Origin: Blastococcus sp. PRF04-17
GTDB taxonomy: Bacteria; Actinomycetota; Actinomycetes; Mycobacteriales; Geodermatophilaceae
Assembly (NCBI RefSeq): GCF_023016265.1
Contig: NZ_CP095412.1
Span: 1,736,001 to 1,800,000, forward strand
Direction: 5' to 3'
Length of the DNA stretch: 64,000 nucleotides
The translations under genes and the position numbers were made by a program. The notes below the pieces were generated by a model. The model was not told where the DNA came from and searched no databases. It saw nothing but the letters and a program-made list of their open reading frames with translations. Of this stretch, positions 1 to 64,000 are shown piece by piece (the first letter of the stretch is position 1; every line of letters begins with the position of its first letter).

Positions 1-1478
1 CACCGCGTGGTGATCCGCAGGACGAACCGGCCGCCCTCGTCGGTGCTGGTGGCGCTGAATCCGAGCGCCTCGACCGCCCCGAACCGGGCGGCCTGCTCCG
101 CGGTCTCGCCGCCCCGGTCGACCAGCTGCTCGACCACGGCGGCCAGGTCGACGTAGCCGATGGCGCCGGCCTCGTCGGGGTCGGCGACCGCCGCACGGAA
201 CGCCTCGCTGTCGCCGAGGCCGCCGTCGGCCCGCGCGAGCAGGTCGAGGGCCGCCTCGTCACCGGCGACGACGTAGCCGCCGTCCACGGTGTCGTGCACC
301 ACCGGCAGGCCGAGCTGCGGGTCGTCGAGGACGACGTCCAGCAGGCGGACGGCCTCGCCGGGCTCCTCCGTGGCCACCCGCGCACCGAACCGCGGCTCGT
401 CCACGTCCCCGAAGGCGGCCACGGCCAGATCGGTGCCCAGCAGGGTGCGCAGGTCGTCCGGCAGGTCGAGACCGAGCTCGGGCGGTACCCCGAGGGCCTC
501 GGCGCCTCCGGTCCGCTCCAGCTCCGCCCAGGCCTGCACGGCCCGCTCGCCGACGCCGGAAACCGACAGGGCCGCCAGCGCGTCCTCGGGCAGACCGTGG
601 ACCAGGCTGGTGGGTTCGGAGCTCGGCACCCCGGTGTCGGACACGCTGAAGTCCAGCCCGACCAGCTCCAGCGCGTCGTCCTGGGCGTGCACCCCGAGGA
701 TCACCCGGCCGGTCAGGTGCTCGCCGCCGAACAGCTCGCCCGGCGCCACGGGCGGTGCGCCCTGCGCCGCCGCGATCCGCTCCACGGCCGAGAGGTCGGC
801 CCACGCGAGCGCGACCTGGTCGTCGCCGAGCGCCCGGCGATCACCGGCGAAGTCCGCGTCGTCGGCCAGGACGTCCTCGGCCGCGGCGAGGTCGTCGGCG
901 TGATCCTGACTGTCGGTGACGAGGACGAAGCCGTCCCGCACGGCGAATCCGAAGTCGGTGCGCGCCCGGGCGTCCTCCAGGTTCTCGGCCATCAGTTCCG
1001 GATCGGTGACCGCCAGGACGACGACCGGGAGGACGCCTTCCTCCGATCCCTCGTCCGGCACGGCGGCGACAGCCATCCGGTCCCCGAGCCAGGGGCGGAT
1101 GTCGGCCGCGTAGTCCAGCCCCGTGTCGGTCTCGTCGAGCAGCGGCTGCAGCAGATGGCCGCGGATGTCACCGTCGCCCTCGGTGCCGAGGTCGGGGAAC
1201 TTGTCCAGCAGTGTCATGAGAGCGAGCTTCTGGCTCGCCGACGGGTCGAGGTCGAGTGACAGCACGCCGAGTGTGTCGGCGGGCAGCACGTCCTGCGGCT
1301 GCGTGCCGCCGCCGGCGAGCCACGAGCCCGCGGCGACGCCGGCCCCGCCGAGCAGGAGCACGACCGCGGCGGCCGTGACGGCGGGAGCACGACGCGGCCG
1401 CTCGGGAGGCGGTTCCGCGCCGGCCGCGGGAGGAGCCGGACGGTGCGAGGTCGGCGGGTCGTACGACGGCAGGGTCAC
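1..1478 (-). CDS. DUF3352-family membrane-anchored protein (C-terminus cut by window edge)
   Basis: Open frame on the minus strand running off position 1, so the C-terminus is missing. Translation starts with a Pro-rich cytoplasmic stretch, then one hydrophobic segment at about residues 33-55 (AVVLLLGGAGVAAGSWLA), then a long acidic extracellular part. The opening of that part (DTLGVLSLDLDPSASQKLAL) and the repeated measured-score style segments match the DUF3352 family, whose function is unknown. GTG at 1478 is chosen; an in-frame GTG at 1484 is equally possible. No clear Shine-Dalgarno sequence. No functional residue can be named. Confidence 0.75.
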   Translation of the reverse strand, partial: MTLPSYDPPTSHRPAPPAAGAEPPPERPRRAPAVTAAAVVLLLGGAGVAAGSWLAGGGTQPQDVLPADTLGVLSLDLDPSASQKLALMTLLDKFPDLGTEGDGDIRGHLLQPLLDETDTGLDYAADIRPWLGDRMAVAAVPDEGSEEGVLPVVVLAVTDPELMAENLEDARARTDFGFAVRDGFVLVTDSQDHADDLAAAEDVLADDADFAGDRRALGDDQVALAWADLSAVERIAAAQGAPPVAPGELFGGEHLTGRVILGVHAQDDALELVGLDFSVSDTGVPSSEPTSLVHGLPEDALAALSVSGVGERAVQAWAELERTGGAEALGVPPELGLDLPDDLRTLLGTDLAVAAFGDVDEPRFGARVATEEPGEAVRLLDVVLDDPQLGLPVVHDTVDGGYVVAGDEAALDLLARADGGLGDSEAFRAAVADPDEAGAIGYVDLAAVVEQLVDRGGETAEQAARFGAVEALGFSATSTDEGGRFVLRITTR

Positions 1479-1658
1479 GGGCACGGCTCCACGAGGCAGG
1501 GGGACGTCGCTTCCGAGGTGATCGGCCGGAGACGGTCACCCTCCAGCCCAGTGGGCGCCCCGGTCCAGCGGACCCCGCCGGTTTCGTAGCTCATGCCGCC
1601 ATGCTGGCCCACCAGCGCTGCGCCGGCGTCGTTCGTCGCCCAGGAAGGTGAAACCCCC

Positions 1659-2709
1659 TCAGCCGTGCCGCCGATCCGGATGCTGCCAGCCGATGGCCGG
1701 GGCCACGTACCGCAGGACGTTCTCCAGCAGGCGCGCGTTGTGATCGACGCCGAGCATGTTCGGCACCGTGACCAGCAGGGTGTCCGCCTCCTGGACCGCG
1801 GCGTCCTCGGCCAGCTCCTCGGCGAGCCGGTCGGGCTCGCCCGCGTAGCTCTTGCCGAAGCGCGCACGCACGCCCTCGAGGAGGCCGACCTGGTCCGCAC
1901 CGGACCGCTCGCCGCCGAAGTACAGCCGGTCCTCGTCGCTGACGATCGGCAGCACGCTCCGGCTGACCGAGATCCTGGGCTCGCGGTCCCAGCCGGCCGC
2001 GCGCCAGGCCGTCCGGAACCGGGCGATCTGCTCGGCCTGCAACTGGTCGAAGGGCACGCCGGTGTCCTCGACGAGCAGTGTCGAGGACATCAGGTTCATG
2101 CCCTGCTGCGCCGTCCACTCGCCCGTGGCGCGGGTGCCCGAGCCCCACCAGATCCGGTTCCGCAGACCGGGCGACTGCGGCTGGATCGCCAGCCGGCCGC
2201 GGGCGCCGCGGGTCATGCGCGGATCGGCGTCCACCACCGTCCGGCCGTCGATCGCCGCGAGGAACAGTGCCGTCTTGTCCCGCGCCAGGTCCGCGTCCGT
2301 GCTGCCCTCTGCCGGCACGTAGCCGAACGCCTCGGATCCCCGCAGCGCGGTCTCCGGTGAACCACGGCTGACGCCGAGCTGCAGCCGCCCGCCGCTGAGC
2401 AGGTCCACGGCTGCGGCCTCCTCGGCCATGTAGAGCGGGTTCTCGTAGCGCATGTCGACGACGCCGGTGCCGATCTCGATCCGACGTGTCCGGGCAGCCA
2501 TGGCAGCCAGCAGCGGAAAGGGCGAGGCGAGCTGCCGGGCGAAGTGGTGCACCCGCACGAAGGCGCCGTCGAGGCCCAGCTCCTCGGCCGCGACCGCCAG
2601 CTCCACGGTCTGCACGAGTGCGTCGCGGCCGGTGCGCACCAGGTTCCCCACCGGAGGTGCTGTGGGGCTGCCAGTGCCCGAAGGACAGGAAACCGACCCG
2701 CTTCTCCAC
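1659..2709 (-). CDS. LLM-class flavin-dependent oxidoreductase, frameshifted
   Basis: Luciferase-like monooxygenase family (TIM barrel using FMN or F420). The GTG start at 2709 gives the family N-terminus MEKRVGFLSFGHWQP. The frame then shifts near 2650-2665 and continues as RTGRDALVQTVELAVAAEE, with family blocks VRVHHFARQLASPFPLL, IEIGTGVVDMRYENPLYM and GGRLQLGVSRGSP. Removing one G in the TCCGGTG stretch gives a continuous 349-residue protein, the usual family length. The downstream frame alone could start at 2819, but its first 50 residues are Arg/Pro-rich and unlike the family, so I treat that start as spurious. Substrate unknown. fbiC lies in the same window, but F420 use by this protein is not shown. 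Confidence 0.8.
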
Positions 2710-2820
2710 GCCCTCCGCAGCGCTGACGGGCGTGGTCGTGTTCCCGGCGTCGGGATGTGACGGGCCGGTCCGGCGTCGGTTGGCAGAAGACGCCGACGGG
2801 TCGGCTCGGTCTCACCCACC

Positions 2821-4851
2821 GTGACGGCACGAACACGACTCTCCGTGGGCAGGTTCCGTCACTTCTCGACTGCGATGCGTGACGCTGGACCGGTGAGCCT
2901 TCCCGCCCCCGAGGTGCCGCCCGCCGGACCCGCCGGTTCGCGCTTGCGGGCGATCGACACCCTGCTCGCCGACCGCGGACAGCTCTTCCAGGCGCTCTTC
3001 CTCTCCGCGCCGATCCCCAAGGCGCTCGTGGACCTCGACGGTCACGTGCTCGTCGCCAATCCGATGATGTGCGCCCTCACCGGCCGGACGGCCGAGGAGC
3101 TGGCCGGCCGGCACGTGGACCTGCTGTCGCACCCCGACGACCCGCCCGCGGGCGACCTCGGCCTGGTGCCTGCCCCGCAGGAGCCCGACCTCGACCCGAA
3201 CCTGCTCCTCGACGGCGAGCGGCGGCTCCGGCGCTCCGACGGCACCGAGCTGTGGGCGGTGCAGTCGCACGAGATCGTGCGGCACAACAACGGGGAGCCG
3301 CAGTTCGTCGTCCTGTCGCTGGTCGACGTCACCGACCGCCGCCGGGCGGAGGAGGACCTGGTCCGCCGCGCGTTCACCGATCCGCTGACCGGGCTGCCCA
3401 ACCGTCGCGCCCTCACCGACCGGTTGCGGCACGCGGTCGCGCTTTCCCGCCGCCGGGGCCTGCAGGTCGGCCTGGTGCACCTGAACATCGACCGGTTCAA
3501 GGCGGTCAACGAGGCGCTCGGCCACGAGGCAGGCGACCTGCTGCTCAGCCAGGTCGCCGACCGCCTGCGGTGGAGCACCCGCGTCGAGGACACCGCCGTC
3601 CGGCTGGGGGCCGACGAGTTCCTGGTCGTCGCCGAGGACGTCGAGGACCTCGACGGCCTGCGCGCGCTGGCCGACCGGCTGCTCAGCGTGCTCGACGAGC
3701 CGTTCGTCGTCCACGATCGCGAGATCACCCTGTCGGCCAGCGTCGGGCTGACCCTCGGCTCGGACATGACGCCCGACGACCTGCTCCGGCAGGCACAGAG
3801 TGCGCTGACCAAGGCCAAGGCCGACGGCAGTCGCGCCCGCATCGAGGTCCACGAGGGCGCGCTCAGCCGCGACGACGTCGACGCGCTGCAGCTCGAGACC
3901 GACCTCAAGCACGCGCTGGAGAACGACGAGCTGCGGCTGTTCTACCAGCCGATCGTCCACCTCGGCGACGAGTCGCTGCTCGGCTACGAGGCACTCGTCC
4001 GGTGGCAGCACCCGACCCGCGGTCTGCTTCCCCCCGGGGCGTTCCTCGACGCCGCGGAGAACAACCGGCTCACCTCCAGGCTCGGCGAGTGGGTGCTGCG
4101 CCGCGCCTGCCTGGATGCCGCGACCTGGCCCGAGGACCTGCGCGTCCACGTGAACATCTCGGCCCGGCACCTGGCCGAGGAGGGCTTCAGCGAACTCGTC
4201 GCCTCGGCCCTGGCCGAGTCCGGGCTGGACCCCATGCGACTCGAGCTGGAGATCACCGAGTCCACGGCGCTGTTCGCCGCCGAGGCCACGCTGCACTCGG
4301 TCGCCGTCGTCACCGACGCGGGGGTCACCCTGGCCCTGGACGACTTCGGCACCGGCTACTCGGCGATCACCGCGCTGCACCGGCTGCCCATCCACACCGT
4401 GAAGATCGACCGCTCGTTCGTCGCCGACGTGGTCACCGAGCCGTCGACCGCCGCGCTCGTGCAGGGCCTGCTGCAGCTGGGCCGCGGCATGGGGCTGCAG
4501 GTCATCGCCGAGGGCATCGAGGACCTCGACCAGGCCGACTGGCTGCTCCGGCACGGCTGCGCGATGGCGCAGGGCTACGCCTTCGGCCGCCCGGCACCGC
4601 TGCCGAACCCGGCCGAGGTGTTCATCGGCGAGATGACCGACGCCCCGGCCGAGGACGTCGCCGGCGAGCTGCTCCCCCAGCAGATCGAGCCGCCGGCGGT
4701 GCCGGTGCAGCGGTCGGTCACGGCGGAGACCGCGCCGCAGCGGCCGGTCGGGACCTGGGACGACGAGCCCGACGACACCGGTTTCACCGGCGAGTTCGCC
4801 CTGACCAGCGAGCTGCTCGACGACATCGGCGACGAGCCGGACGCGGACTGA
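2821..4851 (+). CDS. PAS-GGDEF-EAL cyclic-di-GMP protein (degenerate GGDEF, intact EAL)
   Basis: Predicted c-di-GMP phosphodiesterase with an N-terminal sensor. A PAS domain spans about residues 50-170. The GGDEF domain (about 175-335) has GADEF at residues 263-267 in place of GG(D/E)EF, so cyclase activity is doubtful and it may act as a GTP-sensing module. The EAL domain (about 350-600) keeps YEALVRW at 389-395, a metal/catalytic set NISARHL, LEITES, DDFGTGYS, KIDRSFV and IAEGIE, so hydrolysis of c-di-GMP to pGpG is expected. No membrane segment. GTG 2821 gives 676 residues; ATG 2875 and GTG 2893 are alternatives that still keep every domain. Divergent from the LLM oxidoreductase. Confidence 0.9.
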   Translation: MTARTRLSVGRFRHFSTAMRDAGPVSLPAPEVPPAGPAGSRLRAIDTLLADRGQLFQALFLSAPIPKALVDLDGHVLVANPMMCALTGRTAEELAGRHVDLLSHPDDPPAGDLGLVPAPQEPDLDPNLLLDGERRLRRSDGTELWAVQSHEIVRHNNGEPQFVVLSLVDVTDRRRAEEDLVRRAFTDPLTGLPNRRALTDRLRHAVALSRRRGLQVGLVHLNIDRFKAVNEALGHEAGDLLLSQVADRLRWSTRVEDTAVRLGADEFLVVAEDVEDLDGLRALADRLLSVLDEPFVVHDREITLSASVGLTLGSDMTPDDLLRQAQSALTKAKADGSRARIEVHEGALSRDDVDALQLETDLKHALENDELRLFYQPIVHLGDESLLGYEALVRWQHPTRGLLPPGAFLDAAENNRLTSRLGEWVLRRACLDAATWPEDLRVHVNISARHLAEEGFSELVASALAESGLDPMRLELEITESTALFAAEATLHSVAVVTDAGVTLALDDFGTGYSAITALHRLPIHTVKIDRSFVADVVTEPSTAALVQGLLQLGRGMGLQVIAEGIEDLDQADWLLRHGCAMAQGYAFGRPAPLPNPAEVFIGEMTDAPAEDVAGELLPQQIEPPAVPVQRSVTAETAPQRPVGTWDDEPDDTGFTGEFALTSELLDDIGDEPDAD

Positions 4852-4878
4852 GGAGACACGCCCGGGGATCGCACACAC

Positions 4879-5691
4879 TCAGCCTCGCGGCAGGACCAGC
4901 GGCACCGGGCGCTTCGGCGTCCGACCGTCACCGGAGGAGCGGCCGCGCAGCCGGCGGCCGATCCACGGCGCGACGACGCCGCGTACCCACGCGGCCTCCT
5001 CGGCGACCGCCGCCCGGAACGCGCGCGATGGCAGCGGCGGCAACGGCCTCCGCCAGTCCTCGCCCTGGTCACCCAGCAGTCCCAGCGCGGCCGCGGCGGC
5101 GAGCGCGATGCGCCGGTGCCCCTCCTCGGTGAGGTGGATCCGGTCGCCGTCCCACATGCGCCGGTCGAGGATCCAGTCCGCCCCCCACTGGTCGAGCACG
5201 AACGCGCCGGACCGCGCGGCGATCGACCAGATGTGCGCGTTGTAGATCGCGACCTTCCCTCGCATCCGCCGCAGGATCGGCGTGAGCCGGGTGTCCACGC
5301 CGGTGGCCAGCAGGACGTCGGCGCCCGCGGCGCGCAGCCGGACGACGGCCGACTCGAGGGTGGCGGCCAGCTCGTCGGGGTCCGCACCCGGCCGCATGAG
5401 GTCGTTGCCTCCGGCGATCAGGCTGACCAGGTCCGGCCGGGCCTCCAACGCCACGGGCACCTGCTCCTCGACGACCTGGCGGAGCAGCCGGCCGCGGATC
5501 GCCAGGTTCGCGTACTCGAGGTCGTCGTCCCCCGCGGCGGCCGCCAGGTGTCCGGCCAGCCGGTCGGCCCAGCCGCGGAACTCGCCGGGCCGCTCGGGGG
5601 CGGGGTCGTTGAGCCCCTCGGTGAAGGAGTCGCCCAGCGCGACGTAGCGCCGCCAGGGGGATGCGTCGGGCTGCACCCCCCACTCCAGCAC
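4879..5691 (-). CDS. SGNH/GDSL-family hydrolase
   Basis: 270-residue esterase/lipase-like protein of the SGNH hydrolase superfamily. Block I is GDSFTEG at residues 20-26 with nucleophile Ser22; a block II-like Gly lies in AIRGRLL; block III is GGND at 94-97 (oxyanion Asn); block V is IHLTEEGH near residue 190, providing the catalytic His. No signal peptide, so the protein is probably cytoplasmic. The Arg-rich C-terminal tail (WIGRRLRGRSS) is unusual. Convergent with the EAL protein (27-bp gap) and divergent from the transglutaminase-like gene. Natural substrate unknown. Confidence 0.87.
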   Translation of the reverse strand: MLEWGVQPDASPWRRYVALGDSFTEGLNDPAPERPGEFRGWADRLAGHLAAAAGDDDLEYANLAIRGRLLRQVVEEQVPVALEARPDLVSLIAGGNDLMRPGADPDELAATLESAVVRLRAAGADVLLATGVDTRLTPILRRMRGKVAIYNAHIWSIAARSGAFVLDQWGADWILDRRMWDGDRIHLTEEGHRRIALAAAAALGLLGDQGEDWRRPLPPLPSRAFRAAVAEEAAWVRGVVAPWIGRRLRGRSSGDGRTPKRPVPLVLPRG

Positions 5692-5771
5692 GAGTGCCGC
5701 GCCCCGGGTCGTGCGGGCACCGTGAGCGAGCGCACAGCGCCGGCGACCGGGGCAGACGCCACGATGGCCAC

Positions 5772-6557
5772 ATGAGCACCGAGGTCGCCGCCACCCTGAC
5801 GATGAGCTCGCCCGAGCCGGCGACCGCGTTGCTGCAGGTCGCCGTCGCCGATCCGGCGTCCGAGCAGCTGACCGTCCTCTCCGGCGGCGGGCCGGTCGAC
5901 CCCGAGGAGGTCGACGTCGACGGGGCCAGGGTGCACCGGTTCCGGCTCAGGCCCGGCGACACCACCGTGACCTACACCGCGTCCGCCGGGACGGGCGGAG
6001 CCGCGCGCCGCGTGACGCCGGCCGAGTGGGCCGAGGCACTGCGGCCGAGTCGCTACTGCCCCTCCGACCAGCTCGAGGGCTTCGCGACCGCAGAGTTCGA
6101 CCGCCGTACGCCGCGCGCCGAACTGGTCACCGTGGTCGCCGACTGGGTGCACCGCCGGCTGGTCTACACCTCGGGAGTCAGCCGCCCGGTCGACACCGCG
6201 GTCGACACCCTGCTCACCGGGCAGGGCGTCTGCCGCGACTACGCGCACCTGACGATCACGCTGCTCCGGGCGCTGGAGGTGCCGGCCCGGCTGGTCGCGG
6301 TCTACGCGCCGGGGCTGGACCCGATGGACTTCCACGCGGTCGTCGAGGCCGACGTAGACGGCACGTGGCGCGTCGTCGACGCCACGCGGCTGGCGCCGAC
6401 CCGGTCGCTGCTGCGCATCTGCTCGGGCCGGGACGCCGCCGACACCGCGTTCCTCACGCTGTTCGGCGGCGTCGCGCAGTTCCGCTCGACGACGGTCACG
6501 GCGAGGACGGAGGGCCCCCTGCCGGCTCCCGACGACGCGCCGTTCCCCCTTCCCTGA
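5772..6557 (+). CDS. Transglutaminase-like cysteine peptidase-fold protein
   Basis: 261 residues from ATG 5772. An N-terminal beta-rich region precedes a transglutaminase-like core with the papain-type triad visible: Cys154 in GQGVCRDYAHL, His188 in MDFHAVVEA and Asp203 in WRVVDATR. This arrangement matches bacterial transglutaminase-like proteins (COG1305), which act as peptidases or amidases, though many are uncharacterised. No signal peptide or membrane segment is visible, so it is likely cytoplasmic. The start was chosen because the open frame upstream of 5772 is Arg-rich and overlaps the divergent SGNH gene. Ends in a hairpin shared with the next gene. Confidence 0.85.
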   Translation: MSTEVAATLTMSSPEPATALLQVAVADPASEQLTVLSGGGPVDPEEVDVDGARVHRFRLRPGDTTVTYTASAGTGGAARRVTPAEWAEALRPSRYCPSDQLEGFATAEFDRRTPRAELVTVVADWVHRRLVYTSGVSRPVDTAVDTLLTGQGVCRDYAHLTITLLRALEVPARLVAVYAPGLDPMDFHAVVEADVDGTWRVVDATRLAPTRSLLRICSGRDAADTAFLTLFGGVAQFRSTTVTARTEGPLPAPDDAPFPLP

Positions 6558-6594
6558 CCTGGCGGTCCCGGGGGGCAGGGCAGCCGCCGGTCAG
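6554..6594. terminator. Bidirectional terminator hairpin
   Basis: Arms CTGACC-GGCGG and CCGCC-GGTCAG (one-base bulge) enclose an 18-nt loop. The stem contains the stop codons of both convergent genes (transglutaminase-like, + strand; FAD oxidoreductase, - strand). No U tract, as is usual in actinobacteria. Confidence 0.6.
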
Positions 6595-8020
6595 CCGCGG
6601 TAGGCCTCCAGCAGCCGCAGCCAGATCTCGCTGATCGTGGGATAGGCGGGCACGGCGTGCCACAACCGACCGATCGGCACCTCGCCGACGACGGCGATCG
6701 TCGCCGCCTGCAGGAGCTCGCCCACTCCGGGGCCAACGAAGGTGACACCGAGCAGCACGTCGCGGTCGGTGTCGACGACGGCGATCGCCGTCCCCTCGTA
6801 GTCGTCGGCGAACAGCGACGACCCGGCCACCTCCAGCGGGATCTGCACCACCCGGTGCGCCAGGCCTTCGTCCTCCGCCTCGGCAGCGGTACGGCCGACG
6901 CTGGCCACCTGGGGGTCGGTGAAGACCACCGACGGGGTCGCGTGCGCGTCGGCGGTGGCGACGAACGGCGACCAGTCGGAGAGGTCGGGTTCCTCCCCCC
7001 TCGCCCGGGCGACGATCGCCGCGCCGGCCTGCCGCGCCTGGTACTTGCCCATGTGCGTGAGCTGCCGCCGACCGTTGACGTCGCCGACGCCGTAGAGCCA
7101 CTCCACGCCCGCGACCCGCATCGTGCTGTCGACGTCGAGGTAGGACCCCGGCTCCAGGCCCGCGACCTCGGCACCGATGTCGTCGGTCCGCGCCCGGCGG
7201 CCGACCGCGACCAGCACCTCGTCGCCGCGCACCTCGCCGTCCTCGAGGGTGAGCACCACCTCCCCGCCTCCCGGCGGGCGGCGGTGACGCCGGTGCCGAG
7301 CCGGACGTCGACGCCGGTCGCCCGCAGCGACGCGGCCACCGCCTCGCCGGCCGCGGGCTCCAGCGGCGGCAGCAGGCGGTCACCCTGCTCCACCAGCACG
7401 ACCTCTGCGCCCAGACCCCGCCACGCCGTCGCCAGCTCGCAGCCGACCACGCCCCCACCGACGATCAGCAGCCGGCCGGGCACCTCCTTGGCGCTGGTGG
7501 CCTCCCGCGGCGTCCAGGGGCCGATCTCGCGGAGCCCCTCGATCGGCGGCACGGCCGCCGCCGACCCGGTGCAGACGGCGACCGCGTGCCGGGCGGTCAG
7601 CCGGGTCCGGCTGCCGTCGGCGGCGGTGACGACGACGGTGCGCTCGCCGGCCAGCCGGCCGGTACCCCGGAGGAGATCGATGCCCGCGCCCTCGACCCAG
7701 GCCACCTGGCTCGCGTCGTCCCAGTTCGAGGTGAACCCGTCGCGCCGGGCCAGGGTCGCGGCGACGTCCTGCTCGCCGGTCACCGCCTGCCGTGCGCCGT
7801 CGACCGCCCGGGCCTCGGCGAGGACCTCGGTGCCCCGCAGCAGCGCCTTGCTCGGCATGCAGGCCCAGTAGGAGCACTCCCCGCCGACCAGTTCGCTCTC
7901 GACCAGGACGGCGGACAGCCCTCCCCGCACGACGACGTCGGCGACGTTCTCCCCGGTGGATCCCGCCCCGAGGACGACGACGTCGTAGGTCTGCTCCGAT
8001 GCTGGGCTCACCCACAGCAT
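6591..8020 (-). CDS. NAD(P)/FAD-dependent disulfide oxidoreductase, frameshifted
   Basis: Class I pyridine nucleotide-disulfide oxidoreductase (dihydrolipoamide dehydrogenase/mercuric reductase-like). FAD motif VVLGAGSTGENVADVV is at the N-terminus; the redox pair is C49/C54 in GGECSYWACMPSK; an NAD(P)-binding motif LLIVGGGVVGCELA follows; and the dimerisation domain ends with HAVPAYPTISEIW. The frame breaks near 7262: upstream reads TAARREAG, downstream GEVVLTLEDGEV. Adding one base in the GCGGGGAGG run joins them into 476 residues, the normal length. Divergent from the flavin reductase gene. Electron acceptor not predictable; mycothione reductase is one possibility, but its specific residues were not verified. 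Confidence 0.85.
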
Positions 8021-8046
8021 CCTGTCGGTGTGGTCGACTCATCGCC

Positions 8047-8559
8047 ATGCCGGTCGACGCTGCCGACTTCGCCGCCGCCCTGGGCCAGTACCCCGCCGGG
8101 GTCTGCCTGCTGACTGTCCGGGACGGCATCGACGACGTCGGGACGACGGTCAGCTCGGTGATGAGCGTGTCCGCGGCGCCGCCGCTGGTCGCCGTCGGTC
8201 TGACCGCGGCGGGTTACCCGGCGGAGGTGCTGCAGGAGGTCGGCTCGTGCGGGCTCACCGTGCTGGCCGCCGAGCAGGCGATCGTGGCCTCGCGGTTCTC
8301 CTCGGCCGGGCGGCCCAGCGCCCGCCACCTGCTCGAGTCGGTGCCCTGGACGCGGGCACCCGCGAGCGGGGCCATCGTGCTCACCGGCGCGCCCGCCGTC
8401 CTCGACTGCCGGCTGGACCGGCTGGTCGAGGCCGGCGACCACGTCCTGGTGCTGCTCGCCGTCGAGGGCGTGCCCGTGCTGAATCCCGGCGCCCGCCCCC
8501 TGCTGCGCCTGCGCGGGCGGTACGCCGACCAGTCGGGCGCCCCACTGCCCCGGCCGTGA
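8047..8559 (+). CDS. Flavin reductase-like (FMN-binding split barrel) protein
   Basis: 170 residues from ATG 8047. The sequence FAAALGQYPAGVCLLTV, followed by TTVSSVMSVSAAPPLVAVGL and RFSSAGRP, is the pattern of the flavin reductase/HpaC-like domain, which supplies reduced FMN/FAD to a partner oxygenase or acts alone. No partner oxygenase is adjacent. The nearest flavin enzyme is the divergent FAD oxidoreductase, 26 bp away, so a shared promoter region is likely. Cytoplasmic. Confidence 0.82.
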   Translation: MPVDAADFAAALGQYPAGVCLLTVRDGIDDVGTTVSSVMSVSAAPPLVAVGLTAAGYPAEVLQEVGSCGLTVLAAEQAIVASRFSSAGRPSARHLLESVPWTRAPASGAIVLTGAPAVLDCRLDRLVEAGDHVLVLLAVEGVPVLNPGARPLLRLRGRYADQSGAPLPRP

Positions 8560-8661
8560 GCGTTCCCCGGACCGACTCCGCCGTCCGTGTCACATCCGGG
8601 GTCCCGGCGGTGCTACCCCGGTGTGGAACTCGTACGGCCATCGGTCACCGCGCCAGTGCCC

Positions 8662-9219
8662 ATGACCGGGCTGCGCGGCTCGACCCGGCCCCGGACCGAA
8701 CGGGGCGCGGGCACGGTGCGTAGCGACGTCCGGACCGATCTGGAGGAGGTCTTCCGGACGCACTACGCGCGGGTGGTGACCGTCGCCGCACGGGTGCTCG
8801 GATCGCGCGACTCCGCCGAGGACGTCGCCCAGGAGGTCTTCCTCTCCTTCGGGCGGTCCTCGGTGCCCGCGGACGAGGCGGGCGGCTGGCTGACCGTCGC
8901 CGCCACCCACACCGCCCTGAACCTGCTCCGCTCCGGGCGGCGCCGCAGCGCCCGGGAGGAGATCGCCGGCGATCGCCCGACCGTCGTCCCGGACGTCGCG
9001 GACCTGGTGGTCACCCGCGAGGAACACAGCTCCGTCCGGGCCGCGCTGGCCCGGCTGCCGCACAAGCAGGCGGCCGCGCTGGTCCTCCGGCACAGCGGTC
9101 TCAGCTACGCCGAGGTCGCCGCCGCTCTCGACATGTCCCCAGGAAGCGTGGGCACCACCGTGCGCCGCGCCGAGTCCCATCTGCTCGAGGAGCTGAACCG
9201 CCATGCGTCACCCCGATGA
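8662..9219 (+). CDS. ECF-type RNA polymerase sigma factor
   Basis: Sigma-70 family, extracytoplasmic-function type. Region 2 is visible as LEEVFRTHYARVVTVAARVLGSRDSAEDVAQEVFL and region 4 as LARLPHKQAAALVLRHSGLSYAEVAAALDMSPGSVGTTVRRAE. ATG 8662 gives 185 residues. GTG 8716 (starting just before SDVRTDLEEVF) is a good alternative, since residues before it are Arg/Pro-rich. The stop lies 17 nt inside the next gene, so translation is probably coupled to the anti-sigma factor. Target promoters cannot be read from the sequence. Confidence 0.9.
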   Translation: MTGLRGSTRPRTERGAGTVRSDVRTDLEEVFRTHYARVVTVAARVLGSRDSAEDVAQEVFLSFGRSSVPADEAGGWLTVAATHTALNLLRSGRRRSAREEIAGDRPTVVPDVADLVVTREEHSSVRAALARLPHKQAAALVLRHSGLSYAEVAAALDMSPGSVGTTVRRAESHLLEELNRHASPR

Positions 9220-10294
9220 GGGCGTGCTGCGCCGACTGGTCGACGAGCCGGCCGGCGTGACCGACGCCGACCGCGCCCACGTCGCCGCCTGCGCGACCTG
9301 CCTGCGCGAACTGGAGGCCGCCCGCGCCGAGGCACGGCTCGTCGGCGCCGCGCTCGGCGCCGCGCGGGCCGACGACCTGGACACCGACGCGGCGTGGGCA
9401 CGGCTGTCGGCGACGACCGCGACGCCGGCTCCCGCCGTCCGGGCGGCTCCGCGGCCCGCCGCCCCGAGCCGGTGGCGGGCGGCGGTGCGCCGCCCGGCCG
9501 TGGCCGCGATCAGCGCCGTCGTGCTCGTGACGGGCGCCGGGGTGGCAGCGGCCAACGACTGGCTGCCGATCTTCCGGACCGAGCAGGTCGACCCCGTCGA
9601 GGTCTCGGCGACCGATCTGGTCGAGCTGCCCGACCTCACCGCCTACGGCGACGTCCAGATCATCGAGGAGCCCGACCCCGAGCCGGTGGCCGACGCCGAC
9701 GCCGCGAGCGAGCGCACGGGCCTCGACGTGCCGGAGGTGGGCGCGCTGCCCGACGGGGTGACCGGCGACCCGTCGTACGTCGCCGCCGGCGCCGCGAGCG
9801 GCACCTTCACCTTCAGCGCCGAGAAGGCCGCGCAGGCCGCGGCCGCCGAGGGCGAGGAGCTCCCGCCCGTGCCGCCGGGCCTCGACGGCAGCACGCTGCG
9901 CATCCAGGCCGGACCGGGTGTCGCCGCGGTCTGGTCGCAGCCGACGGGCGTGCCGACGCTGGTGGTCGCCCGCGTCGTCGCGCCCACCGTCGACTCGTCC
10001 GGCGTCCCGTTCGAGACCGTGCGCGACTACCTGCTGTCGCTCCCGGGGCTTCCCGACCGGCTGGCCGATCAGCTGAGGGACCTGTCGGAGGACGGCGGAA
10101 CGCTGCCGCTGCCCGTGCCGGCCGAACTGGTGACCGCCTCGACGGCCGACGTCGACGGGGCCGAGGCCACCGTGCTCGCCTCGCGCAACGGCCTGTTCGC
10201 CGGGGTGGTCTGGGTCGAGGACGGCGTCATGACCGGGGTCGCGGGATCGCTGAGTGCCGGCGAACTGCTGGAGGTCGCCCGTGGCCTCCGCTGA
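9203..10294 (+). CDS. Anti-sigma factor with zinc-finger (ZAS) motif and large extracytoplasmic domain
   Basis: 363 residues. The N-terminus carries H26-x3-C30-x2-C33 (HVAACATC), the zinc-binding anti-sigma motif, preceded by a short helix. A single membrane segment (AVAAISAVVLVTGAGVAAAN) lies near residues 100-120, leaving roughly 240 residues outside. The outer part is acidic and contains no domain I recognise. It overlaps the sigma gene by 17 nt and the ABC ATPase gene by 14 nt, so all four genes look like one operon. Role inferred: sequesters the ECF sigma until an envelope signal releases it. Confidence 0.85.
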   Translation: MRHPDEGVLRRLVDEPAGVTDADRAHVAACATCLRELEAARAEARLVGAALGAARADDLDTDAAWARLSATTATPAPAVRAAPRPAAPSRWRAAVRRPAVAAISAVVLVTGAGVAAANDWLPIFRTEQVDPVEVSATDLVELPDLTAYGDVQIIEEPDPEPVADADAASERTGLDVPEVGALPDGVTGDPSYVAAGAASGTFTFSAEKAAQAAAAEGEELPPVPPGLDGSTLRIQAGPGVAAVWSQPTGVPTLVVARVVAPTVDSSGVPFETVRDYLLSLPGLPDRLADQLRDLSEDGGTLPLPVPAELVTASTADVDGAEATVLASRNGLFAGVVWVEDGVMTGVAGSLSAGELLEVARGLR

Positions 10295-11261
10295 GGCGGC
10301 CACGGGGGCGGCGGCGGATCCGATCGCGGACCTGCCGCCGTCCCCCGCGGTCTGGTGCTCCGGACTGCGCAAGCGGTACGGGCGGCAGACCGCCGTCGAG
10401 GACGTCTCGTTCACCGTCGGCCGCGGGGAGGTGCTGGGCCTGCTCGGGCCCAACGGCGCCGGCAAGACCAGCGTCATCAAGATGCTGCTGGGCCTGGTCC
10501 GCCCGGACGCCGGCGAGGTGCTGCTGCTGGGCCGCCGCGCGTCGGACCCGCAGTCCCGGGCGGCCGTCGGCTACCTGCCCGAGCTGTTCCGCTACCAGCC
10601 CTGGCTGACGCCCACCGAGGTGCTGGACCTGCACGTGAAGCTGGCCCGCGCCGACATCCCGGCCGACGAGCGGCGCGACTGCCTGGCGCTGGTCGGGCTG
10701 GCCGACCGTGCCCGCGACCGGGTCGGCGGCTTCTCCAAGGGCATGCAGCAGCGGCTCGGCCTCGCCGTCGCGCTGGTCGCGCGCCCGCAGCTCGTCGTCC
10801 TCGACGAGCCGACGAGCGCACTGGACCCCATCGGCCGGGTGGACGTCCGCGACCTCGTCCTGTCGCTGAAGTCGCGCGGCGTCGCCGTGCTGCTCAACTC
10901 GCACCTGATCGGCGAGGTCGAACGGGTCTGCGACCGGGTCGTCATCCTCGACAAGGGGCGCGTGGCGGCGTCAGGCACGCTGGCCGAGCTGCTCGGCCAG
11001 CGCGAGGTCCGGCTGCGGCTGGCCGCCGTGGACGGCCGGGCCGAGCAGCGGCTCGCCGCTGCCGGCGCGCTGACCCGCAGCGGCGACTGGTTCACCGTCG
11101 CGCTCACCGCGGACGACGACGGCGTCACCGTCCCCGACCTGGTGCGCGACCTGGTCGGCCTCGGCGTCCGCGTGCACGCCGTCGAGCCGGCGCGGATCAG
11201 CCTCGAGGAGCGCCTCCTGTCGGTTCTGCGTCACGAGGAGACCGACGAGGTGGCCCGATGA
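10281..11261 (+). CDS. ABC transporter ATP-binding protein
   Basis: 326 residues from GTG 10281, which has GGAGG seven bases upstream and is preferred over the longer frame. Walker A is GLLGPNGAGKTSVIK, the signature is FSKGMQQRLGLA, Walker B is QLVVLDEPTSALD and the switch His is in LLNSHLIGEV. It resembles the CcmA/NatA-type ATPases of ABC-2 exporters. The C-terminal 80 residues form the accessory domain typical of this group. It pairs with the permease immediately downstream (ATGA overlap). Confidence 0.93.
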   Translation: MASAEAATGAAADPIADLPPSPAVWCSGLRKRYGRQTAVEDVSFTVGRGEVLGLLGPNGAGKTSVIKMLLGLVRPDAGEVLLLGRRASDPQSRAAVGYLPELFRYQPWLTPTEVLDLHVKLARADIPADERRDCLALVGLADRARDRVGGFSKGMQQRLGLAVALVARPQLVVLDEPTSALDPIGRVDVRDLVLSLKSRGVAVLLNSHLIGEVERVCDRVVILDKGRVAASGTLAELLGQREVRLRLAAVDGRAEQRLAAAGALTRSGDWFTVALTADDDGVTVPDLVRDLVGLGVRVHAVEPARISLEERLLSVLRHEETDEVAR

Positions 11262-12106
11262 TCGCGCTCACCGTGGCCGGGCTCACCCTCCGCGAGGCCC
11301 TGCGGCGCCGCGTCATCTGGGCGCTGCTGGTCCTGACCATCGGGCTGCTCGCCCTCAGTGCCTGGGGTTTCTCGAAGCTCATCGGCCTGGACACCGAGCT
11401 CGGCACGATGACCAGCGGCGAAGCCCGCCTCGTCGCCTCGCTGCTGCTCAACCTGATCATGTTCGGCTTCAGCCTCATCGCCGCGATCGGCACGGCGTTC
11501 CTCGCTGGGCCGACGCTGGCCGGGGAGGTGGAGTCGGGGCAGGCACTCGCGATCCTCGCCCGCCCGGTCCGCCGCTCCGCCGTCCTGCTCGGCAAGTGGC
11601 TGGGCCTGCTCGCCTTCGGCGGCGGATACGTCGTCCTGGCCGGGCTCGCGCAGCTCCTGGTCGTCCGTGCCGCGGTCGGCTACTGGCCGCCCGATCCGGT
11701 CGGCGGCCTCGGGCTGCTGGCCGCCCAGACCGTCGTGCTGCTCACGCTGGCCCTGCTGCTGTCCAGCGTGGTGTCACCGATGGCGTCGGGGATCATCGCC
11801 GTCGGGCTGTTCGGCGCGACCTGGGTCGCCGGTGTGGTCGGCGGGATCGGTGGCGCGCTGGGCAACGAGGGCGTCGAGCGGGTGGGCACCGTGTCGCGGA
11901 TCATCCTGCCGACCGACGGCCTGTGGCGCGGCGCGATGAACGCGTTCCAGGACCCGAGCGCCCTCATCCAGATGGGCCCGGGCGAGGGCGGGTTCCCCTT
12001 CCTCAGCGAAGCGCCCCTGACCGTGGCCTACCTGGGCTGGGCCGCGGTGTGGGTCGCGATGATCTGGGGGCTGACCGCGCTGTCGTTCCAACGCCGCGAC
12101 GTGTGA
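11258..12106 (+). CDS. ABC-2 type transporter permease
   Basis: 282-residue integral membrane protein with about six hydrophobic segments: VIWALLVLTIGLLALSAWGF, LLLNLIMFGFSLIAAIGTAFL, YVVLAGLAQLLVVRA, TVVLLTLALLLSSVV, GIIAVGLFGATWVAGVVGG and a final YLGWAAVWVAMIWGLTAL. The segment GPTLAGEVESGQALAILARPVRR is characteristic of ABC-2 permeases. The start overlaps the ATPase stop (ATGA). Exported substrate unknown. The operon context suggests an envelope-stress or antimicrobial-export role, which is inference only. Confidence 0.9.
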   Translation: MIALTVAGLTLREALRRRVIWALLVLTIGLLALSAWGFSKLIGLDTELGTMTSGEARLVASLLLNLIMFGFSLIAAIGTAFLAGPTLAGEVESGQALAILARPVRRSAVLLGKWLGLLAFGGGYVVLAGLAQLLVVRAAVGYWPPDPVGGLGLLAAQTVVLLTLALLLSSVVSPMASGIIAVGLFGATWVAGVVGGIGGALGNEGVERVGTVSRIILPTDGLWRGAMNAFQDPSALIQMGPGEGGFPFLSEAPLTVAYLGWAAVWVAMIWGLTALSFQRRDV

Positions 12107-12125
12107 GCGGTGACGCCGCTCACAC
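12101..12125. terminator. Perfect 10-bp hairpin ending the sigma/ABC operon
   Basis: GTGTGAGCGG, loop TGACG, CCGCTCACAC. The permease stop codon lies in the left arm. No U tract. Confidence 0.6.
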
Positions 12126-12179
12126 GACCGGCTCTACGTATTCAGGATCAGGGATTGGGCGACTAGCGTCTGCGGGGTC

Positions 12180-14782
12180 ATGACTCCGTTGCCGCCGCCG
12201 ACCGAATCCGCCCTCCGCCGCGCCCTGGTGCGCGCCGAGCGCGGCTCGACGCTGGACGCGGTCGAGGCCGAGACCCTGCTGCACGCCCGGGGGCTGGGTG
12301 AGGGCGAGCCGCTCGACCGGCTGCTCACCGTGGCCGGCCGGGTGCGGGACGCCGGGCTGGCCTCCGCCGGCCGGCCCGGGGTGGTGACCTACAGCCGCAA
12401 GGTGTTCATCCCGCTCACGAATCTGTGCCGCGACCGCTGCCACTACTGCACGTTCGTGACGACGCCAGGGCAGCTGCGGACGGCGGGCAAGGCTCCCTAC
12501 CTCTCCCCCGACGAGGTGCTCGAGGTGGCGCGCGCGGGTGCCGCCCTGGGGTGCAAGGAGGCGCTGTTCACCCTCGGCGACCGCCCCGAGGAGCGCTGGC
12601 CGGTCGCCCGCGAGTGGCTGGAGGCCCACGGCTTCGACTCGACGCTGGCGTACCTGCGGGCGATGGCGATCCGGGTGCTCGAGGAGACCGGACTGCTGCC
12701 CCACCTCAACCCGGGCGTGCTGTCGTGGGAGGAGATCCAGCGGCTGAAGCCGGTCGCGGCCTCGATGGGCATGATGCTCGAGACCACCGCGACGCGGCTC
12801 TGGTCGGAGCCCGGCGGCCCGCACTTCGGCAGCCCCGACAAGGAGCCCGCGGTGCGGCTGCGGGTGCTGGAGGACGCGGGGCGCTCCGCCGTCCCCTTCA
12901 CCACCGGGGTGCTGCTGGGCATCGGCGAGGACTACGCCGAGCGGGTGGAGGCCGTCCTCGCGATCCGGGCCTCGGCGCAGCGGCACGGGCACGTGCAGGA
13001 GGTCATCGTCCAGAACTTCCGGGCCAAGCCGCGGACCGCGATGCAGGCGCACGACGACCTCGAACTGCAGGAGTACGTGGCCGCCGTGGCCGTGACCCGG
13101 CTGCTGCTGGGCCCCAAGGCGCACGTGCAGGCGCCGCCGAACCTGTCGGACTCGACCGAGCTCGGCCTGCTGCTGCGGGCGGGGGTCGACGACTGGGGCG
13201 GCGTCTCGCCGCTGACGCCCGACCACGTCAACCCCGAGCGGCCGTGGCCGAACATCGACAAGCTCGCCGCGCTGTCGGCCGAGGTGGGCTTCGAGCTGCG
13301 CGAGCGGCTGGCCGCCCAGCCGCCCTACGTGCTGCAGCCGGAGCCGTGGCTGGACCCGCGGGTGCGCCCGCACGTCGCCGCGCTCGCCGGGCCGGACGGG
13401 CTCGCCGTCGAGGACCGGCTGCCCGTCGGCCGCCCCTGGCAGGAGCCGGACGAGTCGTGGAGCGCGTCGGGGCGGGTCGACCTGCACGTCGAGGTCGACA
13501 CCGTCGGGCGCACGACCGACCGGCGTTCGGACTTCGACGCGGTCTACGGCGACTGGTCGGAGCTGCGGTCGCGCACCGAGAGCGCCCGCGACGGGCACTC
13601 CACCGCGCTGAGCACCGGCGACCCCGCCGTCCGCGCGGCGCTGCGGCACGCCGAGCGGGACCCGGCGGGGCTGACCGACGCCGAGTACCTGGCGCTGCTG
13701 GGTGCCGACGGCACCGACCTGGAGGCCCTGGCGGCCCTGGCCGACGGGGTGCGCCGCGACGTCAACGGCGACGACGTCACCTACGTCGTGAACCGGAACA
13801 TCAACTTCACCAACGTCTGCTACACGGGTTGCCGGTTCTGCGCGTTCGCGCAGCGGCGCACCGATGCCGACGCGTACACGCTGTCGATGCAGCAGGTGGG
13901 CGACCGGGTGGACGAGGCCTGGGCGGCCGGCGCGACCGAGATCTGCATGCAGGGCGGCATCCACCCCGACCTGCCGGGCACGGCGTACCTCGACCTGGCG
14001 CGCGAGGTGAAGAAGCGGCAGCCCGGCATCCACCTGCACGCCTTCAGCCCGATGGAGATCGTCAACGGTGCGGCGCGGACCGGGCTGTCGTTCCGCGACT
14101 TCCTGACCGAGGCCAAGGCGGCGGGGCTCGACTCGATCCCGGGGACGGCGGCGGAGATCCTCGACGACGACGTCCGCTGGGTGCTCACCAAGGGCAAGCT
14201 GCCCACGGCCACGTGGCTGGAGATCATCCGCACGGCGCACCAGGTCGGCATCCCGACCACCTCGACGATGATGTACGGCCACGTCGACACCCCGGCGCAC
14301 TGGGTCGCGCACCTGCGCACGCTCGCCGCGCTGCAGGACGAGACCGGCGGCTTCACCGAGTTCGTGCTGCTGCCGTTCGTGCACCACAACTCGCCGATCT
14401 ACCTCGCCGGCGTCGCCCGGCCCGGGCCGACCGTCCGCGAGAACCGCGCGGTGCACGCCGTCGCGCGGCTGCTGCTGCACGGGCGGATCCCGAACATCCA
14501 GACCTCGTGGGTGAAGCTCGCCGAGGCCGGCACCAGGGCGGTCCTGCAGGGCGGCGCCAACGACCTCGGCGGCACGCTGATGGAGGAGACCATCAGCCGG
14601 ATGGCCGGCAGCGAGAACGGATCACTGAAGACCATCGCCGAGCTCGAGGCGCTCGCCGCCTCGATCGGGCGGCCGCCCGCCAGCGGACCACCGAGTACGG
14701 GACGCCGTCCGCGGAGCGCCTGGCCACCGCGCGGTCCGACGAGGGCCGCCGCCGGCTGACCCTGTCGATCACCCCGCGCTGA
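12180..14782 (+). CDS. fbiC: FbiC, F420 deazaflavin (FO) synthase, frameshifted near the C-terminus
   Basis: Fused CofG-CofH radical-SAM enzyme making 7,8-didemethyl-8-hydroxy-5-deazariboflavin, the chromophore of F420, from tyrosine and a ribityl-pyrimidine. Two CX3CX2C clusters are present: C83/C87/C90 (CRDRCHYC, CofG half) and C547/C551/C554 (CYTGCRFC, CofH half). The frame of 12180 ends at 14759 with an unusual Pro-rich tail. One base added in the CCGCCCGCC run near 14672 restores the family ending [16 protein letters not shown] and stops at 14782, giving 867 residues, the usual length. Single gene, not in an obvious operon. Confidence 0.93.
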
Positions 14783-14800
14783 GCACCCGGAGCGTCCGGC

Positions 14801-14977
14801 TCACAGGTCGGTCGCACGGGAACGGACGCCGCGCCGGGTCACCCGTTCCGCGCGACGGGCCGCGCGACGGGCCATGCGACGGGCCACGGCGACGCGGTGG
14901 GCCCGCGACTCGGCCGCGGCCTGCGCCTGCAGTTCGGCCATGCGGCCGGTGACGAGCTGGTGCTCGGGGCTGTACAT
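14801..14977 (-). CDS. Small Arg-rich hypothetical protein
   Basis: 58 residues from ATG 14977 (MYSPEHQLVTGRMAELQAQA...), preceded by a strong GGAGGAG ribosome site. An N-terminal helix is followed by a dense Arg/Ala tail (ARRMARRAARRAERVTRRG). It follows the ArsR-type regulator by 22 bp on the same strand, so they are probably co-transcribed. Small basic proteins of this kind are common in actinobacteria. No function recognised. Confidence 0.6.
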   Translation of the reverse strand: MYSPEHQLVTGRMAELQAQAAAESRAHRVAVARRMARRAARRAERVTRRGVRSRATDL

Positions 14978-14999
14978 CAGGATCTCCTCCGGGAAGGGC

Positions 15000-15596
15000 T
15001 CAGGGGCGGGCGGGGATGCCGTAGGTGAACACCAGGACGGGCTCACGCTGCTCGGTGCCGTCGTCCATGCGCTCGCGATCGCTCCAGCGGCCGAGCACCT
15101 CGCCGATCTCGCGGGACAGCTCGCCGAGCTCGCCGGCCGTCAGGTGGAGCCACTTCTCGGCGATGAACGAGGTCTCCCGCCACGGCTCGCGTTCCTCGTC
15201 CCCGGCTGCGAACCAGGCCCGGACGTGTGCGGTGTGCCGGTCGAGCGTCAGTGACTGGACGGCCTGCGCGACGGCCTCCCCCGCCGGATCGTCGGAGAGC
15301 GCCTCGCCGGACCACCGCAGCGACCGGGTCACCAGCCGCCACCAGCGCTCGCGCCGGTCCTTGGCGAGCTCGGGAGCCTCCTCGACCAGCCCGACGTCGG
15401 CCAGTGCGCGCACGTGGTGGCTGACGTTGCCGATGTTCTGGTCGGTCCGCTCCGCCAGCATGCTGGCGGTCGCCGGGCCGTGGACCTTCAGCACGTCCAT
15501 GAGCCGACGGCGGAGCGGATGGGCCAGCGCGGCCAGCACCCCTGCGTCGGTGACCTCCCGGATCTCCTGTCGCTCGCTCACGGGACCATCATGCAT
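15000..15596 (-). CDS. ArsR-type winged-helix transcriptional regulator
   Basis: About 198 residues. The winged-helix DNA-binding domain spans about residues 15-90: LAALAHPLRRRLMDVLKVHGPATASMLAERT, then recognition segment QNIGNVSHHVRALADVGLVEE. The C-terminal half (EKWLHLTAGELGELSREIGEVL) is a helical effector or dimer domain common in HTH_20-type regulators. No metal-binding Cys cluster, so this is not a classic arsenic sensor. ATG 15596 sits inside the upstream repeat array, so either the mRNA is leaderless or the true start is GTG 15581. The array suggests autoregulation. Confidence 0.85.
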   Translation of the reverse strand: MHDGPVSERQEIREVTDAGVLAALAHPLRRRLMDVLKVHGPATASMLAERTDQNIGNVSHHVRALADVGLVEEAPELAKDRRERWWRLVTRSLRWSGEALSDDPAGEAVAQAVQSLTLDRHTAHVRAWFAAGDEEREPWRETSFIAEKWLHLTAGELGELSREIGEVLGRWSDRERMDDGTEQREPVLVFTYGIPARP

Positions 15597-15630
15597 GCAC
15601 AAGAGATATTGCGCAATGCTTCTTGTGCAA
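15595..15630. promoter_or_regulatory. Three-repeat operator of the ArsR-type regulator
   Basis: Three 8-bp elements spaced exactly 14 bp apart: ATGCACAA (15595), TTGCGCAA (15609, perfect palindrome) and TTGTGCAA (15623). The outer two are near reverse complements, so the whole array is one extended dyad centred on TTGCGCAA. It covers the start region of the ArsR gene, and on the minus strand TTGCAC could serve as a -35 element. Confidence 0.6.
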
Positions 15631-15721
15631 TGTTCTCGCGAGATGACGCGCTCGGACGAGGACCTCTCCACCCGGTGAGCCGCCCTCGTCGACCCGTCGT
15701 GGCGCTGCCACGCTCCCGCTC

Positions 15722-15850
15722 ATGACGACCGCCGGACGGCTCAGCCACGCCTGGCGTGTCGTGCTGGTCCTGACCCTCGCCGCGGTCCTGGCGCCCTCGC
15801 GACCCGGCGCCTGGACTGATCGCGGGCTAGCCGCAATGCCGTTCACTTAG
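15722..15850 (+). other. Short open frame running into the insertion element (possible gene remnant)
   Basis: ATG 15722 opens a 42-residue frame with one hydrophobic segment (VVLVLTLAAVLAP) that stops inside the insertion sequence. If the element and one target copy are removed, the frame continues only as antisense of the transporter gene, so no intact ancestral product is evident. It may be a degraded exported-protein start or chance. Confidence 0.2.
15824..15833. repeat. Left 10-bp target site duplication of the insertion element
   Basis: GGGCTAGCCG, repeated exactly at 17375-17384. It contains the palindrome GGCTAGCC. Comparing bases further out breaks the match, so the duplication is exactly 10 bp. 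Confidence 0.85.
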
Positions 15851-15866
15851 GCCGCGGGTCGGCTGG

Positions 15867-17239
15867 TCAAGGGTCGGGGTCGGCGAGGACGTCGATGCTG
15901 ATGGTGATCCGGTGGCTGGGTCCGCGGAGTCGCCCGCTGGCGGTGTGCGGGGCGTAGGTGGAGATGGCTCGCTTGACCACCCGAGGGGTGTTTCGGCGGC
16001 GTCGGGCGGGCAGGAGGCTGGCCAGGACCTGGTCGCCGATGACGCCGACGAGGTCGACGCTGGTGTCGGCGATGACTCCGGCGGCCTTGACCAGCTGGTC
16101 GCGGGCGGCGCGGAGGGCGACGGTGAAACTGGCCCGGTCGGGATCGATGTCGCCGGCGGTGAGCGTTGCGTCGGTGATCGCGATCCGGAGTGCCTGGTAG
16201 GCGATCAGCCGTGCGTAGATTTCCTGCTCGAGACCGGCCGGGGTCCGCGCGCGCAGCACCCGCCCGCCGCCGATGCTCTGCTTGAGCTCGCAGTACGCGG
16301 TCTCGATCTCCCACCGCTGGTGATAGAGGCCGACGATCTCGACGGCCGGGCAGTCGGCGTCGGTCACCGTGGTGACCAGTTGGTAGGCCTCGCTGCGCCG
16401 CCGCTGGCCGGTGTCGATAGTGATCTGGGCCCGGATGACCCGAACCTCGACCTGTCCGATCCGCGATAGCCACGAGCCATCGGCGCAGCGGCGGCAGACC
16501 GGCAGCCGGCGTCCACTTTTGACCCTGATCAGCAGGTCCGCGCCGCGGTCGGCGATCTTGTCGATCAGATCCGCGGCGGCGAAGTTGCGGTCGGCCAGCA
16601 CGATCATCGGCGCGCGCATGGCCGGCACCAGGTCGGCGGCGTAGCCGGTCTCCCCGCGGCCGATCGACCCGAAGACCGCGTCGATGATCGTCCGGGTGCC
16701 GCAGGCGACCAGCGCCAGCAGCCGGACCATCGGATAGCCGGTGCCGCCGTGATGGCTGCCGCCCTTGCGGTGGACGGTCAGGTTGGCCGGGGTGTCCGGG
16801 CAGCACATCGTGGTGCCGTCGATCGCGGTGACCAGCCGGCCGCGCCACCACACGCCCTTGGTGGCCGGGCCGGCGGCCGCCCGCGGAGCAGCTCGAACAG
16901 CTTGCCCAGCGGCGCCGGCCTGATCCGGCGCCGGGCGGCGGCCAGGCCCGCCGCACTCGGCTCGGCGACCGGCAGTCCGTCCAGCCCGGCCACCAGCCGC
17001 GCCCACACCTGCCGGTAGCCGCACTCGACGAACAGCGCTCCGGCCAGCAGCAGGTACACCACAACCCGGGAGGGCAGATCGCGCACCCGCTGCTGCACGG
17101 TGTCGGTCTCGTCCAGGGCGGCGTCGACCATCTCGAACGGCACGATTTGGGTCAGCTCACCCAGATGACCCGGCGCGAACCGGTCCTCGGCGACGGTGAC
17201 CTCACGAACGACCCGACTGGTGCCAGACTGAACAGGCAA
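15867..17239 (-). CDS. IS4-family DDE transposase, frameshifted
   Basis: The N-terminal IS4 domain reads from TTG 17239 (AEDRFAPGHLGELTQIVPFEMVDAALDE..., split here by dots). The RNase H-like catalytic core carries the DDE residues in VTAIDGTTM, VLADRNFAA and HQRWEIETAYCELKQ, the last being the YREK-like signature of the family. The frames meet near 16880: upstream ends LGKLFELLRG, downstream continues GPATKGVWWRG. Adding one base in the G/C run there gives 457 residues, normal for the family. Translation start lies within a 15-bp inverted repeat. Confidence 0.88.
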
Positions 17240-17302
17240 CGGAGCTCCCGGGGAAGAGAAGCGTCTTGGCGGATGCCCCCTCTTACCGGAGCTCCGTTGC
17301 CT
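17234..17302. repeat. 15-bp inverted repeat around the transposase start codon
   Basis: AGGCAACGGAGCTCC at 17234-17248 and its exact reverse complement at 17288-17302, 39 bp apart. In the transposase mRNA this would place the GGAG ribosome site and the TTG start in a stable stem. Confidence 0.75.
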
Positions 17303-17374
17303 CTTCCTCCGCCGACACGCCGCGACAGCCGGCGTTGTTGACAGCCCGCCGCCCCGGCTAACTGAACGGCATTG

Positions 17375-17384
17375 GGGCTAGCCG
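17375..17384. repeat. Right 10-bp target site duplication
   Basis: GGGCTAGCCG, identical to 15824-15833. It includes the stop codon (TAG on the minus strand, 17378-17380) of the formate/nitrite transporter gene. Confidence 0.85.
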
Positions 17385-18220
17385 CGCTCGGCGGGCTCCT
17401 GCGCCGTGGTGGTCGTCACCGGCTGGTCCCGCAGGAACAGGTACCAGTAGGACGTCGACACGAAGAGCACGGCCCCGACCAGGTTGCCCGAGCCGGCCAG
17501 CAGCCAGTTCACGCCCGCGTCCTCCCAGCCGATCCCGGGGACGTCGGCCCAGATGGCGGCCGGGATGAAGAACATGTTGGCGACCACGTGGTCGAAGCCC
17601 ATGGCCACGAACGCCATGACCGGGAAGAAGACGGCCAGGATCTTCCCGGAGACGCTCTGCGCGGCCAGGGACATCCACACCGCCAGGCAGACCAGCCAAT
17701 TGCAGCCGACCCCGCGCAGGAAGGTCTCCCAGGCGGAGTGCCCGGTCTTGCCCTCGGCGATCCCCGCGAGTCGCTCGTAGGTGAGCAGCGAACTGCCCTC
17801 CGAGGCCGCGTCGCCGATGACGTCGGTCTGCACGGCGAGGAAGAACGCGACGAACAGCGCGCCGAGCAGGTTCCCCAGCAGTACGAGGGTCAGGTTCTTC
17901 ACGACGTCCCCGACGTCGATCCTGCCCCGCATGGCGCCGAGCGGGACCAGCATCATGTTGCCGGTCGCCAAGTCGGAGCCGGCGATCAGCACGAGGACCA
18001 GGCCGAGGGTGAAGGCCGCACCCATGAACAGCGTCGGCAGCGTGCCCCACGTGTCCGGGTCCAGCCCGGACGACACCGTGATCGCCACCAGCGCCCCGAA
18101 CGAGATGTAGGCACCGGCGAGGAACGCGCTCACCAGCACCCGATCCCAGGTCCGGTGGGTCTTCTTGCCGCCGGTCTCCGCGGCGACCTGAGCCATCTCT
18201 GCTGGTTCCCGCGCGCTCAC
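17378..18220 (-). CDS. Formate/nitrite transporter (FNT) family channel
   Basis: 280 residues from GTG 18220 (GGGAGG upstream). Six hydrophobic segments, with FNT hallmarks: LAGAYISFGALVAITVSSG, GAAFTLGLVLVLIAGSDLATGNMM (the conserved loop), NLLGALFVAFFLA, GVGCNWLVCLAVWMSLAA and FVAMGFDHVVANMFFIPAA. FNT proteins form pentameric anion channels for formate, nitrite or hydrosulfide; the substrate is not predictable here. The protein is intact: the insertion element sits on its stop codon but the duplication regenerates the stop. Natural transcription termination has been displaced by the element. Confidence 0.92.
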   Translation of the reverse strand: MSAREPAEMAQVAAETGGKKTHRTWDRVLVSAFLAGAYISFGALVAITVSSGLDPDTWGTLPTLFMGAAFTLGLVLVLIAGSDLATGNMMLVPLGAMRGRIDVGDVVKNLTLVLLGNLLGALFVAFFLAVQTDVIGDAASEGSSLLTYERLAGIAEGKTGHSAWETFLRGVGCNWLVCLAVWMSLAAQSVSGKILAVFFPVMAFVAMGFDHVVANMFFIPAAIWADVPGIGWEDAGVNWLLAGSGNLVGAVLFVSTSYWYLFLRDQPVTTTTAQEPAERG

Positions 18221-18344
18221 GAGCGCCTCCCACCAACGTCTCCGACGGGTCGAGGGCGGTACTTCCCCGTTCCGGGACGGGCCACGCCCACCCGGCGGAA
18301 GCGACCATGGCCGGCGGTGAGCCCGGGCTGGCCAGCCTCGCGTC

Positions 18345-18761
18345 GTGGGGCGCTTCGGGAAGTTCGTCTACAGCGCCGGGCGGTGGACCAGCGGTGCCCC
18401 GACGGCGGTGCCGTTCCTGTTGGTCGACGTCCACGACAGCGACATCGCGACCGTCGACTACCGCGCCGCCGACGCCTCGGGCGGGCGCTTCTTCCTCGGC
18501 TACGAGCCGCGGATCTACTTCGAGGAGCCCGACGCCGCGGCTCCGGTCGACACCCGGGCCGAGGCCGAGGGCTTCGCCCGCTGGGCGCGGGAAGCCACCG
18601 GCACCGACGTCGACCCGGGCGCGGTGGAGCGGCTCATGGCCGCGCCGGACGGCGCACCCCCGGTCGACGACTTCGTCGAGGAGACAGTCGAGAAGCTGGC
18701 CGCCCTCGCCGGGCTGCCCGCTCCGGGCTGGCCTCCGGACGACGACGAGCCCGCCGGGTAG
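18345..18761 (+). CDS. Hypothetical acidic protein
   Basis: 138 residues from GTG 18345. The N-terminal portion (MGRFGKFVYSAGRWTSGAPTA) looks like a short beta-rich region, and the rest is acidic with helical stretches. No membrane segment, signal peptide or motif recognised. It precedes glycerate kinase by 22 bp on the same strand and may share its transcript. Codon use matches its neighbours, which supports a real gene. Confidence 0.6.
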   Translation: MGRFGKFVYSAGRWTSGAPTAVPFLLVDVHDSDIATVDYRAADASGGRFFLGYEPRIYFEEPDAAAPVDTRAEAEGFARWAREATGTDVDPGAVERLMAAPDGAPPVDDFVEETVEKLAALAGLPAPGWPPDDDEPAG

Positions 18762-18783
18762 GACCGGCTGGCACGATCGACCC

Positions 18784-19914
18784 ATGACACGGGTCCTCGT
18801 CGCGCCGGACAAGTTCAAGGGATCGCTGTCCGGCGCGGAGGTCGCCGCCGCCCTCGCGCGCGGCCTGACCGCCGCGGCGCCCGGGGTGGAGGTGCGGTCG
18901 TTGCCCGTGGCGGACGGCGGGGACGGAACGCTGGCCGCGGCAGAGGCGGCGGGGTTCGAGCGGGTGCCGGTGACCGCCACGGGCCCCACCGGGCAACCGG
19001 TCGGCACCGCGTTCGGCCGCCATGGGGACCGCGCCGTGGTCGAGATGGCCGACGTGTCGGGCCTGTCCCGCCTGCCGGACGGCCGACCGGCCCCGCTGGC
19101 CGCGACGAGCCGGGGCACCGGCGAGGTGATCGCCGCCGCACTCGCCGACGGCGCGCGCCGGATAGTGCTGGGCATCGGCGGCAGCGCCTGCACCGACGGC
19201 GGCGCGGGCATGCTGCAGGCGCTGGGCGCCCGCTTGCTGGACGAGGACGGCCGCGAACTCGGGCCCGGCGGCGCCGCGCTCGGTCGGCTGGCCCGCGTCG
19301 AGCTCGATCGCCTCCACCCGGCGCTGTCCGGTGCCGAGATCGTCGTCGCCTGCGACGTGGACAACCCGCTGACCGGGCCTCTGGGGGCGGCCGCGGTCTA
19401 CGGCCCGCAGAAGGGCGCCACGCCGGAGGACGTCGCCCTGCTGGACGCTCATCTCGTCCGGTTCGCCGACCTGCTGGCCGAGGCGACCGGCCGGGACGTG
19501 CGCGACGAGCGGGGCGCCGGGGCGGCCGGCGGCGTCGGCTACGCCGCGCTCGCCGTGCTGGGCGCGACCCTGCGCCCGGGGATCGACCTGCTGCTGGACC
19601 TGCTCGACTTCTCCTCCCACGTGCACGACGCCGACCTCGTCGTCGTCGGCGAGGGGTCGCTGGACGAGCAGTCGCTGCGTGGCAAGGCACCGGTCGGCGT
19701 CGCGCGCCTGGCGAGAGCGGCCGGCGCCCGTGTGGTGGCGGTCTGCGGGCAGACCACCCTGGGAACCGAACAGCTGCGCGCGGCCGGCATCGACGCGGTC
19801 TACGCGCTGGCCCACCTGGAGCCCGACCCGCAGCGCAGCATGGCCGAGGCGGCTCCGCTCCTGGAGCGGGTGGCCGGGCTGCTGGCCGAGCGGGAGCTCA
19901 GCCGGCGCGCGTGA
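18784..19914 (+). CDS. glxK: Glycerate 2-kinase
   Basis: 376 residues from ATG 18784. GlxK/GarK-type glycerate kinase, phosphorylating D-glycerate to 2-phosphoglycerate. Family blocks: VAPDKFKGSLSGAEVA at the N-terminus, LPVADGGDGTL, RRIVLGIGGSACTDGGAGMLQALGA, VACDVDNPLTGPLGAA, YGPQKGA and VVVGEGSLDEQSLRGKAP. Cytoplasmic. The 3' end overlaps the convergent DeoR gene by 17 nt. Its position beside a sugar-acid operon suggests a shared role in organic acid catabolism, but it is on the opposite strand. Confidence 0.93.
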   Translation: MTRVLVAPDKFKGSLSGAEVAAALARGLTAAAPGVEVRSLPVADGGDGTLAAAEAAGFERVPVTATGPTGQPVGTAFGRHGDRAVVEMADVSGLSRLPDGRPAPLAATSRGTGEVIAAALADGARRIVLGIGGSACTDGGAGMLQALGARLLDEDGRELGPGGAALGRLARVELDRLHPALSGAEIVVACDVDNPLTGPLGAAAVYGPQKGATPEDVALLDAHLVRFADLLAEATGRDVRDERGAGAAGGVGYAALAVLGATLRPGIDLLLDLLDFSSHVHDADLVVVGEGSLDEQSLRGKAPVGVARLARAAGARVVAVCGQTTLGTEQLRAAGIDAVYALAHLEPDPQRSMAEAAPLLERVAGLLAERELSRRA

Positions 19915-20677
19915 CGCGGATCCCCGACCGGGCGAAGGCCGCGACCACGTCGTCGGGAACCGCCCGATCGGTCAGCACCGACCAGGACGGCTCGATGCGT
20001 GTCCACGCCGGCGGCGAGGACGGGAGGAACTTCGACGCGTCGGCGAGCAGGACCACCTCCGCCGAGCGGGCCGCCACCAGTTCCTTGACGTGGGTCTCCT
20101 CGACCGTGGGCTCCCCGAGCCCCTTGTCCGGATCCACGGTGTCCGCGCCCAGGAACGCGACGTCGAAGGCCAGCCGCTGCAGGGCGACGGCGGCCAGGGC
20201 TCCGGTGACCCCGTGGCTCAACGGCTGCACCTGCCCGCCGACGATGATGACCCGGATGTCGGGTGCGCGGGCCAGCAGGAGTGCCGCCTCCAGCCCCCGC
20301 GTGACGACCGTCATCGGTCCTCGGTCCACGAGCGTCCGCGCCAGCGCCAGGCAGGTCGTCCCGGCGTCGATGAAGACGCTGCCCTCGTCCGGGACGAGCC
20401 GTGCCGCCGCCACGGCGATGCTCGCCTTCTGTCCGGCCGCCAGCCGAGAGCTCTCGCTGAACGACCGCTCGTGGAAGACCTCGCGGACCAGCGCGCCGCC
20501 GTACGTGCGTGCGATGCGTCCCTCCCGCTGCAGCCGGGTGAGGTCCCGGCGCACGGTGGAGGCCGAGACACCCACCCGTTCGGCCAGTGTCTCGACCTCG
20601 TCGACGCCGGCGCGGATCAACGTGACGAGCGCCTCGTGCCGCTGATCGGTGGCCCGTCGGGTTCGCGGCTCGACCAT
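19898..20677 (-). CDS. DeoR-family transcriptional regulator
   Basis: 259 residues from ATG 20677, with GGGAGA upstream. The N-terminal DeoR helix-turn-helix reads RHEALVTLIRAGVDEVETLAERVGVSASTVRRDLTRLQREG. The DeoRC sugar-phosphate sensor follows, with FIDAGTTCLALARTL, MTVVTRGLEAALLLA, VGGQVQPLSHGVTG and FLGADTVDP. Last gene of the run gntP-dtnK-pdxA2-deoR, each gap about 25-30 bp, so it is likely the pathway's own repressor responding to a phosphorylated intermediate. Confidence 0.9.
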   Translation of the reverse strand: MVEPRTRRATDQRHEALVTLIRAGVDEVETLAERVGVSASTVRRDLTRLQREGRIARTYGGALVREVFHERSFSESSRLAAGQKASIAVAAARLVPDEGSVFIDAGTTCLALARTLVDRGPMTVVTRGLEAALLLARAPDIRVIIVGGQVQPLSHGVTGALAAVALQRLAFDVAFLGADTVDPDKGLGEPTVEETHVKELVAARSAEVVLLADASKFLPSSPPAWTRIEPSWSVLTDRAVPDDVVAAFARSGIRVTRAG

Positions 20678-20706
20678 GCTTCTCCCGACGTCCGACTCCC
20701 CCGGCG

Positions 20707-21744
20707 TCAGGACCCGTAGGCGCGCCGGATGTTGTCGACGAAGGGCGCGTAGTCGACCGCCGCCAGATAGGCCGACAGCATGGTGCCGTGTCCGGCCTTG
20801 CCGGTGCCGGCGATGTCGAAGGCCGTGCCGTGGTCGACCGAGGTGCGCAGGATGGGCAGTCCGACGGTCACCGAGATCGTCCCGTCGAAGTCGAACGTCT
20901 TGGCCGGGATGTGGCCCTGGTCGTGGAAGTGCGACAGGACGCCGTCGTACCGCCCCACGAGGCCCTGGTGGAACACCGAGTCGGCCGGGATCGGCCCGCG
21001 GACGTCGAGACCCTCGGCGCGGACCGCATCGCACGCCGGCGCGATGTGCACGATCTCCTCGTCACCGAAGTTGCCGTTCTCCCCGCCGTGCGGGTTGAGG
21101 GCGGCGACCGCCAGCCGGGGGTTCTCGACGCCGAACACCTGCAGGGCGGTGTGCGCCTTGCGGATCGAGTCCTCGATCCGCTCCTTGGTGAGCTGGTCGA
21201 TCGCCTTGCGCAGCGACACGTGCCGGGTCGTGAAGAAGATCCGCAGGTGGTGGCCGGGCTGGGCGGTGTTGCGGACGACGAACATCGTGTCCTGCTGGGT
21301 CACCCCGGTCAGCTCGCCGAGCATCTCGGTGTGGCCCAGGTGCTTCGACCCGGCCGCCCAGATGGCCTCCTTGTGGATCGGCCCGGTGACGATGCCGGCC
21401 ACGCGCCCGTCCATGGCCGCCTGCGTCGCCGTCTCGATGGCGGCGACGGCGGCCTTGCCGGCCCGCTCGTCCACCTTTCCCCACTCGGGGACGTCATCGC
21501 CGAGCACGCCGGTGTCGACGATGTCGATGACGCCCTCATGGGGTGGCACGTCGAAGCCGTCCACCGCCCGCACCTCGACGTCGAGCCCCATCGCCGCCAC
21601 GCCCCGACGCAGGGCGGCGGCGTCACCGACCGCGACGCCGTGGTGGTCGGCCGCCCCGGCCTGCTCGGCCAGGGTCTTGGCGGTGATCTCCGGGCCGATG
21701 CCGACCGGGTCGCCGAGGGTCAGTGCGAGTACGTGCCGGGTCAT
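20707..21744 (-). CDS. pdxA2: PdxA2-type 4-phospho-D-threonate/erythronate dehydrogenase
   Basis: 345 residues from ATG 21744. PdxA-family metal-dependent dehydrogenase: ALTLGDPVGIGPEI start, substrate segment GIVTGPIHKEAIWAAG, and metal-binding His residues in GKHLGHTEML-like SKHLGHTEM, DGVLSHFHDQGHIPAK and the second-half loop SVDHGTAFDIAGTG. Adjacency to a DUF1537 kinase and not to pyridoxine genes points to the PdxA2 subgroup, which oxidises 4-phospho-D-threonate (or erythronate) and decarboxylates it to dihydroxyacetone phosphate. A role in vitamin B6 synthesis is less likely. Confidence 0.88.
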   Translation of the reverse strand: MTRHVLALTLGDPVGIGPEITAKTLAEQAGAADHHGVAVGDAAALRRGVAAMGLDVEVRAVDGFDVPPHEGVIDIVDTGVLGDDVPEWGKVDERAGKAAVAAIETATQAAMDGRVAGIVTGPIHKEAIWAAGSKHLGHTEMLGELTGVTQQDTMFVVRNTAQPGHHLRIFFTTRHVSLRKAIDQLTKERIEDSIRKAHTALQVFGVENPRLAVAALNPHGGENGNFGDEEIVHIAPACDAVRAEGLDVRGPIPADSVFHQGLVGRYDGVLSHFHDQGHIPAKTFDFDGTISVTVGLPILRTSVDHGTAFDIAGTGKAGHGTMLSAYLAAVDYAPFVDNIRRAYGS

Positions 21745-21776
21745 GGTCGTGGTTCCCTTCCGTGGGCGTGCGTGGT

Positions 21777-23102
21777 TCAGCGGGCGGTGCGCGTCTGCGC
21801 GGACGAGACGTGGCGGCGGTCGAGCTCGACGGTCTGCCGGAGGTGGTCCACACAGGTCACGGTGGTGGTCGCGTCGCCGACCAGGCCACCCTTGGTCACG
21901 ACGTGCAGGCCGTCCCAGGGACCGCCCACCACCGTGCCGGCCACCGCGAGCGGCTCGACCTCCCCGGAGATCTCCAGTCCGTGCGACCCGAGCTCGGCCA
22001 GCACCGCCGCGGTGACGTCGCCGCCGGTGGTGAACAGTCCCTCCACCGGGTGCCTCTCCATGATGCGCCGCACCGCTGCCGCCAGCGCACGGGGGATCCG
22101 ATCGGCGTCCTCGGGCGAGGTGGGCCGCACGTCGTCGTCCTCGAGCACGGTCGCCAGGACGACGACGTCGTCGGCGCCGGCCCCGTCGAGGGCATCGGCC
22201 AGCACGGCGGCCGCGGCGTCGACGTCCGGGACGGCGCTGCCTTCCAGGGTGGGCACCCGGTGCAGGTGCGCCCCACGGTCGGCGGCCAGCTGCTGGAGCT
22301 GCCTGCGGGTCAGTTCGGTCGCGGACCCGGACACGACGAGCAGGGGCGCGCCGCGGCCGGATCCGTCGAGACCGAGCGCGGTGGCCATGGCCACCGAGCC
22401 CGGGCCGGGATCGCTGGTCACCCACAGCACGTCGGTGCCCTCGGCGGCGGCCACGGCCGCCGCGGCGATGCGGTCCAGGTGCTCCTCGGTGGTCGCGTCG
22501 GCGACGATCACCTCGGTGCCGGCGTCGAGGGCACCCCGGAGCTCGGCGACCAGGGCCTCGCGTGGACCCGTGACCGTCGCCATGGGGACGACGTGGGTGG
22601 CCAGGGTCGCCTGCTGGCGGAGGATCTCCACGATGTCGGAGGTCCGCATGGGTGTGCGGGCGTCGCGGGCCACCTCGGTCTCCTCGAGCCGCCGGCCCCC
22701 GAGCAGCTGGGTGCCGCCGATCGTGTGCCGGCCGGCGGCCGGGTGCGCCGGGGCGCACATCGCCACGACCCGGGCGCCGCTGCGGGCCCGCACCTCCGCG
22801 AGCACGGCCTCCGTGGTCGCGCCGACGTTCCCGCGGAGGGTGGTGTCGATCCGGTTGCACACCAGACGCGCGGGCCAGCCGGCGCCCACGACGGCGCGCA
22901 CGGCCTGCGCCGCGGCGGCGGGGGCGGCGTGCCGGCTGTCGGTCGTGGCGACCACGACGTCGAACCGGGACACCATGTCGGTGACCACCTCGGCGCCCGC
23001 GGCGGCGCTCACGGTGGCGGCACGGAGACCGACCGAGGCGAACCCGGCCGCGGTCGCGTTCGCGCCGGTCAGGTCGTCGGCGACGACCAGCACCTCAGCC
23101 AT
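21777..23102 (-). CDS. dtnK: Four-carbon acid sugar kinase (DUF1537, D-threonate kinase type)
   Basis: 441 residues from ATG 23102. The N-terminal domain begins VLVVADDLTGANATAAGFASVG, the substrate-binding signature; RIDTTLRGNVGA follows. The C-terminal nucleotide-binding half contains PVEGLFTTGGDVTAAVLAELG and GGLVGDA. The family phosphorylates C4 of threonate, erythronate or related acids. The pair with PdxA2 fits D-threonate to dihydroxyacetone phosphate. No OtnC/OtnI/LtnD partners are present, which argues against the L-threonate route. Confidence 0.88.
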   Translation of the reverse strand: MAEVLVVADDLTGANATAAGFASVGLRAATVSAAAGAEVVTDMVSRFDVVVATTDSRHAAPAAAAQAVRAVVGAGWPARLVCNRIDTTLRGNVGATTEAVLAEVRARSGARVVAMCAPAHPAAGRHTIGGTQLLGGRRLEETEVARDARTPMRTSDIVEILRQQATLATHVVPMATVTGPREALVAELRGALDAGTEVIVADATTEEHLDRIAAAAVAAAEGTDVLWVTSDPGPGSVAMATALGLDGSGRGAPLLVVSGSATELTRRQLQQLAADRGAHLHRVPTLEGSAVPDVDAAAAVLADALDGAGADDVVVLATVLEDDDVRPTSPEDADRIPRALAAAVRRIMERHPVEGLFTTGGDVTAAVLAELGSHGLEISGEVEPLAVAGTVVGGPWDGLHVVTKGGLVGDATTTVTCVDHLRQTVELDRRHVSSAQTRTAR

Positions 23103-23126
23103 GCCGACCCACCTCCCGGATGCCGG

Positions 23127-24618
23127 TCAGAGGAAGAGGCTGGCGATGAGCAGCAGCGGCAACGACGCCGCCCACACCGCGGTGGTGATCCCCGACCAGC
23201 CCCGCAGCGCGGCCGTGCCCTCCAGCCCCGTGAACCGCGTGACCACCCAGAAGTACGAGTCGTTGAAGTAGCTGAAGACCATGGACCCGGCGCAGCAGGC
23301 CAGAGCCGCGAGGAGCGGCGAGAGCCCGAGGGTGTCGACCAGCGGAGCGGAGACCGAGGCGGCCGTGATCATCGCGACCGTGCCCGAGCCCTGAGCGATG
23401 CGCACGAGCGAGGCGATGAGGAAGGGCACCAGGACGCTCGGGAGGGCGAGCGAGGAGACCGCCTCGGCCAGCTCGTCACCCACGCCGGTGTCCCGCAGCA
23501 CCTGACCGAGGGCGCCACCGGCACCGGTGATGAGGATGATCAGACCCGCCGAGGCGGCGGCGTCGGCCAGCCAGGAGTGCACGCGCTTGCGCGGCGTCCA
23601 GCGCGGGAGCAGCAGGTAGACCGCCAGGATGATGCCGATGACCAGCGCGACGACCGGGTTGCCGAGGAACGACATGATCGCCGCGAAGCCCGACGGGGTG
23701 TACTCGTCGGTCGGTGAGAGCACGCCCTGTGCGTTCCGGTCGATGGCCGTGGTGACGGTGTTGAGCACGATCAGCAGCAGCGGCACCAGCAGCGGGACGG
23801 CCGCCAGTCCGAACCCGACACGATGCGGCTTGGCGCCGGGGGGCGCCTCGCCGAGGTCGGTCGCGGGCGGCTCCTCCTTCAGCGGCTCCCCGCCGTCGAG
23901 GTCGTCGGCTCCCAACCCGGCACTCCCACCGGCAGCCCGGGCGCCGGGCGCCGTGGAGGCAGCCGCGCCGGAGTACACGGCCTCGCGGACCTGCGGGCTG
24001 ATCTCGCTCTCCAGCTTCGGACCGATCCAGGCGGCGTAGACGACGACCACGGGCAGCAGCAGGAGCGCGAACACCAGCCCGGCCAGGATGAGCCCACCCA
24101 GGTCGGCGCCGAGGATGCCGGCGACGCCCAGCGGACCGGGGGTCGGCGGTACGAGGTGGTGGGTGACCGTCATGCCGCAGCCGAGTGCCAGAGCGAGGGT
24201 GACGTAGCGCCCGCGCAGCCGCCGGGCGATCGAGCGCGCCAGCGGATTCATGATCACGTAGCCGGAGTCGCAGAACACCGGGATCGAGACGACGGCACCG
24301 GTGCCCGCCATCGCCCAGTGCTCCCGGCCGCGGCCGAGCACCTTGACGAACTTCCGAGCGAGGGCGTCAGCGGCACCCGAGACCTCGAGGATCTTGCCGA
24401 TGGCGACCCCGAGCCCGATGACGATGCCGATCGAGGCGAGCGTGTTGCCGAAGCCGGTCGTGATCGAGCCGATGATCTCCCGGGCGGCGCGCCGCCACGA
24501 ACCCGGTCACGAGGGCGGCGAGCAGGAGCGCCACGAACGCGTCGAGGCGGGTGCGCAGCACGATCACGACGATGGTCGCGATGCCGAGCACGAGTGCGAG
24601 GAGCAGCTGTACGTCCAC
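23127..24618 (-). CDS. GntP-family sugar-acid:H+ symporter, frameshifted
   Basis: Twelve-segment permease of the gluconate transporter family. GTG 24618 (GGAGG upstream) starts VDVQLLLALVLGIATIVVIVL. Near 24488 the frame changes from LLAALVTGFVAA to EIIGSITTGFGNTLASIG. Removing one C in the GGCGCGCC stretch joins them into 496 residues. Later hallmarks are VVSIPVFCDSGYVIMNPLA, PPTPGPLGVAGILGADLG and SYFNDSYFWVVTRFTG. First gene of the sugar-acid operon, so its substrate is probably D-threonate or D-erythronate. Confidence 0.9.
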
Positions 24619-24691
24619 CCGGGACCTCCGTGCCGGTTCCTCCGCCGTTGGAGGAAGTCCGGGTGAATCGTGGAGGACGCACCTGCGCGAA

Positions 24692-24731
24692 GCAACCGCA
24701 ACCGGCCAGTAACGTGCGCACAACGCGCAAC
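24692..24731. promoter_or_regulatory. Possible DeoR operator region upstream of gntP
   Basis: On the minus strand, GTTGC occurs at 24727-24731, 24698-24702 and 24692-24696, and an inverted repeat TGCGC-ACAAC-GCGCA lies at 24715-24729. Such clustered short repeats are usual for DeoR-type operators. The region lies between gntP and the divergent cupin gene. Confidence 0.35.
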
Positions 24732-24841
24732 TTCGTCGGCGTTCCGGACCGACCGGTGACGGCCGGTGCGACGGGAAGGGGTCGCGCAGCGCCAGGCGGC
24801 AAGGCGCCCTGCCCGATGACCCTCGACCGTAGGGTCGGCAC

Positions 24842-25201
24842 ATGACCGACCACGGCGGCCCCATCGACCTGCAGGCACTGGCCGATCAACTGATTGCCGA
24901 GGCGAGAACGGCCAGCGCCGGACGGGCGGCGCGGACCCTGCCGCACCCCGTCGACGGGCTGCGCCAGACCGTCATCGCGGTGCGGAGGGGCGCCGAGCTG
25001 GGCGAGCACGAGAGCCCGGGTGCGGCCAGCCTGCAGGTGCTCAGGGGTCGCGTCCGGCTGCTGGCCGCAGACCGGACCGTCGACGTCTGCGCTGCGCAGA
25101 TCACCCCGATCCCCGATCGGCGGCACAGCCTGGCCGCCGACGAGGACAGCGTCGTCCTGCTCAGCGTCGCCGTTCCGTTCCGCGCCCCCGAACCGGATTG
25201 A
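24842..25201 (+). CDS. Small cupin-domain protein
   Basis: 119 residues from ATG 24842. A single cupin-like beta-barrel: GLRQTVIAVRRGAELGEHESPGAASLQVLRGRVRLLAA, then IPDRRHSLAADEDSVVLLSVAVP. Both cupin motifs are recognisable, with His in GEHESPG and RRHSL. Likely binds a small ligand or metal; enzyme role unknown. Divergent from gntP, so possibly under the same DeoR control. Its stop codon lies in a shared terminator stem. Confidence 0.75.
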   Translation: MTDHGGPIDLQALADQLIAEARTASAGRAARTLPHPVDGLRQTVIAVRRGAELGEHESPGAASLQVLRGRVRLLAADRTVDVCAAQITPIPDRRHSLAADEDSVVLLSVAVPFRAPEPD

Positions 25202-25246
25202 GCGGAGTGCCAGGGACGCGTTATCCGCGCCCTCGCACTCCGCTCA
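25199..25246. terminator. Bidirectional terminator between cupin and acyl-CoA dehydrogenase genes
   Basis: Outer arms TGAGCGGAGTGC and GCACTCCGCTCA are exact complements; inner arms AGGG-CGCG and CGCG-CCCT close a TTATC loop. Each outer arm is the stop codon region of one of the two convergent genes. Confidence 0.75.
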
Positions 25247-26398
25247 GCCGACGCCCAGGTCGCGGGCGATGAGCATCCGCTGCACCTCGCTGGTGCCCTC
25301 GCCGATCTCGAGGATCTTCGCGTCGCGGTAGAAGCGGCCGACCGGGAACTCGTTCATGAACCCGTAGCCGCCGTGCACCTGGGTGGCGTAGCGGGCGTTG
25401 TCCATGGCGACCTCGGAGCTGTAGAGCTTCGCGATCGACGCCTCGCGCTTGAACGGCTCACCGCGCAGCATCTTCTCCGCCGCCCGGTAGTAGGCCAGCC
25501 GCGCGGTGGAGGCCCGCACCTCCATGTCGGCGATCATGAACTGGATCGCCTGGTTACGGCCGATCGGCTGCCCGAACGCCTCGCGCTGCGCCGCGTACTT
25601 CACCGACTCGTCCACACAGCCCTGCGCCAGCCCGACCGACAGCGCCGAGATCGCGATCCGGCCCTCGTCGAGGATCGACAGGAACTGCGCGTAGCCGCGA
25701 CCGCGCTCCCCCACCAGGTTCTCCTCCGGCACCCGGACGTCGGTGAACGACAGCTCCCGGGTGTCCGAGGCGTTCCAGCCGACCTTCGAGTAGCGCTGGC
25801 CGACGGCGAAGCCCGGCGTGCCCGACGGCACGACGATCGCCGAGATCTCCTTGCCGCCGTCCGGTCTGGCCCCGGTCACCGCGGTCACGGTCACCAGCGC
25901 GGTCAGGTCGGTGCCGGAGTTGGTGATGAACGCCTTGGACCCGTTGATGACCCAGTGCCCGTCCTCGAGCCGCGCGGTGGTGCGGGTGGCGCCGGCGTCC
26001 GAGCCGCCGCCCGGCTCGGTCAGCCCGAACGCACCCAGCGCCTGGCCCGAGCACAGCCTCGGCAGCCACTCCTGCTTCTGCTCCTCGGTGCCGAACCGGT
26101 AGATCGGCATCGCGCCCAGGGAGACGCCGGCCTCCAGGGTGATCGCCACGGACGAGTCCACCCGGGCCAGCTCCTCCAGTGCGATGCACAGGTGGAAGTA
26201 GTCGCCGCCGGAGCCGCCGTACTGCTCGGGGAACGGCAGGCCGAACAACCCGAGCTCACCCATCTGCCGCACGATCGCGGTCGGGAACTCGTCGCGCTCG
26301 TAGAACTCCCCGATCTGCGGGGCCACGACCTCGACCGCGAACTCGCGGACGGTCTTGCGGAGGGCCGCGGTCTCGGCGTCGAGCCGGTAGTCCAACAT
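25244..26398 (-). CDS. Acyl-CoA dehydrogenase, FadE19-like
   Basis: 384 residues from ATG 26398, which overlaps the accA1 stop (ATGA). Family blocks: LFGLPFPEQYGGSGGDYF, GAFGLTEPGGGSDAGATRTTA (FAD-binding loop), WVINGSKAFITNSGTDLT, REAFGQPIGRNQAIQFMIADM and ATQVHGGYGFMNEFPVGRFYRD. The last-helix motif EIGEGTSEVQR has Glu in the position of the classical base; isovaleryl-CoA dehydrogenases usually have Gly/Ala there. Order accD1-accA1-fadE19 matches the leucine-catabolism locus of mycobacteria, so branched short-chain acyl-CoA is the likely substrate. Confidence 0.92.
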   Translation of the reverse strand: MLDYRLDAETAALRKTVREFAVEVVAPQIGEFYERDEFPTAIVRQMGELGLFGLPFPEQYGGSGGDYFHLCIALEELARVDSSVAITLEAGVSLGAMPIYRFGTEEQKQEWLPRLCSGQALGAFGLTEPGGGSDAGATRTTARLEDGHWVINGSKAFITNSGTDLTALVTVTAVTGARPDGGKEISAIVVPSGTPGFAVGQRYSKVGWNASDTRELSFTDVRVPEENLVGERGRGYAQFLSILDEGRIAISALSVGLAQGCVDESVKYAAQREAFGQPIGRNQAIQFMIADMEVRASTARLAYYRAAEKMLRGEPFKREASIAKLYSSEVAMDNARYATQVHGGYGFMNEFPVGRFYRDAKILEIGEGTSEVQRMLIARDLGVG

Positions 26399-28410
26399 CA
26401 GTTCTCCTGCTGCTCCGGGGCGGACGCCGCTGGGGTCACCAGGGCCACCCGCTCGTCCAGCCCGACCGTCTGGCCGGCTGTCACACCGAGCTCGGCCACC
26501 GTCCCCGCGACGGGGGCGGTGAGCACGTGCTCCATCTTCATCGCCTCGACGACGAGCAGCGGGGTCCCCGCCTCCACCTCGTCGCCGACCGCCGCCTGCA
26601 CCACCGTCACCGTGCCCGGCATGGGCGAGGTGACGACGCCGCCGGCAGCCGAACCCTCCGAGTGCGCGGTGAGCCGCTCCTGCTCGCGCAGCGCGGTGAC
26701 CCGGCCGTCGGCCGCCAGCCACACCGTGCCGGCCTCGTGCTGCAGGAAGTAGGACATGGTCAGGCCGTCGAGGGTGACGCTCAGGCGGTCGCCGATGCGC
26801 ACGGCCCGGGCCGCGACCGGCTCCCCGTCGGCCACGCGCACCTCCGCCGCGGTGGACCGTCCGCGCAGCCGCACCTCGACGACGTCCCCACCCGTGGCCT
26901 GCAGCCGCCGGACGGTCCACGCCGGCTCACCCAGCCGCCAGCCGTCCGGCACGTCCCACCGGTCCACGACCGGCCCGGTCGGCTCCGCCTCGATCAGCAG
27001 GGCCAGTGCCGCGGCAGCGTAGACGTGCGGGGGCGGCGGCTCGGGCAGCGTCAGTGCCTCCCCGCGCCGCTCGATGAGCCCGGTGTCGAGCCTGCCGGCG
27101 ACGACGTCGGGGTCGGTGAGCAGCGACCGCAGGAACGCGGCGTTCGTCGTCACCCCGAGGACGGCGGTGTGCCCCAGGGCCCCGACCAGCCGCGCCCGGG
27201 CGGTGTCGCGGTCGGGCGCCCAGGCGATGACCTTCGCCAGCATCGGGTCGTAGTCGGTGCCGACGACGCCGCCGACAGTCAGGGAGCTGTCGAACCGGAC
27301 GCCCGGCCCGCTGGGCTCGACCAGCCCGAGCACCGTGCCGGCCTGCGGGAGGAAGCCGCGGGAGGGGTCCTCGGCGTACAGCCGCGCCTCGATCGCGTGC
27401 CCGTCGAGGGAGATGTCGCTCTGGTCGAGCGGCAGCCGCTCCCCCGCCGCGATCCGCACCTGCTGCTCGACGAGGTCCAGCCCGGTGACCATCTCGGTGA
27501 CCGGGTGCTCGACCTGCAGCCGGGTGTTCATCTCGAGGAAGAAGAAGTCGCGCGGCCGGTCGGCGTCGACGATGAACTCCACCGTGCCGGCGCCGGTGTA
27601 ACCGACCGCCCTGGCCGCCTCGACCGCCGCGCGGCCCATCGACGCCCGCATCGAGGTGTCCAGCAGCGGCGAGGGGGCCTCCTCGATCACCTTCTGGTGC
27701 CGGCGCTGCAGGCTGCACTCGCGCTCGCCGAGGTGGATCACGTTGCCCGCGGCGTCACCGAGCACCTGCACCTCGATGTGCCGGGAGTTGCCGACGTACC
27801 GCTCGACCAGCAGCGTGTCGTCGCCGAACGAGCCGAGCGCCTCCCGCCGGGCCGAGGCGATCGCGCCGAACAGCTCGTCCTCGTCGCGCACCACGCGCAT
27901 GCCCTTGCCGCCACCGCCGGCGCTGGGCTTGAGCAGCACCGGGAAGCCGACGGCCACCGCCGCAGCAGCCACCGCGGCGTCGTCCATGCCCGGGTCGCTG
28001 CGGCCGGGGACGACGGGCACACCCGCGGCCATGACCGTCCGCTTCGCGCGGATCTTGTCGCCCATCGCCTCGATCGCCGCCACCGGCGGGCCGACGAAGA
28101 CGATGCCGGCCTTCTCGCAGGCGCGGGCGAACTCGACGTTCTCGGAGAGGAATCCGTAGCCCGGGTGGATCGCCTGCGCGCCGGTGCGGGCCGCGGCCTC
28201 GAGCACCCGCTCGATGTTCAGGTAGCTCTGCGCGGCCGCGGCCGGCCCGATGGGCACGGCGACGTCGGCTACCCGGGTGTGCAGCGCACCGGCGTCCGCG
28301 TCGCTGTGCACGGCGACGGAGCGGATGCCCATGGCCCGCAGCGTGCCGATCACCCGGACGGCGATCTCGCCCCGGTTCGCGACGAGCACGGTCTCGAACA
28401 TCCCGCTCAC
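26398..28410 (-). CDS. accA1: Acyl-CoA carboxylase alpha subunit (biotin carboxylase + biotin carrier), AccA1-like
   Basis: 670 residues from GTG 28410; ATG 28401 is also possible. Biotin carboxylase domain at residues 1-450: VLVANRGEIAVRVI, GAQAIHPGYGFLSEN, ATP-grasp Gly loop KPSAGGGGKGMRVV, RDCSLQRRHQK-type ERECSLQRRHQKVIEEAP and FLEMNTRLQVEHPVTE. The C-terminal biotinyl domain has the biotin Lys in VVEAMKMEHVL. Works with AccD1 next to it, probably as 3-methylcrotonyl-CoA carboxylase in leucine breakdown. Cytoplasmic complex. Confidence 0.94.
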   Translation of the reverse strand: MSGMFETVLVANRGEIAVRVIGTLRAMGIRSVAVHSDADAGALHTRVADVAVPIGPAAAAQSYLNIERVLEAAARTGAQAIHPGYGFLSENVEFARACEKAGIVFVGPPVAAIEAMGDKIRAKRTVMAAGVPVVPGRSDPGMDDAAVAAAAVAVGFPVLLKPSAGGGGKGMRVVRDEDELFGAIASARREALGSFGDDTLLVERYVGNSRHIEVQVLGDAAGNVIHLGERECSLQRRHQKVIEEAPSPLLDTSMRASMGRAAVEAARAVGYTGAGTVEFIVDADRPRDFFFLEMNTRLQVEHPVTEMVTGLDLVEQQVRIAAGERLPLDQSDISLDGHAIEARLYAEDPSRGFLPQAGTVLGLVEPSGPGVRFDSSLTVGGVVGTDYDPMLAKVIAWAPDRDTARARLVGALGHTAVLGVTTNAAFLRSLLTDPDVVAGRLDTGLIERRGEALTLPEPPPPHVYAAAALALLIEAEPTGPVVDRWDVPDGWRLGEPAWTVRRLQATGGDVVEVRLRGRSTAAEVRVADGEPVAARAVRIGDRLSVTLDGLTMSYFLQHEAGTVWLAADGRVTALREQERLTAHSEGSAAGGVVTSPMPGTVTVVQAAVGDEVEAGTPLLVVEAMKMEHVLTAPVAGTVAELGVTAGQTVGLDERVALVTPAASAPEQQEN

Positions 28411-28421
28411 CGCCGTCCCCA

Positions 28422-28481
28422 GGAGCCGAAACCGCGGTTCTGGCTGCTCTCCCGGGAGCCGAAACCGCGGTTCTGGCCGCT
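28422..28481. repeat. Tandem pair of 27-bp repeats with internal palindrome, between accD1 and accA1
   Basis: Two copies start at 28422 and 28455 (33-bp period), differing at one base (GGCTGCT/GGCCGCT). Each holds the palindrome AACCGCGGTT within CCGAAACCGCGGTTCTGG. The pair fills nearly all of the 72-bp gap between the two carboxylase genes. Confidence 0.85.
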
Positions 28482-28482
28482 G

Positions 28483-30096
<1,614 letters not shown>

Positions 30097-30104
30097 GACC
30101 GAAG

Positions 30105-30120
30105 GTTAACCGCCGTTCAC
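30105..30120. promoter_or_regulatory. TetR-type operator 1, at accD1
   Basis: GTTAACCGCCGTTCAC, an imperfect inverted repeat, 8 bp before the accD1 start. It is a near match to site 2 at 30150-30165 in the opposite orientation. Confidence 0.65.
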
Positions 30121-30149
30121 TCCGATGGTCCACATCTCGACCCCATTTG

Positions 30150-30165
30150 GTTAACGGCGGTTCAC
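30150..30165. promoter_or_regulatory. TetR-type operator 2, at the tetR gene
   Basis: GTTAACGGCGGTTCAC, with half sites GTTAAC and GTTCAC around GGCG. Lies 21 bp before the TetR start. Paired with site 1, 29 bp away in the same divergent promoter region. Confidence 0.65.
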
Positions 30166-30186
30166 TTCGGCGCTAGCATCCGTCGC

Positions 30187-30786
30187 ATGACCTCCACCGC
30201 ACGCGATGCGGCGCTGCACGCCGACGCCGGGCGGCCGTCGCGGCGCGAGCAGATCCTGCAGGCGGCGGCACAGCTCTTTGCCGAACGCGGGTCGCGGGCG
30301 GTGGGTGTGGACGACGTCGGCGCCGCGGTCGGCGTCACCGGCCCGGCCATCTACCGGCACTTCGCCAGCAAGGACGCGATGCTGGCCGAGATGCTGCTGC
30401 GGATCAGCGAGCACCTCCTCGCCGGCGGCACCGACCGGGTCGCGGGAACCGAGGACGACCCGGCGGAGCAGCTCCGCGCGCTCATCGCCTTCCACGTCGA
30501 CTTCGCCCTCGACAACCCCGCGCTGATCACTGTCCAGGACCGCGACCTCGGTTCGCTCACAGACGCCGACGCGGCGCAGGTCCGGCGCCTGCAGCGCCGC
30601 TACGTCGAGGTCTGGGTGGGCGTGCTCGCCCGGCTGCACCCCGGCGCGGACGCGGCCGCCTGCCGGGCGAAGGCGCACGCCGTCTTCGGGCTGATCAACT
30701 CCACGCCGCACAGCGCCGGCCGCCTGGGTCGGCCGGCCATGGCGCGCCTGCTCGCCGACATGGCCTGGGCCGCCGCGACCGCCTGA
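30187..30786 (+). CDS. TetR-family transcriptional regulator
   Basis: 199 residues from ATG 30187. N-terminal DNA-binding domain: RREQILQAAAQLFAERGSRAVGVDDVGAAVGVTGPAIYRHFASKDAML, split here over helix-turn-helix residues about 20-65. The C-terminal part is a variable ligand-binding domain. It faces accD1 across a 90-bp region with two matching palindromes, so it probably represses both its own gene and the carboxylase operon, released by an acyl-CoA intermediate. Confidence 0.9.
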   Translation: MTSTARDAALHADAGRPSRREQILQAAAQLFAERGSRAVGVDDVGAAVGVTGPAIYRHFASKDAMLAEMLLRISEHLLAGGTDRVAGTEDDPAEQLRALIAFHVDFALDNPALITVQDRDLGSLTDADAAQVRRLQRRYVEVWVGVLARLHPGADAAACRAKAHAVFGLINSTPHSAGRLGRPAMARLLADMAWAAATA

Positions 30787-30790
30787 GGGG

Positions 30791-32608
30791 CTACTGACCC
30801 GGGAAGGGCGGGGTGGCGAGCTCGAGGCCGTACGTCGCCGCCTGATCGATCTCGGCCGAACTGCCGTCGGGGTTCTCGACCCAGGCGGTCTCCACGATCG
30901 TGACGACCGAGCCGGATACCGCGCTGGCGTACTCGGCGCCCGAGAGCTTCGAGGGGCTGCCCGTGTAGCGGACGCCCTCCCGCAGCAGGTCACTGACGTT
31001 GCCGCTGCCGTTGGTATCGGTGAGGGCCTGCAGCTCGCGGGCGATGGCGTTGTCGGGCATCTGCACCCGTGACACCGACACGACGATCGGTCCGCCTTCG
31101 AGCTCCGCCGAGTACAGCGCTCGGGAGAGCCCCGTGCAGTCGTCGGCCTCGAGGAAACTCTGGGTGTCGCCGTAGGCGTGCCCGATGCAGGTGTCGTCCA
31201 CCTGCACCGCCTGGACCGTGAACTGGACGCCGCCGGCCTCCTGGACGTCGCCCGGCTGCGGCCCGGCGGCGGTGGGCTCGGCAGCCGACGTGCCGCCCGC
31301 GGGGGCGCCGCCGCCGTCACCGCCGTTGCCACCCCGGTCGCCGAGCACCAGCCAGCCGACCACCGCCAGCGCGCCGACCACGACGAGAGCCAGGAGCGAC
31401 ACCAGTGCGATCCTCCGGCCGGACCCCGGCTCGTCGGCATCGTCGTCGGTTCCGGTGCCGGGCACCGACTCGGTCCAGTAGGAGAAGCGCCCGGCCGGCT
31501 GCTGGGGGGCGGGCGACGGCGCGACGGACGGCTGCTGCGCGGGGAAGACCGACGTGCGGGGCGAGGCCGGCGAAGCTGCTGCCGAATCTGCACGTGCGAA
31601 CAGCCCGCCGATGCCGGCATCCTCGTCCGGCGCCGCCGGCGCGTCGATCGCGACGGTGTCCCGCGGCTGCATCCGCGCCGCGGGAGGCGCGGCGGGTGCT
31701 GACGCCGCCAGCGTCTGGTCCGCCGGCGCCTCGGCGGCGGCTGCGGCGTGCGCCGCTGCCGCGGACGCCGCGACGGCCTGGGCGATCGCGGCCGGGCTGG
31801 GCTGCTCGCGCACGGGCGCGGGCGCAGGCGCCGACACCCCGGGGAGTGCCGGGCCGGCGGCCAGCGCGGCGGGCGTGAGGAGCTCGGGCCGCCGCAGCAC
31901 GTACGGGGAGTAGGGGAAGGCCTCGCCGTTGAGCTCCTCGACCGTCGGGCCGCGGCCCTCGAGACCGAGCGCCTCCAGGGCGGCCCGGACGTCGGCCGTC
32001 GTCCAGAGGCGGGGGTTGTCGACGCTGGCGTAGCGGCTCGCGCGGGCGATGCCGAGCAGCAGCGACCGCGGCTCGAGGAGCGCGACCTGATCGCCCTCCC
32101 CCAGGTCGCCGTCGGCCGGGATCAGACCCGTGACGTCGCCGACCAGCACGGTGAGCCGGGCGATCCGGCCGGGCTCGAGCCCGGCGCGGCGCAGCTTCAT
32201 CGCCGCGTCCAGACCGGCCCGCATCAGTCCGTCGAGGGGCGTCGAGCCGCCGCCGGACAGCTGCAGCGCCTGGCTGGGGCCGGACTCCGGCGCGATGGTC
32301 CACGCACCCTCGGGCCGCGCGGTCACCACGCCGTTCTGCCGGAGCACCTCGACGACCCGGATCACCGCGATGCCCTCGGGGACGAACAGCACGGCGTCGG
32401 AGATCCGCCGGCCCAGCACCCCGTCGATGGTCGGCAGCGAGGCGACGACGGCCGCCCGGACCGAGCCACCGGTGTCCCAGCGGGTGAGCTCACCGAAGAG
32501 CGCGCGCTCCCCCGCCGTCTGCAACGGCGTCGGGGTCAGGACCAGCACGTCGAATGTCCTCCGGGGATCGCTGTCTGGGTTCTCGCCGGCAGCCGCCAGG
32601 CGCCGCAA
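30791..32608 (-). CDS. Uncharacterised large protein with one membrane segment
   Basis: 605 residues. Residues 1-260 form a folded-looking domain (FDVLVLTPTPLQTAGERALFGEL, DAVLFVPEGIAVIRVVEVL, VALLEPRSLLLGIARASRYASV). Residues 260-400 are Ala/Pro-rich linker. One membrane segment (RIALVSLLALVVVGALAVVGW) is followed by a Gly-rich spacer and a C-terminal extracytoplasmic domain with two Cys (DTCIGHAYGD, ADDCTGL) that could form a disulfide. Topology predicted: large domain inside, Cys domain outside. I do not recognise either domain. It stops 4 bp after the convergent TetR gene. Confidence 0.75.
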   Translation of the reverse strand: MRRLAAAGENPDSDPRRTFDVLVLTPTPLQTAGERALFGELTRWDTGGSVRAAVVASLPTIDGVLGRRISDAVLFVPEGIAVIRVVEVLRQNGVVTARPEGAWTIAPESGPSQALQLSGGGSTPLDGLMRAGLDAAMKLRRAGLEPGRIARLTVLVGDVTGLIPADGDLGEGDQVALLEPRSLLLGIARASRYASVDNPRLWTTADVRAALEALGLEGRGPTVEELNGEAFPYSPYVLRRPELLTPAALAAGPALPGVSAPAPAPVREQPSPAAIAQAVAASAAAAHAAAAAEAPADQTLAASAPAAPPAARMQPRDTVAIDAPAAPDEDAGIGGLFARADSAAASPASPRTSVFPAQQPSVAPSPAPQQPAGRFSYWTESVPGTGTDDDADEPGSGRRIALVSLLALVVVGALAVVGWLVLGDRGGNGGDGGGAPAGGTSAAEPTAAGPQPGDVQEAGGVQFTVQAVQVDDTCIGHAYGDTQSFLEADDCTGLSRALYSAELEGGPIVVSVSRVQMPDNAIARELQALTDTNGSGNVSDLLREGVRYTGSPSKLSGAEYASAVSGSVVTIVETAWVENPDGSSAEIDQAATYGLELATPPFPGQ

Positions 32609-32707
32609 GGCGCGCGCTCCCCGTGTGCGGGCGGTCCCGGCGCCGGCAGCTGCCGTCGACGCTACGTCATGCGGTGCGGTGAGCCGACCCTCCGCGCCGG
32701 AAGCCCA

Positions 32708-33891
32708 TCAGACGGCCGCGGGGGTCCGGTCCGCGGCCGGCTCGTCGGCAGAGCGCCACAGTGCCACCCACCTGCTGCCGGCGAGCAGGTCGACGGCCAG
32801 CCAGAGCAGGCTGAAGCCGACCGCGACCGGCAGTGCCGACCACCAGTTCCACGGGGGAGGTAGTCGAAGGCGTCCAGTCCCGCGCCGGCCCCGTAGACAC
32901 CGGCGGTGACCAGGACCCCGGCCAGCCAGCCCGGCACCCGCCAGGTGACGGTGAGGTCGATCAGCACCGCGCCGGCGAGCAGGGCGAGGGGCAGCACGGA
33001 CGGCGGGAAACCCATGCCGACCAGCGCCAGCCACATGACCGCCCGGTAGGCCAGATAGGTGGCGGCGATGATCGTCGCCGTCCAGCGGTACCCCACGAGC
33101 TTGCGGGCGACGACCAGCGAGAGGAGGCCCGCGCAGATCAGCCAGGCGGGGTGCACCCACGAGGGCACGGGCAGCATGAACATCTCGGGCGTCTGCCCCT
33201 GCTCGCGGGCGAAGTCCAGCAGCTCGACCTCGGCCGTGGTGCGCCCGGCGTCGTAGGCCGCCAGCGACAGGACGCCGTATTCCTGGTGCTGGTTCGGGAA
33301 GATCGCGTTCTCCACGAAGAACAGCCACAGGCCCAGCGAGACCAGATCGCGGACGCGGCCCGGTGCGGCGTAGAGCCACCAGCCTCGGATCGCGCCGGCC
33401 AGCATCACCGCCGTCCCGAAGTAGAGCAGCGCGTGGCTCGGGCTCCAGCTGGTGATGTCCAGCCCGTTGATGCGGTGGTTGACGATGTCGATCGGGACGG
33501 CGATCAGGAACAGTCCGATCCCCCACTGCATGAGCCGCAGTGCGCGCCGGTCGACGCCGTAGCCGGTGTAGCTGTGGAAGATCACCAGGCCGACGACCAG
33601 GGCCGTGCCCGCCGAGTTCAGCAGATGGGGCGGGGCGAGGTCGTCGCGCAGCCACCGGAAGTGCCAGGAGACGTCCCAGGTGGAGCCGAACATCTTCAGC
33701 AGGAACGCGCCGAGCCAGGCCGTGTAGATCCACCGCAGCTCGGTCTCGGTCGTGACCCGGCCGGGGCGCCCCGGTGTCATGTAGGCCAGCCAGAACCAGC
33801 GCACGAGGGCGACCGGGTGGGCGAGCCCGTTGACCAGAGAGCCCGGGGGCGGCGGGACCGCCGGACGCGCGGGGACAGCAGGAGAGGGCAC
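32708..33891 (-). CDS. His-rich polytopic membrane protein of unknown function, frameshifted
   Basis: About 394 residues with roughly nine hydrophobic segments. Several His sit in or near membrane segments: TWDVSWHFRW, LAPPHLLNSAG, VIFHSYTGYG, DIVNHRINGLD and SWSPSHALLYFG. The frame breaks at the C5 run near 32866 (DAFDYLP). Adding one C continues as PWNWWSALPVAVGFSLLWLAVDLLAG and stops at 32708. Without it the tail becomes Ser/Arg-rich to 32662. Clustered membrane His resemble heme- or copper-handling proteins, but I cannot name a family. Divergent from orn. Confidence 0.75.
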
Positions 33892-34038
33892 GGGAACTTC
33901 CTAGGCTCGGTGGAGTGGACCCGACCCTAGCTGCGGAGGACGCCGATTCCGACCCTCCCGATGGCGCTGTCGCGACGCGTGCGGTAGAGGCCGGGCAGTC
34001 GGGGCGAGCGGGACGCGCGGTGCGTACTCTCGGACCAC

Positions 34039-34716
34039 GTGGCAGAGAGCGCAGGGCACCTCGTCTGGATCGACTGCGAGATGACGGGCCTGGACCTCGT
34101 CAAGGACAAGCTGATCGAGGTCGCGGTGGTCGTCACCGACAGCGAGCTCAACGTCCTGGACAAGGGCCTGGACCTGATCATCTCCGCCGGCGACGCCGAT
34201 CTCGACGGCATGGACGAGGTCGTCGTCGAGATGCACCGGAAGTCGGGGCTGACCGACGCCGTGCGCGCCTCCACCCTCACCGTCGCCGAGGCGGAGCAGC
34301 AGCTGCTCGCCTACATCAAGCAGTGGGTGCCCGAGCGCCGGACCGCCCCGCTGTGCGGCAACTCGATCGGCACCGACCGCGGCTTCCTCGCCCGGGACAT
34401 GCCCGAGCTCGACGACCACCTGCACTACCGGATGGTCGACGTCTCCTCGATCAAGGAGCTCGCCCGCCGCTGGTTCCCGCGCGTGTACTTCGCCCAGCCG
34501 CCGAAGGGCCTGGCCCACCGCGCCCTCGCCGACATCATCGAGTCGATCCGGGAGCTGGCGTACTACCGGCGAACCCTGTTCGTGCCGGCCCCGGGTCCGA
34601 ACAGCGACCAGGCGAAGGGCGCCGCCGACGAGGTCATCGGCTCGTTCGCGGGAATCCTGGCGGCAGGCGACGCCACCCCGGAGGGGGCCGCTCCCCCGGT
34701 CGCGTCGGAGGGCTGA
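34039..34716 (+). CDS. orn: Oligoribonuclease
   Basis: 225 residues from GTG 34039. DEDDh 3'-5' exoribonuclease degrading short RNAs and pGpG. Exo I motif [12 protein letters not shown] (D11/E13), exo II region [17 protein letters not shown], exo [17 protein letters not shown] with catalytic His. C-terminus extends about 25 residues beyond the usual protein with an acidic Pro/Ala tail. Immediately upstream of tRNA-His, a pairing common in actinobacteria. It may finish the pGpG made by the EAL protein in this window. Confidence 0.95.
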
Positions 34717-34765
34717 CCCGCTCCGGTATCGTTGCTCCGGTTCGGCCGCTCGGTGGCCGTCCATG

Positions 34766-34841
34766 GTGGGTGTAGCTCAGCTGGTAGAGCACCAGGTTGT
34801 GATCCTGGGTGTCGCGGGTTCGAGCCCCGTCACTCACCCCA
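34766..34841 (+). tRNA. tRNA-His (GTG anticodon), CCA encoded
   Basis: Acceptor GTGGGTG pairs with CACTCAC (one G-T). D-arm GCTCAGCTGGTAGAGC, anticodon stem-loop CCAGG-TTGTGAT-CCTGG, T-arm GCGGG-TTCGAGC-CCCGT. Discriminator C at 34838 and encoded CCA at 34839-34841. The C73 discriminator with a G just before the gene (34765) is the tRNA-His identity pair. Confidence 0.97.
34814..34835 (+). repeat. att-like repeat, left copy (3' part of tRNA-His)
   Basis: 22 bp covering the T-arm and 3' acceptor of tRNA-His are repeated without mismatch at 60274-60295, in the same orientation, 25.5 kb away. Both copies are followed by a similar AGGCCCTG/CAGGGCCT hairpin. This is the pattern left by tyrosine-integrase insertion at a tRNA 3' end. 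Confidence 0.7.
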
Positions 34842-34845
34842 CCCC

Positions 34846-34881
34846 GAGAGGCCCTGGTCGATCCCCCGACCAGGGCCTCTC
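34846..34881 (+). terminator. Terminator after tRNA-His
   Basis: Perfect 15-bp stem, GAGAGGCCCTGGTCG and its exact complement, with a 6-nt loop. Confidence 0.85.
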
Positions 34882-34970
34882 CCCGTTCGCTGCGCCCCCG
34901 GGAACGGTCACAAGGGATGCCTCGCAGATGGTGGCGATGCGGGGCAGTGGCGGGGCCACTGCGCTCCGAG

Positions 34971-36716
34971 CTAGTGGTCCACTCGTGCTGTCCCCCGGCG
35001 CAGGGCGAGGCCATCGAGGAGCAGTCCTGCGGCGAGCGCCGCGCCCACCCCCTCGCCGGCACGCATGCGCAGGTCGAGCAGTGGCTCCAGCCCGAGATCG
35101 GTGAGGACCTGGGCGTGCCCTACTTCGCGGCTGCGCTGGCCGGCGATCAGCGAAGCCTGGACGGCCGGTTCCACGCGCACCGCCAGCAGGGCGGCGAGCG
35201 ACACGACGAAGCCATCGAGGACGACCGCCGCACCGGCCGCCGCGACGCCCAGCGTGACCCCGGTCAGTACCGCCAAGTCCGGGCCGCCGAGCTCGGCGAG
35301 AACGCGGACGGGATCGTCGGCCAGCCCGGGGGCGGCCTGCCGGACCCGCTGCACAGCGGCGGCGACGACGGCGAGCTTTCGGTCGAGGACGGCGCTGTCC
35401 GCGCCGGAGCCGAGCCCGGTGACCCCCGCGGGGTCTACATCGAGCAGGCCGCAGGCGACCGCAGCGGCGACCGTGGTGTTGGCGACGCCTACCTCACCGA
35501 GCGCGACCAGCCCCGCCCCACCGACCTGCCGTCCGAGCTCGCGGCCGGCCTCGAGCAGGCGCACCGTGTCGGCCGGGCTCATCGCCGCCTGACTGACCAG
35601 ATCACCGCGCCGGTCACGGGGCCGCAGCGGCGTCGCTCCCTCGATCGGCCCCCCGGCGACGCCGGCGTCCACGACGATCGGGCGCAGCCCGACCGTGCGG
35701 GCGGCGGTGGACCCGAGCGAGCTTCCGTGGACCGCGGCGCGGGTGACCTCCCGCGTGATCCCCAGGTCGTAGGCCGAGACCCGGTGCGCGGCGACGGGGT
35801 GGTCGGCGGCAGCGAGCACCAGAACGCCGTCGGCGACCTCTCCCCGACCGAGGGCGACGAGCCGGTCCAGCGCCCGGTCCAGGACCCCGAGCGACCCCGG
35901 CGGGGTCAGCAGCCGGTCGGCCCGGTCCCGGGCGGCGACCACGGCCGACGGCTCCGGAGCGCGCAGCCGGGAGTCCGGCGGGACGGGGGCGTCCGGATGG
36001 GCCGGCCAGCGGTTCGCGAGAACCACGGACGACAACGGGCTGCGCCGCGACCACCCCGCCCGTTCGAGCCCCGGGGCGGGCGGCCGCTCGTCGGGCCAGC
36101 CCAGGCACAGCCAGCCCAGTGTGACCACGCCGTCGGGCAAGCCCAGCAGGGAGGCCAGGTCCTCCGGGCGGAACAGAGTGACCCAGCCAAGCCCGAGCCC
36201 CTCCGACCGCGCGGCCAGCCACAGGTTCTGGATCGCGGTTGCGCAGCTCCACAGGTCGGCGTCCGGGAAGGTCGCCCGGCCCAGCACCCCGGCGGCGGCG
36301 GTCCGGCGATCGCAGCAGACGACCACACCCAGGGGCGCCTCCCGGACGCCTTCCAATTGCAGGTCAAGCAGCCGACGGGCGGCCTCGGGCTCGAGCTGGC
36401 CGGCCTGGCGCAGCCGTTCCCGGTCGGTGAGCACCGCGGCGCGGTCGCGGACCTCGGGATCGTCGACGACCACGAACCGCCACGGCTGGCTGTGGCCCAC
36501 GGAGGGCGCCTCGTGGGCGGCGGTGAGAATTCGGGTGAGGACGTCGTCCGGCACCGGGTCCGGGCGGAACCGGCGGACGTCGCGCCGCGCGGCCACGACC
36601 TCGTACAGGGCGTCGCGCACCGACGGCGGCATGGCCCAGCCGGTGGGGTCCGCCGCCCGCTGCGAGGCGGACGTCCGATCACCGATCAGCGGCACCGGCC
36701 GCGGCCACACGCTCAT
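34971..36716 (-). CDS. cobT: BluB-CobT fusion: DMB synthase and nicotinate-nucleotide:DMB phosphoribosyltransferase
   Basis: 581 residues in one chain. Residues about 30-235 are BluB (nitroreductase fold, makes 5,6-dimethylbenzimidazole from FMNH2): VVAARRDVRRFRPDPVPDDVL, HEAPSVGHSQPWRF, LGWVTLFRPEDLASLLGLP. Residues about 255-575 are CobT (makes alpha-ribazole phosphate): LLTPPGSLGVLDRALDRLV, ALGEVGVANTTVAAAVACGLL, TGLGSGADSAVLDRK and the terminal Glu region MRAGEGVGAALAAGLLLD. The fusion couples synthesis of the lower ligand to its activation. Follows cobN by 31 bp on the same strand, so it lies under the same riboswitch. Confidence 0.93.
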   Translation of the reverse strand: MSVWPRPVPLIGDRTSASQRAADPTGWAMPPSVRDALYEVVAARRDVRRFRPDPVPDDVLTRILTAAHEAPSVGHSQPWRFVVVDDPEVRDRAAVLTDRERLRQAGQLEPEAARRLLDLQLEGVREAPLGVVVCCDRRTAAAGVLGRATFPDADLWSCATAIQNLWLAARSEGLGLGWVTLFRPEDLASLLGLPDGVVTLGWLCLGWPDERPPAPGLERAGWSRRSPLSSVVLANRWPAHPDAPVPPDSRLRAPEPSAVVAARDRADRLLTPPGSLGVLDRALDRLVALGRGEVADGVLVLAAADHPVAAHRVSAYDLGITREVTRAAVHGSSLGSTAARTVGLRPIVVDAGVAGGPIEGATPLRPRDRRGDLVSQAAMSPADTVRLLEAGRELGRQVGGAGLVALGEVGVANTTVAAAVACGLLDVDPAGVTGLGSGADSAVLDRKLAVVAAAVQRVRQAAPGLADDPVRVLAELGGPDLAVLTGVTLGVAAAGAAVVLDGFVVSLAALLAVRVEPAVQASLIAGQRSREVGHAQVLTDLGLEPLLDLRMRAGEGVGAALAAGLLLDGLALRRGTARVDH

Positions 36717-36747
36717 CCGAGACTCCCGCCCCTTCCTCCCGGCTCGT

Positions 36748-39700
36748 TCACTGGACCGGCGCGCCGCTGCCCTCCAGGTCGCCCTCGGTGTCGAGGTAGG
36801 CCTGCTGGAGCTCGGCCAGCAGGGCCGGGTCGGGCTCGGCCCACATCTTCCGGTCGGCGGCCTCCAGCAGCCGTTCGGCGATGCCGTGCAGCGCCCACGG
36901 GTTCGACGTCTCCATGAACTCGCGGTTCTCGGGATCGAGCACGTAGGTCTGGGCCAACTTTTCGTACATCCAGTCGGCGACCACGCCCGTCGTGGCGTCG
37001 TAGCCGAACAGGTAGTCGACGGTGGCGGCCAGCTCGAACGCGCCCTTGTAGCCGTGCCGGCGCATCGCCGCGAGCCACTTCGGGTTGACCACCCGGGCCC
37101 GGAACACCCGCGCGGTCTCCTCGGTCAGCGAGCGGGTGCGCACGGACTCCGGGCGGGTCGAGTCGCCGATGTAGGCCGCCGGCTCGGCGCCGGTGAGCGC
37201 GCGGACCGTGGCCACCATCCCGCCGTGGTACTGGAAGTAGTCGTCGGAGTCGGCGATGTCGTGCTCGCGGGTGTCCACGTTCTTGGCCGCGACGGCGATC
37301 CGCCGGTACGCCGTCTCCATGTCGGGCCGCGCCTGCACGCCGTCGAGGTCCCGGCCGTAGGCGTAGCCGCCCCACACCGCGTAGACCTCGGCGAGGTCGG
37401 CGTCGCCCCGCCAGTCGCGGGAGTCGATCAGCGACAGCAGCCCCGCCCCGTAGGCGCCGGGCTTCGAGCCGAACACCCGGGTGGTGGCCCGCCGCCGGTC
37501 CCCGTGCGTGGCGACGTCGGCCTCCACGTGCGCCCGCACGAAGTTCTGCTCGTCCGGCTCGTCGAGCGAGGCGGCCAGGGTCACGGCGTCGTCGAGCATG
37601 GTGACCACGTGCGGGAAGGCGTCCCGGAAGAAGCCGCTGATCCGCACGGTGACGTCGATCCGCGGCCGGCCCAGCTCGTCGAGCGGCACCGGCTCCAGCG
37701 CCGTCACCCGGCGGGAGGCGTCGTCCCAGACGGGGCGGACGCCGAGGAGTGCGAGCACCTCGGCGACGTCGTCCCCGGAGGTGCGCATGGCCGACGTCCC
37801 CCAGACCGACAGCCCGACCGACCGCGGGTACTCCCCCGTGTCGGCGCAGTAGCGCTCGACCAGCGACTCGGCGAGCGCCTGCCCGGTCTCCCAGGCCAAC
37901 CGCGAGGGCACGGCGCGCGGGTCGACGGAGTAGAAGTTCCGGCCGGTCGGCAGCACGTTGACCAGCCCGCGCAGCGGCGAGCCCGACGGCCCAGCGGGCA
38001 CGTAGCCGCCCTCCAGGGCGTGCAGGGTGGCGTCGAGCTCGTCGGTGGTCCGGGCCAGGCGCGGCAGCACCTCTTCGACGGCGAAGCGCAGGACGGCGGC
38101 GACCTGCTCGTCGTCCCTGCCCAGGACGTCCCGCACGACCTCGTCCACCGCTCCGGTGGTCCAGTCGCGCTGCTCCATGCTCTCGACCAGCGCCTGCGCC
38201 TGCGCCTCGACGGCGTCCGTGGCGTGCAGCCCGGCGGTGCCGTCCTCGGCCAGCCCGAGCGCCTCGCGCAACCCGGGCAGTGCCACCGAGCCGCCCCAGA
38301 TCTGGCGGGCACGGAGCATGGCGAGCACCAGGTCGACCCGATCCTGGCCGACGGGAGGTGCGCCGAGCACGTGCAGGCCGTCGCGGATCTGCGAGTCCTT
38401 GATCTCGCACAGCCACCCGTCGACGTGCAGGATCATCTCGTCGAAGTGGTCGTCCTCCGGCCGCTCGTTCAACCCCAGGTCGTGCTCGAGCTTGGCGGCC
38501 TGCAGCAGCGTCCAGATCTGCGCGCGGACGGCCGGCAGCTTCGCCGGGTCCATCGCGGCGACGTTGGCGTGCTCGTCGAGCAGCTGCTCCAGGCGCGCGA
38601 TGTCGCCGTAGGTGTCGGCCCGCGCCATGGGCGGGACCATGTGGTCGACGAGCGTGGCGTGCGCCCGGCGCTTGGCCTGCGAGCCCTCGCCCGGGTCGTT
38701 GACGAGGAACGGGTAGACCAGCGGCAGGTCGCCGATCGCGGCGTCCGGCCCGCAGGAGGCGCTCAGCCCGACGGTCTTGCCGGGCAGCCACTCCATGTTG
38801 CCGTGCTTGCCGACGTGCACCAGCGCGTGCGCGCCGAACTCCGACCGCAGCCACCAGTAGGCGGCCAGGTAGTGGTGCGACGGCGGCAGGTCGGGGTCGT
38901 GGTAGATCGCGATCGGGTTCTCGCCGAAGCCGCGCGGCGGCTGCACCATGACGACGACGTGGCCGGCGCGGAGAGCTGCGAACACGATGTCGTCGCCGTC
39001 CACGAACAGCGTGCCCGGCGGCTGCCCCCAGTGCTCCACCATCGCGTCGCGGAGGTCCTCGGGCAGCGTGTCGAAGAAGGCGCGGTAGCGCGCGGCCGGG
39101 ATGCGCACCGGGTTGCCCGCCAGCTGCTCCTCGGTGAGCCAGTCGGCGTCCTGCCCGCCCGCGGCGATGAGGGCGTGGACCAGGGCGTCGCCGTCCAGCT
39201 GGGCGACGCCGGGCAGCGCGCCGGGGCCGTCGAAGGGCCCGATGTCGTAACCCTGCCCCTGCATCGCGGCCAGCAAGCGGACCACGGACGCCGGGGTGTC
39301 CAGGCCGACGGCGTTGCCGATGCGGGCGTGCTTGGTCGGGTACGCCGAGAGCATCACCACGATCCGGCGCTCGGCCGGCGGGGTGTGCCGCAGGCGGGCG
39401 TGCGCGACGGCGGTGCCGGCCACGCGCGCGGCGCGCTCGGCGTCCGCGACGTAGTGCGTCAACCCGTCGGCGTCGGTCTCCTTGAACGAGAACGGCACGC
39501 TGATCAACCGGCCGTCGAACTCGGGGATCGCGACCTGGTTGCCGACGTCGAGTGGGGACAGCCCGTCGTCGTCGGCGAGCCACTCGTCGCGGGAGCGGGT
39601 GAGGCACAGGCCCTGGATCACCGGGACGTCGAGCTCGGCGAGCGCGCCGACGTCCCAGGCGCCGTCGTCCCCGCCCGCCTGCGCGGTCGCCGGCCGGGAG

Positions 39701-40355
39701 CCGCCGGCCGCCAGCACGGTGACCACCAGGGCGTCGGCGCCCTTCAGCGTCGCGAGCAGCTCGGGGTCGACCGAGCGCAGGGAGGAGGTGAAGACCGGCA
39801 GCGCCTGCCCGCCCGCGTCCTCGATCGCGCTGCACAGCGCCTCGACGAAGGCGGTGTTCCCGGCGAGGTGGTGCGCCCGGTAGTACAGGACGGCGACGGT
39901 GGGACCGCTCGCCGGCACCCCCGCTCCAGCACGCCCCAGTCGGGTGCGACCGACGGCGGCTCGAACCCCTCGCCGGTCAGCAGCACGGTGTCGGACAGGA
40001 ATCGGCGGAGCTGGACGAGGTTCTCCGGCCCGCCCTGCGCCAGGTAGCCGTGCGCTTCCGTGGCCACGCCCATGGGAACGGTGGACAGCTCCATCAGCTC
40101 GGCGTCGGGCACCTGTTCCCCACCGAGGACGACGACCGGCGCGGGACCGGCGAGCAGCGGCGCCAGCATCTCCTCGTACTGCCGCCGGACGCCCAGGATC
40201 CGGACGACGACCAGCGGGCTGCCCTCGACGAGGGCGGCCATCGCAGCGGCATCGAGGCGGGCGGGGTTGCCCAGCCGCCAGCCGGCGCCCGAGGCCCGGG
40301 CGGACAGCAGGTCGGTGTCGCTGGTGGACAGCAGGGTGAAGGCAAGGTCGCTCAC
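36748..40355 (-). CDS. cobN: Cobaltochelatase subunit CobN, frameshifted
   Basis: Large subunit inserting Co2+ into hydrogenobyrinate a,c-diamide. GTG 40355 starts SDLAFTLLSTSDTDLLSAR. The frame breaks at a G5 run near 39918 (PDWGVLERG). Adding one G continues as VPASGPTVAVLYYRAHHLAGN and gives 1202 residues, the normal size. Conserved CobN/BchH blocks: AYPTKHARIGNAVGLDTPAS, VHVGKHGNMEWLPGK, GRNFYSVDPRAVPSRLAWE and KNVDTREHDIADSDDYFQYHGG. Led by a cobalamin riboswitch. Works with the ChlI/ChlD-type subunit encoded at 50949. Confidence 0.93.
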
Positions 40356-40394
40356 GGCGCGTTCCTCACTCGGGGTCCGCGCCCCGGGTCGTCG

Positions 40395-40495
40395 GGCACG
40401 GCAGCCGGAGTGTCTGGCTGACCCGGTCGCCCGGGCTCACAGTGGCGGGACCGCGTCGGACTCGCACCGACTTCCTCGCTGACTGCCGTGATGGA
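40395..40495 (-). ncRNA. Cobalamin riboswitch upstream of cobN
   Basis: On the minus strand, the core GAGGAAGTCGGTGCGAGTCC then GACGCGGTCCCGCCACTGTG matches the B12 element. Closing arms CACGGCAG and CTGCCGTG pair at the ends. A B12-box-like GTCAGCCAGACACTCC follows. Downstream, CGGGG-CGCGGA-CCCCG forms a hairpin just before the cobN ribosome site GAGGAAC. Confidence 0.92.
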
Positions 40496-40531
40496 CGCCG
40501 ACGCTACCGGGCCCCGTCCGGGCCACCGGCG

Positions 40532-41068
40532 TCAGGCGACCTCGACCAGGTCGAGGACGAAGACGAGCGTGGCGTCCCCGGGGATCGGCCCCTGGCCGGT
40601 CGGGCCGTAACCCAGCTCGCTGGGGATGGTCACCATCCGCCGGCCGCCGACCTGCATGCCGGTGATCGCCTGCTCGAAGCCCGGGATGACCTGACCCGCC
40701 CCGACCCTCACCGGCAGCGTCTCGTCGGCGCCCCGGCTCCACGACGAGTCGAACTCCTCGCCGGTCTCGTAGAAGGCGCCGACGTACTTGACCGCGACGG
40801 CGGTGCCCTGGACGGCCTCGGCGCCGTCCCCGACGACGACATCGCTGACCTGCAGACCGCACGGCGGCGCGGCGTCGGTGGCCGGCACCTCCGGCTTCTC
40901 GGACATGTCCGTCGAGACCTCGTCCGGGGCGTCCGCCGTCTCCGCCCGCGTCTCGCACGCCTGGGACGTCGGGGCGGCGGCGCCGCCCTCGGCAGTCTCG
41001 TCCCCGCAGGCGGTGAGGGCGAGGACCAGGGCGGTCGGGACGGCGAGCAGGGCGGCGCGGCGGGACAT
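40532..41068 (-). CDS. FKBP-type peptidyl-prolyl isomerase lipoprotein
   Basis: 178 residues from ATG 41068 (AGGAGA upstream). The signal peptide ends in lipobox LTAC (Cys at about residue 21). A short acidic linker leads to one FKBP domain: AVKYVGAFYETGEEFDSSW, LPVRVGAGQVIPGFEQAITGMQVGGRRMVTIPSELGYG (the binding cleft residues), DATLVFVLDLVEVA. Exported and lipid-anchored, it would help fold envelope proteins. It is the only gene in the B12 locus with no link to that pathway. Divergent from cobG (90 bp). Confidence 0.92.
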   Translation of the reverse strand: MSRRAALLAVPTALVLALTACGDETAEGGAAAPTSQACETRAETADAPDEVSTDMSEKPEVPATDAAPPCGLQVSDVVVGDGAEAVQGTAVAVKYVGAFYETGEEFDSSWSRGADETLPVRVGAGQVIPGFEQAITGMQVGGRRMVTIPSELGYGPTGQGPIPGDATLVFVLDLVEVA

Positions 41069-41158
41069 GGATCTCCTGGGTGAGGGCGTCCCACCACTGA
41101 ACCACGCGCCGGCGCCGCACCTGCGCGGCACGCGGCCGGACGTAGCCTCGGTGCCGCC

Positions 41159-42318
41159 ATGACCGCCGCCCCGCAGCCCCGCGACCGCGCCGACGCCTGC
41201 CCGGGCGCCCTCCAGACGCACGCCGCCGCCGACGGCGCGCTGGCGCGGGTCCGGGTGCCCGGGGGCACGCTCACCGCCGCCCAGCTGCGGGTGCTCGCCG
41301 CCGCCGCGCGCGACCTCGGCGACGGCGCCCTGGAGCTGACCAGCCGGGGGAACGTCCAGCTCCGCGGACTGCGGCCTGGGTCCGAGCCCGAGCTCGGCGA
41401 CCGGCTGGCCGCGGCGGGCCTGCTGCCGAGTGCCACCCACGAAACCGCGCGCAACCTCCTCGCGAGCGTCCTGAGCGGCCGGGCGGCGGGCTGCTCGACG
41501 TGCGGCCCTGGGTGCCGGCCTTCGACGCGGAACTGCGCGCCGACCCCCGGCTGGCGTTGCTGCCCGGCCGGTACCTCGCGGCCTTCGACGACGGCCGCGG
41601 CGACGTCGCGGGGTTGGGCGCGGACGTCGGCCTGCTGGCCCTCGACGCCGGCACCGTGGCGCTGCTCCTCGCCGGGGCCGACACGGGGCTGCGTGCGGTA
41701 CCGCAGGACGCCGTCGGGCTCGCCCTCGCCGCCACGCGCGCGTTCCTCGACGAGCGCGCGCGCCAGGGCGGCACGGCCTGGCGCCTGGCCGAGTTGTCCG
41801 CCGGGGGCGCGCGGATCGCCGGTGCGCTGGGCGGGCAGCGCGCCGAACCCGTCCCCGTGCCGCCGTCCCCGGTGACCGGGCCCGCGGGCGCCGTCGCGCA
41901 GTCCGACGGGCGCACCGCACTGGTCGCCGTCGTCCCGCTCGGCCGGCTGACCGCGACACAGGCCGACCTCCTCGCCGCGACGGCGCCGACCGACCTCCAG
42001 GTGACGCCGTGGCGCAGCGTCGTCGTGCCGGACCTGGCCGATGCCGCAGCCGCGGCCGAGCTGACCGCGGCGCGCCTGGTCCTCGATCCCCGCAGCGCCT
42101 GGCTGCGGGTCACCGCGTGCGCGGGTCTGCCCGGCTGCGCCAGGTCGCTGGCCGACGTGCGGGCCGACGCGTCGAGGGCGGTGGCCGCCGGGGCTCTGCC
42201 CGCGGCCGGGGCTCGCCAGCACTGGGCCGGCTGCGGGCGCCGCTGCGGCCGCCCGTCCGGAGCGGTCGTCGACGTGGTCGCCACCGGCCAGGGATACCGG
42301 ATCGGGAGCGGCACGTAG
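41159..42318 (+). CDS. cobG: Precorrin-3B synthase CobG, frameshifted
   Basis: Oxygen-dependent ring contraction enzyme of the aerobic B12 route, with siroheme and a 4Fe-4S cluster as in sulfite/nitrite reductases. ATG 41159 reads [25 protein letters not shown] and [15 protein letters not shown]. The frame breaks near 41483 ([10 protein letters not shown]). Adding one G gives [22 protein letters not shown] and 386 residues in total. Cluster Cys lie in [12 protein letters not shown] and [11 protein letters not shown] near the C-terminus. First of the run cobG-cobH-cobIJ. Confidence 0.92.
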
Positions 42319-42329
42319 CCTCCTCGCCG

Positions 42330-42962
42330 ATGTTCGAGCAGAGGTACGAGTACGAGAAGGACGGCGCCGAGATCTACCGGCAGTCGTTCGCCACCATCCG
42401 GGCCGAGGCCGATCTCGGCGCCCTGCCCGGGGACGTCGCCCGGGTCGCGGTGCGCATGATCCACGCCTGCGGGCAGGTGGACCTGGTCGACGACCTGGCC
42501 TTCTCCCCCGCCGTGGTCCAGCGCGCCCGCGCGGCCCTGGACGCCGGGGCACCGGTGCTCTGCGACGCCGAGATGGTCGCCTCCGGGATCACCCGCCGGC
42601 GGTTGCCGAAGGACAACGACGTCGTCTGCACGCTGAACGACCCGCGCACCCCGGGGCTCGCGGCCCAGCTCGGCACCACGCGCACCGCCGCCGCGCTGGA
42701 GCTGTGGCGGGACCGGCTCGACGGTGCCGTCGTGGCCATCGGCAACGCCCCCACCGCGCTCTTCCACCTGTTGGAGATGGTCGCGGCCGGGGCTCCCCGG
42801 CCGGCCGCCGTCCTCGGCATCCCGGTCGGGTTCATCGGGGCCGCCGAGTCCAAGGACGCCCTCGCCGCCTCGAATTTCGACTTCCTCGTGGTCCGCGGTC
42901 GCCGCGGCGGCAGCGCCATCACCGCCGCTGCCGTGAACGCGATCGCGAGCGAGGTCGAATGA
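42330..42962 (+). CDS. cobH: Precorrin-8X methylmutase
   Basis: 210 residues from ATG 42330. CobH/CbiC moves the C11 methyl to C12, giving hydrogenobyrinate. The catalytic His is in [18 protein letters not shown]; other blocks are [30 protein letters not shown] and [16 protein letters not shown]. The stop overlaps the cobIJ start (ATGA), so translation is probably coupled. Confidence 0.96.
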
Positions 42963-44455
42963 CCGGCCGTCTCTACGGCGTCGGACTGGGCCCGGGCGAC
43001 CCTGAACTGGTCACGGTCAAGGCCGCTCGGCTCATCGCTGCCGCCGACGTCGTCGCCTTCCACGCCGCCCGGCACGGCCGGTCGGTCGCGCGCGGGATCG
43101 CCGAGCCGTACCTGCGCGAGGGCCAGGTCGAGGAGCTGCTGGTCTACCCGGTGACCACCGAGACCACCGACCACCCCGGTGGCTACCAGGGCGCCATCGA
43201 CGAGTTCTACGAGGCCGCGGCGGCGCGGCTGGCCGCGCACCTCGACGCAGGGCGCGACGTCGTCGTGCTGGCCGAGGGCGACCCGTTCTTCTACGGCTCG
43301 TACATGCACATGCACAAGCGGCTGGCGCACCGGTACCCGACCGAGGTCGTCCCCGGCGTGACCAGCGTCAGCGGGGCCGCCGCGGCCGTCGGCCGCCCGC
43401 TGGTCGAGCGGGACGAGGTGCTCACCGTCCTCCCCGGTACCCTGCCCGCCGACGAGCTCGCCGAGCGGCTGGCGTCGACCGACTCGGCCGCGGTGATGAA
43501 GCTCGGCCGCACGTTCCCCCAGGTGCGCGAGGCCTTCGACCGCGCCGGCGTCCTCGACCGCGCTCTCTACGTCGAGCGGGCGACGACCGACCGGCAGCGC
43601 ACGGCGCCCCTGGCGGACGTCGACCCGGCGAGCGTCCCCTACTTCTCGCTCGCCCTCCTGCCCAGCCCCCTCACCGGCGATCTGCCCGTCGCGGACCGGT
43701 CGGCCGACGACGGGGCGGCCGCCGGCGAGGTCGTCGTCGTGGGACTCGGCCCCGGCGGGCGCCATTGGACGACCCCCGAGGCGGCCGACGCGCTGGCCAC
43801 CGCCGAGGTGCTCATCGGCTACGGGCCCTACCTGGACCGGGTGCCGGCCAACCCGCGCCAGGAGCGGTTCCCGACCGACAACCGGGTGGAGGCCGAGCGG
43901 GCCGCCCACGCGCTGGAGCTCGCCCGATCGGGACGGCGGGTGGCCGTGGTCTCCAGCGGTGACCCCGGCGTCTTCGCCATGGCCGCCGCGGTGCTCGAGG
44001 TGGCCGAGCGACCGGGGTTCGTGGACGTCCCGGTGCGCATCGTGCCGGGGCTCACCGCCGCCCAGGCCGTCGCGTCACGGGTGGGGGCGCCGCTGGGGCA
44101 CGACTTCTGCGTGCTGTCGCTGTCCGACGTCCTCAAGCCCTGGGACGTCGTGGTCGACCGGCTCCGCCACGCGGCCGCGGCCGACCTGGTGATCGCCCTC
44201 TACAACCCCCGGTCCCGGCACCGCCCGCACCAGCTCGGTGAGGCACGGCAGGCGCTCCTGGAGGTGCGGTCCCCGGACACCGTGGTCGTCGTGGGCCGGG
44301 ACGTCGGCGGGCCCGAGGAGCAGCTCACCGTGACGACGCTGGGCGACCTGGACCCCGAGACCGTCGACATGCGCTGCCTGCTGATCATCGGCTCGTCGCG
44401 CACCCGGGTGGGCGCCGGCGGCGCCGTCTGGACGCCGCGGACCTATTCCGTCTGA
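42959..44455 (+). CDS. cobIJ: CobIJ fusion: precorrin-2 C20- and precorrin-3B C17-methyltransferase
   Basis: 498 residues. Residues 1-235 are Cob[61 protein letters not shown]. Residues about 245-498 are Cob[75 protein letters not shown] and [17 protein letters not shown]. Fusion of these two SAM-dependent enzymes is usual in actinobacteria. They act either side of CobG, whose gene is two upstream. Overlaps the convergent cobK by 13 nt. Confidence 0.95.
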
Positions 44456-45179
44456 GCCCGCACCCAGGCCAGCGCCTCGTCGACCGTCGCGACGGTGGGC
44501 ACCCCGGGCGGCGGCGGCGGGCGCCGGACCAGCACGACCGGCAGCCCGAGCGCGCGGGCCGCGATCAGCTTGGCCTCGGTCAGGTGCCCGCCGGAGTCCT
44601 TGGTGACGACGACGTCGACCGCGTGCCCGCGCATCAGCGACAGCTCGTCGTCGAGGCTGAACGGGCCGCGCTCGAGCACGACGGTGGTGCGCGCCGGCAG
44701 CGGCGGCCCGGGCGGGTCGACGGAGCGGACCACCACCCGCTCGGTCAGCCCGGCGAAGGCGGCCAGGCCGGTGCGCCCGGTGGTGAGGAAGACGCACCCG
44801 AGCCCCGCGACGGCGTCGGCGGCCTCCTCGAGCGAGCCGACCCAGCGCCAGTCGTCCCCTGGCTGCGCCCCCCACCCCGGGCGCTGCAGGCGCAGCAGCG
44901 GGACGCCGGTGACCTCGGCCGCCCGCGCCGCCGACGTGCTGATGACCTGCGCGAACGGGTGCGTCGCGTCGACCACGGTCCGCACCGGGTTGTTCCGCAG
45001 CCAGCCGATCAGCCCCTCGGCGCCGCCGAAGCCGCCGACGCGCACGTCGCCCGGTGGCAGGACCGGATCGGCGACCCGGCCGGCCAGCGAGCTGAGCACG
45101 TCGACCCCCCGGCGAGCAGCGCCCTGGCCAGCCGCCGGGCCTCCGCGGTGCCGCCCAGCACCAGCACCCGGCCGGTCAC
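44443..45179 (-). CDS. cobK: Precorrin-6A reductase CobK, frameshifted
   Basis: NADPH-dependent reduction of precorrin-6A. GTG 45179 gives the Rossmann start TGRVLVLGGTAEARRLARALL. The frame breaks in a G6 run near 45108 (LLAGG). Adding one G continues as VDVLSSLAGRVADPVLPPGDVRVGGFGG, making 245 residues. Later blocks: VDATHPFAQVISTSAARA, FLTTGRTGLAAFAGL and VVVTKDSGGHLTEAKLIAAR. Without the repair the frame upstream is Arg/Gly-rich and unlike the family. Starts 26 bp from the divergent cbiD gene. Confidence 0.92.
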
Positions 45180-45205
45180 GCGCACCGGCCGGGCATGCTG
45201 ATCGC

Positions 45206-46291
45206 GTGAGTCGGGACGGCACCACGGGGCTGCGCTACGGGTGGACGACGGGCGCCTGCGCGACCGCCGCCACCACCGCCGCCTACACCGCGCTGCTCAC
45301 CGGCGAGTTCCCCGACCCCGTCCGGATCGACCTGCCCAACGACAGGCACCCGTCCTTCGCGCTGGCCACGGAGGCGATGGAGGCCGACGCCGCGAGCGCC
45401 GGGGTGGTCAAGGACGCGGGCGACGACCCCGACGTCACGCACGGGGCGCTCGTCTCGGCCCGGGTGACGCCCGGCGATCCCGGCACCGGGGTCACCTTCC
45501 GCGCCGGGCAGGGCGTCGGCACGGTGACGAAGCCGGGCCTGCCGCTGCCGGTCGGCGAGCCGGCGATCAACCCGATGCCCCGGCAGTTCATCCGCGAGCA
45601 CGTCGCCGCGGTCGCCGCGCGGCACGGGGGCACCGGCGACGTCGTCGTCGAGATCTCGGTCGAACACGGCGAGGAACTCGCACGGCGCACCTGGAACCCG
45701 CGCCTGGGCATCCTCGGCGGCCTGTCCATCCTGGGCACCACGGGGGTCGTCGTCCCCTACTCGTGCTCGTCGTGGATCGACTCGATCCGCCGCGGCATCG
45801 ACGTGGCCCGGGCGGCCGGTCGCGAGCACGTGGCCGGGTGCACCGGCTCGACCAGCGAGCGAGTGGTCACCGAGCTCTACGGCCTGCCCGAGGACGCGCT
45901 GCTCGACATGGGGGACTTCGCCGGCGCGGTCCTCAAGTACCTGCGCCGCCACCCCGTCCCGCGGTTGACGGTGGCCGGCGGCATCGGCAAGCTGGCCAAG
46001 CTCGCCGACGGGCACCTCGACCTGCACTCCGGCCGCTCGCAGGTGTCCACCGAGTCGCTCGCCGCCATGGTGCGGGACGCCGGCGGCTCCACGGGACTGG
46101 TGGACGGCGTCCGGGCGGCGAACACCGCCCTCGACGCGCTGCAGCAGTGCTCGACCGCCGGCCTGCCGCTCGGCGACCTGGTCGCCGCCGGTGCCCGGGA
46201 CACCGCCCTCGGCGTCCTGCGCGGCGCGCCGGTCGAGGTGGACGTCGTGGTCATCGACCGCGGCGGCACCGTCGTCGGTCGCGCCGGCTGA
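45206..46291 (+). CDS. cbiD: CbiD, C1-methyltransferase of corrin synthesis
   Basis: 361 residues from GTG 45206. CbiD family: RYGWTTGACATAATTAAYTAL, GVVKDAGDDPDVTHGALVSA, GVGTVTKPGLPLPVGEPAINP, RLGILGGLSILGTTGVVVPYS and VAGGIGKLAKLADGHLDLHS. Known from the cobalt-early (anaerobic) route, where it methylates cobalt-precorrin-5B at C1. Here it sits among aerobic-route genes, and no CobF is present in the window, so it probably supplies the C1 methylation on a metal-free substrate. That is inference. Confidence 0.94.
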   Translation: MSRDGTTGLRYGWTTGACATAATTAAYTALLTGEFPDPVRIDLPNDRHPSFALATEAMEADAASAGVVKDAGDDPDVTHGALVSARVTPGDPGTGVTFRAGQGVGTVTKPGLPLPVGEPAINPMPRQFIREHVAAVAARHGGTGDVVVEISVEHGEELARRTWNPRLGILGGLSILGTTGVVVPYSCSSWIDSIRRGIDVARAAGREHVAGCTGSTSERVVTELYGLPEDALLDMGDFAGAVLKYLRRHPVPRLTVAGGIGKLAKLADGHLDLHSGRSQVSTESLAAMVRDAGGSTGLVDGVRAANTALDALQQCSTAGLPLGDLVAAGARDTALGVLRGAPVEVDVVVIDRGGTVVGRAG

Positions 46292-46299
46292 CCGGTCGG

Positions 46300-47040
46300 T
46301 CAGCGGCATCGGGTCGTCGAGTACAGGTGGCTGTCGGGGAACTGGCCCGCGGTCAGCACGGCACCCACGATCACGACGGCGGTCCGCTTCACCCCGGCCG
46401 ACTCCACCTGCTCCGCGATGTCGGCGAGGGTGCCGCGCAGCACCAGCTCGTCGTCCCGGCTCGCCCGCGCGACGACCGCGACCGGGCAGTCGGCGCCGTA
46501 GTGGGGCAGCAGCTCGGGCACCAGCTCGGTCATCCGCTGCACCGCCAGATGCAGCACCAGCGTCGCGCGCGAGGCGCCGAGCGTGGCGAGGTCCTCCCCC
46601 GGCGGCATCGGCGTGGAGCGAGCCGACGTCCGGGTCAGGATGACCGTCTGGCCGACGCCCGGCACGGTCAGCTCGCGCTTGAGCGACGCCGCGGCGGCGG
46701 CGAAGGCCGGCACGCCGGGGACGACGTCGTAGGGCACGCCGAGCGCGTCCAGCCGGCGCATCTGCTCGGCCATCGCGCTGTAGACGCACGGGTCACCGGA
46801 GTGCAGCCGGGCGACGTCCAGCCCCGCCTCGTGGGCGGCCAGCAGCTCCGCGGTGATCTGGTCGAGGTCGAGATCGGCGGTGTCGACCAGCCGGGCGCCG
46901 GGCGGCGCGGTCTCCAGCAGCTCGCGCGGGACCAGCGCGCCGGCGTACAGGCAGACCGGCGCGGTGGCGATGATCCGGGCGGCCCGGACGGTGACCAGGT
47001 CCGGCGCGCCTGGGCCGGCTCCGATGAAGTGCACGGTCAT
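46300..47040 (-). CDS. cobM: Precorrin-4 C11-methyltransferase
   Basis: 246 residues from ATG 47040. SAM-dependent tetrapyrrole methylase: VHFIGAGPGAPDLVTVRAARII, VCLYAGALVPRELL, VARLHSGDPCVYSAMAEQ, VVPGVPAFAAAAASLKREL and QTVILTRTSARSTPMPPGE. Converts precorrin-4 to precorrin-5 in the aerobic numbering. Four bases separate it from the cobL stop on the same strand, so cobL-cobM form a two-gene operon. Confidence 0.95.
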   Translation of the reverse strand: MTVHFIGAGPGAPDLVTVRAARIIATAPVCLYAGALVPRELLETAPPGARLVDTADLDLDQITAELLAAHEAGLDVARLHSGDPCVYSAMAEQMRRLDALGVPYDVVPGVPAFAAAAASLKRELTVPGVGQTVILTRTSARSTPMPPGEDLATLGASRATLVLHLAVQRMTELVPELLPHYGADCPVAVVARASRDDELVLRGTLADIAEQVESAGVKRTAVVIVGAVLTAGQFPDSHLYSTTRCR

Positions 47041-47044
47041 GGGG

Positions 47045-48274
47045 CTACCGAACCACGGAGAAGATCGTGACCGGCATCGCGGCCTTCCAGCCGGAGTACG
47101 AGCCGACCGGCTCCGCGCGCTGGACGGCGATCCGTACCAGCTCCCCGCCGACCCGGGTGAACCAGCCGGCCAGCACCGCCTCGCTCTCGACCGTGACCGC
47201 GTTGACCACGAGTCGCCCGCCGGCCGGCAGCGCCGCCCAGCAGGCCTCCAGCAGCGACGGCGTCGTCGCCCCGCCGCCGACGAACACCGCGTCGGGGGCC
47301 GGCAGCCCGGCCAGTGCCTCCGGCGCCCGTCCCTCGACCACCTGCAGCCCCGGGACCCCGAGGTGGGCGGCGTTGCGCGTGATGCGGGCGGCCCGGTCGG
47401 GGTGCGACTCGACGGCGACCGCACGGCAGGAGGGATGGGTGCGCATCCACTCGATGCCGATCGAGCCGGCGCCTGCCCCGACGTCCCAGAGCAGCTGACC
47501 GGGCAGCGGGACGAGCCGGGCCAGGGTGACCGCGCGGACCTCGCGCTTGGTCAGCTGGCCGTCGTCCTCGAACGCGGCGTCGGGCAGACCCGGCACGGTC
47601 GGCAGCGGCACCGTGCCGGGATCGGCGACGGCCTCGACGGCGGTCACGACCAGCGGGTCGACCACCCAGTGCGGCCACTCCGCCGCCGGGCCGGTCAGCG
47701 CGTGCTCCGCGGGCCCGCCGAGCTGGGCCAGCGCGGTGACCCGGCTGGCGCCGTACCCCAGTCGGGCGCACAGCGCGGCGACCGCGGCCGGCGTACGGCC
47801 GTCGGAGCCGAGCACGAGCAGCCGCCGGCCGGGCGTGACGTGCTGGGCCACCAGCTCCAGCGCGCGGCCGACGACCGTCACGACGGCGGTCTCCTGGACC
47901 GCCCAGCCCAGCCGCGCGCAGGCCAGGCTGACCGACGAGGGGTGCGGGAGAACGCGCACCGCGCCCGGCCCGTGCAGCCGCACGAGGGAGGCGCCGACTC
48001 CGGAGAGCATCGGGTCGCCGCTGGCCAGGACGACGACGCGCGAGCCCCCGAAGTCCTCGGGCAGCGTGGCGAGAGCGGGGCCCATGGGCGACGGCCACGG
48101 CAGGCGCCGGGCGGGCACGTACCCGGGCACGAGGCCCAGCTGGCGGGCGCTGCCGCGCAGCACGTCGGCCTCCTCAACCGCGCGGCGGGCGGCCGGCGAC
48201 AGGCCGCCCCACCCGTCGGCGCCGATGCCCACGACGGTCACCGGCGCGGTCGGATCCCGGTCGTCAGCACGCAC
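47045..48274 (-). CDS. cobL: CobL, precorrin-6Y C5,15-methyltransferase (decarboxylating)
   Basis: 409 residues from GTG 48274. Two catalytic halves: a CbiE-like N-terminal methylase ([59 protein letters not shown]) and a CbiT-like C-terminal methyltransferase ([39 protein letters not shown]). The two halves methylate C5 and C15, and the CbiT half removes the C12 acetate carboxyl. The short N-terminal extension before VTVVG is variable; another start could be a few codons later. Confidence 0.94.
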
Positions 48275-48327
48275 GACGGGCGATCCTAGGCACGGCCCGC
48301 CGGAGCCGGTTGACACGATGGGCGGCG

Positions 48328-49269
48328 ATGGACACCTCGATCGCGACCGGCCTGGCGCTGGGCGCCGCCGCCGACCTGCTGCTGGCCGACCCGAGGCGTG
48401 GCCACCCGGTGACCGGGTTCGGCACGGTGGCCGCGGCGCTCGAGCGGGCGGTCTGGCGGGATTCCCGGGCGGTCGGCAGCGGCTACGCCTTCGGGTTGGT
48501 CGGCACGACCGCCGGGCTCGGTGTGCTGGTGGACCGGGCCACGCGGCAGCGCCCGGTGGCCCGGTCGGCCGCCACCGCCGCGGCCACCTGGGCGGTGCTC
48601 GGCGGCACCTCGCTCGGCCGGGCCGCCGGCCGCATGCGGAGCGCGCTGGACGCCGGCGACGTGGCGGCCGGCCGGGCGGCGCTGCCTGCGCTGGCCGGCC
48701 GCGACCCGAGCACCCTCGGGGTGGACGGGCTGGCCCGGGCGACCGTCGAGTCGGTCGCGGAGAACACCTGCGACGCCGCCGTGGCCCCGCTGTTCTGGGG
48801 CGCCGTCGCCGGCCTGCCGGGGCTGCTCGGGTACCGCGCCGTGAACACCCTCGACGCCATGGTCGGCCACCGGTCACCGCGGTACGAACGCTTCGGATGG
48901 GCGGCGGCCCGCCTCGACGACGTCGCCAACTGGCTGCCGGCCCGGCTGACCGCGGCGCTCACGGTCGCGAGCGCGCCGCTCAGCGGCGGCTCGGCGGCCG
49001 GAGCCCTGCGCACCTGGTTCCGGGACGGCGCCGCCCATCCCAGCCCGAACTCCGGTCGCTGCGAGGCGGCGACGGCCGGCGCGCTCGGCGTCCGGCTGGG
49101 CGGGCGCAACGTCTACGGCTCCCGGGTGGAGGTCCGCCCGACCCTGGGGTCCGGTCGGCCGCCCGAGCCCCGCGACATCGGCGCGGCCGTCCAGCTCTCC
49201 CGGACGGTGTGGCTGCTCGGCGCCGCGGTGCTCGCGGTGGCCGCCCGGCTGATGCGGGCCCGCTCGTGA
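48328..49269 (+). CDS. cobD: Adenosylcobinamide-phosphate synthase CobD/CbiB
   Basis: 313 residues from ATG 48328; the in-frame TTG 48310 is less likely. Integral membrane protein attaching aminopropanol phosphate to adenosylcobyric acid. Family blocks: [88 protein letters not shown] and [29 protein letters not shown]. About four to five membrane segments. Stop overlaps the cobQ start (GTGA). CobC downstream supplies its aminopropanol-phosphate. Confidence 0.93.
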
Positions 49270-50764
49270 GCGGCGCCCTGCTGGTCGCCGGCACGACGTC
49301 GGACGCCGGCAAGTCGGTCGTCACCGCGGGCATCTGCCGGTGGCTGGTGCGCCAAGGCGTCTCGGTGGCGCCGTTCAAGGCGCAGAACATGAGCAACAAC
49401 TCGATGGTCACCCGCGACGGCGCCGAGATCGGCCGGGCGCAGGTGATGCAGGCGGCCGCCGCGCGGGTGGAGCCCGAGGCGGCGATGAACCCGGTGCTGC
49501 TCAGCCGGGCGGCGACAACTCCAGCCAGGTCGTCGTCCTCGGCCGGCCGGTCGCCGACGTGACCGCCCTGTCCTACCGGCCGATGAAGGCCGCGCTGCTC
49601 GAGCAGGTGCTCAGCAGCCTGGCCGACCTACGCGCCCGCTTCGACGTCGTGGTCTGCGAGGGCGCCGGCTCCCCCACCGAGATCAACCTGCGCGCCGACG
49701 ACATCGCCAACATGGGCCTGGCCACCGCCGCGGGGCTGCCCGTGCTGATCGTCGGCGACATCGACCGCGGCGGCCTGTTCCCGGCGCTGTACGGCACGGT
49801 CGCGCTGATGCCGCCGGCCGACCAGCGCCTGGTCGCCGGCTTCCTGGTCAACAAGTTCCGTGGCGACGTCCGCCTGCTCGAGCGCGGGCTGGTCGAGCTC
49901 GAGCGGCTCACCGGCCGGCCCACCCTCGGCGTGCTGCCCTGGCTCGCCCGCCTGGAGCTGGACGTCGAGGACTCGCTCGGCGTCCCCACCGGCGGCACCC
50001 TCACCGGGCCGCCGCACGGCGAGGACGTGCTCCGCGTCGCGGTCGCCCGGCTCCCCCGGCTGTCGAACTTCACCGACCTCGACGCCCTCGCCGCCGAGCC
50101 CGGCGTCCTGGTCCGCTACGTCACGCGGGCCGAGGAGGTCGCCGACGCCGACCTGGTGGTGCTCCCGGGCACCCGGTCGACGGTCGCCGACCTCGCCTGG
50201 CTCCGCGAGACCGGCCTGGCCGACGCGGTGCGCCGGCACGCCGCCGCGGGCGGCCCGGTCCTCGGCATCTGCGGCGGGCACCAGATGCTGGCACGCACGA
50301 TCACCGATCACGTCGAGTCCCGGGCCGGCACGGTCGACGGGCTCGGGCTGCTGCCCACCGACGTCCGCTTCGCCCCGGAGAAGACCCTCGGCCGCCCCTC
50401 GGGCGCGGCGCTCGGGCACCCGGTACGCGGCTACGAGATCCATCACGGGATCGTCGCCGTCGACGACGGCGCCGAGCCGTTCCTGGACGGCGCCCGCGCC
50501 GGGTCGGTCGCCGGCACCACCTGGCACGGCGCGCTGGAGAACGACGGCTTCCGGCGAGCGTTCCTCCGGGACGTGGCCGCCACCACCGGCCGTCGGTTCG
50601 TACCGGCCCCGGACACCGACTTCGCCGCCGTGCGCGAGGCCCGTCTGGACCGGCTCGGGGACCTCGTCGAGGAGCACACCGACGCCGCGGCGCTGTGGCG
50701 GCTGATCGAGACGGGCACCCCCGCAGGCCTGCCGCCGCTGCCCCCGGGGTCCGGCGCCGGCTGA
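49266..50764 (+). CDS. cobQ: Cobyric acid synthase CobQ, frameshifted
   Basis: Glutamine-dependent amidation of four side chains of adenosylcobyrinic diamide. GTG 49266 reads [21 protein letters not shown] (P-loop-like) and [13 protein letters not shown]. The frame breaks near 49509 (NPVLLS). Adding one C gives [19 protein letters not shown] and 499 residues, the normal length. The amidotransferase half has nucleophile Cys in [12 protein letters not shown] and the His/Glu end in GYEIHHG and [14 protein letters not shown]. Ends 50 bp before the second riboswitch. Confidence 0.94.
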
Positions 50765-50813
50765 CCGGGGCTGTCGGCCCGGCGACCGCGTGTGGTTCCA
50801 TGACCCAGCCACA

Positions 50814-50907
50814 CGCGACGGCAGTGGAGGAAGCCCGGTGAGATTCCGGCGCGGTCCCGCCACTGTGAGCCGGCCCAGCCGGTGAGTCAGGAACTCCCGC
50901 CGTCGCG
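50814..50907 (+). ncRNA. Cobalamin riboswitch upstream of the chelatase-cobO-cobB-cbi operon
   Basis: Closing arms CGCGACGGC (50814-50822) and GCCGTCGCG (50899-50907) are exact complements. The core GAGGAAGCCCGGTGAGATTCC and GGCGCGGTCCCGCCACTGTG, and the box GAGTCAGGAACTCCC, are the standard conserved B12 element segments. Confidence 0.95.
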
Positions 50908-50916
50908 CTCCTGACA

Positions 50917-50944
50917 CCTCCGGGCGTGGACACCCGGGGAGAGG
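50917..50944 (+). promoter_or_regulatory. Hairpin covering the ribosome site after riboswitch 2
   Basis: CCTCCGGG (50917-50924) can pair with CCCGGGGAGAGG (50933-50944) with a small bulge. The right arm contains the Shine-Dalgarno sequence GGAGAGG, four bases before GTG 50949. This is the expected OFF state when B12 is bound. Confidence 0.6.
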
Positions 50945-50948
50945 ACGC

Positions 50949-53000
50949 GTGACCCGTGCGCCGTTTCCGCGCATGACCTACCCCTTCAGCGCCGTCGTCG
51001 GCATGGACGACATGCGGCTGGCCCTTCTGCTCAACGCCGTCTCCCCTGCCGTCGGCGGCGTGCTGGTGCGCGGGGAGAAGGGCACGGCGAAGTCGACGAC
51101 GGTCCGTGCGCTGGCCGCGGTCCTGCCGCCGGTCGCCGTCGTTCCCGGCTGCCGTTTCGCGTGCGACCCCGCCGCGCCCGACCCAGGCTGCCCCGACGGG
51201 CCGCACGAGCCCACGGCCGGTGGCCCGGTCCGCCCGGCGCGGCTGGTCGAGCTGCCCGTGGGCGCCTCGGAGGACCGGGTCGTCGGCTCGCTGGACCTGG
51301 AGCGCGCGCTCACCGAGGGCGTGAAGGCGTTCGAGCCCGGCCTGCTGGCCGCCGCCCACCGCGGCGTGCTCTACGTCGACGAGGTCAACCTGCTGCACGA
51401 CCACCTGGTCGACCTGCTGCTGGACGCCGCGGCGATGGGCACCGCCTACGTGGAGCGGGAGGGCGTGTCGGTCCGGCACGCCGCCCGCTTCCTGCTGGTC
51501 GGCACGATGAACCCGGAGGAGGGCGAGCTGCGGCCGCAGCTGCTCGACCGCTTCGGGCTGACCGTCGAGGTGGCCGCGCCCCGCGATCCGGCCGAGCGCG
51601 CGGAGGTGGTCCGCCGGCGGTTCGCCTCGGACGCCGATCCCGCGGGCTTCGGCGCCGCCTGGTCGGGCGAGGAGTCCGCGCTGGCCGCGCGGATCGCCGA
51701 TGCCCGCGCCCGGCTGCCGCACGTCGTCCTCTCCGACGCCGCGCTGCGGCAGGTGACCGCCGTGTGCGCCGCCTTCGACGTCGACGGCCTGCGCGCCGAC
51801 CTGGTCACCGCCCGCGCCGCGATCGCGCACGCCGCCTGGTCCGGCCGCGACGAGGTGACCGAGGACGACGTGCGGGTGGCCGCCCGGCTGGCCCTCCCCC
51901 ACCGCCGCCGGCGCAACCCGTTCGACGCCCCGGGACTGGACGAGGAGACGCTGGAGCAGGCGCTGTCCGACAGCCGCCCCGACGACGACCCCCAGCCGGA
52001 CGGCGACGGACCGGGGGTCGGCAAGGGCCCGCCTCCGCCGACCGACCGGGACGCCTCCGCCGGGAACGACGACGAGGAACCTCCTGCACCGGAAGTCCCT
52101 GACGACGGCGGGGCGACGACGGCGCCGCGGGGCGAGGGCGGTGGGTCCACCGCGGCCGCACCGGTGCCCGAGCGAGCCGCCGTCGCGCCGTCCGACCCGT
52201 TCCGCGCCCGGCGGCTGGAGGTCCCCGGCATCGGCGCGGGCGCGGCCGGCCGTCGGTCGCGCGCCCGCTCCGAGCGCGGCCGGGTCGTCGGCTCCACCCG
52301 ACCGGCCGGCACCGTCACGAAGCTGCACCTCCCCGCCACCGTGCTCGCCGCGGCGCCGCACCAGCGAGCGCGCGGGCGCAGCGGCCCGGGCCTGCGGATC
52401 GCCCGCGAGGACCTGCGCCAGGCCACCGTGGAGGGTCGCGAGGGCAACCTCGTCCTGTTCGCGGTCGACGCCAGCGGCTCGATGGGCTCGCGGGCACGGA
52501 TGGCCGCCGTCAAGGGCGCCGTCCTGTCCCTGCTCCTGGACGCCTACCAGCGCCGCGACAAGGTCGGCATGGTCACCTTCCGCGGCGCCGCGGCCGAGGT
52601 CGCGCTCCCGCCCACCTGGTCGGTGGAGGCGGCCGCCGCCCGGCTGACCGAGCTACCCACGGGTGGGCGGACGCCGCTGGCCGCGGGGTTGCTCAAGGCG
52701 CACGACGTCCTCCGGCTGGAACGGATCCGCGACCCGCAGCGCCGGCCGCTGCTCGTCGTGGTCACCGACGGCCGCGCCACCGGCGCGCGGTGCGGTGCCT
52801 CGCTCGCCGAGGCCCTCGCCGCCGCGGCGCTGCTGGCGGCCAGCGGCACGGCCGCGGTCGTCGTCGACTGCGAGTCGGGCCCGGTCCGGTTGGGGCTGGC
52901 GGGAGCGCTCGGGACGGCGCTCGGCGGCGAGACCCTGCGGCTGGAGGAGCTGGCCGCTGACGCCCTGGCCGAGACCGTCCGCAGCGCCAGGGCCGCCTGA
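50949..53000 (+). CDS. Cobaltochelatase ChlI/ChlD-type fused AAA+ and VWA subunit
   Basis: 683 residues from GTG 50949. AAA+ ATPase half: P-loop RGEKGTAKSTTVRALA (G42-T50), FEPGLLAAAHRGVLYVDEVNLL (Walker B), FLLVGTMNPEEGELRPQLLDRFGL. An acidic Pro-rich linker at about 340-430 joins a VWA domain with the MIDAS motif D507-x-S509-x-S511 (FAVDASGSMGSR). It is the ATP-driven partner of CobN and replaces the separate CobS and CobT subunits of proteobacteria. Fused Mg-chelatase-like subunits of this type are known in actinobacteria. The start overlaps nothing; cobO begins on its stop. Confidence 0.93.
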   Translation: MTRAPFPRMTYPFSAVVGMDDMRLALLLNAVSPAVGGVLVRGEKGTAKSTTVRALAAVLPPVAVVPGCRFACDPAAPDPGCPDGPHEPTAGGPVRPARLVELPVGASEDRVVGSLDLERALTEGVKAFEPGLLAAAHRGVLYVDEVNLLHDHLVDLLLDAAAMGTAYVEREGVSVRHAARFLLVGTMNPEEGELRPQLLDRFGLTVEVAAPRDPAERAEVVRRRFASDADPAGFGAAWSGEESALAARIADARARLPHVVLSDAALRQVTAVCAAFDVDGLRADLVTARAAIAHAAWSGRDEVTEDDVRVAARLALPHRRRRNPFDAPGLDEETLEQALSDSRPDDDPQPDGDGPGVGKGPPPPTDRDASAGNDDEEPPAPEVPDDGGATTAPRGEGGGSTAAAPVPERAAVAPSDPFRARRLEVPGIGAGAAGRRSRARSERGRVVGSTRPAGTVTKLHLPATVLAAAPHQRARGRSGPGLRIAREDLRQATVEGREGNLVLFAVDASGSMGSRARMAAVKGAVLSLLLDAYQRRDKVGMVTFRGAAAEVALPPTWSVEAAAARLTELPTGGRTPLAAGLLKAHDVLRLERIRDPQRRPLLVVVTDGRATGARCGASLAEALAAAALLAASGTAAVVVDCESGPVRLGLAGALGTALGGETLRLEELAADALAETVRSARAA

Positions 53001-53614
53001 TGCCCCGGGGACAGGTCGCGGTCGACCCGCAGGACGGGCTCACCACGAAGCAGCGGCGCAACCGGCCGCTGCTGGTGGTCCACACCGGCGAGATGAAGGG
53101 CAAGTCGACCGCCGCGTTCGGCATGGCCATGCGCGCCTGGAACCAGGGCTGGCCGGTCGCGGTCTACCAGTTCGTCAAGAGCGCCAAGTGGAAGGTCGGC
53201 GAGGAGAACGCGCTGACCGCGCTCGGCCGGCTGCACGAGCAGACCGGTGAGGGCGGGCCGGTCGTCTGGCACAAGATGGGCAGCGGCTGGAGCTGGTCGC
53301 GCCGGCAGGGCACCGAGACCGACCACGCCGCCGACGCCGCCGAGGGCTGGGCGCAGATCAAGCGGGACCTGGCCGCCGAGGCGCACCGGTTCTACGTCCT
53401 CGACGAGTTCACCTACCCCATGACGTGGGGCTGGGTCGACGTGGACGACGTCGTGGCGACGCTGACCGCGCGCACCGGCACCCAGCACGTGGTGATCACC
53501 GGCCGCACCGCGCACCCGGCGCTGGTGGAGGCGGCGGACCTGGTGGTCGAGATGACGAAGGTCAAGCACCCCATGGACGCGGGCCAGAAGGGTCAGCGAG
53601 GCATCGAGTGGTGA
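53000..53614 (+). CDS. cobO: Cob(I)yrinic acid a,c-diamide adenosyltransferase (CobO/BtuR type)
   Basis: 204 residues from ATG 53000. P-loop LLVVHTGEMKGKSTAAFGMAMRA in the reverse-orientation ATP-binding mode of CobA/BtuR enzymes; WPVAVYQFVKSAKWKVGEENAL and FYVLDEFTYPMTWGWVDV follow, then TGRTAHPALVEAADLVVEMTKVKHP. Transfers the adenosyl group to cobalt in Co(I) corrinoid. The stop overlaps the cobB start region. Confidence 0.96.
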   Translation: MPRGQVAVDPQDGLTTKQRRNRPLLVVHTGEMKGKSTAAFGMAMRAWNQGWPVAVYQFVKSAKWKVGEENALTALGRLHEQTGEGGPVVWHKMGSGWSWSRRQGTETDHAADAAEGWAQIKRDLAAEAHRFYVLDEFTYPMTWGWVDVDDVVATLTARTGTQHVVITGRTAHPALVEAADLVVEMTKVKHPMDAGQKGQRGIEW

Positions 53615-54996
53615 CGGTGCCCCGGCTGGTGGTGGCGGCCCCGAGCAGCAACGCGGGCAAGACGTCGGTGGCCACGGGGCTGATCGCCGCCCTCACCGCC
53701 CGCGGGCTCGCCGTCGCGCCGCACAAGGTCGGCCCCGACTACATCGACCCCGGCTACCACGGCCTGGCGGCCGGCCGGCCCGGCCGCAACCTGGACCCGT
53801 GGCTGGTCGGCGAGGACCGGATAGGCCCGCTCTTCCTCCGGGGGGCCCTGCACCCGCGGCCGGCCGACATCGCAATCGTCGAAGGCGTCATGGGGCTGTT
53901 CGACGGCGCGACCCACCCGTCGGTCGAGCCCGGTTTCGCCTCCACCGCGCACGTCGCCGGGCTGCTGCGGGCACCGGTCGTCCTCGTCGTCGACGCCTCG
54001 TCCCAGGCGCGGTCGGTGGCCGCGCTCGTCCACGGGTTCGCGACCTTCTCCCCCGACGTGCGGCTCGGTGGCGTCGTGCTCAACCGGGTCGGCACCGACC
54101 GGCACGAGGCCATCCTCCGCGAGGCGCTCGGCGCCGCCGGCGTGCCCGTGCTCGGTGCCGTGCGCCGGATGGCGGAGCTGCACACCCCGTCGCGGCACCT
54201 CGGCCTGATCCCGGCGGCCGAGCGGTCGGACGCCGCGCTGGCGACGGTCCGCAGGCTGGGCGAGGTCGTGGCCGCCGCCGTCGACCTCGACGCCGTGCTC
54301 ACCCTGGCGAGGTCCGCTCCTCCCCTCGACGCCCGTCCCTGGGACCCGGCGCTGGAGGTCGCGGCCACATCCGCCCGGCCCCGGATCGCGGTCGCCGGCG
54401 GACCGGCCTTCACCTTCGGCTACGCGGAGAACGCCGAGCTGCTCGAGGCCGCGGGCGCGGAGGTCGTCGCCGTCGACCCGCTGCGCGACGAGGCCCTGCC
54501 ACCCGGCACCGCGGGGCTCGTCGTGGGCGGCGGCTTCCCCGAGGTGCACGCCGCCGAGCTGTCGGCCAACGAGACGCTGCGCGCCGACGTCGCGGCCCTC
54601 GCGGCCCGGGGCGCTCCCGTCGCCGCGGAGTGCGCCGGGCTGCTCTACCTCGCCCGCGAGCTCGACGGCCTGCCCATGTGCGGGGTGCTCGACGTGGCGA
54701 CGGCGATGTCGCCCCGGCTCACCCTCGGCTACCGCGCCGCCGAGGCCGTCAGCGACTCGGTGCTCGCTTCGGCCGGCACCCGCGTCCGCGGCCACGAGTT
54801 CCACCGGACGCACGCCGCGCCGGCCGCCGGTCCCGACGCCGCGTGGCGGTGGTCGGCGGCCGGACCCGAGGGCTTCGTGGCCGGCTCTGTGCACGCCTCC
54901 TACCTGCACCTGAACTGGGCCGGCAGCCCCCAGCTGGCCCAGCGCCTCGTCACCTCCTCCGCCCGTCGATCGGAGAACGCCCGTGCACATCGCTGA
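53611..54996 (+). CDS. cobB: Cobyrinic/hydrogenobyrinic acid a,c-diamide synthase
   Basis: 461 residues from GTG 53611. Glutamine-dependent amidation of side chains a and c. The N-terminal ATP half has [45 protein letters not shown] and [12 protein letters not shown]. The C-terminal class I amidotransferase half has Cys in [17 protein letters not shown] and [18 protein letters not shown] with the His. Overlaps cobO by 4 nt and cbiM by 14 nt, so the operon is translationally tight. Confidence 0.95.
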
Positions 54997-55675
54997 AGGT
55001 TTCCTGCCGGTGGGGCACGCGGTCGGGTGGACGGTCGCCGCCGCCCCGTTCGTCGTGCACGGCGCGAGGGCCGTCGTGAAGGAGGTGCGGGAGAACCCGG
55101 AGTCGACGCTGCTGCTCGGCGCGGCCGGAGCCTTCACCTTCGTGCTGAGCGCCATCAAGCTGCCCTCGGTCACGGGCAGCTCCAGTCACCCGACCGGCAC
55201 CGGCCCCGGCGCCATCCTGTTCCGACCACCGGTGATGGCGCTCCTCGGCACCGTCGTGCTGCTGTTCCAGGCCCTGCTGCTGGCGCACGGCGGCCTGACC
55301 ACGCTGGGCGCGAACGCGTTCGCCTTCGCCGTGGTCGGTCCCTGGGCCGGGTACGGCGCCTACCGCCTCGTCCGCGGGGCGGGCGCGGGGCTGCTGCCGG
55401 CCGTCTTCGCCGGCGTCGCCCTGGCCGACCTCGCCACCTACGTCACCACGTCGCTCCAGCTCGCGCTGGCCTTCCCGGACGCGGAGAGCGGCCTGGCGGG
55501 CGCGCTGCTGAAGTTCCTCGGCGTCTTCGCGGTCACCCAGATCCCGCTGGCCGTCGGCGAGGGGCTCCTGGGCGTCCTGCTGTTCCGCGTCCTCACCGTC
55601 AACGCGCGACCCGAGCTCGAGCGGCTCGGCGTCCTCCAGCCCGCTCCCGCCGTTCCCGCCGGAGGTGCCGCATGA
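54983..55675 (+). CDS. cbiM: Cobalt ECF transporter substrate-specific component CbiM
   Basis: 230 residues from GTG 54983. The N-terminal [16 protein letters not shown] is diagnostic: the amino group and His2 bind Co2+. Six to seven membrane segments follow, including the loop [22 protein letters not shown] and [23 protein letters not shown]. Forms the cobalt importer with CbiN, CbiQ and CbiO, whose genes follow in order with overlapping ends. Confidence 0.96.
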
Positions 55676-55976
55676 TCCGCCGCACGCTCGTCACCGGGCT
55701 CCTCGTCCTCGCCGTCGTCGCCCTCTTCGCCGTCCCCCTACTGCTCGACGGCGGCACGTCGGAGTACGGCGGCACCGACGCCGCGGTCACCGAGGAACTG
55801 GAGGCGTCGGGCCACACCCCCTGGGTCGACCCGCTGTCCAGCCCGACCGGCGAGGTCGAGTCGGGCCTGTTCGCGCTGCAGGCCGCCCTCGGCGGCGGCG
55901 TCCTGGGCTACGTCCTCGGCGGCTGCGCGGCCGGCGGAGGACCCCGCCGGCGGCCGCGGGAGCCGGCGAGCGGTGA
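55672..55976 (+). CDS. cbiN: Cobalt transporter subunit CbiN, frameshifted
   Basis: ATG 55672, overlapping the cbiM stop (ATGA). Two membrane segments, [20 protein letters not shown] and [16 protein letters not shown], flank the periplasmic loop [21 protein letters not shown] and [14 protein letters not shown], typical of CbiN. Near 55921 the frame shifts. Adding one C in CTCGGCGG gives [18 protein letters not shown] and a stop at 55974-55976, so 101 residues, overlapping the cbiQ start (GTGA). Without it the frame runs on into cbiQ with no normal end. Confidence 0.9.
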
Positions 55977-56710
55977 CCGGCCTGGCCGTCGACGACGCGG
56001 CGTGGGCCAGCGCCTGGCGGCGGCGCGCGCCCGGCGACAAGCTGCTGCTCTGCGGCGGGCTGGTCGTCACCGCCCTCGTGCTGCCGGCCTGGCCCGGCAG
56101 TGCACTGGTCGGCGTCGTGGCGGTCGTGCTCGCGCTCGGCCCCGCGCGGGTGCCCACCCGCACCTTCGCCCGCGCGGTGCGCTGGCCGCTGGCCTTCGTC
56201 GCGATCGGTGCGTTCACCGCCGTCGTCACGGTGGACGGCGGCCGCCTGGGCTGGGCGCCGGACGCCGCGACCACCGCCGGCTCCCTGGTGGGGCACGCGC
56301 TGGCCGGAGGCGCGGCCGTGCTGCTGCTGGCGACGACGACGCCGATGTCGGACCTGCTCCCGGCACTGCGCCGCGCCCGGGTGCCGGCCGCCGTCGTCGA
56401 GGTCGCCGCGGTCGTCTACCGGCTGCTGTTCGTGCTGCTGGACAGCCTGCGCACCATCCGCGAGGCGCAGGCCTCCCGGATGGGCTACTCCTCGCTGCGC
56501 CGCTCCTACCGGTCCTCCGGCGCGCTGGCCGCCGCCGTCCTCATCCGCTCCTGGGACCGGGCCCGCCGGATGCAGGACGGGCTGGCCGGCCGGGGCCTCG
56601 AGACGGGTCTGCGCGTGCTGCCCGAGACGCTGCCCTCCTCCGCCGCCTTCCTCGCCGCCTCGGGTGCCGGGATCGCCGGCATCGTCGCGGCCACGCTGGT
56701 GCTGGCATGA
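55973..56710 (+). CDS. cbiQ: Cobalt transporter transmembrane component CbiQ
   Basis: 245 residues from GTG 55973. ECF transporter T-component with about five membrane segments. Family motifs: [82 protein letters not shown] (coupling Ala-Arg-Gly-like region) and [12 protein letters not shown]. Links CbiM/CbiN to the ATPase CbiO. Stop overlaps the cbiO start (ATGA). Confidence 0.94.
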
Positions 56711-57552
56711 GTCACCGCGCGCTGGCCGCCGCCGGGCTGGTCGCCGGCTACGGGTCGGGCAGCCGTGTGCTCGACGGCGCCTCCCTGACCGTGCCCGCCG
56801 GCCGGCGGCTCGCCCTGCTGGGCGCCAACGGCTCGGGCAAGACGACGCTGCTGCGCTGCCTGTCCGGCGCGCTGCGCCCGACAGCCGGGACGGTCACCGT
56901 CGACGGGGTTTCCGTGGCGTACTCCCGCTCCGGGCTGCGCACGCACCGCCAGACCGTGCAGCTGGTCCTGCAGGATCCCGACGACCAGCTGTTCAGCGCC
57001 TCCGTCGCGCAGGACGTCTCGTTCGGCCCCCTCAACCTGGGTCTGGACGACGAGGCGGTGCGGGCCCGGGTGGCCGAGGCGCTGCACCTGCTCGCCCTCG
57101 ACCCCCTGTCGGCGCGGCCCACCCACCAGCTGTCCTACGGCGAGCGCAAGCGGGTGGCGATCGCGGGTGCCGTCGCCATGCGCCCCTGCGTGCTGCTGCT
57201 GGACGAGCCGACCGCGGGACTCGATCCCTCCGCTGTCACCGAGACGCTGGCGGCGCTGGCCCGGTTGCAGGAGCACGACAGCACCGTGGTCATGAGCACC
57301 CACGACGTCGACCTCGCGTTGCGGTGGGCGGACGAGGTCGCCGTGGTGGTGGACCGGGCCGTCGTCCAGGGCCGGCCGGACGAGGTGCTGGCGGACACGG
57401 CGCTGCTCGGCCGCGCGCGGCTGGACCGGCCGTGGGCGCTGACGGTCGGAGCCCGGCTGCGCGAGCTGGGCCTGCTGCCGCCCGGCGCGCTCCCGCGCAC
57501 CACGGACGACCTGCTGGCGGCGCTGCCCTCGGCACCGGCGGTGCGCCCGTGA
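56707..57552 (+). CDS. cbiO: Cobalt transporter ATP-binding protein CbiO
   Basis: 281 residues from ATG 56707. Walker [18 protein letters not shown]-loop [23 protein letters not shown] (typical of ECF ATPases), signature [14 protein letters not shown], Walker [13 protein letters not shown] and switch [14 protein letters not shown]. Final component of CbiMNQO. Overlaps the cobE start (GTGA). Confidence 0.95.
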
Positions 57553-57896
57553 TCACCGTGGGCGTCGGGACGTCCAGCGGGGTGAGTGCGGCGGAGGTGC
57601 TGGCCGCGGTGGACGCGGTGCTGCCCGCCGGCGCGACCTCCGTGCGCCTGTCGACCCTCGACACGCGGCTACTGGAGGCGGGCATCCGCGAAGCGGCGGC
57701 GCACCGGGGCTGGCGGCTCGTCGGCCACCCCGCCGCCGTGCTGGCCGCGGTGCCGGTCCCGACGCCGTCGGCGCGGGTCGCGGCCGCCGTCGGCACCGCC
57801 TCCGTGGCCGAGGCCGCGGCATTGGTGGACGGCGGCTCGCTCATGGTGCCCAAGACGGTGCTCGGCCGGGTCACCGTGGCCCTGGTGGTCGGCTGA
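57549..57896 (+). CDS. cobE: CobE (CbiG C-terminal domain-like)
   Basis: 115 residues from GTG 57549. Begins [24 protein letters not shown] and continues [52 protein letters not shown]. This is the CobE/GbiG-C domain; in the cobalt-early pathway it is part of CbiG, while in the aerobic pathway its role is not settled. Overlaps cbiO by 4 nt and touches the cobC start. Confidence 0.88.
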
Positions 57897-58939
57897 TGAC
57901 CGATCTCCACCACCACGGCGACGCGGAGCTGGCCCCCGGCCTGGTCGACCTCGCCGTCAACGTCCGCGCCGACGCGCCGCCGGCGTGGCTGCGCACCGTG
58001 CTGCACGCCTCGATCGACGCCGCGGCGGCGTACCCGGATCCCGCGCCGGCCCGGGCGGCGGTCGCCGCCGCCCACGGCCGCCCCGTCGAGGAGGTGCTCC
58101 TCGCAGCCGGCGCGGCCGAGGTCTTCGTCCTCGTCGCCCGGGCCCTGCGCCCCCGGCTCGCCGCTGTCGTCCACCCGTCGTTCACCGAGCCGGAGGCGGC
58201 GCTGCAGGCGGCCGGGCACCCCGTGACCCGCGTGCAGCTGCGTGCCGAGGACGGCTGGCGGCTCGACCTGTCCGCGGTGCCCGAGGAGGCCGACCTCGTC
58301 GTGCTCGGCAACCCGACGAACCCGACGTCCGTGCTCCACCCGACCGCCGACATCGCCGACCTGGCCCGACCGGGGCGGGTGCTCGTGGTCGACGAGGCCT
58401 TCGCCGACACGGTGCCCGGAGAACCCGGCTCGGTGGCAGCCCGACGGGAAATCCCCGGCCTGCTCGTCGTGCGCAGCCTGACCAAGACCTGGGGACTGGC
58501 CGGTCTCCGGGTGGGCTATGCGCTGGGTCCAGCACCGCTGGTGGCGCGCCTGGCCGCCGCCCAGCCGCACTGGCCGGTGTCCACGCCCGCGCTCGCCGCG
58601 CTCGTCGCCTGCAGCACGGCCGCTGCGCGCGCCGAGGCCGAGGCGGTGGCGCGGGACGTCGACCGGTGGCGAGCGGCGCTCATCGGGAGCCTGCCGCCCT
58701 CCGTGGTCGTGGAGGGGAGTCCCCGCTCCTCCTTCGTGCTGCTCCGCGTCCCCGGCGGGGCGCGGGTGCGCGCCCAGCTGCGGCGGCGGGGCTGGGCGGT
58801 GCGGCGCGGGGACACCTTCCCCGGCCTGACCGCGGACCACCTCCGGGTCGCCGTGCGACGACCCGAGGTCTCCTCCGCCTTCGCCTCCGACCTGGCCGCC
58901 GTCCTTTCACCCGTCCCGACTCCCGAGGAGGTGCCATGA
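57896..58939 (+). CDS. cobC: PLP-dependent threonine-phosphate decarboxylase-like protein (CobC)
   Basis: 347 residues from ATG 57896. Class I aminotransferase fold: AVNVRADAPPAWLRTVL, AYPDPAPARAAVAAAHGR, VVLGNPTNPTSVLHPT, VLVVDEAFADTVPGE and the PLP Lys in VVRSLTKTWGLAGLRVGYALG. In cobalamin clusters this HisC-like protein makes (R)-1-amino-2-propanol phosphate from threonine phosphate for CobD. Mycobacterial relatives are named CobC. Overlaps cobE by 1 nt and cobA by 4 nt. Confidence 0.9.
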   Translation: MTDLHHHGDAELAPGLVDLAVNVRADAPPAWLRTVLHASIDAAAAYPDPAPARAAVAAAHGRPVEEVLLAAGAAEVFVLVARALRPRLAAVVHPSFTEPEAALQAAGHPVTRVQLRAEDGWRLDLSAVPEEADLVVLGNPTNPTSVLHPTADIADLARPGRVLVVDEAFADTVPGEPGSVAARREIPGLLVVRSLTKTWGLAGLRVGYALGPAPLVARLAAAQPHWPVSTPALAALVACSTAAARAEAEAVARDVDRWRAALIGSLPPSVVVEGSPRSSFVLLRVPGGARVRAQLRRRGWAVRRGDTFPGLTADHLRVAVRRPEVSSAFASDLAAVLSPVPTPEEVP

Positions 58940-60144
58940 CCACCATCTCGCTCCCCCGTCCGTCCGCTCCCCTGCACCCGGTCGGCCTCCGGCTCCAGGA
59001 CCGGCAGGTGGTCGTCGCCGGCGGAGGTGCCGACGCCTACCGGGCCGTCGTCGGCCTGCTGGATGCCGGCGCGGTCGTCACTGTCGTCAGCCCCACGGTC
59101 GTACCCGCGCTCGAGGCGCTCGCCGGCTCCGGGGCGCTGTCGTGGACCCGGCGCCGCTACGCCTCCGGGGATCTGGCGTCCGCCTGGTACGCCGTGGCGG
59201 CGACCGAGGACCCGGCGACGGACGAGGCCGTCGCCGCCGACGCCGAACGTGACCGGATGTTCTGCAGCCGTGCCGACGACCCAGGCGCCTCCAGCGCCTG
59301 CGCCGCCCTGGCCGTCGCCGAGGAACCGGTACCGCACGACGGCCGGCGCGGCCGGGTCGTCCTGGTCGGGGGTGGGCCGGGTGACCCCGGCTTGATCACC
59401 GTGCGCGGCAGGCAGGCGCTCGCGCAGGCCGACGTCGTGGTCGTCGACCACCTGGGCCCCCGGTCGCTCCTGGCCGGGCTGCGCCACGACGTGGAGGTCG
59501 TGGACGCGTCGAAGCTGCCGCGCGGACGGGCGATGCCGCAGGAGGAGATCAACGAGCTGCTGGTGTCGCACGCCCGCGCGGGCGAGATGGTCGTGCGCCT
59601 CAAGGGCGGCGACCCGTTCGTGTTCGGCCGCGGTATGGAGGAGCTGCTCGCGTGCGCGGCCGCCGACGTCCCGGTCGAGGTCGTCCCCGGCGTCACCAGC
59701 GCGGTCGGGGTCCCCGGGGTGGCCGGGATCCCGGTGACCCACCGCGGCCTCACTCACGACTTCGTCGTGGTCTCCGGGCACCTACCCCCGGACCACCCCC
59801 AGTCGCTCGTCGACTGGTGCGCGATCGGCAGGCTGCGCGGCACCGTCGTCGTCCTCATGGGGGTGGAGACGGCGCCGGCGATCGCCGCCGCGCTCATCCG
59901 GCACGGCCGCAGGCCGGACACCCCCGTCGCTGTCGTGGTCGAGGGAACGACCGGCGGGGAGCGCTCGGTCCGGACGACCCTGGCGGACCTGGGGACGACG
60001 ATGCGCGAGGAGTCGGTCCGCCCGCCGGCCGTATGGGTCGTCGGTGACGTCGTGCAGTTGGCCGCAGCGGCCGACCAACCGACGTCGGTCGACGCTCTGA
60101 GCCGCTGGGCGACGACCACCCGCCCGGTCCCGCCCGGACGGTGA
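58936..60144 (+). CDS. cobA: Uroporphyrinogen-III C-methyltransferase with N-terminal precorrin-2 dehydrogenase-like domain (CysG type)
   Basis: 402 residues from ATG 58936. Residues 1-140 resemble the NAD-dependent precorrin-2 dehydrogenase domain (QVVVAGGGADAYRAVVGLLDAGAVVTVVSP, then SADDPGAS-like CSRADDPGASSACAAL), but GGGADAYR departs from the usual GGGxVAxRK, so activity is uncertain. Residues about 145-385 are the methylase: VVLVGGGPGDPGLITVRG, PRGRAMPQEEINELLV, MVVRLKGGDPFVFGRGMEEL, VVPGVTSAVGVPGVAGIPVTHRG. It makes precorrin-2, the first committed step. Last gene of the operon. Confidence 0.93.
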   Translation: MTTISLPRPSAPLHPVGLRLQDRQVVVAGGGADAYRAVVGLLDAGAVVTVVSPTVVPALEALAGSGALSWTRRRYASGDLASAWYAVAATEDPATDEAVAADAERDRMFCSRADDPGASSACAALAVAEEPVPHDGRRGRVVLVGGGPGDPGLITVRGRQALAQADVVVVDHLGPRSLLAGLRHDVEVVDASKLPRGRAMPQEEINELLVSHARAGEMVVRLKGGDPFVFGRGMEELLACAAADVPVEVVPGVTSAVGVPGVAGIPVTHRGLTHDFVVVSGHLPPDHPQSLVDWCAIGRLRGTVVVLMGVETAPAIAAALIRHGRRPDTPVAVVVEGTTGGERSVRTTLADLGTTMREESVRPPAVWVVGDVVQLAAAADQPTSVDALSRWATTTRPVPPGR

Positions 60145-60273
60145 CTGGGGGCAGATCGGGGGGGCAAGCCGGACGATGAGGGCCGCTCAGGACCGCTCAA
60201 CGACCATCGGGAGCGGCGGTGATACCCGGTGGCCTGCGGGCTCGCCGTGCCCAGGCCCGGGACGGCCGCACTG

Positions 60274-60295
60274 GCGGGTTCGAGCCCCGTCACTC
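60274..60295 (+). repeat. att-like repeat, right copy (tRNA-His 3' remnant)
   Basis: Exact 22-bp copy of 34814-34835 with no tRNA 5' half before it. The base after it is missing relative to the tRNA and no CCA follows, so it cannot be a working tRNA. It lies 130 bp after cobA. The hairpin that follows matches the layout of the tRNA-His terminator. The rest of the 60145-60423 gap shows no open frame I would support. Confidence 0.7.
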
Positions 60296-60304
60296 CCCTT
60301 ACGA

Positions 60305-60337
60305 GGAGGCCCTGACCCGTTCCCGGCCAGGGCCTCC
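60305..60337 (+). terminator. Terminator hairpin after the right att-like repeat
   Basis: GGAGGCCCTG and CAGGGCCTCC pair perfectly around a 13-nt loop. The same AGGCCCTG core stem is found after tRNA-His. Confidence 0.75.
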
Positions 60338-60423
60338 TTCCGTGTCGCCCCGCGCCGACCGGCCCCCGGTAGCGTGCTGGGACCGACCGCCGACCACGGC
60401 GGGCGCCCGAGGAGGAGGAGCGG

Positions 60424-60888
60424 ATGCCCGCGCAGACCTCCCGCCCCGGCGTCCTGCTGACCGTTCTGGTCGGCTTCCTGCTGCTGCTCGGCGGCGTGGT
60501 CGCCGCCGGAGACCGCGGCGGCTCGTCCGGGTCGACCGTCTCCGGTGCGGGAATCTCCGACGAGCGCGCTGCGGGGTTCCCTGCGGCATCGGCGCACACC
60601 GCCCTCTCGGGACCTCCGGCGGCCGCCCGCCCGGCTGCCGGGCGGGCCGTGCCCCCCACGGGACATCGGTCGACGAGCCCCGCGCCAGGTGCACTCCATC
60701 TCGGCGAGCGAATCGGCTCCCTCGACCACCGTCCCTCCGCCGGCGCGGGCGAGCAGCTGGCCGTCGAGCGGACCGCCGACGGACTGGGGCCCCCCGCGAC
60801 GACGTCGGTGCCTCGCGAGCGGGCATCCGCGGCAGCGGTCGGTGCGCATCCCACCGCGGCCGCCGCCCGGGCTCCGCCCGCCCGCTGA
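60424..60888 (+). CDS. Small exported or membrane-anchored hypothetical protein
   Basis: 154 residues from ATG 60424 with a strong GGAGGAGGAG ribosome site. One N-terminal hydrophobic segment (VLLTVLVGFLLLLGGVVAA) is a signal peptide or anchor. The rest is low-complexity, rich in Ala, Pro, Gly, Ser, with several His, and shows no recognised domain. It lies just upstream of secDF on the same strand (148-bp gap). Possible partner of the SecDF or zinc genes, but nothing in the sequence proves it. Confidence 0.5.
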   Translation: MPAQTSRPGVLLTVLVGFLLLLGGVVAAGDRGGSSGSTVSGAGISDERAAGFPAASAHTALSGPPAAARPAAGRAVPPTGHRSTSPAPGALHLGERIGSLDHRPSAGAGEQLAVERTADGLGPPATTSVPRERASAAAVGAHPTAAAARAPPAR

Positions 60889-61035
60889 CCGACCCTCGCT
60901 CCACCCCCTCGCCCACCGCTCCCACGCCACCGCCGTCCGCGACCTCGCGACTCGTATCGAGGGCAGGAACCGCACCGCGCGGACACCCATCGCCACGTCG
61001 GCCGTGCCTGCGGCCACCACCCATGGAGACGACTC

Positions 61036-63393
61036 GTGACCTCCCCTTCCCAGCGAGCGGAGCGACCGCCGACCTCCGGCATTCGCCCGATCGTCGTGCG
61101 CGCCCTGCTGTCGCTGGCGGCGCTCGTGGCGGCGACGGCCGCCGTCCTCACCACCGCCCCCACCCTCGGCCTGGATCTCCGCGGGGGCACCCAGGTGGTG
61201 CTCGAGGCGCAGGACTCGGACACCGTGACCGCCGACGCCGAGAGCACCGATCGGGCGCTGGAGGTGCTGCGGCGCCGGGTCGATGCGCTCGGCGTCGCCG
61301 AACCCACGCTGGTCCGGGCCGGCGAGCGGCGCATCGTCGTGGAGCTGCCCGGGCTCACCGAGCCGCGCGAGGCCGTCGAGGTCATCGGCCGCACCGCCCA
61401 GCTCACCTTCCACCCCGTCCTGGGCGTCGCCGGCCCCGAGGAGGAGGCGCCCGAGGGCGAGACGGTGCTGCCCGACGAGGCCGGGGTCGCGCTGCGGCTC
61501 GGCCCGCCCGCCCTGACCGGCGAGGGGGTCGACGAGGCGACGGCGGGGATGGACCTCCAGGGCGTCGGTGGCTGGTTCGTCGGCGTCGACTTCACCGGCC
61601 CCGGGCAACGAGCGTGGGAGCAGCTCACCGGCGAGGCGGCCTGTGCCGCACCGGGTGACCCGACCCGTCGGATCGCGATCGTGCTGGACGGCGAGGTCAT
61701 CTCGTCACCGTCGGTGGGAGCGCAGATCGCGTGCGCCGTCGGGATCACCGGTGGGACCACCCAGATCACCGGCAGCTTCGGTCAGGAGGAGGCGCAGAAC
61801 CTCGCCGCCCTGATCCAGGGTGGCGCCCTGCCGGTGCCCGTGGAGGTGATCGAGCAGCGCACCGTCGGCCCGACGCTGGGCGCCGCGGCGATCGACGCCA
61901 GCGTGCAGGCGGTGCTGATCGGCCTGGCCGCCACCGCCGTGTTCATCGTGGCGGTCTACCGGCTGATGGGGCTGCTCGCCGTGGTCGCGCTGGCGTGCTA
62001 CGCGCTGATCGCCTACGCGGCACTGCTGACCCTCGGCGCCACGATCACCCTGCCCGGCCTCGCCGGGTTCGTCCTCGCCGTCGGGATGGCCGTCGACGCG
62101 AACGTCCTGGTCTACGAACGCTCCCGCGAGGAGTTCGCCGAGCGCGGGCGCTCGCTGCGCAGCGCGGTCACGACCGGGTTCCGCCGAGCCCTGTCGGCCA
62201 TCGCCGACTCCAACGTCACCACCCTCCTGTCCGCCGGACTGCTGTTCTTCCTCGCCTCCGGTCCCGTGCGCGGTTTCGGGGTAACGCTCACCATCGGCGT
62301 CCTCGCCTCGATGTTCTCCGCGCTGGTCATCACCCGGTCCCTGGCCGAGCTGGCCGCCACGCGCTCGTGGCTCACCCGCCGCCCCCGCGTCTCCGGCCTG
62401 CACACCCTCGGACGGCTGCGTGGCTGGCTGACCGAGCGGCGGTGGCGCCTCTACTCCCGGCCTGGTCGCTGGCTGGCCGTGTCGCTGCTGGTGGTCCTGC
62501 TGGCCGTCGCGGGCCTCGCCGCCCGCGGGCTGCAGCTCGGCGTGGAGTTCACCGGCGGGCGCAGCATCCAGTACGCGACGGCCACGCCGCTGGACCCGGA
62601 GACCGCCCGGGAGACGGTGAGCGCCGCGGGCTTCCCGACCGCGGTCGTGCAGGAGGCCGACGACGGGGACGTCCGGGTGCGGACCGGGCCGATCGACGAC
62701 GCCGAGCAGGAGGCGATCCGCGACGCGCTGGCCGCCGAAGCCGGCGGGGCGGAGGTGGTCAGTGACGAGCTCATCGGCCCCAGCCTCGGCGACGAGCTGC
62801 GGCGCAACGCGCTCATCGCGCTCGGCGTCGCGCTGGTCGCCCAGTTGGCCTACCTGGCCATCCGGTTCCGCTGGACCTACAGCGCCGGGGCCGTCGCCGC
62901 GCTCGTCGCCAACGTGGCCGTCGTCGTGGGGACCTTCGCCTGGACCGGTCGCACCGCCGACGGGGTGTTCCTGGCCGCCGTCCTGACCGTCATCGGCTAC
63001 TCGGTGAACGACTCCGTCGTGGTCTTCGACCGGGTCCGGGAGGCCCGCGCCGCCCGGCGGGGGCGACCGTTCACCGACGTGGCCGGCGACGCCGTCCTGC
63101 AGACGCTGCCACGCACGGTGAACACCGGCGCCTCGACACTGCTGGTGCTCACGGCACTGCTCGTCCTGGGCGGGGACTCGCTGGCGGACTTCGCGCTCGC
63201 CCTCGTCCTGGGCATCCTCGCCGGCACCGTCTCGACCGTCAGCGTGGCCGTTCCGCTCACCGCCGCGCTGGACCGCCGCTGGCCGCCACCTCCCCCCACT
63301 CCCCCGCGTCGGGTGGAGGGCGGACGGCAACGGCACGGCGCGGCGACGGCGCAGTCGTGTGACGGGAGCCGTGATGAGAATGATTCTCATTAG
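61036..63393 (+). CDS. secDF: SecD-SecF fusion, protein-export accessory pump
   Basis: 785 residues from GTG 61036. SecD half: GLDLRGGTQVVLEAQ, LEVLRRRVDALGVAEPTLVR, IVVELPGLTEPREAVEVIGRTAQL, GGALPVPVEVIEQRTVGPTLG and VLAVGMAVDANVLVYERSREE. SecF half: LQLGVEFTGGRSIQYAT, DELIGPSLGDELRRNALIA and VIGYSVNDSVVVFDRVREA. Twelve membrane segments, RND-type proton-driven. The two periplasmic P1-like domains are shorter than in Bacillus. Actinobacteria normally have separate secD and secF genes beside yajC, so this is probably a second copy. A Zur/Fur box overlaps its last codons. Confidence 0.92.
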   Translation: MTSPSQRAERPPTSGIRPIVVRALLSLAALVAATAAVLTTAPTLGLDLRGGTQVVLEAQDSDTVTADAESTDRALEVLRRRVDALGVAEPTLVRAGERRIVVELPGLTEPREAVEVIGRTAQLTFHPVLGVAGPEEEAPEGETVLPDEAGVALRLGPPALTGEGVDEATAGMDLQGVGGWFVGVDFTGPGQRAWEQLTGEAACAAPGDPTRRIAIVLDGEVISSPSVGAQIACAVGITGGTTQITGSFGQEEAQNLAALIQGGALPVPVEVIEQRTVGPTLGAAAIDASVQAVLIGLAATAVFIVAVYRLMGLLAVVALACYALIAYAALLTLGATITLPGLAGFVLAVGMAVDANVLVYERSREEFAERGRSLRSAVTTGFRRALSAIADSNVTTLLSAGLLFFLASGPVRGFGVTLTIGVLASMFSALVITRSLAELAATRSWLTRRPRVSGLHTLGRLRGWLTERRWRLYSRPGRWLAVSLLVVLLAVAGLAARGLQLGVEFTGGRSIQYATATPLDPETARETVSAAGFPTAVVQEADDGDVRVRTGPIDDAEQEAIRDALAAEAGGAEVVSDELIGPSLGDELRRNALIALGVALVAQLAYLAIRFRWTYSAGAVAALVANVAVVVGTFAWTGRTADGVFLAAVLTVIGYSVNDSVVVFDRVREARAARRGRPFTDVAGDAVLQTLPRTVNTGASTLLVLTALLVLGGDSLADFALALVLGILAGTVSTVSVAVPLTAALDRRWPPPPPTPPRRVEGGRQRHGAATAQSCDGSRDENDSH
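63375..63389 (+). promoter_or_regulatory. Zur/Fur-type operator
   Basis: TGAGAATGATTCTCA, a perfect 7-1-7 inverted repeat, 46 bp before the aztD start and inside the 3' end of secDF. The zinc chaperone gene downstream points to Zur rather than Fur. Confidence 0.85.
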
Positions 63394-63435
63394 CGTTAGG
63401 GTGGTGGCGTCCCGGAAGTTCCCCCAGGAGGACTC

Positions 63436-64000
63436 ATGCGCCGCACCCCGCCCCTCATTCCTCGCGTCCTCGCGCTCTCCGCCGCCCTGCCCCTCCTGCT
63501 GGCGGCCGGTTGCGCGGCGAACGGCGGCGGCTCCGCCGCCTCGCCGGCCACCTCCGAGGCCCCCACGACGACCGATCCGACCGAGGTCGGTTCCAGCGCA
63601 CCGCGCCTGGCCCTCACCTACGACGGCGGGATCCAGGTCCTGGACGCGACGACGCTCGAGGTGCTCGCCGACGAGCTCCTCGACGGCTTCAACCGGCTCA
63701 ACCCCGCCGGCGACGGCCGGCACTTCCTCGTCTCGACCTCGGGCGGCTTCCGACTGCTGGACGGCGGAGCCTGGGCCGAGCCGCACGGCGACCACTCGCA
63801 CTACTACACCGCCGACCCGGCACTCACCGACATCGTCTTCGAGGCCGAGAAGCCCGGGCACGTCGTCTCCCACGCGGGCCGGACCGTCCTGTTCGACGAC
63901 GGCACCGGCGAGGTCACCGCGTTCGACAGCGCCGACCTCGCCGACCCGGACCGGGAGATGCTCCGGTTCGCCACGCCCGAGGCGCACCACGGCGTCGCCG
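63436..64000 (+). CDS. aztD: AztD-like periplasmic zinc chaperone (C-terminus beyond the window)
   Basis: At least 188 residues from ATG 63436 (AGGAGGA upstream); the gene runs off the window. The signal peptide ends in lipobox AAGC (LLLAAGC). After a Ser/Thr/Pro linker, beta-propeller-like repeats follow (LALTYDGGIQVLDATTLEVL, FLVSTSGGFRLLDGG, VSHAGRTVLFDDGTGEVTAF). The segment EPHGDHSHYYTA has the clustered His of AztD, which binds zinc and hands it to the ABC receptor AztC. Zinc control through the adjacent Zur box is expected; aztABC should lie just past the edge. Confidence 0.88.
   Translation, partial: MRRTPPLIPRVLALSAALPLLLAAGCAANGGGSAASPATSEAPTTTDPTEVGSSAPRLALTYDGGIQVLDATTLEVLADELLDGFNRLNPAGDGRHFLVSTSGGFRLLDGGAWAEPHGDHSHYYTADPALTDIVFEAEKPGHVVSHAGRTVLFDDGTGEVTAFDSADLADPDREMLRFATPEAHHGVA

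Follow-up and report, generated by a model that had tools for sequence, protein, structure and literature searches.

How did a nearly whole pathway for vitamin B12 synthesis come to lie beside a tRNA gene in Blastococcus sp. PRF04-17? In the window, by which we mean the whole stretch of 64,000 nucleotides that was analysed, the cobalamin (cob) genes begin just past tRNA-His and end just before a copy of the 3' end of that tRNA, an arrangement that an initial annotation took for the trace of an integration event. We compared the positions of orn and cobN in 146 genomes and read 53 orn neighbourhoods (33 clustered, 18 more and two short). Integration at the 3' end of tRNA-His is well supported, and positions 34814-60295 are probably an integrase-less genomic island sitting in a Geodermatophilaceae tRNA-His hotspot with tandem accretion, and resembling a cis-mobilizable element (CIME) as defined in the part of a review available to us (PMC5704250).

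The ends of the island

The 22-bp string formed by the T-arm and acceptor end of tRNA-His is found again, exact and on the same strand, at the far side of the cobalamin genes (Table 1), with a repeat-to-repeat span of 25,460 bp. It occurs twice in the whole 4,585,415-base contig of this 4.59-Mb genome, the reversed-pattern control giving no occurrence, and the window holds no third copy at up to five mismatches. A similar GC hairpin follows 10 bases past the left copy and 7 bases past the right one, and the displaced tRNA fragment stands at the distal end in the same orientation as the gene, as in Islander-type islands. Outside the tRNA letters, the left arm motif begins 127 bp further on, counted from the start of the repeat. 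It occurs once in the window and in none of 100 shuffles at up to three mismatches, and the far right arm motif likewise has a single occurrence and none in 100 shuffles, both motifs having been picked after they had been seen. A profile of the arm built from 10 other genomes, with the tRNA letters and the window itself excluded, has its best match in the window at 60229-60272 (E 1.1e-4; the runner-up has 0.79). The cob genes abut these arms: the left arm ends at 34964 and the first gene starts at 34971, while the last gene ends at 60144 and the far right motif starts at 60147. Both attL-like and attR-like ends, that is, the 22-bp repeat with arms on both sides, are kept at the end of the target gene, as in a CIME, and we infer that the arms and repeats of the window are functional att sites.

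Table 1. Features of the tRNA-His island and its ends (window coordinates)
Feature	Position	Strand	Basis
tRNA-His (GTG), intact integration target	34766..34841	+	ARAGORN
Left 22-bp repeat, T-arm and acceptor end, attL-like core	34814..34835	+	string search
GC hairpin, terminator-like, past the tRNA	34846..34882	+	sequence
Left arm motif GGGGCAGTGGCGGGGCCACTGCGC, common to other tRNA-His islands	34941..34964	+	1 mismatch vs G009 form
bluB-cobT fusion	34971..36716	-	NCBIfam/Pfam
cobN, frame broken near 39900 as assembled	36748..40355	-	NCBIfam/Pfam and frame comparison
FKBP-type peptidyl-prolyl isomerase	40532..41068	-	NCBIfam/Pfam
cobG, frame broken near 41500 as assembled	41159..42318	+	NCBIfam/Pfam and frame comparison
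cobH, cobIJ, cobK(-), cbiD, cobM(-), cobL(-), cbiB	42330..49269	mixed, as marked	NCBIfam/Pfam
cobQ, frame broken near 49500 as assembled	49266..50764	+	NCBIfam/Pfam and frame comparison
ChlI/D-type chelatase, cobO, cobB, cbiM	50973..55675	+	NCBIfam/Pfam
cbiQ, cbiO, cbiG C-terminal part, cobC, cobA	55973..60144	+	NCBIfam/Pfam
Right arm: GGGGGCAGATCGGGGGG at 60147, CTCAGGACCGCTC, GGCCCGGGACGGCC stretch adjoining the core	60146..60273	+	motif and profile model match
Right 22-bp repeat, attR-like core	60274..60295	+	string search
Hairpin, terminator-like, past the right copy	60303..60339	+	sequence

Gene content of the island

A home-made caller, which also set the gene limits, gives 22 genes in the interval, named from NCBIfam and Pfam. 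The block between 34971 and 60144 consists nearly entirely of B12 genes together with one FKBP gene, and the B12 set runs from the bluB-cobT fusion to cobA, with cbiG present in part and cobQ in two frames (Table 1). The cobA of the window combines NAD-binding and tetrapyrrole methylase domains, and a cbiN-like frame can be read by eye between cbiM and cbiQ. In the extended sequence used for clustering, one base is doubled at the join between the window and the next stretch; coordinates beyond 64000 are therefore shifted by one, and a 242-aa gene spanning the join is unreliable. GC content is 76.4% in the island against 73.7% in the left flank and 75.1% in the right flank (3.7 kb only), and the codon frequencies of island and flanks correlate at 0.983. 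None of the 11 PF00589 matches of the genome falls in the interval, and no integrase, excisionase-like or transfer gene is found among the 22 called genes. The initial annotation was accurate on all of these descriptive points: the copied tRNA end, the similar terminators, the B12 content with its single FKBP gene, the absence of an integrase and the host-like base composition.

These absences bear on the kind of element concerned. Actinomycete integrative and conjugative elements (AICEs) carry integrase, replication and TraB-like transfer genes, none of which is among the called genes. An Islander-type island holds its integrase inside; the PF00589 search found none here, so the locus is not an autonomous tRNA island. 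The lack of integration genes (no PF00589 match in the interval, the called genes being B12 genes and FKBP) and of transfer genes (none among the 22) agrees with a CIME.

A frame test on 40 genes, 19 in the island and 21 outside, found 35 without a break. The genes cobN, cobG and cobQ and the flank gene 32662-33804 read in two frames with three of three test proteins, and cobC with two of three, a result to be read in the light of relatives that can have cobC fused to cbiG. Long-read errors and real decay both fit these breaks. The broken frames of cobN, cobG and cobQ are absent from the initial annotation.

A probable tRNA-His hotspot in Geodermatophilaceae

In the 33 clustered regions, what comes after orn and tRNA-His varies by genome, and beyond this variable part a shared backbone appears in most of the regions long enough to show it; in the window this backbone returns about 5.6 kb past the right repeat, after secDF and a gene read by eye as coding for a zinc-binding protein. 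Six relatives have, downstream of tRNA-His, a second copy of its end with 0 to 3 mismatches (G002, G005, G012, G046, G048, G078), and across these and the window the distance from tRNA-His to the second copy ranges from 1.9 to 25.5 kb. The cargo, named by sequence reading, differs between genomes: one oxidoreductase in G002, kdp and trk genes in G012 and G029, HipBA in G046, AraC-type regulators in G048, thiol and copper genes in G078 and an iron or B12-type ABC transporter in G085. No integrase was seen in the cargo intervals of these seven genomes.

The DNA ahead of the second copies is not tRNA and is conserved nonetheless: the right arm precedes tRNA-His copies in 10 other Geodermatophilaceae genomes, around unrelated cargo. 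A sequence-only model of this right module, made from eight stretches with the window included, was run over the 146 genomes with a 50-bit cut-off, and the full module was recovered at at least 12 places in at least 11 genomes of four genera, these counts being lower bounds under strict scan filters that lose weak matches. All 12 places lie downstream of tRNA-His on its strand; eight of them were in the model and four were new (G029, G034, G036, G085). The window scores 63.2 bits although it is in the model, eight other places score 68 to 86, and G034, G036 and a second site in G005 score lower. GGGGGCA repeats occur further left of the module in some genomes. Scanned with the module pattern, a genome contig collection gave 10 records, all bearing Geodermatophilaceae names, and a viral contig collection gave no match to the exact pattern.

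On the other side, seven genomes (window, G009, G012, G048, G062, G029, G059) have the left arm, with 0 to 5 mismatches, at a distance of 127 to 135 bp measured from the start of the tRNA core. The motif at five mismatches also occurs away from tRNA-His (G012, G066, G072, G055, G076), so the five-mismatch site past tRNA-His in G012 rests on its position. The arm pattern GGGGGGCAGATNGGGGGGCA, searched at up to two mismatches in 53 genomes, gave 13 places against six for its reversed control. Six of the 13 are at tRNA-His (G009, G012, G029, G059, G078, G085) and seven elsewhere, four of these forming one tandem run in G010; no integrase was seen by eye among the genes called in about 3 kb around the seven. 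Repeat-like matches inside cobN of G013, G053, G057 and G078 were dropped as coding matches. None of the relatives read carries the whole unit of arms and cob genes.

An occupied and an empty site can be compared within one genus. In G036 the cargo and the right tRNA-end copy are followed directly by a prfC-like gene (named by eye), and in G067 and G070 tRNA-His itself, in one copy, stands directly before this gene, the flank aligning with G036 at 91.5% over 744 and 90.6% over 716 bases, respectively. G008 and G015 (99 and 100% complete, no cobN) have one tRNA-His copy and reach the backbone within a few genes. G002 lacks cobN too but carries a 1.9-kb segment of its own that includes a copy. 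For the flanks of the window, the expectation that orn, tRNA-His and secDF would be joined in B12-less relatives was not borne out: secDF follows tRNA-His in none of the clustered regions of 32 relatives, and no direct tRNA-His-secDF join was found; counts from the SecDF search, which scored seven candidates per genome, are lower bounds. The right repeat does occur at this place without cob genes (G002, G005, G046, G048, G078, G029, G034, G036, G085), which the initial annotation would have held against an island; these copies bound other cargo at other distances, and we read them as the mark of a hotspot.

G006 has a degraded right module between a copper-type cargo and cobN, and G012 a tRNA-end copy between its kdp/trk cargo and cobN. 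In both, cob lies past a tRNA-end copy and is therefore not always the cargo of a copy-bounded unit. In the window cob lies next to the tRNA and the secDF part beyond the copy. According to the part of the review cited above that bears on accretion (PMC5704250), tandem accretion can leave the newest element nearest the target gene, and such an order in G006 and G012 can thus be explained; new elements would integrate beside the tRNA and push older cargo outward.

Position and descent of the cobalamin genes

At the threshold used, cobN is present in 72 of 86 family genomes and missing in 14, five of which belong to the window's genus, where two of the five reach a completeness of only 80 and 88%. 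Nine of the 72 carry it on the strand opposite to orn and no more than 25 kb downstream of that gene: G000, G006 and G012, together with six members of genus g12 (G040, G053, G057, G064, G075, G084), in which no arms were recognised though cob sits in the hotspot. The block is thus neither always present nor always here; constant presence was what the initial annotation would have taken as a refutation. In G104, from another family, cobN is about 17 kb on the other side of orn. Among 20 other cob neighbourhoods, 19 fall at three further recurring places, those of G005 and G011 being recognised only in part, and G003 was not placed. In G012 and G057 more than 320 kb separates cobN from the full-length match to the bluB-cobT fusion; in G005, G009, G014, G053 and G075 the two are on different contigs, and G011 has a broken match about 4 kb from cobN.

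Gene trees point to a mixed history. In a tree of cobN from 29 genomes, the window pairs with G006 as its sister (100/100), a relationship that rpoB leaves unsettled, and the two fall outside a clade that joins seven members of the genus (100/100). G013, of the window's genus, groups on cobN with G053 of g12 (99/96), and on rpoB with G008 and G010 (100/99), outside g12 (99/99); G084 goes with G081 on cobN (100/100) and with G064 on rpoB (99/97). The nine tRNA-His loci as one clade are rejected both on cobN (p-AU 8.2e-70) and on rpoB (4.3e-5). Holding the genus together on cobN is rejected as well (p 0.02), rpoB itself holding the genus together poorly. The tRNA-His position needs six changes on the rpoB tree, which has weak forks and leaves out six of the 16 genus genomes (G001, G003, G004, G005, G007, G014). 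The position of cob has changed several times in the family, and the trees indicate that cob genes have been exchanged between Geodermatophilaceae species, best shown for G013 and G053. The cob phylogeny hence conflicts with rpoB for some genomes, as the integration reading predicted of the species tree, but the disagreement concerns only parts of it.

Across 300 pairs of the 25 genomes having both genes, the lowest cobN/rpoB distance ratio is that of the window and G006 (1.33; next pair 1.37, median 2.15). The same pair ranks 1 of 66 for cobIJ, 3 of 120 for cobH and 56 of 190 for cobG; for the flank genes it ranks 89 of 406 (orn) and 214 of 300 (32662-33804). These distances favour, without proving, an exchange of cob between the window and G006 lineages.

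A candidate recombinase

Matches to the tRNA core away from tRNA-His were found at G006:C44:121012 and G058:C4:697700, in a segment that is 99.4% identical over at least 15 kb between two genera. It carries an HTH_17 gene, then an intact tyrosine integrase (PF00589, E 1.8e-15), and the tRNA-His core follows 58 bp after the integrase stop. The DNA past this core aligns with the region past tRNA-His in relatives. Among the matches listed, the alignment covers core and terminator only (about 45 to 85 bp) in most relatives and reaches into the arm in G009 (81% over 151 bp, E 1.5e-29), G048 (133), G029 (131), G072 (130) and G036 (124). With the integrase on one side and the left arm on the other, the core region looks like an attP. 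The int-side arm is unlike the right arm of the islands, and for this reason the element and the islands may not match exactly. Integrases related to that of G006 also occur in G078 and G057 (88-89% identical) and, in partial form, in G075, but the flanks fetched for them hold no tRNA-His core, and they were set aside; the PF00589 listing over 34 genomes gives lower bounds only.

An excisionase-like protein (PHROG 1840, E 6.6e-4) lies near the right end in G048 and in L228, inside G029 and as a fragment in G005. Of the 146 genomes only G005, G029 and G048 match it, and a plasmid collection gave no match. Integrase-like stubs unrecognised by Pfam were seen, and no conjugation gene was seen in the islands of relatives.

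Discussion

Probably a tyrosine integrase recognising the 3' end of tRNA-His, and having arm sites to either side of the core, once inserted a circular DNA at this place. Such an event would leave an intact tRNA-His and the left arm on one side and the right arm with the displaced tRNA end and its terminator on the other, and both predicted end structures are present in the window sequence. The integrase and transfer genes would have been lost afterwards, and the cargo would be the near-complete B12 pathway with its bluB-cobT fusion, which stands apart from cob in most relatives searched. Integration is supported by the arms conserved at either end, by the recurrence of these arms around other cargo in relatives and by a cognate-looking integrase in other genomes, although an empty secDF site was not found. 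As for the cob genes themselves, we lean slightly towards their having come as cargo of the same event that made the window repeat.

They might instead have entered later, by homologous or illegitimate recombination, into a resident att-bounded island that an integrase had made with other cargo. The presence of cob in the hotspot without recognised arms in six genomes and past a tRNA-end copy in two would suit such a course; so would the separation of bluB-cobT from cob in all seven relatives that have a full-length match, which implies at least one join made in or near the window island. Given that no more than 6 bp separates the cob genes from the left motif and 2 bp from the far right one, and that no leftover of an earlier cargo was seen in the island, we nevertheless hold this course to be rather unlikely. 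It is very improbable that tRNA-His and cob were already neighbours in the ancestor of the window's genus and g12, that cob moved off elsewhere and that the right copy is incidental. Two genera do have cob at the tRNA-His position, and change counts cannot separate gain from loss; still, only nine of 72 genomes have it there, with six changes on the rpoB tree, their nine cobN do not form one clade, and the conserved arms would be left without explanation.

A local duplication of the tRNA end with its terminator, without any recombinase, had been the alternative named in the initial annotation, and the similar hairpins at both copies agree with it. It is scarcely credible in view of the non-tRNA letters before the right copy, which are common to ten other genomes with unrelated cargo. 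We give almost no credence to the idea that the right-hand module has been retained in its own right, as a functional RNA gene or a pseudo-tRNA: the hairpin GGGCC-ACCA-GGCCC is common in the set, but in eight sequences none of the 13 predicted pairs has a pair-keeping change on both sides and the covariation term is unfavourable.

We return to the probable integrase-less island. Tycheposons, tRNA-targeted elements with metabolic cargo, may offer one likeness to it. In the features that could be tested, the window island appears to match a CIME. Within what the consulted part of the review describes (PMC5704250), the likeness lies in att-like ends that are kept, integration and transfer genes that are gone, and tandem accretion at one target gene end; the difference is that the cargo is a B12 pathway and that ancestry from an integrative and conjugative or mobilizable element, like mobilisation itself, is here only putative. 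The Islander tDNA islands, as portrayed in the section of PMC4383910 on which we draw, share the restored tRNA gene at one end and the displaced fragment at the other and differ in that the window island has no integrase inside. The vinyl chloride respiration islands of Dehalococcoides at ssrA, as far as the accessible part of PMC3146451 goes, are also horizontally acquired metabolic islands at one RNA gene; phylum, target and cargo are different, and the likeness is one of description, not of sequence. A literature search returned no title on the window island among the matches listed.

More tentatively, non-autonomous tRNA-His islands might exist family-wide with one att-arm pair, be moved in trans by the integrases of other elements, and carry interchangeable metabolic cassettes (B12, potassium uptake, copper, iron or B12 transport), B12 having been ported repeatedly between genera. 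The arm pair can be tested for recombination together with a candidate integrase from related strains. At this locus almost all of a cofactor pathway occupies a slot bounded by tRNA sequence, and in relatives the slot, with the same ends, is taken up by unrelated genes. This offers a concrete route by which members of one family may switch between B12 makers and non-makers.

Other features of the locus and of related islands

Features of the window and of compared relatives
Feature	Location	Observation
23-bp direct repeat GGAGCCGAAACCGCGGTTCTGGC	window 28422-28477	copies spaced 33 bp apart
BluB-CobT fusion	window 34971-36716	single protein of 581 aa
Second CobT-like stretch	G000:C1:2701513 (genome of the window)	39% identical
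cobN	window 39900-40355	two-frame reading against relatives
cobG	window 41159-42318	two-frame reading against relatives
cobQ	window 49266-50764	two-frame reading against relatives
Fused SecDF	window 61096-63393	just past the right repeat
Short frame	L228 (stretch from a relative) 12-401	left end of island
Common segment (L193-L195)	G006:C44:113312-128312; G058:C4:690000-705000	99.4% identical over at least 15 kb

The frame breaks in the three B12 genes may stem from errors of long-read assembly or from decay of the pathway. The fused SecDF finds matches in at least 5 of the 86 Geodermatophilaceae genomes at the threshold used.

The left end of the islands repeatedly carries a short frame that begins much like MSLEPPS.WIE.RGR; in G059, G062, G029 and G078 it follows the left arm, the motif after tRNA-His. 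The frame is broken in many cases and, while unrecognised by Pfam, its sequence reads like the start of an integrase. The segment common to G006 and G058, relatives of two genera, holds an integrase adjoining a tRNA-His core, and its sequence identity looks like the mark of a very recent transfer between genera.
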